Positions 1 through 64,000 of a DNA stretch of 64,000 nucleotides are shown one piece after another. The translations under genes were made by a program, and so were the position numbers. The DNA is taken from the NCBI GenBank assembly GCA_963971535.1, contig OZ020585.1, positions 158,869,714 through 158,933,713 of the forward strand, read 5' to 3'. The notes beneath the pieces are model-generated. The model ran no database searches, was not told the DNA's origin, and saw only the letters and a list, made by a program, of their open reading frames with translations. This stretch comes from Notolepis coatsorum (Eukaryota; Chordata; Actinopteri; Aulopiformes; Paralepididae). Within the stretch, counting starts at the first letter, position 1, and each line of letters starts with the position of its first letter.

Positions 1-432
1 GCAGCCGCAATCAGAAACACTGCTCAGATAGCAGCCGCAATCAGAAACACTGCTCAGATAGCAGCCGCGCCTCCCTCAGAAACACTGCTGAAATAGCAGC
101 CGCAATCAGAAACACTGTTCAGATAGCAGCCGCAATCAGAAACACTGCTCAGATATCAGCCGTCTCCCTCAGAAACACTCTCAGATAGCAGCCGCAATCA
201 GAAACACTGCTCAGATAGCAGCCGCAATCAGAAACACTGCTGAGATAGCAGCCGCGATCAGAAACACTGCTCAGATAGCAGCCGCAATCAGAAACACTGC
301 TCAGATAGCAGCCGTCTCCCTCAGAAACACTGCTCAGATAGCAGCCGCAATCAGAAACACTGCTCAGATAGCAGCCGCAATCAGAAACACTGCTCAGATA
401 GCAGCCGCTCTTGCTCAGAAACACTGCTCAGA

Positions 433-892
433 GGGCGGCTAAGTGGCACAGTGGGCAAGGCGCTCATCACTAGTGCAGGAGATGCTGGGTTCGAGCCCAG
501 CTCTCGGCATTGCTACCAGCTTGGCTGGTCGTTCATACTAACACAATTGGCAGTGTTAGGGGTGGGAAAGCTGGTGGGTGGGTCCTGGTCGTTGTAAACA
601 GCGACTCCTACAGTTCGGTCGAGGCGCCTGCTCAGCGAGGAAAGGATCTAAGGGGGGTAGTGTGATCCTTCCACACATTACACCCTCTCAGTGAGAGTCC
701 ACGCTTCCAGGTGAAAAGAAGCGGTTGATTGGCTACACATGTGTCGGAGGAAGCATGTGATAGCCTCCACTCTCCCAGACCGACCGTAGTGGGGTAGGTG
801 CGCAGTGACCAGGAAGGGGATTGGGAATTGGCATAACGACTAACATTGGGATGGGAGAAACACGGAGGAAAAAGGAGAAAAAAAATAAAGAT
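433..892 (+). mobile_element. tRNA-derived SINE, copy 1 within the satellite
   Basis: The 5' head is tRNA-like, with a box A-like tggcacagtggg and a box B-like ggttcgagccc. A body of about 380 bp follows, ending in an A-rich tail (aaaaaaaataaag). The flanking satellite tcagaaacactgctcaga appears on both sides, consistent with a target-site duplication, but the tandem array makes that ambiguous. The minus-strand 89-codon ORF inside it is not considered a gene. Confidence 0.85.
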
Positions 893-2645
893 CAGAAACA
901 CTGCTCAGATAGCAACCGCACTCCCTCAGAAACACTGCTCAGATAGCAGCTGCCTCAGAAACACGGCTCAGATAGCAGCCGCACTCCCTCAGAAACACGG
1001 CTCAGATAGCAGCCGCGCTCCCTCAGAAACACGGCTCAGATAGCAGCCGGACTCCCTCAGAAACACTGCTCAGATAGCAGCCGCTCACCCTCAGAAACAC
1101 TGCTCAGATAGCAGCCACTCTCCCTCAGAAACACTGCTCAGATAGCAGCCACTCCCAGAAACACGGCTCAGATAGCAGCCGCACTCCCTCAGAAACACTG
1201 GTCAGATAGCAGCTGCTCTCCCTCAGAAACACTGCTCAGATAGCAGCCGCACTCCCTCATAAACACTGCTCAGATAGCAGCCGCACCCTCTCAGAAACAC
1301 TGATCAGATAGCAGCCGCGCTCCCTCATAAACACTGCTCAGATAGCAGCCGCTCTCCCTCATAAACACTGTTCAGATAGCAGCCTCTCTCCCTCAGAAAC
1401 ACTGCTCAGATAGCAGCCGCGCTCCCTCATAAACACCTTTCAGATAGCAGCCGCTCTCCCTCAGAAACACTGCTCAGATAGCAGCCGCACTCCCTCATAA
1501 ACACTGCTCAGATAGCAGCCGCGCTCCCTCATAAACACTGCTCAGATAGCAGCCGCTCTCCTTCAGAAACACTGCTGAGATAGCAGCCGTTCTCCCTCAG
1601 AAACACTCTCAGATAGCAGCCGTTCTCCCTCAGAAACACTCTCAGATAGCAGCCGCAATCAGAAACACTCTCAGATAGCAGCCGCAATCAGAAACACTGC
1701 TCAGATAGCAGCCGTGCTCCCTCAGAAACACTGCTGATATAGCAGCCGCAATCAGAAACACTGCTCAGATAGCAGCCGCACTCCCTCAGAAACACTGCTG
1801 AGATAGCAGCCGCGATCAGAAACACTGCTCAGATAGCAGCCGCGATCAGAGACACTGCTGAGATAGCAGCCGCGCCTCCCTCAGAAACACTGCTGAGATA
1901 GCAGCCGCAATCAGAAACACTGTTCAGATAGCAGCCGCAATCAGAAACACTGCTCAGATAGCAGCCGTCTCCCTCAGAAACACTCTCAGATAGTAGCCGC
2001 ATTCAGAAACACTGCTCAGATAGCAGCCACGCTCCCTCAGAAACACTGCTGAGATAGCAGCCGTTCTCCCTCAGAAACACTCTCAGATAGCAGCCGCAAT
2101 CAGAAACACTGCTCAGATAGCAGCCGCGATCAGAAACACTGCTCAGATAGCAGCCGCAATCAGAAACACTGCTCAGATAGCAGCCGCAATCAGAAACACT
2201 GCTCAGATAGCAGCCGCACTCCCTCAGAAACACTGCCGAGATAGCAGCCGCGATCAGAAACACTGCTCAGATAGCAGCCGCAATCAGAAACACTGCTCAG
2301 ATAGCAGCCGCACCTCCCTCAGAAACACTGCTGAGATAGCAGCCACAATCAGAAACACTGTTCAGATAGCAGCCGCAATCAGAAACACTGCTCAGATATC
2401 AGCCGTCTCCCTCAGAAACACTCTCAGATAGCAGCCGCAATCAGAAACACTGCTCAGATAGCAGCCGCAATCAGAAACACTGCTGAGATAGCAGCCGCGA
2501 TCAGAAACACTGCTCAGATAGCAGCCGCAATCAGAAACACTGCTCAGATAGCAGCCGTCTCCCTCAGAAACACTGCTCAGATAGGAGCCGCAATCAGAAA
2601 CACTGCTCAGATAGCAGCCGCTCTCGCTCAGAAACACTGCTCAGA

Positions 2646-3105
2646 GGGCGGCTAAGTGGCGCAGTGGGCAAGGCGCTCATCACTAGTGCAGGAGATGCTG
2701 GGTTCGAGCCCAGCTCTCGGCATTGCTACCAGCTTGGCTGGTCGTTCATACTAACACAATTGGCAGTGTTAGGGATGGGAAAGCTGGTGGGTGGGTCCTG
2801 GTCGTTGTAAACAGCAACTCCTACAGTTCGGTCGAGGCGCCTGCTCAGCGAGGAAAGGATCTAAGGGGGGTAGTGTGATCCTTCCACACATTACACCCTC
2901 TCAGTGAGAGTCCACGCTTCCAGGTGAAAAGAAGCGGTTGATTGGCTACACATGTGTCGGAGGAAGCATGTGATAGCCTCCACTCTCCCAGACCGACCGT
3001 AGTGGGGTAGGTGCGCAGTGACCAGGAAGGGGATTGGGAATTGGCATAACGACTAACATTGGGATGGGAGAAACACGGAGGAAAAAGGAGAAAAAAAATA
3101 AAGAT
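2646..3105 (+). mobile_element. SINE copy 2 within the satellite
   Basis: Nearly identical to the copy at 433, with the same junctions and the same tail. It lies exactly 2213 bp downstream of the first copy. Identical junctions mean it was copied as part of a larger satellite block and was not inserted afresh. Confidence 0.85.
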
Positions 3106-4559
3106 CAGAAACACTGCTCAGATAGCAACCGCACTCCCTCAGAAACACTGCTCAGATAGCAGCTGCCTCAGAAACACGGCTCAGATAGCAGCCGCACTCC
3201 CTCATAAACACGGCTCAGATAGCAGCCGCGCTCCCTCAGAAACACGGCTCAGATAGCAGCCGGACTCCCTCAGAAACACTGCTCAGATAGCAGCCGCTCA
3301 CCCTCAGAAACACTGCTCAGATAGCAGCCACTCTCCCTCAGAAACACTGCTCAGATAGCAGCCACTCCCAGAAACACGGCTCAGATAGCAGCCGCACTCC
3401 CTCAGAAACACTGGTCAGATAGCAGCTGCTCTCCCTCAGAAACACTGCTCAGATAGCAGCCGCACTCCCTCATAAACACTGCTCAGATAGCAGCCGCACT
3501 CCCTCAGAAACACTGATCAGATAGCAGCCGCGCTCCCTCATAAACACTGCTCAGATAGCAGCCGCTCTCCCTCATAAACACTGTTCAGATAGCAGCCTCT
3601 CTCCCTCAGAAACACTGCTGATATAGCAGCCGCAATCAGAAACACTGCTCAGATAGCAGCCGCACTCCCTCAGAAACACTGCTGAGATAGCAGCCGCGAT
3701 CAGAAACACTGCTCAGATAGCAGCCGCGATCAGAGACACTGCTGAGATAGCAGCCGCGCCTCCCTCAGAAACACTGCTGAGATAGCAGCCGCATTCAGAA
3801 ACACTGTTCAGATAGCAGCCGCAATCAGAAACACTGCTCAGATAGCAGCCGTCTCCCTCAGAAACACTCTCAGATAGTAGCCGCATTCAGAAACACTGCT
3901 CAGATAGCAGCCACGCTCCCTCAGAAACACTGCTGAGATAGCAGCCGTTCTCCCTCAGAAACACTCTCAGATAGCAGCCGCAATCAGAAACACTGCTCAG
4001 ATAGCAGCCGCGATCAGAAACACTGCTCAGATAGCAGCCGCGATCAGAAACACTGCTCAGATAGCAGCCGCAATCAGAAACACTGCTCAGATAGCAGCCG
4101 CACTCCCTCAGAAACACTGCCGAGATAGCAGCCGCGATCAGAAACACTGCTCAGATAGCAGCCGCAATCAGAAACACTGCTCAGATAGCAGCCGCACCTC
4201 CCTCAGAAACACTGCTGAGATAGCAGCCACAATCAGAAACACTGTTCAGATAGCAGCCGCAATCAGAAACACTGCTCAGATATCAGCCGTCTCCCTCAGA
4301 AACACTCTCAGATAGCAGCCGCAATCAGAAACACTGCTCAGATAGCAGCCGCAATCAGAAACACTGCTGAGATAGCAGCCGCGATCAGAAACACTGCTCA
4401 GATAGCAGCCGCAATCAGAAACACTGCTCAGATAGCAGCCGTCTCCCTCAGAAACACTGCTCAGATAGCAGCCGCAATCAGAAACACTGCTCAGATAGCA
4501 GCCGCAATCAGAAACACTGCTCAGATAGCAGCCGCTCTCGCTCAGAAACACTGCTCAGA

Positions 4560-5019
4560 GGGCGGCTAAGTGGCGCAGTGGGCAAGGCGCTCATCACTAG
4601 TGCAGGAGATGCTGGGTTCGAGCCCAGCTCTCGGCATTGCTACCAGCTTGGCTGGTCGTTCATACTAACACAATTGGCAGTGTTAGGGATGGGAAAGCTG
4701 GTGGGTGGGTCCTGGTCGTTGTAAACAGCAACTCCTACAGTTCGGTCGAGGCGCCTGCTCAGCGAGGAAAGGATCTAAGGGGGGTAGTGTGATCCTTCCA
4801 CACATTACACCCTCTCAGTGAGAGTCCACGCTTCCAGGTGAAAAGAAGCGGTTGATTGGCTACACATGTGTCGGAGGAAGCATGTGATAGCCTCCACTCT
4901 CCCAGACCGACCGTAGTGGGGTAGGTGCGCAGTGACCAGGAAGGGGATTGGGAATTGGCATAACGACTAACATTGGGATGGGAGAAACACGGAGGAAAAA
5001 GGAGAAAAAAAATAAAGAT
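4560..5019 (+). mobile_element. SINE copy 3 within the satellite
   Basis: Same element and junctions as the copies at 433 and 2646, 1914 bp after the second. The internal sequence, including the 89-codon minus-strand ORF, is unchanged, which implies very recent duplication. Confidence 0.85.
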
Positions 5020-8000
5020 CAGAAACACTGCTCAGATAGCAACCACACTCCCTCAGAAACACTGCTCAGATAGCAGCTGCCTCAGAAACACGGCTCAGAT
5101 AGCAGCCGCACTCCCTCAGAAACACGGCTCAGATAGCAGCCGCGCTCCCTCAGAAACACGGCTCAGATAGCAGCCGGACTCCCTCAGAAACACTGCTCAG
5201 ATAGCAGCCGCTCACCCTCAGAAACACTGCTCAGATAGCAGCCACTCTCCCTCAGAAACACTGCTCAGATAGCAGCCACTCCCAGAAACACGGCTCAGAT
5301 AGCAGCCGCACTCCCTCAGAAACACTGGTCAGATAGCAGCTGCTCTCCCTCAGAAACACTGCTCAGATAGCAGCCGCACTCCCTCATAAACACTGCTCAG
5401 ATAGCAGCCGCACTCCCTCAGAAACACTGATCAGATAGCAGCCGCGCTCCCTCATAAACACTGCTCAGATAGCAGCCGCTCTCCCTCATAAACACTGTTC
5501 AGATAGCAGCCTCTCTCCCTCAGAAACACTGCTCAGATAGCAGCCGCGCTCCCTCATAAACACCTCTCAGATAGCAGCCGCTCTCCCTCAGAAACACTGC
5601 TCAGATAGCAGCCGCGCTCCCTCATAAACACTGCTCAGATAGCAGCCGCGCTCCCTCATAAACACTGCTCAGATAGCAGCCTCTCTCCCTCAGAAACACT
5701 GCTCAGATAGCAGCCGCGCTCCCTCATAAACACTGCTCAGATAGCAGCCGCTCTCCCTCAGAAACACTGCTCAGATAGCAGCCGTGCTCCCTCATAAACA
5801 CTGCTCAGATAGCAGCCGCACTCCCTCAGAAACACGGCTCAGATAGCAGCCGCGCTCCCTCAGAAACACTGCTCAGATAGCAGCCGCTCTCCCTCAGAAA
5901 CACTGCTCAGATAGCAGCCGTGCTCCCTCATAAACACTGCTCAGATAGCAGCCGCACTCCCTCAGAAACACGGCTCAGATAGCAGCCGCGCTCCCTCAGA
6001 AACACTGCTCAGATAGCAGCCGCTCTCCCTCAGAAACACTGCTCAGATAGCAGCCGCTCTCCCTCAGAAACACTGATCAGATAGCAGCCGCTCTCCCTCA
6101 GAAACACTGCTCAGATAGCAGCCGCACTCCCTCAGAAACACTGCTCAGATAGCAGCCGCACTCCCTCACAAACACTGCTCAGATAGCAGCCGCGATCAGA
6201 AACACTGCTCAGATAGCAGCCGCGCTCCCTCAGAAACACTGCTGAGATAGCAGCCGCGATCAGAAACACTGCTCAGATAGCAGCCGCGATCAGAAACACT
6301 GCTGAGATAGCAGCCGCGCCTCCCTCAGAAACACTGCTGAGATAGCAGCCGCAATCAGAAACACTGTTCAGATAGCAGCCGCAATTAGAAACACTGCTCA
6401 GATAGCAGCCGTCTCCCTCAGAAACACTCTCAGATAGCAGCCGCAATCAGAAACACTGCTCAGATAGTAGCCGCTCTCCCTCAGAAAAACTGCTCAGATA
6501 GCAGCCGTATCCCTCAGAAACACTCTCAGATAGCAGCCGCAATCAAAAACACTGCTCAGATAGCAGCCGCACTCCCTCAGAAACACTGCTGAGATAGCAG
6601 CCGTTCTCCCTCAGAAACACTCTCAGATAGCAGCCGTTCTCCCTCAGAAACACTGTCAGATAGCAGTCGCAATCAGAAACACTGCTCAGATAGCAGCCGT
6701 TCTCCCTCAGAAACACTCTCAGATAGCAGCCGCAATCACAAACACTGCTCAGATAGCAGCCGCTATCAGAAACACTGCTCAGATGGCAGCCGCACTCCCT
6801 CAGAAACACTGCTGAGATAGCAGCCGCGATCAGAAACACTGCTCAGATAGCATCCGCGATCAGAAACACTGCTGAGATAGCAGCCGCACCTCCCTCAGAA
6901 ACACTGCTGAGATAGCAGCCGCAATCAGAAACACTGTTCAGATAGCAGCCGCAATCAGAAACACTGCTCAGATAGCAGCCGTCTCCCTCAGAAACACTCT
7001 CAGATAGCAGCCGCAATCAGAAACACTGCTCAGATAGCAGCCGCACTCCCTCAGAAACACTGCTGAGATAGCAGCCGTCTCCCTCAGAAACACTCTCAGA
7101 TAGCAGCCGCATTCAGAAACACTGCTCAGATAGCAGCCGTACTCCCTCAGAAACACTGCTGAGATAGCAGCCGTTCTCCCTCAGAAACACTCTCAGATAG
7201 CAGCCGCGATCAGAAACACTGCTCAGATAGCAGCCGCGCTCCCTCAGAAACACTGCTGAGATAGCAGCCGCGATCAGAAACACTGCTCAGATAGCAGCCG
7301 CCATCAGAAACACTGCTGAGATAGCAGCCGCGCCTCCCTCAGAAACACTGCTAAGATAGCAGCCGCTCTCCCTCAGAAACACTGTTCAGATAGCAGCCGC
7401 AATCAGAAACACTGCTCAGATAGTAGCCGCTCTCCCTCAGAAACACTGCTCAGATAGCAGCCGTATCCCTCAGAAACACTCTCAGATAGCAGCCGCAATC
7501 AGAAACACTGCTCAGATAGCAGCTGTTCTCCCTCAGAAACACTCTCAGATAGCAGCCGTTCTCCCTCAGAAACACTGTCAGATAGCAGCCGCAATCAGAA
7601 ACACTGCTCAGATAGCAGCCGTTCTCCCTCAGAAACACTCTCAGATAGCAGCCGCTATCACAAACACTGCTCAGATAGCAGCCGCAATCAGAAACACTGC
7701 TCAGATAGCAGCCGCGCTCCCTCAGAAACACTGCTCAGATAGCAGCCGCTATCAGAAACACTGCTGAGATAGCAGCCGCGCCTCCCTCAGAAACACTGCT
7801 GAGATAGCAGCCGCATTCAGAAACACTGCTCAGATAGCAGCCGTCTCCATCAGAAACACTCTCAGATAGCAGCCGCATTCAGAAACACTGCTCAGATAGT
7901 AGTCGCGCTCCCTCAGAAACACTGCTGAGATAACAGCCGTTCTCCCTCAGAAACACTCTCAGATAGCAGCCGCAATCAGAAACACTGCTCAGATAGCAGC

Positions 8001-10037
8001 CGCGATCAGAAACACTGCTCAGATAGCAGCCGCGCTCCCTCAGAAACACTGCTCAGATAGCAGCCGCGCTCCCTCAGAAACACTGCTGAGATAGCAGCCG
8101 CGATCAGAAACACTGCTCAGATAGCAGCCGCAATCAGAAACACTGCTCAGATAGCAGCCGCACCTCCCTCAGAAACACTGCTGAGATAGCAGCCGCAATC
8201 AGAAATACTGTTCAGATAGCAGCCGCAATCAGAAACACTGCTCAGATAGCAGCCGCGATCAGAAACACTGCTCAGATAGCAGCCGCAATCAGAAACACTG
8301 CTCAGATAGCAGCCGCGCTCCCTCAGAAACACTGCTGAGATAGCAGCCGCGATCAGAAACACTGCTCAGATAGCAGCCGCAATCAGAAACACTGCTCAGA
8401 TAGCAGCCGCACTCCCTCAGAAACACTGCTGAGATAGCAGCTGTTCTCCCTCAGAAACACTCTCAGATAGCAGCCGCCATCAGAAACACTGCTCAGATAG
8501 CAGCCGCGATCAGAAACACTGCTCAGATAGCAGCCGCGCTCCCTCAGAAACACTGCTGAGATAGCAGCCGCGATCAGAAACACTGCTCAGATAGCAGCCG
8601 CGATCAGAAACACTGCTGAGATAGCAGCCGCAACTCCCTCAGAAACACTGCTCAGATAGCAGCCGTATCCCTCAGAAACACTCTCAGATAGCAGCCGTTC
8701 TCCCTCAGAAACACTCTCAGATAGCAGCCGCGATCAGAAACACTCTCAGATAGCAGCCGCAATCAAAAAAACTGCTCAGATAGCAGCCGCGCTCCCTCAG
8801 AAACACTGCTGAGATAGCAGCCGTTCTCCCTCAGAAACACTCTCAGATAGCAGCCGTTCTCCCTCAGAAACACTCTCAGATAGCAGCCGCAATTAGAAAC
8901 ACTCTCAGATAGCAGCCGCAATCAGAAACACTGCTCAGATAGCAGCCGCAATCAGAAACACTGCTCAGATAGCAGCCGTGCTCCCTCAGAAACACTGCTG
9001 ATATAGCAGCCGCAATCAGAAACACTGCTCAGATAGCAGCCGCACTCCCTCAGAAACACTGCTGAGATAGCAGCCGCGATCAGAAACACTGCTCAGATAG
9101 CAGCCGCGATCAGAGACACTGCTGAGATAGCAGCCGCGCCTCCCTCAGAAACACTGCTGAGATAGCAGCCGCAATCAGAAACACTGTTCAGATAGCAGCC
9201 GCAATCAGAAACACTGCTCAGATAGCAGCCGTCTCCCTCAGAAACACTCTCAGATAGTAGCCGCATTCAGAAACACTGCTCAGATAGCAGCCACGCTCCC
9301 TCAGAAACACTGCTGAGATAGCAGCCGTTCTCCCTCAGAAACACTCTCAGATAGCAGCCGCGCTCCCTCAGAAACACTGCTCAGATAGCAGCCGCGATCA
9401 GAAACACTGCTCAGATAGCAGCCGCGATCAGAAACACTGCTCAGATAGCAGCCGCGATCAGAAGCACTGCTCAGATAGCAGCCGCAATCAGAAACACTGC
9501 TCAGATAGCAGCCGCACTCCCTCAGAAACACTGCCGAGATAGCAGCCGCAATCAGAAACACTGCTCAGATAGCAGCCGCACTCCCTCAGAAACACTGCCG
9601 AGATAGCAGCCGCGATCAGAAACACTGCTCAGATAGCAGCCGCAATCTGAAACACTGCTCAGATAGCAGTCGCACCTCCCTCAGAAACACTGCTGAGATA
9701 GCAGCCGCAATCAGAAACACTGTTCAGATAGCAGCCGCAATCAGAAACACTGCTCAGATATCAGCCGTCTCCCTCAGAAACACTCTCAGATAGCAGCCGC
9801 AATCAGAAACACTGCTCAGATAGCAGCCGCAATCAGAAACACTGCTGAGATAGCAGCCGCGATCAGAAACACTGCTCAGATAGCAGCCGCAATCAGAAAC
9901 ACTGCTCAGATAGCAGCCGTCTCCCTCAGAAACACTGCTCAGATAGCAGCCGCAATCAGAAACACTGCTCAGATAGCAGCCGCAATCAGAAACACTGCTC
10001 AGATAGCAGCCGCGCTCGCTCAGAAACACTGCTCAGA

Positions 10038-10434
10038 GGGCGGCTAAGTGGCGCAGTGGGAAAGGCGCTCATCACTAGTGCAGGAGATGCTGGGTTCGAG
10101 CCCAGCTCTCGGCATTGCTACCAGCTTGGCTGGTCGTTCATACTAACACAATTGGCAGTGTTAGGGGTGGGAAAGCTGGTGGGTGGGTCCTGGTCGTTGT
10201 AAACAGCGACTCCTACAGTTCGGTCGAGGCGCCTGCTCAGCGAGGAAAGGATCTAAGGGGGGTAGTGTGATCCTTCCACACATTACACCTTCTCAGTGAG
10301 AGTCCACGCTTCCAGGTGAAAAGAAGCGGTTGATTGGCTACACATGTGTCGGAGGAAGCATGTGATAGCCTCCACTCTCCCAGATAGGTGCGCAGCGACC
10401 AGGAAGGGGATTGGGAATTGGCATAACGACTTAC
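10038..10434 (+). mobile_element. SINE copy 4 within the satellite, deleted
   Basis: Same SINE, but it lacks about 15 bp after ctctcccagat and has lost the 3' end and A-rich tail. It runs straight into satellite at cttacagcagccgc. It is an older or rearranged copy of the block seen at 433, 2646 and 4560. Confidence 0.8.
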
Positions 10435-11170
10435 AGCAGCCGCGCTCCCTCATAAACACTGCTCAGATAGCAGCCGCTCTCCCTCATAAACACTGCTCAG
10501 ATAGCAGCCTCTCTCCCTCAGAAACACTGCTCAGATAGCAGCCGCGCTCCCTCATAAACACTGCTCAGATAGCAGCCGCTCTCCCTCAGAAACACTGCTC
10601 AGATAGCAGCCGCGCTCCCTCATAAACACTGCTCAGATAGCAGCCGCGCTCCCTCAGAAACACGGCTCAGATAGCAGCCGCACTCCCTCAGAAACACTGC
10701 TCAGATAGCAGCCGCACTCCCTCAGAAACACTGCTCAGATAGCAGCCGCTCTCCCTCAGAAACACTGATCAGATAGCAGCCGCTCTCCCTCAGAAACACT
10801 GCTCAGATAGCAGCCGCACTCCCTCAGAAACACTGCTCAGATAGCAGCCGCACTCCCTCAGAAACACTGCTCAGATAGCAGCCACTCTCCCTCAGAAACA
10901 CTGCTCAGATAGCAGCCGCACTCCCTCATAAACACTGCTCAGATAGCAGCCGCTCTCCCTCAGAAACACTGCTCAGATAGCAGCCGCGCTCCCTCAAAAA
11001 CATTGCTCAGATAGCAGCCGCTCTCTCTCAGAAACACTGCTCAGATAGCAGCCGCGCTCCCTCAGAAACACTGCTCAGATAGCAGCCGCACTCCCTCAGA
11101 AACACTGCTCAGATAGCAGCCGCACTCAGAAACACTGCTCAGATAGCAGCCGCCCTCCCTCAGAAACACG

Positions 11171-12268
<1,098 letters not shown>

Positions 12269-12287
12269 GGGGGGGGGGGGGGGGGGT
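12269..12287. repeat. Poly-G tract
   Basis: About 18-19 consecutive G residues. The length may be unreliable in an assembly. Confidence 0.9.
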
Positions 12288-12669
12288 CCAAGGGTCGTGA
12301 GAGGAGCTAGAGACAGGGAAGAAGGAGTGGAAGAGTGACAGGCCGATGGTGTGTGTAGGTGAGGTCCATGAGGGTGCAGGCTAGTGAGGATCCGTGGTCG
12401 AGGTGTAGTCCGGAGAGGAGAGGTCCTGCACATCGGAGAACAAGGGTACAGAGCAAGGTCACGGAACACACAAAAACACAATAACACTAAGGTCTTGAAG
12501 AGAGTCCTATAGGGAGGTGTAGTCTGACGTCACTTTAGTTTCCCGCGCGGTCCACCCGTATAAGGATTTATCATTGTGAAAATGTATTATCGGCTATTGT
12601 AATAATTCTGCCTCATGAACATTGGCAAGCTTTCCATTTTTGCCCAAAATGAGTTCCCTTCTATCACTA
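12288..12669. other. Unassigned spacer
   Basis: No gene is supported. The string tatagggaggtgtagt near 12509 has an inverted counterpart, actacacctccctata, near 13407, so the two flanks of the SINE at 12686 may belong to one older inverted element. Confidence 0.35.
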
Positions 12670-12685
12670 ACATTATTGTTTAAGC

Positions 12686-13168
12686 GGGCGGCTAGGTGGT
12701 GTAGTGGGCAAGGCACTCGCCACCAGTGTGGAGACGCTAGGATTCGCGTGTTTGAATCCAGCTCTCCACATTGTTTTCAGTTTAGCTGGTCGTCCGCAGT
12801 AATACACATTGGCCGTATTACGGGGAGGGAAAACTGAAGGGTGGGGATCGAACGTTGTGAACAAGCGACTCCTACAAGTCGGTTGGTGCGCCTGCGCAGT
12901 AGAATCAGGAAGTGTCGGGGGCAGCGTGAGCCTCCCACGCGTTACTCCTCGACACTGAGAGATCGAGCTGCGCAGGTGAAAAGATGCGACTGCTGTTACC
13001 TCAAGTACCGGAGGGGACTTGTGCTATGTATGACTTAGTCCACATTGCAGCCGGCTTGTGGGAGGCAAGAAACAGCGTTCGTGACAGGGGAGGGTTGAAT
13101 TGGATGATACGAAATTGGGATGGGAGAAAAATATAGAAAAAATGGGAGAAAAAGTGGATAAAAAAAAA
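12686..13168 (+). mobile_element. Full-length tRNA-derived SINE with 16-bp target-site duplication
   Basis: The head reads gggcggctaggtggtgtagt with a box B-like tttgaatcc. The body resembles the SINEs in the satellite but is a diverged subfamily, and it ends in an A-rich tail. It is flanked by acattattgtttaagc at 12670-12685 and 13169-13184, a clean duplication that defines both ends. Confidence 0.92.
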
Positions 13169-13184
13169 ACATTATTGTTTAAGC

Positions 13185-13640
13185 ATTTCTGGTTGAAATA
13201 AAATTATACGTAATTATTTTACAATTTATTGCGAATTGTTTCATGTTGAGCTACTGTATCTTGTGGATGAATACACACAGAACGGTACACCATGCCAATG
13301 TTCATGCTTTATTTGTTTTAAACGAGACAATTTAGAAATGTGTCCATTGGAAATACATTGCAATTTCAAGCAAGGTGGACCGGCTGGAAACAACAATGAC
13401 GTAACCACTACACCTCCCTATACCACAGGAGGTGTAAACAACACTCGGACCAGGAGTGTTGGCAGGAGTGCAGGCCTCTTATCCAGGTTCGGTGATTGGG
13501 TGATAGCCGGCAGGTGTGTAGTCTGGCACAGGCGAGTAGGTTGATGATGAGACGGGAACAGGAAGGGAACCATGTATGGGCATGGGAACCTGCTGACAGA
13601 CAGGGGAGAGAAAAGCCCTGGCTGTGGCTGTAACACAGAG
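13185..13640. other. Unassigned spacer
   Basis: No supported gene. It holds the second arm of the weak inverted repeat noted for 12288-12669. Confidence 0.35.
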
Positions 13641-13705
13641 AGGTCAATAGCAGTCAGCACACCACCAACAGAAGAGAGGTCAATAGCAGTCAGCACACCA
13701 CTAAC
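13641..13705. repeat. Remnant of a 35-bp minisatellite
   Basis: Nearly two units containing caatagcagtcagcacacca. The same unit recurs at 15843-15936 and again at 16671-16700, so later insertions appear to have split one small array. Confidence 0.7.
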
Positions 13706-14164
13706 CTCGTTCCCAGTTTTATCTGTGAGATAAAGCCTGGTAAAGAACTACTGCCGAAAGTGTCTGTGGGGTAGAATTTCCGGTGTGTGTACCAGTGGCG
13801 GCCGGTGGGTACTTCGCCACTAGGGGCGCTATACCAAATATTTTGCAAACATGTACAGTACAGTACTGTACCACGCAAGACTCATGGCAAGACGTGAGCG
13901 ATTCGACTCACGCTCACGGCAATGAATCGGCTCTTATGAACGAGTCGCTCAGCTGTTACTACAACAACACACAACCAGTCAAATAAAGTATAGTCTAGAC
14001 TCTAATTCACAACTTGAAACACAATATAAATAGAAAAGTTAGAAACAAAACTCGCCCGTCTCCAAACACAGGCAGATCTCTCCCTCTCTCCTTCTCTCTC
14101 TCACACACAGCGCGACGTGGAATCGATTCGTTACACAATCAGACCTATTATATACCAAGAATAA

Positions 14165-14395
14165 CTTCAGTATGAGTACAGGGCTGTACACATATTTTGC
14201 ATATTGTTAAACGAGCCAAGGCTAGCTATTAAACTATCGATATGAATCGAAAATCTGGGACCCTGATGTAAACAAGACAAACGTCTTTCTCTGGTCTGCA
14301 TCCCCTTAACAATTGTGTGTATTGAGCCGTACTGTATTGTACCCATTCTGCAATCTGTTAATAAAGTTCTCATTCATTCATTCAAACATAGACGA
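14165..14395 (+). mobile_element. LINE 3'-end fragment with (ATTC)n tail
   Basis: Contains ccttaacaattgtgtgtatt and a run ending aataaagttctcattcattc. The same 3' end recurs at 27510-27590, 46235-46648, 52480-52655 and 57650-57780, so this is one family of short-tailed non-LTR retrotransposon. Confidence 0.7.
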
Positions 14396-14659
14396 TATTG
14401 AACAAGCCATAATCCACGTATTTTCAATCCGAGAGAGCTGCAGTAGTTAAATCAATGAGCCATCGACATAGTCAGTGTGGTAAGTAACGTTATTATTGCA
14501 TCCAAGATTGATACACGGCTGGCTAGGCAGTTGGTAGTCATAGTCTTGTGTTATAAAATAAATAAACAATCAGCAATGTCTCGCTTCATGAATGGCCAGC
14601 AGTAGCCTAACACTAACAGTACTGCTCCTAAAAAAAACTATTTACAAACGTTAACGTTA

Positions 14660-14763
<104 letters not shown>

Positions 14764-15631
14764 CACTGTTTAGTTGAAACGTCCAGGGCAGGAGAGCTTG
14801 ATAAACGTGTATAATCCGCCATATAGCTTGTTAGCCAAGTGTTAGCTCGTTAGCACAACACTCAACAAGTACATTCCTTTGTCCATTTCCGCTCGAACAG
14901 ACTGCAAACTACCTGGCGTTCTATCGCCATGCTCTAAGACAAACTCTAACCTTAACCAACTTTGAAAGAGTGCCTAAGCTTAACAGTCTAAAGAACTTGC
15001 AGTCACGGCACGCTCTAAGACAAACAACCTAGACCAACCTAGGAACCAACCTAGGAAGCTAGAAGCTAGAATTGGAACATTAGAAATTGGATTCGGCCAA
15101 TCAGAGATCGTCTCTGTGAAATTCTGCCACGGAAAAAAATACTGGCGTCGGCCAATCAGAGAGCGTCTCCGCGAAATGCGGCTACAGATATTCTTGACGC
15201 TACTGGCTAGACCGCTTCAAATCGCGCCCGGATTCCAACATAATAGTCATATTTCAACGCACAACGCGTTATGCACTGATTGGCTGTGACGGATACAGCG
15301 ATCAAACTGTGACGCGCACTCAGAGCGCTATTGCGTATAGCCCGGGCCGAGAAATACGAAAAAATTAAAAAAATCAAAAAAACGTGATGTCACTTCCTGC
15401 TCTGGAAAACGAGTGTTTTTTAATTGCGATAATAACGTTATATTGTGCATTGGAAATACAAACATACTTAAAATGAGTAAATATTATTCATTTTAAACAT
15501 GTTTTATTATTTATAGGGCTATAAAACAAAAAACAAAAAGATACCTTTTCTTGTTCTACTCTCATATAACCAGGCAGGGCCTGAAGGGGGGGCGGCGCCC
15601 TAGCGCCCCCCAGTGGCGGTATGTACTTCCC

Positions 15632-15842
15632 CTGGAAGCTTTTCCCGAATCCTGTCGGCAAACAAGCTAGAACGTCCCGGTCATGTAGTAAATTCTTCAG
15701 GCAAAGCCGTTGCAGTGGCTTAAATGAGGAAATATTGTGCACTTTACACGTTTCTATAATTGTTTTGTCGAAACCGGAACGCCTGTAGCCTGTACTTCCT
15801 GTACTTCCGTTTAGACACTTTAGGAGGCATATCTTGTCCAGC
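15632..15842 (-). pseudogene. Remnant of a RecQ-like helicase exon
   Basis: The minus strand translates to a segment ending NLLHDRDVLACLPTGFGKSF. LPTGFGKS fits the Walker A motif of superfamily 2 helicases of the RecQ type. The preceding KPLQRLCLKN resembles the stretch leading into motif I. An upstream in-frame-looking ATG start (MPPKVSKRK) lies in a different frame, so the piece is frameshifted. The reading stops being helicase-like right after Walker A, where the CAGGGG terminus of the hAT-like element begins. Known: motif I binds ATP phosphates. Inference: a dead first-exon fragment, possibly from a mobile-element-linked helicase. Confidence 0.55.
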
Positions 15843-15936
15843 CTAGCACACCACCAACAGCAGAGAGCCAATAGCAGTCAGCACACCACCAACAGCAGAG
15901 AGCCAATAGCAGTCAGCACACCACCAACAGCAGAGA
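15843..15936. repeat. 35-bp minisatellite, about 2.7 units
   Basis: Units contain agcacaccaccaacagcaga followed by gagccaatagcagtc. The array stops where a LINE 3' end begins. Confidence 0.85.
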
Positions 15937-16671
<735 letters not shown>

Positions 16672-16699
16672 AGCAGTCAGCACACCACCAACAGAAGAT

Positions 16700-18121
16700 A
16701 TGTTTTTGGATTGATTTATTATTTTATTTCAGTGTTCCATTATTACATTACACATTACATTTCACTATCTAAATACGAATGACATAAATACAGATTACAG
16801 CTCGGTCTTAACTCATTCAGCACTAGGGGACGCTAGAACGCCATAGCTTTAATCAATGGGAGACTGCGAAATTTGCGAGTGCTTAAAATATATCTTATAT
16901 TATAGCTATGGGTCTAATACACCCGTCAATTGTCAGTGAGTTGCTTCCAGTCAACATGTACAAAACAGATTGTTTTTTCATCCGTACATTTCCGTTTTAT
17001 ACCGTTTTGAATATGAGTATAGTTTTGGTGATTCTTAGTAATCCCAGGAAAAGACGCGATAATAGCGCTTTAGTGGAATGCACTTATCACCTTGTCATTT
17101 TTCGCCTGATTATCGAATCTTCCTGAAATTAACGCTAGATTATCGTTATTATCCTTCCTCATGCAAGAATGAAACAGGGCTTGTAGTGGGGCGCTCCCCC
17201 CCCCCCCCACCGTAGCCAGCGGTAAACAGCACACACACAGTCCACACACATATAGTGTTCTTACCTTGTCTCTGATGTAATGCAAAATAAATAATCCAAT
17301 TATCTGATCGCCATTCCAAATACTGCTTGTGGAGGTCCGTCCCATGTTGTCCGGCATTACATATGAAGGGGGGGGGGCCAGCCTCGCAGATGTATCATTG
17401 TATACGCTCGTCCTGCCGGAGTATTTAACCCTGCCCGCACGGCTCAGATCGGCCCAGAAAAGAAACTACATCATTCCTAATGGAGTGCAATACCGGCTGG
17501 AAGGCGTAGGCGGCGGTATTTGCCCTTTTGCGAGCTCAGACCCATTCCCAATGATAACATCAGGCTGGATGGATGAAAAATGAATGGATATAGCTAATAA
17601 AAGAAATAACGATTAAAACCCGAGTTTTCTTGTGATTGGCGCTGAACGGTTGGCGAGTTAACCCGACTTTTCTCGTGACTGCCGCAGAATAAGTTAAACT
17701 AATTATTCTGCCTTCTCTCTCAAGCTTGACAAATAAAATCTGCTACAAATAAGTTCCCTTCCTGACAACTACTAGGAATGTCTGATCACTGTGTGTCTGA
17801 CTCCCACGTAAACGGACTACCTAAACGGACAACGTATAACGTATGAAGTATATCGTGCATATCATGCATACTGCACCTGTGTATACTTACTTACTCATAG
17901 TATATCTTTAGATTATAGTGTCTATTGTAACAATTTTTTTTGAATGCAAATATAACTGATAGGGCATACAGACCCTCATCTGCACCTTGATAACTACTTG
18001 ATCATATGCGCATACTCAGAGTTAATTATATTGTTATATTGTTTACACTGCCTATTTAAAATGTTCTACTGTACTATAATTTTATGACCTGTATCATGTC
18101 TTCTACTATTACCATGTACCT
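16700..18121. other. Unassigned AT-rich sequence with one exon-like patch
   Basis: No complete gene. On the minus strand, 17263-17357 reads as an open stretch (MPDNMGRTSTSSIWNG) that stops at a good donor (gacaag|gtaaga) near 17268, but no partner exon was found. Poly-C (17197-17209) and poly-G (17370-17378) tracts occur. The end (about 18040-18115) resembles 56855-56945 and may be a decayed LINE segment. Confidence 0.35.
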
Positions 18122-18335
18122 CACGCCCCAGCTTGGAGGTAGAGCGCTCGTCTGGTAACCAGAAGGTTCGCAGTTCGATTTTGGCTCTCCCTCCCGGGCA
18201 ACGTGTTGTCGAAGTGCCCTTGAGCAAGGCACTTAACCCCTAACTGCTCCCGATGAGCAGGTCGGCACCTTGCATGGTCTCCTCCGCCGTTGTTGTGTGA
18301 ATGTGTGAGTGAATGTGAGGCACAAGTTGTAAAGC
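18122..18335 (+). mobile_element. V-SINE-like retroposon, 5' part, split by a hAT element
   Basis: The tRNA-like head contains gtagagcgctcgtctggtaa and a box B-like gttcgatt. The body has gcccttgagcaaggcactta, as in teleost V-SINEs. It is interrupted after ttgtaaagc by the hAT element at 18336. The SINE resumes at 19540 with tgtaaagcactttggataaa. Confidence 0.85.
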
Positions 18336-19539
18336 CAGTGGCGGCTCGCCACTAGGGGCGCTGGGGCGCCGCCCCCCCTGGTTAACCCTGGTTAAAAGAG
18401 AGAAGAAGAAGAAATATATATATTTTTTATAGCCCTATAAATAATATAAACATGTTTAAAATGAATAATATTTACTCATTTTAAGTATGTTTGTGTTTCC
18501 AATGCACAATATAACGTTAATATATCAAATATAAATAATCGTTTTCATGAACAGGAAGTGACTGTGTCTGATAGAGAATACGTTCCGTTACCGTAGCCGC
18601 ATTTCTCCTAGCCGCATTTCTCTCGGGCTAGACGCAATAGCGCTTACAGTGGGCGTGCACGCCGTGCACTGGTTTCATCGCTGTATCCGTTGCAGCCAAT
18701 CAGTGCGTGCGTTGAAATATGATGTATTATGATGGAAGCCGGGCGCGATTTGAAGCGGTCTAAGCAAGCAGCGTCTATAATTTCCGTAGCCGCATTTCTC
18801 GGAGACGCTCTCTGATTGGCCGACGACAGTTTTTTCCGTAGCCGCATTTCGCGGAGACGCTCTCTCTGATTGGCCGACGGCAGTTTCTGGTTAGTACAGT
18901 AGATAGTTACTCGATACTAGCTGTTGTGTTGTGATGCAGCTATTTGTCTTAGAGCGTGACGGCAAGTTCTTTCGACGGTTAAGCTTAGGCACTCTTTCAA
19001 AGTTGGTTAAGGTTAGAGTTTGTCTTAGAGCATGGCGATAGAACGCCAGGTAGTTTGCAGGCTGTTCGACGCGGAAATGGGCAAAGACAGACTCATTCAT
19101 TCATTCATCACAGTACTGTTGTGTTGTGCTAACAACAAGCTAATAGCAGTCTGGACAGAGTGGATATACATCAACGGTCTGGGACTGTGGGACAACAGTG
19201 GACATAATTATACACTTTATCAAGCCCTCCTCGACCACGTAAACAGTGAGTTAATTCGGTCTCTCTCTCTCTCTCTCGCTCTCTCTCTCTGTTGTTGTTA
19301 ATTTGACGCATAATGTATGAATGAATGGTAACTTGTTTAAAATGACAAGATATATATATATGTGTTCATTATTGCATTGATCATACGTGTACTAGTGTAG
19401 TAACTCGATTTAACGTTGGTAACGTTATGTCGTCAGCTGTCCACTTGGTCAGCTGTGAGCTGTCCGCTTGCCCCCCTTCACCCCCCCCCCCCCCCCCCAC
19501 CCGCGACCACCCAAATGTAATTCATACCGGCCGCTACTG
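18336..19539 (+). mobile_element. hAT-superfamily non-autonomous element (copy B)
   Basis: The terminal inverted repeats are CAGTGGCGG and CCGCTACTG. The 8-bp duplication tgtaaagc lies at 18328-18335 and 19540-19547, exactly as hAT elements leave. The 1204-bp interior has no transposase. It is the inverted relative of 13793-15631 and carries two near-identical segments with gattggccgacg. Confidence 0.93.
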
Positions 19540-20092
19540 TGTAAAGCACTTTGGATAAAAGCTGCTATATAGATGTAGTCCATGAAGAAGAGCTGCTGTA
19601 TAGATGTAGTCCATGATGAAGAGCTGCTGTATAGATGTAGTCCATGATGAAGAGCTGCTGTATAGATGTAGTCCATGAAGAAGAGCTGCTGTATAGATGT
19701 AGTCCATGAAGAAGAGCTGCTATATAGATGTAGTCCATGAAGAAGAGCTGCTGTATAGATGTAGTCCATGATGAAGAGCTGCTGTATAGATGTAGTCCAT
19801 GATGAAGAGCTGCTATATAGATGTAGTCCATGAAGAAGAGCTGCTGTATAGATGTAGTCCATGATGAAGAGCTGCTGTATAGATGTAGTCCATGATGAAG
19901 AGCTGCTGTATAGATGTAGTCCATGATGAAGAGCTGCTGTATAGATGTAGTCCATGAAGAAGAGCTGCTATATAGATGTAGTCCATGAAGAAGAGCTGCT
20001 GTATAGATGTAGTCCATGAAGAAGAGCTGCTATATAGATGTAGTCCATGAAGAAGAGCTGCTATATAGATGTAGTCCATGAAGAAGAGCTGC
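19540..20092 (+). repeat. SINE tail expanded into a 31-bp minisatellite
   Basis: After the SINE 3' sequence (cactttggataaaagctgct), the tail segment agctgctgtatagatgtagt plus ccatgaagaag is repeated about 17 times. Units differ mainly by gaagaag versus gatgaag and tgtatag versus tatatag. The minus strand gives a repeating ORF of no coding significance. Confidence 0.92.
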
Positions 20093-21089
20093 TGGTGCTG
20101 AGGACTCTAGCTGCTCTTCACACAGTGGATCCTTGATCCATCGTGATCCATCGTGATCCATCTGATCCCAGCAGTAATGGCGCTGCCACCACCTGGGTAA
20201 TCAGCACAGCGGCAGCGACGCTCACATTACATCAGTGGGGGATAATTAAGATGCATGGTGGGTTGATATGATACCAGTGAGTCATTATGACATTATCATC
20301 TCCGAGACAATTTATCAACAATGATTTCTGCAGCTCAAAAAAATATATAAAAAAATTAATAAAAATGCAATTTCATGATCGGCTTGTACAGGATGTACTG
20401 AACTCCTGTGTGATTGATGTCAGTTGGTGTCAGATGTGGTCTTGTGGCCAGCAGAGGGAGAGGGGGGGCAGGTTGGGGGTGGGCTGGGGAGTGGGGGCGG
20501 GGGGGTTGTGGCGTGGCAGTCAGCAGGATGAGTTAAGGAGGAGGCCCTGACAACGAAAGAGAAATCAAGGATCTCCCATCTCCCCCCGACCCCCCCCCCA
20601 CCCCCCCTCACACACACTCAACCCCCACCCCTCCTCGGTAATGATGAGCCACACCTGTACACTGCTTTAAATACCAGAGAGAAGCTTTAAATGTCAGCTG
20701 CAATTAAAGCTTATGATTCAAGGCTGCACCAATCAAGTCAAGGCCCCCCAAGTTCAGCCAAGTCTGGGAGAGAGCTGAGGGTGGGAGATGGTTGGAGGAG
20801 GAGGAGGAGGAGGAGGAGGAGGAGGAGGAGGAGGAGGAGGAGAAAGGGACCAGCGTTCCTTTACCCTCCACCTCCAGTAGCCCTCAGCCCCAAGGTGAGG
20901 CTCTTTAAAGTTTACTACCACTCCGGCTGAACTTCTCCATCTACCAAACTCCAGACCTCCACCGCGGGGAAAGGTTTACGGCCTCCGCTGGTATATAATG
21001 GGCAGAGAGGAGAAACAGATCTGAGGACGGAGGAGGACGAGGAGGATGAGGAGGAGGAAGGCTGCAGCCTCTTCCTGCTTGAACACCTG
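20093..21089. other. Unassigned sequence with simple repeats
   Basis: Contains a short tandem of tgatccatcg near 20130, G-rich and C-rich blocks (20457-20510, 20580-20640) and a (GGA)n tract at 20793-20832. No gene is supported. Confidence 0.5.
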
Positions 21090-21280
21090 TGGCATTGTGG
21101 GTAGGGATGATCTGATCCTATCCTAACTCCTATCTGAGCTCCTGCGGGGGTCATGAAAGAGAAGCAGGCTATTCCCTGTCCTCGCTCCACAATGGTGGAA
21201 CAAACTTCCCACCACAGTCACGATAGCCGAAACCATCACAGTCAGGACAGCTGAAACCAACACAGTCAGGACGCGTGTAG
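21090..21280 (+). mobile_element. L2-like LINE C-terminal fragment leading into a minisatellite
   Basis: The sequence caatggtggaacaaacttcc corresponds to the QWWNEL motif seen at the C-terminus of the LINE at 46650. Just after it come the first two or three 24-bp units (cagtcaggacagctgaaacc) that later expand. Confidence 0.7.
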
Positions 21281-22027
21281 CTTTATGCCAAGCAAGCAGT
21301 GCAAAAATTTACCGTAGTGGCGTGCAGTAATGCGCCTTTCATTTTCCGCCGCCCAGCGCCCAGGTCGCGCGGAAATAGGCTGTCTATTGCCATTCTCTTT
21401 GACAAACTCTAACCTTAACCAGCTCCTTAACAACGCCTAAACTTAACCGTTCTAACCTTAACCAACTCCGAAACAATGCCTAACCTTAACCTTAACCTTA
21501 ACCATGCCTAACCTTAACCATAGAAATTATATTGCCATTCTCTTTGACAAACTCTAACCTTAACCAGCTCCTTAACAGCGCCTAAACTTAACCGTTCTAA
21601 CCTTAACCAACTCCGAAACAATGCCTAACCTTAACCTTAACCTTAACCATGCCTAACCTTAACCGGCGAAAGAATACACGTTAAAAAAAAATCACGTTAA
21701 AAAATATTTTCGATGGGATTCGAACTCACCAGCAAACGAGCCATAGGATCCACAGCCATGTGGCCTTGCCAATTGAGCTATTGCTAGATACTGAATAAGG
21801 GGCGGTGACTTATATATATTGAGCTCCGCTCGTGTCGAACCAAGGCGGGATCTCATGCGCATGCGCGGGCACCTCGCGCGAGCACGCCGGCGCACGCACG
21901 CACCTGAGCGAGCACGCCGCCGCCGGTGCACGCACGGTAGCATTTGTCTGAAAAGAAGGGCGCTTTACCGCACTGGCGTGCGGTGACGAATGCGGAAGCA
22001 TTTTTGCACTGCTTGCTTGGCATTAAG
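21281..22027. mobile_element. MITE-like element with 25-bp terminal inverted repeats
   Basis: The left end, ctttatgccaagcaagcagt, has an inverted counterpart on the right (actgcttgcttggcattaag). It interrupts the 24-bp minisatellite. The interior holds two ~165-bp direct repeats rich in aaccttaacc, and a minus-strand tRNA-like segment. The superfamily is not assignable, because no clear target duplication was seen. Confidence 0.7.
21705..21788 (-). ncRNA. tRNA-like pol III unit inside the MITE
   Basis: The minus strand reads tagctcaattggcaaggcc (box A-like), then gagttcgaatccc (box B-like) about 40 bp later, then TTTTTT, a pol III terminator. Acceptor-stem pairing is poor, so this is a tRNA-derived relic or SINE head and not a functional tRNA. 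Confidence 0.45.
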
Positions 22028-22029
22028 GA

Positions 22030-22895
22030 AAACGCAGTCAGGACAGACAGCTGAAACCATCACAGCCAGGACAGCTGAAACCATCACAGTCAGGACAGCT
22101 GAAACCACCACAGTCAGGACAGCTGAAACCATCACAGTCAGGACAGACAGCTGAAACAATCACAGCCAGGACAGCCGAAACCATCACAGTCAGGACAGCT
22201 GAAACCATCACAATCAGGACAGATGAAACCATCACAGTCAGGACAGCTGAAACCATCACAGTCAGGACAGATGAAACCATCACAGTCAGGACAGCTGAAA
22301 CCATCACAGTCAGGACAGCTGAAACCATCACAGTCAGGACAGCTGAAACCACCACAGTCAGTACAGCTGAAACCACCACAGTCAGGACAGCTGAAACCAT
22401 CACAGTCAAGACAGCTGAAACCACCACAGTCAGGACAGCTGAAACCATCACAGTCAAGACAGCTGAAACCATCACAGTCAGGACAGATGAAACCATCACA
22501 GTCAGGACAGCTGAAACCATCACAGTCAGGACAGCTGAAACCATCACAGTCAGGACAGATGAAACCATCACAGTCAGGACAGCTGAAACCATCACAGTCA
22601 GGACAGCTGAAACCATCACAGTCAGGACAGCTGAAACATCACAGTCAGGACAGCTAAAACCATCACAGTCAAGACAGCTGAAACCATCACAGTCAGGGCA
22701 GCTGAAACCATCACAGTCAGGACAGATGAAACCATCACAGTCAGGACAGCTGAAACCATCACAGTCAGGACAGCTGAAACCATCACAGTCAGGACAGCTG
22801 AAACATCACAGTCAGGACAGCTGAAACCATCACAGTCAGGACAGCTGAAACATCACAGTCAGGACAGCTGAAAACACCACAGTCATGACAGCTGA
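22030..22895. repeat. 24-bp minisatellite derived from LINE coding sequence
   Basis: About 36 units of cagtcaggacagctgaaacc plus atca. Afterwards the LINE resumes (atccgcccaatgtcgactaa, acacacttcttcaatc), which shows the array is an internal expansion of the LINE C-terminal coding region. The repeating ORFs on both strands are by-products. Confidence 0.93.
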
Positions 22896-23040
22896 AATCC
22901 GCCCAATGTCGACTAAAAACACACTTCTTCAATCAATATAATAATAAAAAACATTAACCTTCTTACTGTCTTTGACTATTATGTACCTTACCAATACTAT
23001 GTTAATATTATGTTATGTTATGTATTATGTTGAGTATATT
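22896..23040 (+). mobile_element. Continuation of the L2-like LINE, 3' UTR
   Basis: Follows the minisatellite with acacacttcttcaatcaata and an AT-rich stretch. A different LINE then interrupts it. Its final tail may be the taaatgaccaaatgtaaatg at about 63030. Confidence 0.55.
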
Positions 23041-24360
23041 AATAATATAAGGTAAATTAGCCAAATCTGTTGGCATTCTGTACAAAACAAGGGAGCTGTT
23101 AAATCAGAAATGTTTGAATATATTGTATTTTTCACTTGTTGTGCCATACATGTCATATTGTGTTGAGGTCTGGGGGAATGTTTATACAAATATAGATCCT
23201 ATTATTAAACTACACAAAAGAGCTATTCGAATAATAAACAAAGCTAGTTACCTTGAATCGACAAATCCATTATTCATAAAGTCCTGCACATAAAGATTTG
23301 TAGATATGGTGTACATAAAAACCTTGGAAAAAAAATTTCGTGCTAAGAGTAAAAGCCTACCAGTTTGTATTCAATGTCTCTTTCAACCAAGAGAAGGAAA
23401 GTATGATTTAAGAGGGTTGTGTATTCTTAAAACATGTAAAAAGGTAAGAACTAATGTAAAAGCTAGATGTGTTTCAATTCTGGGAGTTAAATTATGGAAT
23501 AGCCGGGTTGAAGTTGTGTACTTCTCAGGGGAGATTTAAAAAAAAAAACTTAAAGGATACAATAATTGAGGAGTACAGTTTTGAGTAAACCATCAAACAT
23601 TAGTTTTTTTTCAAAAAATAAAAAATAAATTATATCTTGCAGCATATTTTAAGTTTTTCTTTCTTATATTAAAATATATTTCGTCTTTAAGAATTTGTAA
23701 AGGAGGGCGGCTGGGTGGCACAGCGGATATTGCGCTCGTCACCAACGCAAGAGACACCGGTATCGAATCCGGCTGTCAGCGTTGCCTCCGGCTTGGGCCG
23801 GCTGTCATACTGACTCAATTGGCAGAGTTGATGGGTGGTAGTCTGGTCGTTGTAAACAGCGACTCCTACAGGTCGGTCAGGGCGCCTGCACAGCAAAGAC
23901 AGGAAAATGGCGGGGGCAGTGTGAGCCTCCTACACATTACTCCTCGCCAATAAGAGTCCGCGCTGGCAGGTGAAAAGATGTGACTGGCTGCCTCCACATG
24001 TATCGGAGGGGATGGGCTTCTATCCTCCCTACGACCGGCCAGTGGGGGGCACATGCAAGCAAGGATCAATACAGGGGAGGGGAGAATTGGCACGGCTAAA
24101 TTGGGATGGGAGAAAAATAGAAAAAAGGAGGAGAAAGTGGAAAAAAAAAGAATTTGTAAAGGATAGGCAAAAATAAGCATGTGCTTCAGCCTATTCCTTT
24201 TTTTCGGTCGTTGATTTTGGATTTTGTGTGTGAGCTTGCCTTATTATGTACATGTGATTTTCTATATATTATATATATTTTTTGCAAGTCGATGGGTGTT
24301 TTTGATTTGTCTGTAAATAAGACTGTAAAATAAAAAAACTTCACTTCACTATATACTACT
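23041..24360 (+). pseudogene. Non-LTR retrotransposon 3' part (RT C-terminal remnant), with SINE inside
   Basis: The plus strand reads through LYFSLVVPYMSYCVEVWG and KRAIRIINKASYLESTNPLF, the region after the reverse transcriptase core in fish LINEs. A stop interrupts it, and it continues from the ATG at 23306 to 23536. The 3' end is gactgtaaaataaaaaaact followed by a short TTCAC repeat. The SINE at 23705 sits in the 3' UTR. It is truncated and broken, so not active. Confidence 0.65.
23705..24147 (+). mobile_element. tRNA-derived SINE with 16-bp target-site duplication
   Basis: The head is gggcggctgggtggcacagc. The tail is A-rich. The flanks aagaatttgtaaagga at 23689-23704 and 24148-24163 match exactly. 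It belongs to the same broad family as the SINEs at 12686 and 31233, but with an internal deletion. Confidence 0.92.
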
Positions 24361-24415
24361 ACCTACTATGCTAATATGTCTATACTACCATGTTACTACT
24401 TATACTACTACCTAC
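24361..24415. repeat. Left part of a ~54-bp tandem repeat, target of the large insertion
   Basis: Contains acctactatgctaatatgtc and ends ctacctac. The same repeat resumes in register at 62832, on the far side of the nested insertion. Confidence 0.8.
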
Positions 24416-25067
24416 CAGGGCCGCGGGAAGTCAGTCAGAGTTGGGGGTGCGGAGATAAGTGATATAATAATGTCATAGGCGGCGGGGGCAAATGTTTACC
24501 TTTTTTGTCAATACACACACACACCCACTACACTCTTAAAAAAAATGTATTTTTACGGGACTTTCAATGTATTATTTTACAGATTACTTTTGTTTTTCTA
24601 CTTTAAGTGTAAATCCCATAAAAATACAGGAAATTCCATAAAAATACAGTAAATAACCTTTAATACAAATATTAACCATTAAATAAAGGTTGTAATCTGT
24701 AGATTGATTTAATAAGAAATTATCTTTTTTTTACAGGATTATTCCATTGCTTAATTGTCTTGAATGTTAAATTACATGTAAAACACCTAGAATATACATC
24801 ATTTTACTGTATGTGAAAATAAGGCAACTTTCTGTTTTTTTGCTGTTAAACTTTAAATGTAATGTTAAATAATGTTAAAAAAGAGAATAATATAATTAAA
24901 AAACAGTAAAAACCTTCAGTTATTCTACAGGTAATTCTTTTTAAATACATGTATTTGCTTAATTGTGTTGAATGTTAAATTACATTGAATTGTATGTAAA
25001 AACACATAAGATACTCATCATTTTACTGAATGTGAAAATAAGGCAACTTTCAGTATTTAAAAAAAAT

Positions 25068-25857
25068 ACGATCAAACTCCTTCAATAAAGTGACAGAACT
25101 TAAAGTTCAGCAGTGAAACACTGTTATTTCACAGGTTTTTCCTACATTTATGATGAAACACCTTCAATTAAGTGACATAACTTAAGTTCAGCAGTGAAAC
25201 ACTGTTATTTTACAGGTTTCCCCATAATTATTACAATCAAACTCCTTCAATTAAGTGACAGAACTTCGTTCAGCAGTGAAACGCTGTTATTTGGCAGGTT
25301 TTTCCTACATTTATGATGAAACACCTTCAATTAAGTGACATAACTAAAAGTTCAGCAGTGAAATACTGTCATTTGACAGTATTTTCCTAAATTATTACGA
25401 TCAAACTCCTTCAATTAAGTGACAGAACTTAAAGTTCAGCAGTGAAACACTGTTATTTTACAGGTTTCCCCATAATTATTACAATCAAACTCATTAAATT
25501 AAGTGACAGAACTTCGTTCAGCAGTGAAACACTGTTATTCTACAGGTTTTTCCAAAATGATTACAATCAAACTCCTTCAATTAAGTGACAGAACTTAAAG
25601 TTCAGCAGTGAAACACTGTTATTTCACAGGTTTTTCCTACATTTACGATGAAACACCTTCAATTAAGTGACATAACTTAAGTTCAGCAGTGAAACACTGT
25701 TACTTTACAGGTTTCCCCATAATTATTACAATCAAACTCCTTCAATTAAGTGACATAACTTCGTTCAGCAGTGAAACACTGTTATTCTACAGGTTTTTCC
25801 AAAATGATTACAATCAAACTCCTTCAATTAAGTGACAGAACACAAAGTTCAGCAGTG
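25068..25857 (+). repeat. Left subterminal tandem array, ~80-84 bp units
   Basis: About ten units of aaactccttcaattaagtga, cagaacttaaagttcagcag, tgaaacactgttatttcaca, ggtttttcc. Units alternate between cataattattacaatc and tacatttatgatg forms. The same unit, inverted, builds 60195-62060. Confidence 0.93.
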
Positions 25858-26898
25858 AATTTTTTTTTACAGATATTTGCTATATATTCTCTGTATTTTT
25901 ACAGCCCAACTGCTGTATACAAATTCAAATTACCTATTATTTGAAATCCCTTTAAAAAGTATCTGGACAAGACATTTTTCTTTTTTAAATGTCAATGCAC
26001 ATTAGGGAAAATGAATGATGTTCAAATAAAAGCCCAAGTTCTAATCTATCGGTTTTCATTTCATGTTTCAATCTGCTCCAGAGGCTGATATAAAAGGTTT
26101 TATTAACTGACAATTCTGAAAATCTTTCCAAAAAACCCTAATTGCATAGGTTTTAATAGGAGTTTTTAGCAGGCGTTTTATGTCTAAATGGGTTAAGTAT
26201 TCATTTTGCATGGTCTCAGCTGCACTCCAGTTCAACAACCCACAAGCAAGCACTCTTCTCAGTATATTTGGAGTACATACAGTTGATATATACAGTTGAT
26301 ATACCTTGTAAAAGTCAGTACAGTTAATGTGTCAAAAGTAGAAATAAGCATTTAAAAGCTCTATTCTCCAATGTGGATGATAATCTGCCAATGGTGAAAA
26401 GGAAACGACTATATCTAGCATACTATTGTATAGTGCTGAGAGATGAGTCGGCGGTGGTGTCTCGAAGGAGAGCGGTATTTATTAGCACAACATTTTATAT
26501 GGAAATCACAACATTTATATGGAATGTCACTGTAAACCAGTGTTCATTTTGGCAGCTATTTTCATTTTAGTTTTAGTCTTAGTAATGTGTCAAGTGCTCC
26601 TTTTTCGTTTATCATATTTAGTCATTTTCATTTATTTTTTTCGTTTAGTCAGTTTTAGTCAACTAAAATGTCTGAGCATTTTAGTAAACGGATGACATTT
26701 TTGTCTATTTTTAGTCAATGGAAAAAAACTTGGCAGAAGTCAGAAATAGTCAACATGGAACATATTCTGATTTAAATTGCGTATTTATTTTTTAACCTAT
26801 AGGGGAATCTGAGTCGGCGGCACAAGTAATAAACAGGAAGGGTGCAGCACTCACTGTCGATCTGTGAATGGAGAAATAACTTAATAAGACAGTCACAT
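25858..26898. other. Unassigned AT-rich interior sequence
   Basis: Starts with ctgtatttttacagc, typical of fish EnSpm subterminal sequence. Around 26540-26760 is a stretch rich in ttttagttttagtc and its inverse, probably an old DNA-element fragment. No gene. Confidence 0.4.
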
Positions 26899-26901
26899 TA
26901 T

Positions 26902-28032
26902 GGCCCTGTCCACACGAGAGTTTGGATTTAATATGACCGAAGTTTGAAAAAATAAAACTCCGTCCACACGGTGAACACAGGTGGACAACCGTGTATAACT
27001 GCGTACTCACGGGCAGAGCTGGAACCCAGCAACCGATACATTTAGTACAATGTAATACAATGCCAAAGCTGTAGGCGGCGATGTTGTTCAGACATGAAGG
27101 CCATTTCAACCAATCAGAAAAGACTGAACGCTCACTAAACTTCCTGTTGGGTCGCGATCTGCCATTAATTTACGGAAGAAGAAGAAGTAAACTTCCTGTT
27201 TAGAAGCACAGCTGGACCCTATTGATCATTTTGCCAACGGAACATATATTTTCAGCAAAGAAAGAAACTGCAATAAACAAACGGATACATTCACTGTGTT
27301 CTGCCTCTCATTTTGTTGATGAAACAAAACCATCAGCAACACAATTTACCACCAAGAGCGGATAGTTTAGTCTCACAAAAAAGATCTCCGGTGTTGTTAG
27401 CTACATGCTAATGTCAATGGCATTCTCTATGTATAGTATATAGCTTAAATGCTAACGTAATAATGTAACGTTAACGCTAGTATAATGAATGGATGCAAAC
27501 GTTATTTAACACATTGCAGAATGGGTACAATACAATACGGCTCAATACAAACAATTGTTAAGGGGATGCAGTCTGGACTGGGTTCCTTATAACAATAACT
27601 TGACAACACATGAGTTTAGTTTAGCTGCAGCTACATGTTTACTCTGAGCGTCAACAGACATCAGTCGATCACAACACTCTTCAACACAGACGATACGTTT
27701 TTAACAAAAGTTTGTTACAATCATTTTCATATAACGCTACTTGGGACAGCTCTGCTGTAAACACTGGTGTAGTTGGCTCTGCTCTAATCTCTCTACCCCG
27801 CGGTCTGCCGTGAACATGGGGAATAATTGCGACAGCTCTGCTGTAAACACTGGGAATAACCCCGGTTGCTATGCCCACACGCAACTGCAAAACCGCACAA
27901 CTCCACCCTGGCCACCGGTTTCAAAGACCGCGGTTGCAGTGTAGCAAATCCCCGGTTGTGTGTGGCCGAACAGTGCAACTGCGCACATACAATCACGGTT
28001 ACATTAAACCCAGCGTTCGTGTGGACGGGGCC
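26902..28032. mobile_element. DNA element with GGCCCYGTCCACACGA inverted ends
   Basis: The left end ggccctgtccacacga and right end tcgtgtggacggggcc are inverted matches, flanked by tat on both sides (26899-26901, 28033-28035). A 3-bp duplication would fit a PIF/Harbinger-type element, but tat is not the usual TWA. No transposase. A LINE 3' fragment lies at 27510-27590. Confidence 0.65.
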
Positions 28033-28229
28033 TATGTCTGGCCTTGCTCACCTGGCAGCGATTTATTTGAAAATATTAAATAACAGTAACAGCAGCCAGT
28101 GTAACAGTGTCAACAACACTAACAGGATACTGTGTTTTGTAAACAAACAAACACAGTAGTTGAACTTGAGTAGATAATAGTACAGTACAATAGTGTATAG
28201 TACACACAGTAGCAATCTGATTGCAATCT

Positions 28230-28860
28230 GCTTGCATAAACATAAAATGATAAATCACATTTTGAGGTTGTTGTGTAAAGTGCCACATGGTGATGGAAGG
28301 TCTGGTTAGGGGTTAGATTTAGAGGTGGTCTAGGTTTGGTTAGGGGTTAGAGTTAGAGATGGTCTAGAGGTCTGGTTATGGCCTCTATTAACCAGACCTA
28401 GACCACCTCTGACTCTAACCCCTAACCAGACCAAGACCACCTATCTGACTCTAACCCCTAACCAGACCTAGACCACCTAGGCTCTTACTCTAACCCCCAA
28501 GTTAAGTTTGGTGATGGTCATTGGTCAGTGCTGGGCTGCTGCTGGCAGCGGTTTATTCTATAACAACATGATACTGTAAACTAAACACAGTAGTACTAGT
28601 AGTACACACTGATTGCAATCTGCTTGCATAAAAATATACATTCTGAGGTCAGTGTACTGTTAAAGTGCCACATGGAAGAGGTCTGGTTAGTGGTTAGAGT
28701 TAGAGGTGGTCTAGGTCTGGTTAGGGGTTAGAGTTAGAGGTGGTCTAGGTCTGGTTATGGCCTCTATTAACCAGACCTAGACCACCTCTGACTCTAACCC
28801 CTAACCAGACCTAGACCACCTCTAACTCTAACCCCTAAGTTACGGTTGGTGATGGTCAGT
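28230..28860. repeat. Tandem duplication of ~390 bp, each half with an imperfect palindrome
   Basis: Both copies begin with a segment containing ctgcttgcataaa and aaagtgccacatgg. Each then has ggttaggggttagagttaga followed by its inverse tctgactctaacccctaacc. Together they give two hairpin-forming blocks (28298-28500 and 28678-28840). Confidence 0.8.
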
Positions 28861-28977
28861 GCTGTATTCTATAACAGTGTAAACGTCCGTGCGGAACCAA
28901 AGTGCTCAACCATAATATACTATAATGTGTATATGTACTGTATATCACTTTATATACATGCCAACACTAATTTATTA

Positions 28978-29036
28978 ATCATATTGTAAATAAGCTGTGT
29001 ATACCAACTATGGGGTGCTCTTTGCCATGTGTGTAT

Positions 29037-29091
<55 letters not shown>

Positions 29092-29158
29092 CACACACAT
29101 ACATATCCATGGCAAAGAGCACCCCAGTTGGTGTACAGCTTATTATTTATAATATGAT
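28978..29158. repeat. Palindromic AT-rich repeat: ~50-bp arms around (AT)n
   Basis: The left arm 28978-29029 (including tggggtgctctttgccatg) is the near-exact inverse of 29108-29158. The centre is about 50 bp of pure AT, then a short CA-rich stretch. Confidence 0.88.
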
Positions 29159-29445
29159 ACAGTATTTATGGGATAAATATATATGCGTGTGTGTATATGT
29201 GTATGTATACAGTATATACAGAACAATGCTATAAACATCATGTATGAATATGTATCATGTATGAATATGTGCAGGTATATATGTGTATAAAAAATGGGAG
29301 TCTTCAGGCGTAGGCCCGGCAAGCTATATAGTGCTTCTCCCTAGCCCTTTTCGGACAATGCTGCAACAGCAGCTGGTAAAACTTGCGATTTATGACCATT
29401 GTCATGTGTCCAATATAAAAATTAACTGAACTGAAAACAAGAATG

Positions 29446-29518
29446 TTATTCATCCTCTTTCTTCCAGTGCTGCTGTATCTTGTTTCGCTTCATTTTAGTC
29501 CTGATGGCTCTGGATTCT
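29446..29518 (-). other. Possible 3' UTR or alternative last exon of the SAM-type gene
   Basis: The minus strand has an acceptor (attacag) followed by an open frame reading SRAIRTKMKRNKIQQHWKKE plus DE and a stop. The SAM-type gene has a good donor (ctg|gtgagt) just after its stop codon, which could splice to this exon as 3' UTR. The frame does not join the upstream coding exon without a stop. Low certainty. Confidence 0.3.
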
Positions 29519-30021
29519 CTGTAATACACACAAACAGAAATACTATTTCAATCAACCTCATGGAGAAATAAAGAAGAAATTGCATCAGATTGATGTCCAA
29601 ATCTTCAGAATTTGGACATGAGACCATTCTGATCTTGTGAGCTCACGTTTCACTGCCCACATCATTCTGGCAAATCTCCATAGAGAGAAGTTTGTAATCT
29701 ACGAGAAGAGGTGGTTTAGGTGTGACAACAGTGAGAAGCAACTGTTCATTTCAAAACACCAATGGCGGAGGTTAGCGTAGATGCTGCTATTAACATTAGT
29801 TATATCTGAAATGAAATGAGTTTCTTAATTGGAAGAGCAAAGAACAGCACTGAAGGTTTTCTTTCCTGTGGAAACTGTATTCGCTTTACTCCCGACCTTG
29901 TGGTGGAAAGAATTAGATTTACCTGAATAGAGGTTGATCCGATCACCTGCCAAATAGTTTTGAAAAAAGGGACATGAAATAAATCACAAGTAATCAAATG
30001 AATTAACAGCAAACTCACCAG

Positions 30022-31147
30022 TCATTCCAGCCAGTCATGCTCTGATATCTTCGATATGAGTGACAGGACCTTGGGATTGACTGCGAGACACTTCTTATTG
30101 CCTTGTTTGTGGACTTTTGAGCCCTTGTCCGGATTTATCTTGAACATGCATCTGTAGAGGAGTGGTACATAAAAGGATTGACATCGTTATCAAATGGTGT
30201 ACATTTACACAATTCCGTTCATTCTCACATTGGTGGGCCTTGGCTGCATACCGTGATACTGCTATAGCCTATGTGTGTGCTGCTCTCAATGAATGTTTGA
30301 AAGAATGGGCTCTGTCACTCATGCCCTGCCTTCTGCACTGCATTGATTCACTCTCAAACTGCTACAAGGACTTTATGATTAAAAGTTCATTATGCTGCGG
30401 TTAGGTGGCCGAGCGGAGATTGCGTTCGTCACCAACCCCGGAGCTGTGAGCTGGATTCGCCTGTTCGAATCCAGCTCGAATCCAGCTCACAGCTCCGGGG
30501 TTGTCACCAGCTTGGCTGGCCGTCTGCACTAATACAATTGGCTGTATTAGAGGGTGGGAGAAGCTGGCGGGGTGGGTCCGGGTCGTTGTAAACAGCGACT
30601 CCTACAGTTCGGTCGGGGCGCCTGCTAAGCGCGGATAGGACTTGAGGGGGATAGTGTGATCCTCCCACACGCTACGCCCTCTCGATGAGAATCCGCGCTG
30701 CCAGGTGAAAAGAAGCGGTGATTGGCTGGACGTGTGTCGGAGGAAGCACGTGGTAGCCTCCACTCTCCCAGATGATCTGACTGTGGGGGGTAAGTGCGCA
30801 GCGACCAGGAAGGGACTGGGAATTGGCATACGACTAACATTGGGATGGGAGAAAATCGGAGGAAAATGGAGGGGGAAAAAGATAAAAAAAAAAAAAAAAA
30901 AAAAAAATTCATTATGCTGGTAAATGAATAAAAAGATGAAAAAAATATACAATTACCTTTGAAGAAACTCCATTGTTGCACCCAGCTCTACAGGATAGTC
31001 GATGTTGAGGGCATAATAGATCATGAACATGGCATTGACTGCTTCAGTGAACGTTGAGACTCCATCATTGACCACCACCTGGTCCACTGCTACCATGAAG
31101 ACAGATGCAGTCAGTGGGCTTTGTCCTGTGAAGGTATGACAGACACA

Positions 31148-31187
<40 letters not shown>

Positions 31188-34100
31188 AATAGACAACACT
31201 GAGCTGACAAGTTTTAACATTAGCCAAAATGCGGGCGGCTAGGTGGCGCAGTGGGCAAGGCGTTCGCCACCAATGCAGGAGATGCTGGGTTCGAGCCCAG
31301 CTCTCGGCGTTGCTACCAGCTTGGCTGGTTGTTCATACTAATACAATTGGCAGTATTAGGGGGTGGGAAGCTGGTGGGTGGGGATTGGACGTTGTGGACA
31401 GCGACTCCTACAGGTCGGTTGGTGCGCCTGCGCAGTAGAATCAGGAAGCAACGAGGGCGGCGTGTCTCTCCCACGCAGACCCTCGCCGCTGAGAGATCAC
31501 GCTGTGCAGGTGAAAAGATGCGACGGCTGCCTCCTTGAGTACCGGAGGGGACACGTGATGCAAGGCTTCGTCCACATTGCAGCCGGCTTGTGGGAGGCAT
31601 GGCCTAACAGCGTTCGAGACAGGGGAGGGTAGGGGGAAGGGTAGGGTAATTGGACAATACGAAATTGGGGACGGGAGAAAAATAGAAAAATGGGGAGAAA
31701 AAGTAGATAAAAAAAAACATTTATTTTTCGATAATTCACCGCTGTCATGGGCAACGCGCAATAATGACCGCTGTCAGGGGCAACAGAGCGCTATTGACCA
31801 ATCACAATCAAGCATTTTGATCGCAGTCACGAAAGCTAAGCATTACCATTATGCACAACTGCACTACATCAGTGCAATCAAGTCCACACACCTGCCGGGT
31901 GCCGGCGATGACAGAGGAGCCACAGAACAACTGAGTCTGCATTTGATCTCATCTTGTCGATGGTGTAAAATGAATTAGGTATATTGTTAGTAAGTTAGCC
32001 ATGTAATAAGCGGGATAATGTATAGCTATACTCTGTCAATGTCGCAAAATAATTGACCTTCACTGGGTTTAGAACACCTCGGCTGTGCCTCGGTGTTCCA
32101 GAACGCAGTGTCTGTCAATTATTTTGCGACAATGACAGAGTATAGCTATACATTATCCTTTACTTAACTTACCACACAGCAATATGCATGGGGTTGTGGG
32201 AAGATCCTGAGAGTTCACATCTGCTGCAAGATCGGTATCGTCAACATTTATGAGCATCTTGTTTTGGTCTTCTTTGAAGTGAGCTAAAAGCAGTAACACA
32301 GTCCCAACGGAGTCATCACAACCCGCAGCCTGGATTTGAGGTTGGAGTTTTCCTGCAACACTATCTCTTTCTGGGCGCAGACACTTGAAAAATCCCAGGA
32401 CTCTTTTGTATTTTACATTCATGGCCTCTTGGAATTCTTCATTTATCTGGACCCCAGTCAGTTCATTGAAATGAGCCTTCAAGCCAGTTGTGTTGAAAAG
32501 ATAGGGCCATTCTTTTTTCAAAGTCCGTGTGTCTTTCTCATCTAGGACATCTCTTCTCTGGGAGGCAAACGTGTTAGTCATCAATGCTTCTATTTTCTTC
32601 TCATCTTTCTCATTTTCCTCAAACATTTTATGTAGGTCCTCTTTCATCTTCCTCTGTGATTCGTCATTTGCAGCACGCAGTTGAGGTTCTGGGTTCACAC
32701 ATCCATAAGACATTTTCCTTCGTGTCTTTCCCTTGTCAACACTGCTGGGAGTCATCGTTGGTGGACCTATCCTTTTGTGGTTGTCCACTCTGCATTGTAG
32801 TTGTTTTGCTAGAGCATCGTAGCCACTACCTATGACTTGATCCTCAATCACATCCTTGAATGACTTAGGATACTCTTGTACCATCTTGCGGGCAATTTCA
32901 TTCAAATGTTTCTTTTGAGGATGTTTGCAGACAACCAGGATTTCTGCGGAAATCAACCTGACTATTTCTCTTCTATCCCTCGCCGTTGGCCGCTCTTCAT
33001 TCTCCAATATTTTTTGTATATTCGACGGCATGATGTTCCACTGTATCTTGAAACTGAAGTGCCAGTTATTGTCCAGTGCTGCTGTTCCCTTCTCACGGCT
33101 GATGGAGCACTCATTGGTGGAGGACAATGAGGACATCGGCAGACCTGGAATACAGTAAGCCATAATTAGCACAGATATGAGAGATTGGTTGTTTTGCCTC
33201 TGAGACAATATCATTTATATTTTAAATGAAACAATGAACTATGAGGTAAAAGTTCAGAATGTCTGCTTTCAATTCATGTGTTGTTTTTTAACATACATTG
33301 AACCATTTTAGAATAGTGCCATTCTGTATGACAGGTGTTTATTTTTTTTTAAACACATTTACATAGTCAGTAAGAACAGTTTTGGGCCGACCATTTACCA
33401 ATTGAATTCAACATCCCCAACAGTATACATGGTAAATGTACGCACGTTTATTTGTGATGGGGCATAGTCTTGGCGTGAACGGAGGTGACAAGGAGCTTGT
33501 AGGCGAGCAGGAGTCAAACAGCGCATCCGCATTTCTGTCTGGAGTGTTGTTGGGAAAGTCTGTAGAGGGGTCCAAAATGGTAGTGAATGATAACGTTATT
33601 TTCAAAACAGGCACAGAGGAGTATTATCATATTGTTTGGACCACCACCTCTGCAAGTACACTACTCAGTGCGACCATGGTTGGATGTTAACAGTGAAGAC
33701 GGCAACAAATTGAGCCCACAATATGAAACTCACATTTGAAGCTTAAATCAGTGTATTTAAGGGGGGTAGGCTCCCAGATTTCTATGTACTTTTTATTATA
33801 ATCTCTGCATTTGTCATAATGTCTCGATGGTAATCAATAGATTATGATGATAGGTGCATTCTGGTTCGGCTTCTGACGCACAACTAGGCCGTCCAATTAA
33901 ACCTGCTGGTTTGAGTTTTGATTGGGTGGAGGTAAATCTTCCCCTGACCCCTTATCCATTATGGATTTTGATTTGACATCATAATTTATTGATTACCATC
34001 GAGACATGACAAATGCAGAGGTTATAACAAAAAAAAAAGTACACAGTACATTTCACAGAGTAAATTCTACTCAAACTGAGTACATTTGACTCAAACTGAG

Positions 34101-34785
34101 TAAGATTTTACCCAAACCAGTTTGAGTAAAATGTACTCAGTTTGAGTACAATTTACTCAGTTTGAGTAAAATTTACTCTGTGAAATGTACTGTGTATATC
34201 TGGGAGCCTACCCCCCCCCCCCCCCCCTTAATAGGAGAACCCATTAGAACCCTAATACTTGAACTCATTCCATGTGTACCTCATTAAGGCAGCAGCTAAT
34301 TATGTAATGAGCACAGTGCAATCTCCTTTCTGGTCGTAACAGACCTCTCAAGTATTGTCATTTGAAAGGAAAGTGTGCACAATGGTTTTACTTACTGCCG
34401 CTAGAAGAAAAAATGCCTGAACTGGCAGGAAAGGCTGTAGACGGGCTACTGGAATCTTCTTCCGATTCTCTGCGGTTGTAACCTAAAGATAGATACTTTA
34501 TTAATCCCATTTTGTTAAACAAAAGTCAGTTTGACATACACTCTACTATATAAAAATGAAGACATGCTCAAATAGAGTGACAGTCAATGTTTCACTTACG
34601 CTTGGCATGAGCAAGTAACTTTCTGGATTCCACCGGCTTCAGTACACCTTCAAGTTCATGCGGTTGCAAAAACTGTAGATCGTCCACACTAGTCACTCCG
34701 AGGCCGTCAAGTAAATCCAGTAGTAAAGGTTGTAGTCCAGAGCCTGGAAGCACGGCATTTATGTAACTGGCCAGGTCACCCATGA
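30022..34785 (-). CDS. SAM-domain-type protein (SAMD3-like family of fish), five coding exons
   Basis: Coding exons on the minus strand: 34783-34600, 34482-34396, 33144-32173, 31125-30957 and 30151-30022 (stop). Every intron has GT and AG ends (for example aagc|gtaagt, tttag|gttac). Phases agree throughout, giving 513 residues. Residues 1-61 look like a SAM-like helical bundle (LLLDLLDGLGVTSVDDLQFL then LKPVESRKLL). The middle has a Lys/Glu-rich coiled-coil-like segment (about 251-291) and the family-typical KKEWPYLF (about 301-308). The C-terminus (TFTEAVNAMFMIYYALNIDY) resembles the end of proteins named SAMD3-like in fish. The function of that family is not established. An acceptor (ctttgtag) two bases before the start codon points to an upstream non-coding exon. 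It lies downstream of the transposase-like ORF on the same strand. A TTAA-flanked MITE sits in intron 2, and SINEs sit in introns 3 and 4. Confidence 0.8.
30398..30907 (+). mobile_element. SINE in intron 4 of the SAM-type gene
   Basis: tRNA-like head (taggtggccgagcgg) with an internal duplication of the box B area (gaatccagctc twice). The body matches the satellite SINEs, and the tail is about 25 A residues. The 12-bp flanks ttcattatgctg at 30386-30397 and 30908-30919 define the insertion. Confidence 0.88.
31144..31184. repeat. (CA)n microsatellite next to the exon 4 acceptor
   Basis: CA/GT repeat of about 40 bp, starting some 17 bp upstream of the exon 4 acceptor. On the transcribed strand it reads as GT repeats before the AG. 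Confidence 0.85.
31233..31717 (+). mobile_element. SINE in intron 3 of the SAM-type gene
   Basis: Full-length copy with head gggcggctaggtggcgcagt, box B-like ggttcgagccc and A-rich tail. It is closest to the copy at 12686. No clear target duplication was seen. Confidence 0.85.
31718..32013. other. Intron 3 remainder
   Basis: Between the SINE and the hairpin. No exon or element recognised. Confidence 0.5.
32014..32157. repeat. Hairpin with 44-bp arms beside the exon 3 donor
   Basis: Arms 32014-32057 and 32114-32157 are inverted copies with one mismatch. The loop contains a smaller inverted repeat (aacacctcgg / cctcggtgtt). The structure ends 15 bp from the exon 3 donor site at 32172. Confidence 0.9.
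33145..33756. other. Intron 2, proximal part
   Basis: No exon found between the exon 3 acceptor and the MITE. ORFs on either strand here are short and lack homology I can recognise. Confidence 0.5.
33761..34227. mobile_element. MITE with TTAA target duplication (Kolobok- or piggyBac-like)
   Basis: Both ends carry a G/C run followed by taggctcccagat, in inverted orientation, flanked by TTAA at 33757-33760 and 34228-34231. Longer subterminal inverted repeats (tctgcatttgtc and gatggtaatcaata with their inverses) flank a centre built from tcaaactgagtaca-type repeats. No transposase. It lies in intron 2 of the SAM-type gene. Confidence 0.85.
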
Positions 34786-34832
34786 CTACAAAGAAAGATA
34801 AACACAGCTTGAGCCCAGATTTAGCTAAAAGC

Positions 34833-35035
34833 TAGCAGGTGAAAAGATGCGACAGGCTGCCTCCACATGTATCAGAGGGGACATGTGATGCAAGGCTTCG
34901 ATCCTCCCTACAACCGACCAGTGGGGGGCATATGCAAGCAACAATCAGGACAGGGGAGGGAGAATTGGCACAAGAGGTAAATTGGGATGGGGAGAAAAAT
35001 CACAGAAAGGGCAGAAAAAGTAGAAAAAAAAAAAC
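34833..35035 (+). mobile_element. SINE 3' fragment
   Basis: Matches the last ~200 bp of the SINE family (gcaggtgaaaagatgcgaca to an A-rich tail). The tRNA head is absent. It lies just upstream of the first coding exon of the SAM-type gene. Confidence 0.8.
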
Positions 35036-35230
35036 AGTAATGAAAGCTGTTTAGGATGGTAGTTCAATGCTAAATAAATACGGCTGTTTTTATTGGCTCA
35101 CCTGGGGTGCCATTGGCTGAGGGGCACAGCTGTTTGATGCCAGCTCCTCCTTGCAGTGTGTGGAAGTGTGTGAAGACACTGAACGCCCAACTGCTGACAC
35201 CTATCCTGCCACTTTGCCTGAGTCTGTCCT

Positions 35231-35232
<2 letters not shown>

Positions 35233-35288
<56 letters not shown>
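35233..35288. repeat. (GT)n microsatellite
   Basis: About 56 bp of GT dinucleotide. Confidence 0.95.
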
Positions 35289-35291
<3 letters not shown>

Positions 35292-35364
35292 AGAATGATT
35301 TGGATGCCTATACTACATGTTATATATGCCTCGTGCAGCAATTTAGAATTTAGAATGTATGTAC

Positions 35365-37741
35365 CAGGGGCGTTTTTAGGGTTAGAAAACATTGGGGGCT
35401 TCAGCCCAGGGGGGTGGAGGGGGGGGTCACCCCCCCCCCCCCCCTTTTTTTTTTTTTTAAGCACAGAAATACGCAATTTTTGATTAATTAGAGATGAATA
35501 CTGAATAACTAGAATCATTAGAGGTTCTCAAAGTGAGGTCCAGGTCCATGAGAGGGATATGGGCAGTCCCTAGAAAATTCAAAGTTAACAGGACCAAATC
35601 ATCAGTTTCAGATTTATTTATTTATTTAGCCAGATAAAACATTGATCTGGTCCAAGAAGCCCCAACAGGAGTACAAATATACATATATACACATATATAT
35701 ATACATATAATATATATACATATACTGTACATACATACACATATACACCAATAACAAAATAAAAACACAGTTAATTGTAGATACACAATCAGGTTTAAGC
35801 ACTATAAAAATGCAGCAGGTGAGTTCACCTGTCTTCAACCAAAATGGAAGGAGAGTGAAGTACTGTACACAGAGAACATGAAAATATACAATACATTCAC
35901 CAAACACTACACAAGACAACCAATGATGCAGACTGATGAAAATATACATTTTCTCCCATTTTCCCAAATCAGTCAACATGGAGAATCACAACAAAAAATT
36001 ATCTTGCCAGGTCCAGCTAGGCAAAGAGATAATGTCTAGTATTTTCTGTTTACATTTTTTCAAAAAAAAATTGTGTTACTGTAATTTTAACCTGTACTGG
36101 ATACAGTATTTTATGTTTGTCTGATATTTGCTGAGCTTACAGTGTTATGCACATAGTAGCATGAAAACTGGGACATGTATTGTTGTGATTCTCCATGTTG
36201 AAATGTTGACTGATTTGGTTATATGGAGAGAAAATGTTATTTTTTTCATCAGTCTGCATCATTGATTTGGGTATATGTAGATAAATAAATTATATTTTCA
36301 TCAGTCTACAGCATTGGTCTTGTGTAGTGTTTGGTGAATTTATTGTATATTTGCACATTATCTGCGTACTTCACTTACAGTACTCTAATCACTGAGAAGT
36401 AGAATTGCTAAATGTGTTTTAGGTTAAGCACAGCAGTGTGTGTAACTGGTTCAAACAGAATTAAGTCATTATGTAACATGTGTTTCATATGGTAACAAAA
36501 TTAGTGTATGGTTTTGACAAGTGTTTAATTTAGCAAAGGATCTGAGGTGTTCTGATAATTGTGTGTGTGGTTGTGCTAATTGTGTGTTTTGAAACACCGG
36601 GCCCCGTTTTCAAAATCATGCTTAGGCAATCGAAAAAAAACTATTGTGTGTTTCATTATATACATTATGTTTCAGTCTTCTCATTAAAAAAAGAATCGAT
36701 TTTTGGGTCTTTTCCTGCCTTTGGTCCGCTTTGCATTCACATCACAAATGAACCGCAGCAGGGTTCACTTGCAAGAGTGAATGAGCTTTCACACCACCCC
36801 AAACCAACAGGACTATCCGAGGTTCGATTAAAGCTTATTATAGGACACTGGACATGGGTATGGATGGCTCCAGGTGCTGCTGCGTTAAAGTGCACATCTT
36901 CAATATCTGTACTATTTAAAAGCACAGTGCAGGACACACTCAAAGGTTATCGCACATCAGAGATGGCAGTGGACATGTATGACAGGACAAAGGCCATATG
37001 TAATGGCCTTTGGATTGAGGAACATACTACCAGCCAAAGGAGGAAGCAGAAAAGGATGGACGAGTATGTAGTTGAGTCATCTTGTGGCACAAGCTCAGAC
37101 CTCAGCTCAGGAGATCAGCTGAGACAGAGACTGTTCTATCCAGTCGTCGACAGAATGCTGCAAGAGCTTGAGAGCAGGTTCTCATGAGTTGGATAACAAT
37201 TTATGAGAGGCATACAGGCATGTTATCCAGCCTCAGACCAGTTTCTCTCAGTGGAATTGCTGCAACCCCTCGCCACACATTACAATATCCAACTATTGCC
37301 AGAGGAGATCACAGTTGCAAAGTGTTTCCTGGTCAGGACAGGCAGAGATGCAGTCCCTACTATCCAAAGTGTCTTTTCCCTCCTGGATGATAATAATAAT
37401 AATAATGCATTTGATTTATAAGGCGCCTTTCAGGACACTAAAAAAAAAGTCCACAAATCGGTGAATGAAAGAATTATAGGATCAAATGAAAACTACTTAC
37501 TAAAAATGTTTAAAAGTACTAAAAACCAACAAAAAATACCAAACACTAACAAACATTCAGCACAGACAATGGGGATGCTGACAAAAAAAAAAAAAAAAAA
37601 AAAAAAAAGGAAAAAAAAAAAAAAAGAGAAAAAAAAAAAGAATGTAAACAATTTTTTTTTTTTTTTTTTTTTTAGATCCGGGGCTAGGAGAAAAACATCC
37701 GGGGCTAAAGCCCCGGAAGCCCAGGGCTAACGACGCCACTG
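35365..37741 (+). mobile_element. hAT element (copy C), 2377 bp, with transposase remnants
   Basis: Terminal repeats CAGGGGCG and CGCCACTG are flanked by the perfect 8-bp duplication gtatgtac (35357-35364 and 37742-37749). The interior contains a long inverted repeat (35870-35995 versus 36180-36336) and hAT transposase remnants (36561-37400). Near the right end are a minus-strand LINE tail fragment and poly-A and poly-T runs. It separates the transposase-like ORF from the SAM-type gene. Confidence 0.92.
36561..37409 (+). pseudogene. hAT transposase remnant (C-terminal half)
   Basis: An open frame to 37187 ends with RLFYPVVDRMLQELESRFS, the segment before the dimerisation region of hAT transposases of the ZMYM1-like type. 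A shifted frame (from 37203) continues with FLSVELLQPLATHYNIQLL and EEITVAKCFLV, again hAT-like. The frame change and missing DDE region show it is decayed. Known: the hAT C-terminus mediates dimerisation. The assignment rests on recalled family motifs. Confidence 0.6.
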
Positions 37742-37868
37742 GTATGTACCCAATCAATTATGAATCGAATCATTACTCCCAAGAATCAAGATCAAATATA
37801 ACTGAGATTCCCATCCCCTCCCCAACTAATCAGCCACCCCATATATCGTCAGTAGCGAATTCAGTAAG

Positions 37869-40514
37869 CTACTGATCCAGAACACTGTGTTTAAGGGACA
37901 GGACTCTCATTCCACATAGACTATATGCAGCTAGTGGATAAAAGTCCAAACACTGTTCAGCATTGATGCAAACCATTTGTCTAGCTGCTTCTCCAAGGTT
38001 ATAGAGGCCATACTCTGCCAGATAGGATGACGAGTGTGGTATCACCAGGAAGTACACACACTTGTTTTCCTTCATCAGAATGAGCTCAATTTGTCCAAAT
38101 TCCACTGACTCTTCATTCTTAATGCATAGAAAATAGCCTTTCCTATACAGGGTACCCTTCCACTGCACTTCTGTGGACACCAACTCAGGATGTGGGAGCG
38201 AGCTTGCTTTAACCGCATCACGCACTTGGTCACTGTACAAGTCAGTGTGGTAAGGAAACATGTTTTTTACTTGCAAAGTTGCAGGAAAGAAAGAGCTGGA
38301 GTTCAGATATGACTGAAGCAGCTGATGATTGTTTGCAAGTGTCTTACACACATTTTTGAAGTTCTGTGTCCTCCTTATGCATCTTTTGAAGTATGAGTGT
38401 TTGCTCTCAAACCTCATTGTCCACAACCGTATGAGCGGACCAAGTTTCACGATCAAAGAGGGATAGTGGACGTGGTAGTGATGTTTTGGTTTGAGTTTCT
38501 CTGTGGGAAATAGTTGTTTCCTTGTTTCAAGATAATCTTGAATCTGAACATTAAGGAAACAGATTTGAGGTACAGATATCTTGGGGGCACAGACCAACTC
38601 ACAAAGCTCTTTCAGCAAGATCAGTAACTGCCACACTGGATCCTTAGTATCCGACATCTTATCCCCAATAATCACTGGTAGAAGTCTCAAAAGACACCAA
38701 TTCTCAGCCGCCTGACCACCAATCTTCATACCACTTATACTTACTTCACAAGGAGCAGAACCAGCATCAGAACCCACATATTTGAACTGTGCGATTCGTC
38801 GGTTCAGCTGTGTGTATGTGAACCATTTCTTCACCTTTACAAAATACCTCAAGTAAAGGGTAAGGTCATAGGCTACTACGCCTTCAAACAAGTCATGGCC
38901 TATGCATGGTGGGAGCCCTGGCTGGCATACATGGAAATACTTAAGAGAGTTGAAAACAGAGTCAAACTTGAGTCCCTTTACATGTGTTGCCTCAGAGTCC
39001 TGTAGTTGTCGCAGTGCTTCCTTGTAGGTCTCAACTGTTCTTACCGGAAACCGGTCTGTCGGGTTGTCCATTTTATTTGTAGGGACTAAGCAATACCTGC
39101 AGCAGTGACTTGCAGTACTGAAATTCTCAGTAAAGCCACCGATCGAGTGAGAGCCTAAATTGTCCCCCAGAATACATACGACTGTTGCCCGCACCACCTG
39201 GCCAGATGAAGTGACCAGTCCATGCCTCTCAAGTTCTCTAATATCTGACAGCATCCGTGCAAACAACTTTTCATGTGCAAAGTACTTAAAGTACCTCTCA
39301 GGACACAGAAGCAAAAGCTGCAAGTTGTCAACACTAGAACGATAGATGGCCTCGAAGTTGGCAAGTGTAAAGTAAACTCCTACAATTTTGTGCTTCTTCT
39401 TTGATGATCCAAGAGGGTTCACTACCTCAAATGCATCCTGGTACAAGATAAGCTTTAAGCTTATACCTGGCTCCATGAATAAGTCGTTGGACTTGAAAAC
39501 AGATCCATCGCAAATATCAGTGAACACATTAGTAGAAGCAGCATTATTTTGTGGCTTCACACACTGTTGCCACACAACTGGGTCTTTTAACATGGATCGT
39601 AAAGTATCCTGAAGTGGGATATATTGTGCATAGCACTCCCTTCTATTCTCGTCTGTGCCAAGATAAATAGCCTGTGGGTGCACATATGAAAAGTTCTTTT
39701 GGAAGAACATCTTTCTTCTGTGCCCAGTGGAAAGGTGAGAGCTGCACAGCGAATGCAAATCTGCTTCTCCCAAAATACTCAAAACACTGTCAATATCAGT
39801 CTCAGACAAGTTTGTTTTAGCTCCCATTAACTTTTTGAATTCCTTCTTAGTGTACCGATGACACGTATCATTCAAACTGTCAATTTCTTCAACAATAATC
39901 TGTATTGTTGATGATGGAATGAGGCATTTAGCCTGCAGACGCATGTAAAAAAGGCATAGATTTTTTTGATACAGGGCTCTCATTTCAGTGTCATCTGGCA
40001 TGTCGTCAGATGAACTTGCTACATGACTTTCATCTAAATCCCTTTGCACCTCAGCGGAATCCTGAGTAGACTGCGATTGTGTAGGGCCAGGGGTTACAAA
40101 CAACTCTGTTTGATTCATATGCAACCGTGCGATATGGCTAGTGAATGATGATTTTACTTTATAGGTTTTGTCACAATTTGCAAATGGACATTTTACTGTC
40201 TCTTTTTTCAATATATGCAATTTCAGATGTGCAATGACATCCCTGAGATTAGTATATTGCTCCTGACAACTTGCGGCCTCGCATTTGAATGAACATCCTA
40301 TATAATTTCTTTGTGAAGCAGAGATGGTCCTGTGGTCACGGTACATATGTGTTTTCAAAGCAGTATACTTCAGAAACTGATGTTTGCAGTCAGCCACACC
40401 ACAAGGGAATTGCTTGTTTGCTTCATGTCTATGAAGTAACTGATGGTCAACATAACGTTTAAGCGATTTGAATGACAGGCCACAGGACTTACATTTACAT
40501 GTATGACCAGGCAT
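37869..40514 (-). CDS. C2H2 zinc-finger protein with CACTA/EnSpm-like transposase domain
   Basis: A single uninterrupted ORF of 881 codons. Residues 1-135 hold four C2H2 fingers (CKCKSCGLSF..H..H, CGVADCKHQF, CEAASCQEQY, CPFANCDKTY with paired His). After an acidic linker (about 150-180) comes a transposase-like body: LYQDAFEVVNPLG (Asp360), CILGDNLGSHSIGGF (Asp451), HDLFEGVV (Asp541) and LIRLWTMRFESKHSYFK (Glu703). The DxFEVVNPLGS and GDNLGxHxxGGF signatures are ones I associate with animal CACTA-like transposases. Which acidic residues are catalytic is inference. No stop or frameshift is seen, so it is either recently active or kept by selection. It shares strand and neighbourhood with the SAM-type gene. 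The span between them, without the hAT insertion, is only about 0.7 kb. No AATAAA lies close after the stop. Confidence 0.8.
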   Translation of the reverse strand: MPGHTCKCKSCGLSFKSLKRYVDHQLLHRHEANKQFPCGVADCKHQFLKYTALKTHMYRDHRTISASQRNYIGCSFKCEAASCQEQYTNLRDVIAHLKLHILKKETVKCPFANCDKTYKVKSSFTSHIARLHMNQTELFVTPGPTQSQSTQDSAEVQRDLDESHVASSSDDMPDDTEMRALYQKNLCLFYMRLQAKCLIPSSTIQIIVEEIDSLNDTCHRYTKKEFKKLMGAKTNLSETDIDSVLSILGEADLHSLCSSHLSTGHRRKMFFQKNFSYVHPQAIYLGTDENRRECYAQYIPLQDTLRSMLKDPVVWQQCVKPQNNAASTNVFTDICDGSVFKSNDLFMEPGISLKLILYQDAFEVVNPLGSSKKKHKIVGVYFTLANFEAIYRSSVDNLQLLLLCPERYFKYFAHEKLFARMLSDIRELERHGLVTSSGQVVRATVVCILGDNLGSHSIGGFTENFSTASHCCRYCLVPTNKMDNPTDRFPVRTVETYKEALRQLQDSEATHVKGLKFDSVFNSLKYFHVCQPGLPPCIGHDLFEGVVAYDLTLYLRYFVKVKKWFTYTQLNRRIAQFKYVGSDAGSAPCEVSISGMKIGGQAAENWCLLRLLPVIIGDKMSDTKDPVWQLLILLKELCELVCAPKISVPQICFLNVQIQDYLETRKQLFPTEKLKPKHHYHVHYPSLIVKLGPLIRLWTMRFESKHSYFKRCIRRTQNFKNVCKTLANNHQLLQSYLNSSSFFPATLQVKNMFPYHTDLYSDQVRDAVKASSLPHPELVSTEVQWKGTLYRKGYFLCIKNEESVEFGQIELILMKENKCVYFLVIPHSSSYLAEYGLYNLGEAARQMVCINAEQCLDFYPLAAYSLCGMRVLSLKHSVLDQ

Positions 40515-41399
40515 TTTTCAGAAGTTAAGTATTCCCTCAAATCTCATGTTCCATCTAACAATTCCAGGAAATTCTGTGTGTGTGCATGTGTATGGATATG
40601 ACAACAAGTAAGGTATTGGTGTTTAGCAAACTTGTGTATACATGTGGACTAACCTGTCCTAAATCTGCAGATAGGCTAAATGTTGCAACTGATGAAGCGG
40701 AACTTCAATCCAAACTGTTGAGACAAAATAAGTGTAAGTGAAGCACAAATAAACTTCAAAAAAGGTTATTTCGAGTGCCGTCAGGCAATTAAAAAAATGT
40801 ATCTAATTAATCGCATTTTAACCGCATAACCATTTTAGGCCTGATATTTTATATTCTATAATCATATTTCAAATTGCATGTGTCCGGATGGCAGAATTCA
40901 GTACTGTATCTACAAAACCTTCTGTTGTATTTTTGTTCAATAAACAATGTGGACTAGGCCAACAGTGACTTTCATGAAGAATGGGGAAAAAAAGTATTGA
41001 AATTGACCCAGTTTTAGCGTTTTTATCAAACATTTTGTCTGCCCAACACAATCACCACGCACGTGCATATTTTAATCAATGGTTCATAACGTGCGTGTGT
41101 AATCGAAATGATCGTCACAACAGGTGCAGGGCACCAGGGGGCTCACCAGGGGGCGCTGAGAGTCACACACAGCTAGTGGCAGGCACTGATATATGCTTGC
41201 TACTACTAGCCGAATGAAAATGTATCTGTTTCACCTAACACTATTGCTCCGTGATTATAGCCACCCATCTCTAAAGCCACCACCCATCTCTAAAGCCACA
41301 ACCACATTACCATATTTGTAATAATGTAAATCATTGTGTCGTTGTACACATATTGTGTTTATAACGTTAGTAGCTAACATAGCTTAGCTTGGTAGCTAT
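40515..41399. other. Upstream region of the transposase-like ORF
   Basis: No exon is clearly supported on the minus strand, although gacag|gttagt near 40655 could be a donor of a 5' UTR exon. Otherwise AT-rich. Confidence 0.35.
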
Positions 41400-41837
41400 T
41401 GTGCTAACAAAATATCCCGACATCCGGCTCGCTGGCCGGCATGAACGGCCGACCCAAAATGGTTCTCTCCTCTCTGTACACCCCGTCCCCACGGGTACCC
41501 TGCCGGGGGGCCATGGACGCGACAACGGCGACAATGGTGGCAGCCTGTAGGGCATAGATATCTATAATAGAATATAGATGTCTATGCTGTAGGGTGCTCA
41601 AGCCCGTAAAGGCTAGTGGTTCACGATAGCTATGAGCTAACAACGGCCGCCGCTGTTGTCGCATCCACAAGCTCCTCCGCAGGACACCCGCGAGGACGGG
41701 GGCACACAAAGAGGAGAGAACCATAGGCTAACGTCAGTGTAGTGGTCCTGACTGTAGGCAGCAGGGACGGCGGAGCTATATAGGCTAACTGTGATGCACC
41801 TAGTGGGCCACCATTGAACTAGTACTATGACCCGGAC
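41400..41837. promoter_or_regulatory. CpG-rich block with inverted repeat, possible promoter
   Basis: This is GC- and CpG-rich compared with its neighbours and lies 0.9-1.3 kb upstream of the transposase-like ORF. The segment ggttctctcctctctgtaca near 41460 has an inverted partner near 41697-41724. It could be the promoter of the ORF or another fold-back element. Weak evidence. Confidence 0.3.
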
Positions 41838-44800
41838 GCGTGAATATTAAAGGCAACCAACTTGTGTTCAGCTTTTCGTTCAGCGTTTCTCTGATTGGCC
41901 ACACGGCCAATCAATCAATCCACTAGCACACGCCCTCGCGCAAAGAGAGACGCGGCAAAAGCGCTGGTCGAACCAGCGGTGTTCTGTTGTGTGACTGTAC
42001 TCTACAGCGGTGTTCTGTTGTGTGACTGTACTAAACACTTCCACCACATGACCGACATTTGACATACAGTACACCTCCTATCTATGTTGGGATTATGTTT
42101 GGTCATGACAAAACAATAAAAATCGCTACTGTTAGTAAGCTGCCACCACCCACTTCAATGACAGAGCTCTCATATTTGCGAATGCATAAACTATATCTTA
42201 AATTATGGCGATGTGTCTAATATGGCTGTCGTGTAGTCATTGATAAGCGACAGCCATATTAGACACATAGCCATAATTTAAGATATAGTTTATGCATTCG
42301 CAAAATATGAGAGCGCTTGTCATTGAAGGGCTTCCTACAACGGAGGAACGGCCGCTGCTGCTGCTGGAGCTGAACCGAGTCAAGCCGCGGGCGGCACACG
42401 GAAGCCGGGGAAAAACAACCGCGTCGCCCCGCTGGCTCTTCAACAAGCAGCCTCCACAGCTCCAGTTAACCTAATTTATACCGTAATGAATCATTAAAAA
42501 ATATACTGTTAACTGGAATATGTTGTTTCTTTACACATATGTTGGATTATGTAATTGGGTTTTCATGACAAAACAATAAAAATCGCTACTTTACATCAGG
42601 GTGAACGCTGTTACACTGCCACCACCCACTTCAATGACAGAGCTCTCATATTTGCGAATGCATAAACTATATCTTAAATTATGGCTATGTGTCTAATATG
42701 GCTGTCGCGAAGTCATTGATAAGCGACAGCCATATTAGACACATAGCCACAATTTAAGATATAGTTTATGCATTCGCAAAATATGAGAGCTCTGTCATTG
42801 AAGGGCTTCGTTCTACAACGGAGCACGGTCGCTGCTGCTGGAGCTGGACCGAGTAGAGCCGGCGGCGGTGCACGGAAGCCGGGGACTAACCACCGCATCG
42901 CCCCGCTGACGTTAAAAACGCGAAATAACGTTACTGATGTACAGTGACACCCAGAGTTTCTAGTTACAGTAGTGACGCGTGAATCGAGATAGTCCTAACA
43001 CTAGTCTGTAACAGTGTTTATTATTAAGAGTCAGATAGTCCTAACAGTGTTTATAGTCCTAACACAGTGTTTATTAGTAATAGTCAGATAGTCAGTGTTT
43101 ATTATTTCATAACTGTATGGGCTTTGTTTATACATGTACAGTGACGAGTGAATCTAACTTTGGTTGTTAAAAACGCGAAACATAATAATCAGTCAGCAGC
43201 GCTCCACTGCTACCGCAGCCCAACACAAGTGCGTTGGAACAGCAGCCCAACACTACACAAGTTGGTTGCCCGCGCTGCCGCGCTGCCGCACTTGCTCTTT
43301 GGATTTCATTTGGGACGTGGGACGGCTGCGCTTGCCTGCGCGTGGGGGCGGGGGGGCGCGGCCAATCAGAGAAAAGCCGAACACAAGTTGGTTGCCTTTA
43401 ATATTCACGCCTGCAACCAACTTGTGTTCGGCTTTTCTCTGATTGGCCGCGCCCCCCCGCCCCCACGCGCAGGCAAGCGCACGTCCCAAATGAAATCCAA
43501 GGAGCAAGCGAGCGGCAAGCGAGCGGCAGGCTGCTGTTCCAACCAACTTGTGTTCAGCTGCGGTAGCAGTGGACATACAGTACACCTCCTATCTATGTTG
43601 GGATTATGTTTGGTCATGACAAAACAATAAAAATCGCTGACAGAGCTCTCATATTTGCGAATGCATAAACTATATCTTAAATTATGGCGGATATAGTTTA
43701 TGCATTCGCAAAATATGAGAGCGCGCCGCTGTCATTGAAGGGCTTCCTACAACAGAGCACCGCCGCTGCTGCTGCTGAAGCTGTATCAAGCCGGCGGCGG
43801 TGCACGGACGCCGGGGAAAAACCACCGCGTCGCCCCGCTGGCGCTTCAGGCTCAGCAGCCTCCACGGGCGAAATAACATATAACGTTACAGTTCCACACT
43901 GATGTACAGTGAGTGTCTAATATGGCTGTCGCGAAGTCATGCCTCTCCCTCTGAAAGCCCATCCACGCTGTGTATCATAGACTACCAGATTCGCACTCGT
44001 GTATAAACAAAGCCCATACAGTTATGAAATGCGCTGAACTAGAAAGCGTAAAGTTATTATGTTTCGCGTTCCATTGATTAACGCCATTACCTGCTGTGCT
44101 GTAGGAAGCAGAGGTACAGTAAGTTACAGTAGGTGTAGGTTACATGTTTAATCAAAGCCCATACAATTTTTCATAATATTTCAAATATCATAATGATGTG
44201 TTTTCTATATTATATCCACAATCATTCATCTAAAAAATTGTATGGGCTTTGATTAAACATGTAACCTACACCTACTGTAACTTACTGTACCTCTGCTTCC
44301 TACAGCACAGCAGGTAATGGCGTTAATCAATGGAACGCGAAACGTAGTCTATGATACCCAGCGTGGATGGGCTTTCAGAGGGAGAGGCATGACTTCGCGA
44401 CAGCCATATTAGACACTCACTGTACATCAGTGTGGAACTGTAACGTTATATGTTATTTCGCCCGTGGAGGCTGCTGAGCCTGAAGCGCCAGCGGGGCGAC
44501 GCGGTGGTTTTTCCCCGGCGTCCGTGCACCGCCGCCGGCTTGATACAGCTTCAGCAGCAGCAGCGGCGGTGCTCTGTTGTAGGAAGCCCTTCAATGACAG
44601 CGGCGCGCTCTCATATTTTGCGAAGCGATTTTTATTGTTTTGTCATGACCAAACATAATCCCAACATAGATAGGAGGTGTACTGTATGTCAAATGTCGGT
44701 CATGTGGTGGAAGTGTTTAGTACAGTCACACAACAGAACACCGCTGTAGAGTACAGTCACACAACAGAACACCGCTGGTTCGACCAGCGCTTTTGCCGCG

Positions 44801-44913
44801 TCTCTCTTTGCGCGAGGGCGTGTGCTAGTGGATTGATTGATTGGCCGTGTGGCCAATCAGAGAAACGCTGAACGAAAAGCTGAACACAAGTTGGTTGCCT
44901 TTAATATTCACGC
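41838..44913. mobile_element. Large fold-back (nested inverted repeat) element, 3076 bp
   Basis: The ends gcgtgaatattaaaggcaac and its exact inverse are flanked by ggac (41834-41837, 44914-44917), a possible 4-bp duplication. The outer arms (41838-42127 and 44624-44913) are nearly perfect inverted copies. Nested inside are palindromes at 42170-42310, 42645-42790 and 43340-43450, and a large one centred near 44190 with arms of over 400 bp. Segments such as tctgattggcc and ctatatcttaaattatgg recur several times. No transposase. All ORFs here are mirror copies. Confidence 0.85.
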
Positions 44914-44917
44914 GGAC

Positions 44918-46234
44918 GGCCAAGGCATTTCCTGAAGTGACGTCACGGCCGTGCTAGCTTTTAGATTCGGCTCATTAATATGCACCTGGCTATAGTGACG
45001 TCGGCGTTTGATAAGCTTTTTTGATTCGCACGTGCATGTTATTCGTGCGTGGACCTTTTTAACTCTTTCAGAGTGATTTCCGGTGTCAAATGGAAAAAAA
45101 TAAATAATGAAATTATATACCAATGATGTAAACTACCCATAATTGATCAGTAGGGTTTAACCTGGAGGTTGGGCTTTAATCATCTTTAGGATAGAGGGGG
45201 GTATCATGCACCCCCCGGAAATATACTTCTAACCAGTGTTTCTAGATTTGAAAAAAATTATAGGCTTATGTTAACAAGTTGTCAGAGTGTCCCATGTATC
45301 ATTTATATGCAAATTAAGGACATGATTATCAAAAAAACGCAAACAAATCTGTTTAATATATCTCAGCCAATATTGCAGATAACTGAACCAATTTGGACAA
45401 GTCAATCAGGGCAAGCTTATTTGACGCATATCTCGCCTAGAAAGGCTTTCGAAATAGTGAAATGCCATTTGATGGTAGAAATTCGTTTGTTTTCACTCAT
45501 AAGATGGCGGCGGTCATAAGATGGCGGCGGTCTCGTAACAATAACCTGCAAACCATCCACGTGGTACATACATGTACATAGGCGCCGCTATACTATAGGT
45601 GGCAGTGAGATCCTGCTGTAACAACCTCTGTGGAAATATTATCACATTTAAAAAAAGATAAAATCTCCTAAGTTTTAACCTTAACCTAAACAAACGTATT
45701 GCTGAAAATATACACTCTATGACTGCTGTCATATACTGCAGAGAACTCTTTCATGGCAAATAAGTAATCTGGTCTTTCCAAAGACATGCGGGACACGTGT
45801 GCACGAATACACCTTAAATGATTTTCGAATATAATGCAAAGTTTTGTTCATATTGATTCTACCAAGTGTATACTTTTTATTTCTGAATTTCCCATTCTTA
45901 ATTCTTACATGTGTGCATGAACACATTCATTGCTTTAGCTGCTTTGCACGAACAAACATGTACGCTAGCATATTGTTACGGTAAAATACGTGGAAATGTA
46001 CATTTTAAGACAAGACGACAGTCGCAGATTTCTATTATATAATGACTATTTGAAAACAATGACTTAATATAAATGTCTTACTGGGTCGGGTCTTGCTGCT
46101 GTTCCTGTCTTTCAGGGCGGAAAAAGTTTTTTTTTTTGTGTAATGACGATTTATATAAGAACCTCCCATGCGCAGAACAGCTTGCATAGGTATCTGTGTC
46201 TTTTGCCGGTAGCTAAATGACAATGTAATTATAA
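44918..46234. other. Unassigned sequence
   Basis: No gene supported. Contains a direct duplication of cataagatggcggcggt at 45498-45531. Confidence 0.45.
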
Positions 46235-46236
46235 TG

Positions 46237-46273
<37 letters not shown>

Positions 46274-46648
46274 TAAAAGTTTATTAACAGATTGCAGAAT
46301 GGGTACAGTGCAGTACAGCTCAATACATACAATTGTTAAGGGGATGCAGACCAGAGAAAGACTTCCCCCATTTTCAATTCATCATATGTACACGACTTAC
46401 AGATAGACAGTACTGCTACATCTATACATTTATGACATACCAGATTTGCAAATACAGTACTGTTTGTGATACAAAAAGTGTCCAGAAAAAGAGTGTATAT
46501 ACATTTGACGTCGAAACTGTATACATTGGAGGAGGTTGGGTAGGTGGGGTGGGGTTGGGTGGGGTGGGGGGGGGGAGCTGTACATTGGAGGTGGGGGGGG
46601 GGGGGGGGGGGGTTGGGCAGGGGGGGGGGGGGGGACAACTGGGTTAGG
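46235..46648 (-). mobile_element. LINE 3' UTR with (GATT)n tail, minus strand
   Basis: The 3' terminus is the (gatt)n run at 46238-46272. The body matches the LINE tails at 52150-52655 and 57650-57780, with G-rich blocks at 46530-46634. It continues at 47250 after an inserted LINE. Confidence 0.75.
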
Positions 46649-47249
46649 AAATGTTTCAACTCATTCAGAACGCAGCGGCCCGCCTGATCTCAAACCTACC
46701 GAAGTCGGCCCATGTCACCCCACTTCTTAGGGACCTGCACTGGCTCCCCATTGCTGCACGAATCCGCTTCAAGGCCCTCGACCTAGCATACCGTGCGGCA
46801 AAGGGAACCGCTCCCGCCTACCTCCGGTCAATGGTTTCTAACTACACACCCTCAAGACCCCTACGCTCTGCATCTTCTGGCCGCCTCAGACCTACTCCTA
46901 TCCAAGCTCCGGGAGGGTCATCAAAGAGAAGTCGCCTATTCTCAGTCCTTGCCCCACAATGGTGGAATGAACTATACCCACCCCAGTTAGGACAGCCGAA
47001 ACACGTCCAATCTTTCGCCGTCGACTAAAGACGCACTTCTTCAACCATTATCTGAATTAAAAAAAAAAATCTAACCCTAACTAACCGTACTGTCATGCAC
47101 TTGTCCTAATAAACTAACCAGCACTCAACACTTTGATGAACATTGTTGCTCAGCTTGTGCCCTTCCTGATGGCTTGTCGTACAGAACATGTAAGTCGCTT
47201 TGGATAAAAGCGTCAGCTAAATGACTAAATGTAAATGTAAATGTAAATT
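46649..47249 (+). pseudogene. L2-like LINE 3' end inserted into another LINE
   Basis: An open 125-codon frame starting FQLIQNAAARLISNLPKSAH and containing LLRDLHWLPIAARIRFKALD and LAPQWWNELY is the C-terminal part of fish L2-like ORF2. It ends in the usual 3' UTR (agtcgctttggataaaagcg) and an aatgtaaatgtaaat tail. 5'-truncated and not functional. Confidence 0.8.
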
Positions 47250-48445
47250 TGTAGGGGCCATGTTTCGAATTGCAGTATCCCGTATAGGTGTTCTTTGAGG
47301 GTGTTTTTGAAAGTGGGTAGTGATTCACATTCCTTTACAGCTTTGGGTAGGGCGTTCCACATTGATGTGGCATAATTGCGAAACGTGTTTAGTTCATTGT
47401 TTGAGCCGAATCTGGGTTTAACATGATTTGTTGAGCTTCCTCTAGTGGTTGTGGTATTCACTGACCTTTGGGAAGTATTTTGACATGTACATGGGTACCT
47501 TAGTCGTATAGTGTATCTTGTAGACCAGGCCCATTGCAAGTTGCTGTACTCTGTCGTCTACTCTAAGCCATCCTAGGTTGTCAAAGTGGGCAGGGGTGAG
47601 GTGGGTTCTGGGGGTAAGGTCAAGTAGTAGTCTGACCAGTTTGTTTTGTGATGTTTGTAATTTAGATTTAAGCGCCTATGAGGTGCTTTGGTACCATGAG
47701 GTGCACGCATAGTCGTAGTATATTGAATGAGGGCTCCTGCCAGAGTCTTCAGGGTATTCTTGTTTCTTGAGAGGAGATCCGGTACAAGAATCTAGTTCGT
47801 TGGTTGACTTTTTTTATTACATTGGATGCCATTTTGTCACAGGAAAGATTTGCCTCTAGGATGGAACCCAGGTAGGTAATTTCGTCTTTCCTTGTGACAA
47901 TATTGTCACCCATGCACTGCAACTGAGAAGCCGTCGGTCTTGCTGAGTTTGTTATTTGAACCGAAGAGAATGGACTCTGTTTTGCCCATGTGTAATGATA
48001 GTTTGTTATCAGCGAGCCATATGCAGATTTTGCCTATATAGTTCCGAGCTGAGGGTTTTTTCAACCTGCAACTTGTTCTTGTCAGAGACCAGCATGGCTG
48101 AGTCGTCCGCAAACAGGAACAAGTTGCAGTCACAGGCTGACGACATGTCATTTGCATAAATTAGGAAGAGTAGCGGTCCTAGTATGCTTCCTTGTGGAAC
48201 ACCACAGCTCACTGTGAGGGGGGGGGATAGAGTATACCGTTTACCTCTACCATCTGTTCTCTCCCCTCCAGGTAGGATTGCATCCAGCTCACTGATAAGC
48301 TATCAAAATCAATTGCTTTTAGCTTGTCAATCAGAATGGAGTGATTGACAGTATCGAAGGCCTTTTGTAGGTCCAGCATGACCATGCCGCAGTATTTGCC
48401 TGCGTCCACCTCTTGTTTGATGTGGTCGTTCAAATAGAGGAGGCA
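47250..48445 (-). pseudogene. LINE reverse transcriptase remnant
   Basis: Minus-strand pieces read in order: GMVMLDLQKAFDTVNHSILI (palm), MSCGVPQGSILGPLLFLIYAND (before the catalytic motif), LFLFADDSAML (the FADD box), LADNKLSLHMGKTESILFGS, and later YATSMWNALPKAVKECESLP at the C-terminus. They lie in several frames with stops, so it is dead. The order and motifs place it in the L2/CR1/Rex-like group of non-LTR elements. It is cut at 48445 by a minisatellite. Confidence 0.8.
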
Positions 48446-50131
48446 TGTGTCAGGGAGCAGCTAGATATATAGCTTAGCACAAGGGCTGGAAGCAGTAGGG
48501 AGCAGCTAGCTATATAGCTTAGCACAAGGGCTGGAAGCAGTAGGGAGCAGCTAGCTATATAGCTTAGCACAAGGGCTGGAAGCAGTATAGGGACCAGCTA
48601 GCCTGCTTAGCACAAGGGCTGGAAGCAGTAGGGAGCAGCTAGCTATAGCTTAGCACAAGGGCTGGAAGCAGTATAGGGACCAGCTAGCATATAGCTTAGC
48701 ATAAGGGCTGGAAGCAGTAGGGAGCAGCTAGCTATAGCTTAGCACAAGGGCTGGAAGCAGTATAGGGACCAGCTAGCTATAGCTTAGCACAAGGGCTGGA
48801 AGCAGTAGGGAGCAGCTAGCTATAGCTTAGCACAAGGGCTGGAAGCAGTATAGGGACCAGCTAGCCTATAGCTTAGCACAAGGGCTGGAAGCAGTATAGG
48901 GACCAGCTAGCCTGCTTAGCACAAGGGCTGGAAGCAGTAGGGAGCAGCTAGCTATAGCTTAGCACAAGGGCTGGAAGCAGTATAGGGACCAGCTAGCCTA
49001 TAGCTTAGCATAAGGGCTGGAAGCAGTAGGGAGCAGCTAGCTATAGCTTAGCACAAGGGCTGGAAGCAGTATAGGGACCAGCTAGCCTATAGCTTAGCAC
49101 AAGGGCTGGAAGCAGTAGGGAGCAGCTAGCTATAGCTTAGCACAAGGGCTGGAAGCAGTATAGGGACCAGCTAGCTATAGCTTAGCACAAGGGCTGGAAG
49201 CAGTATAGGGACCAGCTAGCCTATAGCTTAGCATAAGGGCTGGAAGCAGTAGGGAGCAGCTAGCTATAGCTTAGCACAAGGGCTGGAAGCAGTATAGGGA
49301 CCAGCTAGCCTGCTTAGCACAAGGGCTGGAAGCAGTAGGGAGCAGCTAGCTATAGCTTAGCACAAGGGCTGGAAGCAGTATAGGGACCAGCTAGCATATA
49401 GCTTAGCATAAGGGCTGGAAGCAGTAGGGAGCAGCTAGCTATAGCTTAGCACAAGGGCTGGAAGCAGTATAGGGACCAGCTAGCTATAGCTTAGCACAAG
49501 GGCTGGAAGCAGTAGGGAGCAGCTAGCTATAGCTTAGCACAAGGGCTGGAAGCAGTATAGGGACCAGCTAGCCTATAGCTTAGCACAAGGGCTGGAAGCA
49601 GTATATGGACCAGCTAGCCTGCTTAGCACAAGGGCTGGAAGCAGTAGGGAGCAGCTAGCTATAGCTTAGCACAAGGGCTGGAAGCAGTATAGGGACCAGC
49701 TAGCCTATAGCTTAGCATAAGGGCTGGAAGCAGTAGGGAGCAGCTAGCTATAGCTTAGCACAAGGGCTGGAAGCAGTATAGGGACCAGCTAGCCTATAGC
49801 TTAGCACAAGGGCTGGAAGCAGTAGGGAGCAGCTAGCTATAGCTTAGCACAAGGGCTGGAAGCAGTATAGGGACCAGCTAGCTATAGCTTAGCACAAGGG
49901 CTGGAAGCAGTATAGGGACCAGCTAGCCTATAGCTTAGCATAAGGGCTGGAAGCAGTAGGGAGCAGCTAGCTATAGCTTAGCACAAGGGCTGGAAGCAGT
50001 ATAGGGACCAGCTAGCCTGCTTAGCACAAGGGCTGGAAGCAGTAGGGAGCAGCTAGCTATAGCTTAGCACAAGGGCTGGAAGCAGTATAGGGACCAGCTA
50101 GCCTATAGCTTAGCATAAGGGCTGGAAGCAG
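48446..50131. repeat. Minisatellite of 43-46 bp units with a 707-bp higher-order period
   Basis: Units alternate between agggagcagctagctatagc and atagggaccagctagcctat, each followed by ttagcacaagggctggaagc and agt. The marker variant cctgcttagcac occurs at 48602, 48911, 49309, 49618 and 50016, so the pattern repeats every 707 bp. Confidence 0.93.
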
Positions 50132-51200
50132 CTCAGTAGCTAACATAACAACTGTGGTTAAGGCCTTTATTAACCAGCAGCTCAGTAGCTAACATAACAA
50201 CACTGTGGTTAAGGCCTTTAAATAGCTGCACTCATAGGAGCCTGCATGTTGATGTAGCCTCATAAAGCTAACATTATAGCTGCACTCATAGGATGTTGAT
50301 GTAGCCTCATAAAGCTGCATATGCTGCACTCATAGGAGCGTGTTGATGTAGCCTCATAAAGCTAACAAGAGTATATGTAATACTGTGGTTATGGCCTCTA
50401 TAGTTAGCAGCTCATAGCTAACATAATACTGTGGTTAAGGCCTGCAGCAGCTCAGTAGCTAACATAACAACACTGTAGTTAAGGCCTTTAACCAGCAGCT
50501 CAGTAGCTAACATAACAACTGTGGTTAAGGCCTTTAAATAGCTGCACTCATAGAAGCCTGCATGTTGATGTAGCCTCATAAAGCTAACATTATAGCTGCA
50601 CTCATAGGATGTTGATGTAGCCTCATAAAGCTGCATATGCTGCACTCATAGGAGCGTGTTGATGTAGCCTCATAAAGCTAACAAGAGTATATGTAATACT
50701 GTGGTTATGGCCTCTATAGTTAGCAGCTCATAGCTAACATAATACTGTGGTTAAGGCCTGCAGCAGCTCAGTAGCTAACATAACAACACTGTAGTTAAGG
50801 CCTTTAACCAGCAGCTCAGTAGCTAACATAACAACTGTGGTTAAGGCCTTTAAATAGCTGCACTCATAGAAGCCTGCATGTTGATGTAGCCTCATAAAGC
50901 TAACATTATAGCTGCACTCATAGGATGTTGATGTAGCCTCATAAAGCTGCATATGCTGCACTCATAGGAGCGTGTTGATGTAGCCTCATAAAGCTAACAA
51001 GAGTATATGTAATACTGTGGTTATGGCCTCTATAGTTAGCAGCTCATAGCTAACATAATACTGTGGTTAAGGCCTGCAGCAGCTCAGTAGCTAACATAAC
51101 AACACTGTAGTTAAGGCCTTTAACCAGCAGCTCAGTAGCTAACATAACAACTGTGGTTAAGGCCTTTAACCTGTGGTTAAGGCCTTTAACCGCAGCTCAG
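50132..51200. repeat. 316-bp tandem repeat, about 3.3 copies
   Basis: Each unit contains agctcagtagctaacataac, gttaaggcctttaa and three related sub-blocks with gttgatgtagcctcataaag. The period of exactly 316 bp is seen by comparing 50418, 50734 and 51050. Confidence 0.92.
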
Positions 51201-51814
51201 TACGCTAACATAACAATACTGGTTACTGATTTATTATTTACATTGAAAAGATACAGAGATAATTTGTTAAAGCTGGACCAGCACACTACACCTAGGTTAG
51301 TAAACCTAGGCCCCAGATTCAGATTCAGATTCAGATTCCTTTATTTAGCCATTTGTGTAAAACATAATTGTTGCAGCAATACAGTGTATGCATTTCCTTT
51401 CTTTTTTCACAGAAAACAACACCAACACAGACAAGAAACGAAACAGTGCAGTGGGGGATTAATCAATAAATACATTATATAAAGTGAAGAGTGCAGGGAT
51501 CCAGTACGGACTAGTGCAGTGCAGTCAGTGTCATTGTGCCAGTGTCACTTGGGGGCAGAGGGGGGGGGTACCGAGGGGGGGGGGGGGACCTGAGGCATTG
51601 ATCAGCCTGGCGGCTGAGGGGAAGAAGCTCAGTCTGTGTCGAGCTTTCACAGCCTTTGGGATCCTCAGCCTTCTCCCAGAGGGGAGCAGGGTGAAGAGGC
51701 TGTGACCCTCTGCTAAAGCTCCACTCCTGCACTAAAGTCGGGGATTCAGTTGGACTCAGATCTGCTGCGTTCCCCCCTACCTGGTGACAGTGTACATCTC
51801 ATAAAGTAGGGATA
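51201..51814. other. Unassigned sequence with retroelement traces
   Basis: Holds a short agattc tandem (51316-51340), G-rich tracts (51555-51590), and ccttctcccagaggggagca, which resembles fish LINE 3' sequence. No gene. Confidence 0.4.
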
Positions 51815-52655
51815 ATCCACCCTGCTACACAAACATCTCAAAACAAACTGGTCAGACTACTGCTTGACCTTACTTCTAGAACCCACCTCGCCCCTGCCCA
51901 CGTGACAACCTAGGATGGCTTAGAGTAGACGACAGAGTACAGCAACTTGCAATGGGCCTGTCTACAAGATACATACACGACCAAGGTATATGTGTACAGG
52001 TCAAAATACTTCCCAAAGGTCAGTGAATACCACGACCACAACACCATGGGAGCTCCACAAATCATGTTAAACCCAGATTCGGCTCAAACAGGGACTAAAC
52101 ACGTTTTGCAATTATGCCACATCAATGTGGAACGCCCTACCCAAAGATGTAAAGGAATGTGAATCACTACCCACTTTCAAAACACTCTCAAAGAACACCT
52201 ACGGGAGACTGCAATTCGAAACTGGCCCCTGTAAATGTCCTAACCCAACCCCCTCCAATGTACAGTAAAGTACCAAACATGGTTTTGTCAATATTCCAAT
52301 GTACAGTTGTGCTTGTGCAGTTGTACAGTGTGCCCCCCCCCCACCCCTCCTACCCCCCCCCCCACCTATAATGTACGGTTCTACGTCAAATATATACTCT
52401 CTTTTCTAGACTCTTTTTGTATCACAAACAGTAGGCCTACTGTATTTGCAAATCTGGTATGTCATAAATGTATAGAAGTGTCTATCTGTATGTCACATGT
52501 CATGTTATGATGAATTGAAAATGGGGGTCCCTGATGTAAACAAGACGAACGTCTTTCTCTGGTCTGCATGCCCTTAACAATTGTATGTATTGAGCTGTAC
52601 TGTATTGTACCCATTCTGCAATCTGTTAACAAAGTTTTCAATCAATCAATCAAAA
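51815..52655 (+). pseudogene. LINE 3' end (same family as 46235-48445), plus strand
   Basis: Contains caatgggcctgtctacaaga, the C-terminal coding segment (acatcaatgtggaacgccct), a C-rich 3' UTR and a final tcaatcaatcaatcaa tail. It aligns in order with the inverted copy at 46235-47580 lacking the L2 insertion. Confidence 0.8.
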
Positions 52656-53029
52656 CCGTGGTCAGTCTGTGCGGAGAAACAAGGATAGCATGGTTGCCAG
52701 ATCGGATTAACAATATCCGAACCGCCCATTGTTATCAAAGGTTTGTCAGATTAAGGCTGACTCTCAAATCTGGCAACACTGATGCGTTGCATTGTGGGGG
52801 ATCCCGGTTTGAAATTTGAATTGAACCGCGCTACAGACAGAGCCTGCACGTCGTGAGCAACGGAATTGCATCTTCTCCTCAGGTAATTGTGCAACACATA
52901 TCTTTTATTATTTATAAGTAATGCGTGCCGCTGATATAAATGAGTGCTGTTTAGTCTGTGTTTTCAGTGACTACTGTAACGTTATTAGCTCGATATTATT
53001 AAACTGGCGGGATCTGTAAAATACCAGAG
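52656..53029. other. Unassigned; possible 5' exon
   Basis: The stretch ending cttctcctcag|gtaatt near 52881 could be the donor side of a non-coding first exon for the cassette region at 53585-54945. Only the splice-like context supports this. Confidence 0.25.
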
Positions 53030-53420
53030 CTGCTAACTGGCTAACGGTATGACTAGCTAACGTTGTATACTGTACCCGGAGCTGCTAACGTTATGACTAT
53101 GACAGCTAACTTTTGGTACCTACTGTACCAGGAGCTGCTAACTGGCTAACGTTATGAGAGCTAACGTTGGGGTACATATATACTGTACCCGGAGCTGCTA
53201 ACGTTATGACTATGAGAGCTAACTTTTGGTACCTACTGTACCAGGAGCTGCTAACTGGCTAACGTTATGAGAGCTAACGTTGGGGTACATACTGTACCCG
53301 GAGCTGCTAACGTTATGACTATGAGAGATAACTTTTGGTACCTATACTGTACCAGGAGCTGCTAACGTTATGAGAGCTAACGTTGGGGTACATACTGTAC
53401 CCGGAGCTGCTAACTGGCTA
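53030..53420. repeat. ~113-bp minisatellite
   Basis: About 3.5 units containing gctgctaactggctaacgtt, ggggtacatactgtaccc and cttttggtacctactgtacc. Confidence 0.85.
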
Positions 53421-53584
53421 TCATTCAGGTGGGGCTTATAGTGTGAAAAGTATGCTAACCCTACTGTCATGCACTAATAAACTAACCTACACTGTAACAC
53501 GCAACACTTTGATGAATATTGTTACTCAGCTGATAGAGTTGTAATAAAATATATAATTTCATTGTTGCAAATATACTGTTACAG

Positions 53585-54945
53585 TGCTGGATCTCATCAA
53601 TGAGATGAACGCAGAAGACGGCTCAAGAACAACTACTTCAAGTGGTCGTAAGTGATGTATACATTTTTTTTATTATGTGTGTGACTGACTGTATATATAA
53701 TATATACTTTTTAATCTGGGACATAATTTTCAAAGAGTCATCCTGTAATGCCTTCTCTCTCTCTCTCCCAAGACGGTCAAGATCTACCAAGTCTTCAAGA
53801 TCTTCAAGTGGTCATGCTTGTAAGTGATGTATACAATGTTTTATTGTGTGTGTGACTGTGTATATATATACTTTTCAATCTGGGACTTTCATTTCAACAG
53901 CTGGAAAGGGTCATCCTGTGTTGATGGATGCTACTGTATATTATGTAGATGTGCATGACATGGACTAAATTAGAGGTCCTAGATATGCAAAATAATATTG
54001 AGAATCACTGGCCTTAGACTATCTACTAACGTATTCTCGCTCTCTCTCTAGGTTCATGGCCACTAATGACTTCAGACCTTCAGAAGGACAGTATGCTGGA
54101 TGAGGAAGGTCTTGGCCATGCTGCAATGGCTCCTAGAAGACAAGAACGGAGAGGTGCTGGACCTGGCTGTCAAATGGTTTGTAATGCTACAGTATATTAT
54201 GTAGATGTGCATGACATGGACTAAATTAGAGGTCCTAGATATGCAAAATAATATTGAGAATCACTGGCCTTAGACTATCTACTAACGTATTCTCGCTCTC
54301 TCTCTAGGTTCATGGCCACTAATGACTTCAGACCTTCAGAAGGACAGTATGCTGGATGAGGAAGGTCTTGGCCATGCTGCGATGGCTCCTAGAAGACAAG
54401 AACGGAGAGGTGCTGGACCTGGCTGTCAAATGGTTTGTAATGCTACAGTATATTATGTAGATGTGCATGACATGGACTAAATTAGAGGTCCTAGATATGC
54501 AAAATAATATTGAGAATCACTGGCCTTAGACTATCTACTAACGTATTCTCGCTCTCTCTCTAGGTTCATGGCCACTAATGACTTCAGACCTTCAGAAGGA
54601 CAGTATGCTGGATGAGGAAGGTCTTGGCCATGCTGCGATGGCTCCTAGAAGACAAGAACGGAGAGGTGCTGGACCTGGCTGTCAAATGGTTTGTAATGCT
54701 ACAGTATATTATGTAGATGTGCATGACATGGACTAAATTAGAGGTCCTAGATATGCAAAATAATATTGAGAATCACTGGCCTTAGACTATCTACTAACGC
54801 ATTCTCGCTCTCTCTCTAGGTTCATGGCCACTAATGACTTCAGACCTTCAGAAGGACAGTATGCTGGATGAGGAAGGTCTTGGCCATGCTGCGATGGCTC
54901 CTAGAGGACAAGAACGGAGGTGCAGGACCTGGCTGTCAAATGGTT
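53585..54945 (+). other. Exon-like cassettes in tandem, 256-bp period
   Basis: Two short exon-like pieces come first: 53585-53647 (acag before, cgtaagtg after, with MNAEDGSRTTTSSG) and 53773-53819 (cccaag before, gtaagt after). Four copies of a 256-bp block follow (repeat points 54177, 54433, 54689, 54943), each with a pyrimidine run plus ctctctag and an open stretch KVLAMLQWLLEDKNGEVLDL. Frames do not join simply across copies. This may be an expanded exon of a real gene or a pseudogene. Product not recognised. Confidence 0.4.
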
Positions 54946-54974
54946 TGTAATGCTACAGTATAAATTATTGTATT

Positions 54975-55415
54975 ACATCACGCTCACCATCAATGACTCC
55001 ACCATCACCCCTCCCCCCTAGTCCGCAACCTCTGTGTCATCCTCGACCCCACCCTCTCATTTGACCCCATGTCCGCTCCATTGTCAAAACTTCATATTTT
55101 CACCTCCGCAACATTGCCAAAATCCGTCACTGCCTCTACCCCCTGCTGCTGAATCCCTCATACACGCCTTCATCTTTTCCCTCCTGGACTACTGTAACTC
55201 CCTCCTCACTGGCATCACCTCCCGCTCCCTTCATAAACTGCAGATGGTCCAAAACTCAGTTGCCCGCCTCCTCACTAACACCCGGTCCCGCGAACACATC
55301 ACTCCTGTCCTCCACTCCCTCCACTGGCTCCCGATCAAGGAACGCATTAACTTCAAAACACTACTCCTCACCTTCAAAGCCATCCATAGCCTGGCCTCAC
55401 CCTGGTCTTAAACTT
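54975..55415 (+). pseudogene. LINE ORF2 C-terminal fragment
   Basis: An open frame contains ESLIHAFIFSLLDYCNSLLT, KLQMVQNSVARLLTNTRSRE and HWLPIKERINFKTLL, the typical C-terminal region of L2-like fish LINE ORF2. 5' and 3' truncated. Confidence 0.75.
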
Positions 55416-55435
55416 TTTACACCAAGAGAACGGTG

Positions 55436-56290
55436 GGGAGAGAATATATACATATGATGGGGAGAGAATATATACATACAGTGGGGAGGAGACTGTACAT
55501 TAGGAGGGGGTGGGTGGGTGGGAGAGAAATATACATATAATAGACAGTCTCCTCCCCACGTATGTATATATTCTCTCCCCACCATATGTATATTTCTCTC
55601 CCACCCACCCACCCCCTCCTAATGTACAGTCTCCTCCCCACCGTATGTATATATTCTCTCCCCACCATATGTATATATTCTCTCCCCACCATATGTATAT
55701 TTCTCTCCCACCCCCTCCTAATGTACAGTCTTCTCCCCACCGTATGTATATATTCTCTCCCCACCATATGTATATTTCTCTCCCACCCACCCACCCCCTC
55801 CTAATGTACAGTCTCCTCCCCACCGTATGTATATATTCTCTCCCCACCATATGTATATATTCTCTCCCCACCATATGTATATTTCTCTCCCACCCCCTCG
55901 TAATGTACAGTCTCCTCCCCACCGTATGTATATATTCTCTCCCACCCCCTCCTAATGTACAGTCTCCTCCCCACGTATGTATATTCTCTCCCCACCATAT
56001 GTATATTTCTCTCCCACCCCCTCCTAATATACAGTCTCCTCCCCACCGTATGTATATATTCTCTCCCCACCGTATGTATATTTCTCTCCCACCCACCCCC
56101 CCCTAATGTACAGTCTCCTCCCCACCGTATGTATATATTTTCTCCCACCCCCTCCTAATGTACAGTCTCCTCCCCACCGTATGTATATATTCTCTCCCCA
56201 CCGTATGTATATTTCTCTCCCACCCACCCCCTCCTAATGTACAGTCTCCTCCCCACCGTGACCGTATGTATATTCTCTCCCCAACGTATG
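55436..56290. repeat. ~80-bp minisatellite made from LINE 3' UTR sequence
   Basis: Units contain cctcctaatgtacagtctcc, tccccaccgtatgtatatat and tctctcccaccc. The first ~100 bp (55436-55540) are in inverted orientation to the rest. Single units also occur at 59372-59437 and, inverted, at 58262-58300, the latter within the 3' UTR of a LINE copy. ORFs here are repeat translations. Confidence 0.9.
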
Positions 56291-57649
56291 TATATATACC
56301 GCCATCTTTCTCCCGGGTTGGTGTGATCACATGACTGACAAAGCCGTGCAGTGATGGGCCAGAAGTCAATTCGATTGCATCCAGGCTCGATTGCTTATCC
56401 TGTCTGGGTAGCCCGGATGATGGTTTTTTACATCGAATTTTATACACCGCAATTATGCATCGAATGCATCAATCAATCAAGACCCGCGTCGCAGGCACTG
56501 CATTCCGTTCTCAGAATGGATTTGAGAGAGATCATCAGCAGGCTATATATGATATTCAGACTCTAGATCTATTTGCAGAGCCAGATGAGATGAGGCAACC
56601 TGTGCGATTGGCTCTTGACAACTAATTTTGCACGTACTGTATAGGCTACAGACAGTATGTGTGTATGTGCGCACTGCGGGAGGTGGCCAGAAGCGCGCAA
56701 CTAGCCAACTACTATTATTACTACTATATTAATACAGTTTTATCCATGGCAAAGCGCTCCAGCGCTTGAATACGGCCGGGGGATCCGCTCTATACAATGC
56801 AGACCCACGGCTCTCGTATTATAATGAGCCCGCGAGGCGTGTTATTATTAGAGTTAATAATATTGTATATTGTTTCCACTGCCTTTTTATTCTATTTTTA
56901 CTTCTCCACTGTACTATAACTATGTCTTCTACTACCTGTACCTCCCCTCCCCCCGGCCCTCCCCATGCTGCTGAATTTATATTATTTTATGAATACAACG
57001 TTTAATGTTCGCTAACGTAGAGAAACGTCAGACGTAATTCGAGATACGTCAGACGTACTTCGAGATACTTCCGTACTTTCCGCCAATCAGCGCATTGCCC
57101 TGTCACAGGAGTAATAGTCCTGTGGCAGGGCGGAAGTTCCAATCTGGACCGAGGCTCCGAGTCTGCAGCTGGACCCTATTGGATCTCGCTGTACAGCGTT
57201 ATTGAGATCAATATTGAATTTTTTCGCCATGGCATTCAAAATTCATATATACACCCATGGCCGCCTAGTTATAGTTGAAAGTGGGGGTGCAAGATTCTTT
57301 TTTATTCTTTTTTTTTTATTTTATTTTTTTTACATTTAATGAACACCTGTATGTGCAATTTCCTGCAATATAGAGCCTTCAATCTTGACCAAAATAAAGC
57401 TGCTCTTTTCACTATAAAACTCAGTTTATATTGCAGTATGATAGCTATAATAATAATAACTTCACTGCGAGGGCTCTTTTAACTAACGCTAGCTAGGCAC
57501 GTATGATAGCCAATTACTATTATAATAATAATAATAATAACTTTCCCATCCTCCCAAAGCCCCTCCGGCCCCGTTCACATCCGCAGCGGCAGTACCAACA
57601 ACAACAACAATTAATTGACGCTATCAATAGCCCCAGTGAGCGAGGCGGC
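56291..57649. other. Unassigned sequence
   Basis: No supported gene. Contains AT-rich runs (57295-57335) and a short (AAT)n tract near 57522-57540. Confidence 0.4.
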
Positions 57650-57780
57650 TGGCTGAATGAATGAATGAAAACTTTATTTAACAGATTGCAGAATGGGTAC
57701 AATACAGTACGGCTCAATACACACAATTGTTAAGGTGATGCAGACCAGAGAAAGACGTTTGTCTTGTTTACATCAGGGTC
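57650..57780 (-). mobile_element. LINE 3' end fragment with (ATGA)n tail
   Basis: Reads tgaatgaatgaatgaaaact followed by ttgcagaatgggtacaatac and gaccagagaaagacg, the same family as 46235-46648. Confidence 0.75.
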
Positions 57781-57946
57781 CATACTAGCCCCTTTCGTGA
57801 CTGTGCTGCACCGAGTGAATCCACAGTCACTTGCTCCTCAATGGGAAACCAACCTAGATTTACCCTGAAGGACTGGTTCTGGCCGAACCGTTCGTTATAC
57901 AAGTATCACAGAGACATTACAAATGTGCTCACAGTTGCACGAGGGT

Positions 57947-58090
57947 TTCGGACAGAGATACGGGATGGTGCGCAGGCGCTGTGATCACCCAACGGCGGAA
58001 ATAATGCCGCTTTGAGCAGTTTATAAAAAAATATTAAAAATATTTATTAGCAACGCCGAGCTTTCAAACCATCCCGTATCTCTGTCCGAA
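57947..58090. repeat. Perfect 23-bp inverted repeat
   Basis: Arms 57947-57969 and 58068-58090 (core gacagagatacgggatggt) are exact inverse copies with a 98-bp spacer. Confidence 0.9.
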
Positions 58091-58099
58091 CATATACAG

Positions 58100-58540
58100 A
58101 AATAAATACAGTAAAAACATACATGACATCATGACATTTATGGCATAGGGACATACATGACATACAGGTATATACTGTAGTACTGTTACATTTGTGACAT
58201 ATACGATATGCAAATAATATACAGTACTGTTACCCAGAGATCCTAACAGAAAATATTATATATATATGATGGGGATGAGACTGTACATTAGGAGGAGGGG
58301 GGGGGGGGGGGTGGACATTTACGGTGGCCAGTTTCGAATTGCAGTCTCCCGTAGGTGCTCTTTAAGAGCGGTTTTGAATGTGGGCAGGGGTAAAGTGGGT
58401 TTTAGGAGTGAGGTTAAGCAGTAGTCTGACCAGTTTGTTTTGTGATGTTTGTAATCTTGTTTTTAGTGCCTTTGAGGTGCTTTGGTACCATGAGGTGCAG
58501 GCATAGTCGTAGTACCCTTGAATGAGTACTGAGAGTACCC
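58100..58540 (-). pseudogene. LINE 3' portion, minus strand
   Basis: The minus strand reads YYDYACTSWYQSTSKALKTR and QTSQNKLVRLLLNLTPKTH, matching the C-terminal part of the LINE at 47250-48445. It is followed by its 3' UTR with a G/C run (58295-58312). Confidence 0.7.
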
Positions 58541-60194
58541 ATGATTTTTGCCATTTTGTTATCGTGAAATTGGTATTAAATTTAATTCTGATTGGCATTA
58601 AAAAGTCTTAAAGCCTTAAATCTGACTGGGCTAAACCCTGGTTATTTTCAGCCCAATTTATTCATTTCACTGCAAACCATCTGATCAATATATCACCCAT
58701 ACTACATAAAGCATTTACTGACGATCACGTAATTATAAACGCCGCCCCCCCCCCCCTTGCCTCCGTGCATGATGACGCATAACGTATACGATCATATACA
58801 GTTGCATTTTTTAATATAGCGTGTCTAGGGAATAAACGGCAATCGATGCATTTAGGTCTATAACTCACATTCTAGGAATTACTACAGAAAATGATAAAAC
58901 ATACTTATATTCTAGAAGGTATTTTTGTATTTTTGTATGAATGAAAAAGTATAACGTTCCTACATCCTGAACAATAGATAATCGATGTTGAATGCAGGCA
59001 TTAAAGTGTTCCGTCTCAAGACGGATTTCCGTCAATTTGATTGGGGAGATCCGTCAATTTGATTCGCAGTCTAACGGAATTGACTACCTGGTATAATATG
59101 ATTTGTAGATGCATACAGATTGAAACAAAATTGAGCCAATCAGAGGCGCCAAATATCATGAAAAGGGAATTTTTTCTACCGAGGCGGCGCCAAGCAGTCA
59201 TCACTCAGGGACTCGAGTGGTTGCAGCTGGAGGCTATTGGGCGAGTGACATTTGCGAGGTCTGTCCGCCACATGGCAGGGTAACAAAATAGTTGTGTCCC
59301 CTGCTGTGGTTGTGAGTATAGTATACGTTTATTAGCTTAACTCCGTAGCAACATCACACAGTGTATCTGTAGACAGTCTCCTCCCCACCGTATATATCTT
59401 TTTTCCTACCACCCACCCCCTCCTAATGTACAGTCCCGGACTTTCCAGTGAATCATAGTGTCCTTTTTTTTCATTTTCCCAGATGCACCATGCACCAAGG
59501 ATCCAGCTGATTACTGCCAATCTGGAGGATTGTTCCTTATCTGCTCTTCACTTGTGCCACTGATTCATTGACCTTTTGTGGTGTGGTATGTTTTGATTTT
59601 TACTTAGTAATACACTGTATAGTTGGGATTCTGAATTAAACAGTATAATGTTCACATATATTATGGAGCCCCCAGGGGTCGGGAGAATATTGTGGAAAAC
59701 AATATAAAACTGAAATGGTAAAGCTAAAAAATTGTAGACCTGACCACAACCCCCTCGGTTCAACAGCACAATATGTTGCTTTCTCCGCTTTTAAAAGTTG
59801 AAATCATCTGATGACATTGAAGGGATAGTTCAGAATTGTGGACATAAAGTTTAATTTACTACTTGGCCATTATGTTATGTTCAATGGACTGCACTTATAT
59901 AGCAATAGCGCTTTTATCCAAAGCGCGTATGGCCTCTCATTCACCTATTCACACACAATGGTGGCAGCTGCCATGCATATTGATCCATAAATAGTGTTTA
60001 GATTGTACTTCTATAGGTTTTTAACTTTACATACTGTATTTAAACATTATATTTGAACAAACACTGCAAGCTAAAGTTTTAAATCATTTGAATCTGTTTT
60101 ATACAGCACACTTGCTTCCAAAATAAAGCAGTTTTACAATCCTGATCGTTTGTTAACACTTGAAGCTTTTTGTTTCTAACAATCTGTACAATAA
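58541..60194. other. Unassigned; retroelement traces
   Basis: No gene. One stray 80-bp satellite unit lies at 59372-59437. At 59882-59985 is a retroelement 3' segment (cacttatatagcaatagcgc). The rest is AT-rich. Confidence 0.4.
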
Positions 60195-62060
60195 AAGTGT
60201 TTCTCTGCTGAACTTTGAGTTCTGTCACTTAATTGAAGGAGTTTGATTGTAATAATTATGGGAAAACCTGTAAAATAACAGTGTTTCACTGCTGAACTTT
60301 AAGTTCTGTCACTTTATTGAAGGAGTTTGATTGTAATAATTGAGGAAAAACCTGTGAAATAACAGTGTTTCACTGCTGAACTTTAAGTTCTGTCACTTAA
60401 TTGAAGGAGTTTGATTGTAATAATTATGGGAAAACCTGTAAAATAACAGTGTTTCATTGCTGAACTTTAAGTTCTGTCACTTTATTGAAGGAGTTTGATT
60501 GTAATAATTGAGGAAAAACCTGTGAAATAACAGTGTTTCACTGCTGAACTTTAAGTTCTGTCACTTTATTGAAGGAGTTTGATCGTAATCATTTAGGAAA
60601 AATCTGTGAAATAACAGTCTTTCACTGCTGAACTTTGAGTTCTGTCACTTTATTGAAGGAGTTTGATTGTAATAATTATGGGAAAACCTGTAAAATAACA
60701 GTGTTTCACTGCTGAACTTTAAGTTCTGTCACTTAATTGAAGGAGTTTGATTGTAATAATTGAGGACAAACCTGTGAAATAACAGTGTTTCACTGCTGAA
60801 CTTTAAGTTCTGTCACTTTATTGAAGGAGTTTGATCGTAATAATTTAGGAAAAACCTGTGAAATAACAGTCTTTCACTGCTGAACTTTGAGTTCTGTCAC
60901 TTTATTGAAGGAGTTTGATTGTAATAATTATGGGAAAACCTGTAAAATAACAGTGTTTCACTGCTGAACTTTAAGTTCTGTCACTTAATTGAAGGAGTTT
61001 GATTGTAATAATTGAGGAAAAACCTGTGAAATAACAGTGTTTCACTGCTGAACTTTAAGTTCTGTCACTTTATTGAAGGAGTTTGATCGTAATAATTTAG
61101 GAAAAACCTGTGAAATAACAGTCTTTCACTGCTGAACTTTGAGTTCTGTCACTTAATTGAAGGAGTTTGATTGTAATAATTATGGGAAAACCTGTAAAAT
61201 AACAGTGTTTCACTGCTGAATTTTAAGTTCTGTCACTTAATTGAAGGAGTTTGATTGTAATAATTGAGGAAAAACCTGTGAAATAACAGTGTTTCACTGC
61301 TGAACTTTAAGTTCTGTCACTTTATTGAAGGAGTTTGATCGTAATAATCGAGGAAAAACCTGTGAAATAACAGTGTTTCACTGCTGAACTTTGAGTTCTG
61401 TCACTTAATTGAAGGAGTTTGATTGTAATAATTATGGGAAAACATGTAAAATAACAGTGTTTCACTGCTGAACTTTGAGTTCTGTCACTTAATTGAAGGA
61501 GTTTGATTGTAATAATTATGGGAAAACATGTAGAATAACAGTGTTTCACTGCTGAACTTTGAGTTCTGTCACTTAATTGAAGGAGTTTGATTGTAATAAT
61601 TCTGGGAAAACATGTAAAATAACAGTGTTTCACTGCTGAACTTTGAGTTCTGTCACTTAATTGAAGGAGTTTGATTGTAATAATTCTGGGAAAACATGTA
61701 AAATAACAGTGTTTCACTGCTGAACTTTAAGTTCTGTCACTTTATTGAAGGAGTTTGATCATAATAATTTAGGAAAAACCTGTGAAATAACAGTGTTTCA
61801 CTGCTGAACTTTAAGTTCTGTCACTTTATTGAAGGAGTTTGATCGTAATAATTTAGGAAAGACCTGTGAAATAACAGTGTTTCACTGCTGAACTTTGAGT
61901 TATGTCACTTAATTGAAGGAGTTTCATCGTAAATGTAGGGAAAACTTGTGAAATAACAGTGTTTCACTGCTGAACTTTAAGTTCTGTCACTTTATTGAAG
62001 GTGTTTGATCATAATAATGTAGGAAAAAACCTGTAAAATAACAGTGTTTCACTGCTGAAC
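60195..62060 (-). repeat. Right subterminal tandem array, 84-bp units
   Basis: About 22 units of ttctgtcacttaattgaagg, agtttgattgtaataat, gggaaaacctgtaaaataac, agtgtttcactgctgaactt. It is the inverse of the array at 25068-25857. Neighbouring units show alternating variants, a sign of paired-unit duplication. Confidence 0.95.
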
Positions 62061-62245
62061 CTAACCTGTCAATTAACAGTGATTCTCTGTTCTCGGGTTC
62101 TCAAATAATAAACAGAATTATCTGTAAATTTATTGCTTTTCCACTTTATTTTAATTAGGGTATTTCAATGTAAATTCTACAGAATATCTCTGGCACCAAG
62201 CTGCCGGACTTCTACCGTTTTTTTACCGATTTTTTTCTTACAGTG
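62061..62245 (-). mobile_element. Right terminus of the CACTA-like element
   Basis: Read inward it begins CACTGTAAGAAAAAAATCGG, then cggtagaagtccggcagctt and ggtgccagag, a layout I know from fish EnSpm families. Confidence 0.7.
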
Positions 62246-62831
62246 TAGGCTATGCGAGGCTGGCGAGCCCCACTCTTTTAATATATAGTGCAAATTAAGT
62301 GTTCAAATGAAGGCATCCAATAATAGATTAACCATTGTCTTACCTTAATGCAGCAACATGCGACGTTTCGTCTTGGCATCAATGATCTTTTCTGCCCGGT
62401 GCAGCCCGGTACAGCTTCTAAATTACTTTGTTTATATGCCTTGGAAAAATACCGTATATCCATTTTGCTTTGGGGTCATTAAAGTTATCGATCGCCATCT
62501 GGTAGATCCATCCATATGTCCATTGGCTGATGATATATTCCTTTACTGCAAATTCAGCGTCCCAAAAACTATTCCAGGCCATCGGCTACACGCATAACTT
62601 TAACACTGCTTTAATAACACTGCATTATTGAGACAGCGCCCCTATGAGGATCTGGCCGGTAATGCACTTTTCTGAATTTCAAGAGTAGGGTAAATCTGCA
62701 GTGCCGCTCGGTGACATTGAGTAGGATACGGTATTACAATGGAATAAAAGCCTAAACAACCTTGCAGTTACAACTCCCTGCCAGGTGGGGGTGCTGCAGC
62801 ACCCTAAGCACCCCCTGTTCCCGCGTCCCTG
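62246..62831. mobile_element. Right portion of the outer hAT-like element
   Basis: About 586 bp without recognisable coding content, ending gcaccccctgttcccgcgtc and cctg, the inverse of the left terminus at 24416. Confidence 0.6.
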
Positions 62832-63000
62832 CTACCTACTATGCTAATATGTCTATACTACTATGTTACTATACTTATACTAGTACTACCTACTGTGCTA
62901 ATATGTCTATACTACTATGTTATTATACTTATACTACTACCTACTATGCTAATATGTCTATATGCACTCAGAGTGTAACACTCAGATTTGACACTATTTG
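62832..63000. repeat. ~54-bp tandem repeat, right side of the insertion
   Basis: About 2.5 units containing ctacctactatgctaatatg and tctatactactatgtta, continuing the repeat seen before 24415. Confidence 0.85.
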
Positions 63001-63055
63001 ATGAACAATGCTACCCTTAGCGTCTGCTAAATGACCAAATGTAAATGTAAATATG
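63001..63055 (+). mobile_element. L2-like LINE 3' tail
   Basis: Contains gatgaacaatgctaccctta, gcgtctgctaaatgacc and aaatgtaaatgtaaat, as at 47140-47249. It is plausibly the tail of the LINE whose C-terminus is at 21090-22995. Confidence 0.65.
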
Positions 63056-63130
63056 TGGTATGTTGTCTCATCTTATGTGATGCTTTTGACCATAATTTAG
63101 ACATTGAGGACTCTGCAAGACAAGTTGCAA

Positions 63131-64000
<870 letters not shown>

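What the first reader, a model, noticed from the sequence alone, without database searches (positions are those of the whole stretch)
24416..62831. A 38-kb nest: hAT footprint around a CACTA-like element carrying two genes
Seen: an 8-bp duplication ctacctac flanks matching inward ends (CAGGGCCGCGGGAA / CAGGGACGCGGGAA), and the surrounding 54-bp tandem repeat continues in register with only those 8 bp added. Inside are CACT... ends, inverted subterminal arrays, a transposase-like ORF and a second gene. Known: hAT elements leave 8-bp duplications, and CACTA elements have CACT ends and subterminal repeats. Inferred: everything between entered this site, either as one composite mobile unit or as successive insertions.
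Basis: partly seen in the sequence, partly recalled or inferred. Interest (0 to 1): 0.9.

Follow-up and report, generated by a model that had tools for sequence, protein, structure and literature searches.

The report
Giant young transposon within a transposon
The 38-kb stretch is one copy of a young, unusually large "jumping gene" family in what looks like a fish genome, sitting inside a smaller transposon, and it shows that a cut-and-paste type of transposon can spread as units of 34 to 52 thousand bases.

Summary
CTACCTAC duplications and hAT-type ends enclose 24416-62831, and the 54-bp array rejoins best at that offset. Three layers are resolved by empty sites in the same 3.4-Gb genome. 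(1) A 0.7-kb hAT entered the array; two other copies have their own 8-bp duplications and no insert. (2) A 37.7-kb element (24531-62245) entered that hAT, duplicating TA. (3) A 2.4-kb hAT (35365-37741) entered that element; 7 of 7 fetched copies covering the site lack it.

The parts
24352..24415 (.). left part of the 54-bp tandem array that is the host site
   Evidence: (joined array, positions 152 onward)
62832..62962 (.). right part of the 54-bp tandem array
24408..24415 (.). 8-bp target-site duplication CTACCTAC, left copy
62832..62839 (.). 8-bp target-site duplication CTACCTAC, right copy
24416..24530 (+). left piece of the 0.7-kb non-autonomous hAT (hAT-A), up to and including the target TA
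   Evidence: two other copies continue across this point uninterrupted
62248..62831 (+). right piece of hAT-A
24529..24530 (.). TA target-site duplication of the giant element, left
62246..62247 (.). TA target-site duplication of the giant element, right
24531..62245 (-). giant EnSpm-like (CMCT clade) element, 37,715 bp, termini CACTC...CAGTG; its two recognised genes read on the minus strand
25067..25859 (.). left subterminal array, about 82-bp units, 9.6 copies
   Evidence: inverted relative to the right array, 88% identity over 714 columns
60190..62060 (.). right subterminal array, 84-bp units, 22.3 copies
37872..40514 (-). transposase ORF, 881 aa with start Met: four N-terminal C2H2-like motifs, RAG1/Transib-like DDE core, C-terminal BAH-like fold (borderline)
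34601..34783 (-). second gene, first coding exon found (SAM/HhH-like in the homolog modelled)
32168..33127 (-). second gene, main exon
30956..31132 (-). second gene, exon
30025..30168 (-). second gene, last exon
35365..37741 (.). hAT-like insertion hAT-B, 2,377 bp, absent from the other copies that cover the site
   Evidence: ends CAGGGGCG/CAGTGGCG; 7 of 7 fetched copies covering the site are empty (the other 3 of 10 fetched were not read that far)
35357..35364 (.). 8-bp duplication GTATGTAC of hAT-B, left
37742..37749 (.). 8-bp duplication GTATGTAC of hAT-B, right
41832..44919 (.). nest of inverted repeats inside the giant, structurally different between copies
48452..51169 (.). internal tandem arrays carried within the giant

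Best explanation
The locus is a three-layer nest. First, a 0.7-kb non-autonomous hAT (hAT-A) inserted into a 54-bp tandem array, duplicating CTACCTAC (shown by sequence and by other copies). Second, a 37.7-kb giant EnSpm-like transposon inserted into hAT-A at a TA, duplicating TA (shown by empty hAT-A copies). Third, a 2.4-kb hAT (hAT-B) inserted into this copy of the giant, duplicating GTATGTAC (shown by empty giant copies). The giant belongs to a young family that moves as one unit of tens of kilobases (shown by 2-bp duplications at both ends of 13 copies and by a second copy read end to end). Inferred mechanism: its RAG1/Transib-like DDE transposase cuts at the CACT/AGTG ends, brought together through long inverted arrays of 82-84-bp subterminal repeats, probably helped by the second protein, acting like the TNPA/TNP1 repeat-binding partner of plant En/Spm and Tam1, and joins the ends to targets preferring TA with a 2-bp stagger. 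Also inferred: a good part of the extra length is passenger repeat DNA that was in the element before its latest spread.
Against: Copies were chosen by near-identity of the left end to the window, so the youngest are over-represented. 43 of the 59 left ends and 46 of the 62 right ends have no exact partner within 150 kb: their other end may be diverged, lost or further away, so the share of intact copies is unknown. Two more left ends were not in that count; the lists show no partner for them. Only two copies (window, C8:78.7M) were read end to end; for the other 11 of the 13 the junctions were read but not the whole interior. No transposition was observed. TA is also the preferred target, so TA/TA alone does not prove a duplication; the empty hAT-A sites and the two CA/CA copies do, and one of those two lies in a CA microsatellite. 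The role of the second protein is inferred; a homolog's model matched no solved fold at Foldseek E 0.001. The C1:159.4M copy has no match above 300 bp to the window between the equivalents of about 49.5 and 57.8 kb, and its right end was not found in the stretch read.
Confidence: 0.93

Rival explanations
1. One composite unit: the hAT carried the whole 38 kb into the array by its own ends.
For: Both outer ends are hAT-like with a perfect 8-bp duplication.
Against: Two hAT-A copies lack the insert and read through with one TA. The giant sits at 12 other places with its own 2-bp duplications.
Confidence: 0.03
2. The inner 37.7 kb is a one-off pile of unrelated insertions between two chance CACT ends, not a mobile unit.
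For: It contains many nested repeats and arrays and hAT-B, which other copies lack.
Against: The C8:78.7M copy has the same order of unique blocks at 99.46-100% identity between its own TA duplications, and 13 of 13 copies read at both junctions have 2-bp duplications.
Confidence: 0.02
3. Copies spread by segmental duplication or assembly duplication rather than transposition.
For: Very high identity between copies.
Against: The 13 copies have different flanks, each with its own 2-bp duplication; the 11 left flanks compared differ.
Confidence: 0.03
4. The second gene is host cargo picked up by the element rather than a standard component.
For: Its named homologs are annotated as uncharacterized or hypothetical fish proteins (one as interferon-induced 44) without mention of a transposon; 79 of 83 collected proteins matching it carry no transposase piece.
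Against: In 4 of the 83, from Triplophysa dalaica, Nibea albiflora, Pangasianodon hypophthalmus and Danio aesculapii, the protein model joins a transposase piece to this gene in the same order, so the two lie side by side in other fishes too.
Confidence: 0.15

Closest known systems
EnSpm/CACTA elements, e.g. soybean Tgmt* (PMC2613891, passages read)
   Same: CACT-type ends, asymmetric subterminal repeat arrays, and a transposase with a second gene function; Tgmt* is itself large at 20.5 kb.
   Different: Tgmt* has a 3-bp duplication and CACTA ends; this family has a 2-bp duplication, CACTC/CACTG ends and spans 34.0-51.5 kb in the 13 copies checked.
Enlarged EnSpm families of Chondrus crispus, 16-20 kb with 4-5 ORFs (PMC6431247, passages read)
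   Same: EnSpm elements larger than usual.
   Different: Here the size is about double, and the ORFs scanned outside the two genes had no Pfam match above a curated cut-off (9 of the 42 ORFs plus one more).
ESTA, EnSpm-like transposons with TA duplications in rust fungi (PMC12730594, passages read)
   Same: CMCT-type transposase and TA duplications.
   Different: A fungal lineage; the families described there carry a TET/JBP gene; no phylogenetic test was run here.
Transib and RAG1
   Different: Sequence identity of those rows is about 9-13%; Transib makes 5-bp duplications (recalled), this family 2-bp.
Teratorn, 41-182 kb giant elements of teleosts (PMC6431247, passages read)
   Same: Giant elements of fish that use a DDE transposase.
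   Different: Teratorn is a piggyBac-herpesvirus fusion with about 90 further genes; no such gene was seen among the ORFs scanned here.

Membership tests
CMCT clade (EnSpm, Mirage, Chapaev, Transib and relatives) | DDE transposase with C(2)C and H(3-4)H motifs between second D and E | tested here: met
   D359, D450, C471-x2-C474, H677/H678...H682, E702 invariant in 22 aligned proteins; criterion from PMC12730594 (passages); D359 as the first D is my reading of the model's strands
CMCT clade (EnSpm, Mirage, Chapaev, Transib and relatives) | CA...TG termini and 2-5 bp duplication | tested here: met
   CACTC...CAGTG; 2-bp duplication in 13 of 13 copies read at both junctions
CMCT clade (EnSpm, Mirage, Chapaev, Transib and relatives) | RAG1/Transib-like transposase fold | tested here: met
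   [not shown]
EnSpm/CACTA in the strict sense | 3-bp duplication | tested here: not met
   0 of 13 copies have a 3-bp duplication
EnSpm/CACTA in the strict sense | tnp2 (PF02992) transposase | tested here: inconclusive
   2 of 22 aligned proteins match, best E 3e-5; the window protein itself does not at E 0.01; DUF4218 E 0.022, below its cut-off
EnSpm/CACTA in the strict sense | subterminal repeat arrays in inverted orientation | tested here: met
ESTA / Mirage | phylogenetic placement of the transposase | not tested
   no reference sequences of these lineages were fetched
hAT (hAT-A) | 8-bp duplication and CAGGG-type short inverted ends | tested here: met
   window plus two other copies, each with its own 8-bp duplication
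hAT (hAT-A) | hAT transposase | not tested
   about 0.7 kb, so non-autonomous; the autonomous copy that drives it was not sought
hAT (hAT-B) | 8-bp duplication and CAGGG/CAGTG-type ends | tested here: met
   GTATGTAC twice; empty in 7 of 7 fetched copies covering the site
hAT (hAT-B) | hAT transposase | tested here: inconclusive
   one 213-aa open stretch inside it (36546-37184) had no Pfam match at E 0.1; nothing else in it was scanned

The most novel reading that the evidence does not exclude
This is the largest non-viral cut-and-paste transposon family known in a vertebrate that is, or was until very recently, active: a RAG1-like transposase moves 34-52 kb units. Its C-terminal BAH-like fold, a type of domain that reads histone marks, may steer insertion into permissive repeat-rich chromatin, and this tolerance would let the element keep gathering passenger transposons and arrays while still amplifying.
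Probability: 0.3. Interest if true: 0.78.

Novelty: new variant of a known kind. Interest (0 to 1): 0.62.

Why it matters
DNA transposons are commonly thought to move less well as they grow (recalled). Here 13 insertions of 34-51.5 kb with clean junctions, two of them read end to end and nearly identical, show that an EnSpm-like enzyme, a distant relative of the recombinase behind antibody genes, handles such lengths in an animal. Since passenger repeats travel along, this is a direct route for copying tens of kilobases at a time in a 3.4-Gb genome. The open transposase ORFs (4 of 7 copies) and clean ends make activity testable, and the 2-bp duplication and possible BAH-like tail set this lineage apart from textbook CACTA elements.

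Full report
Observation. CTACCTAC stands at 24408-24415 and 62832-62839, and the enclosed sequence begins CAGGGCCGCGGGAA and ends in the reverse complement of CAGGGACGCGGGAA. Because CTACCTAC is part of the 54-bp repeat and occurs five times in the window, the motif itself is weak evidence. Joining the flanks with one copy of the 8 bp gives the best 54-bp array of 61 offsets tried, though neighbouring offsets score only slightly lower (306 against 299 and 297).

The hAT layer. The two outer pieces (24416-24530 and 62248-62831) are one element. In the same genome, a search with the right piece gave 51 match rows from 40 scored places out of 5,469 first-look candidates. The two best places beyond the window were read with flanks (the others were not). 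Both are complete 721-bp copies with their own 8-bp duplications, GTAACAGT and GGTTAGTT, and both read through the point where the giant sits in the window with a single TA. So the giant entered a hAT copy at TA and duplicated it. It could in principle have entered before this hAT copy reached the array; nothing found supports that.

The giant unit. I fetched 20 kb from each of ten left ends on the plus strand, chosen because they were nearly identical to the window's left end. Seven of the ten reach the transposase region in the window's order, with insertions and deletions; in the other three the stretch ended earlier, because the left region is longer or carries other DNA. The interval from the left terminus to the interior, which holds the left array, is 0.8 kb in the window, about 14 kb in C1:185.8M, and over 19 kb in C6:195.0M, where the interior was not reached. 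Three copies were followed further. C8:78.7M is complete at 33,986 bp between TA and TA; it lacks the equivalents of about 42.2-43.6 and 45.84-46.63 kb. C46:37.3M keeps the order over the 40 kb read. C1:159.4M has no match above 300 bp to the window between the equivalents of about 49.5 and 57.8 kb and no exact right end in the stretch read.

Genome-wide ends. An exact 52-base left end occurs 52 times, 45 of these preceded by TA. An exact 46-base right end occurs 62 times. Reversed-pattern controls gave 0. Pairing 59 distinct left ends (together) with the 62 right ends gave 16 correctly oriented pairs within 150 kb, all between 21.7 and 51.9 kb, and two wrongly oriented neighbours (listed sizes can include some flank, about 180 bases for the window). 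The remaining 43 left and 46 right ends have no exact partner in that range, so the share of intact copies is unknown. For 13 of the 16 I read both junctions: 13 of 13 have a matching 2-bp duplication, 11 TA and 2 CA, and none a 3-bp one. Their sizes run from 34.0 to 51.5 kb. The three pairs not read at both junctions are C21 (21.7 kb), C1:109.1M (28.0 kb) and C13:68.9M (51.9 kb). The CA cases show that the dinucleotide comes from the target and not from the element; one of them lies in a CA microsatellite, the other does not.

Age and integrity. Pairwise divergence is 0-0.76% in the left 529 bp (11 copies), 0.08-0.61% in the transposase ORF (7 copies), 0.03-0.60% across the second gene's main part (8 copies), 0-0.93% at 44921-45837 (7 copies), and at most 0.15% in two stretches further right (3 copies). 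The transposase ORF is open throughout in 4 of the 7. Of the ten fetched copies, six gave at least 90% of the ORF in one alignment; one (C13:116.9M) is interrupted there by a repeat that also occurs inside the element at 47247-48383; three were not read that far. Selection by left-end identity favours young copies, so this describes the youngest wave and not the whole family.

Third layer. The window copy carries 35365-37741, 2,377 bp, with hAT-type ends and GTATGTAC on both sides. All 7 of the 7 fetched copies that cover the point have a single GTATGTAC there. Without hAT-B and one duplication the element is 35,330 bp.

Second gene. Four coding exons match fish proteins, and two further short open stretches lie between them. 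Of 83 collected proteins that match this gene, 4 also carry a transposase piece, upstream in each. So the pair lies side by side in at least four other fishes; 79 of 83 say nothing either way. In plant En/Spm a transposase and a repeat-binding protein come from one locus and both are needed (PMC2613891, passages read). By analogy the second protein is the likely array-binding partner; this is inference.

Classification and novelty. By motifs, ends and fold the family belongs to the CMCT clade. It does not show the 3-bp duplication given for EnSpm, so I call it EnSpm-like rather than EnSpm/CACTA proper. Large relatives I could find in print are 16-20 kb (Chondrus; PMC6431247, passages read) and 20.5 kb (soybean Tgmt*). 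Candystripe1 of sorghum at about 23 kb is recalled, not read. The listings of paper searches showed no vertebrate EnSpm-like family of 34-52 kb, but they cover open-access papers only.

Noticed in passing
window 892-11169: A 10-kb satellite of 34-bp units, about 314 copies.
   Followed up: no
window 23699-24149, 31227-31715, 30581-30893, 34831-35032, 12853-13169: Copies of one dispersed repeat, inside and outside the giant; SINE-like by my recollection.
   Followed up: no
L009-L010 (C6:195.0M): The copy's left region exceeds 19 kb, with array blocks recurring about every 6.3 kb, suggesting the end region itself was amplified.
   Followed up: partly
L013-L014 (C13:116.9M): Its transposase gene is interrupted by a repeat 92% identical to 47247-48383, which lies inside the giant in the window, so this passenger sequence also occurs on its own.
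   Followed up: partly
[not shown]
   Followed up: partly
P0118, P0134, P0156, P0158: Fish gene models join transposase pieces and the second gene; they may be real fused transcripts or transposons annotated as genes.
   Followed up: partly
L027, L028, L031, L032 (C1:159.4M): Structural variant of the giant with other content between the equivalents of about 49.5 and 57.8 kb.
   Followed up: partly
L056-L057 (C44:3.57M): This copy sits in a CA microsatellite and is flanked by CA instead of TA.
   Followed up: yes
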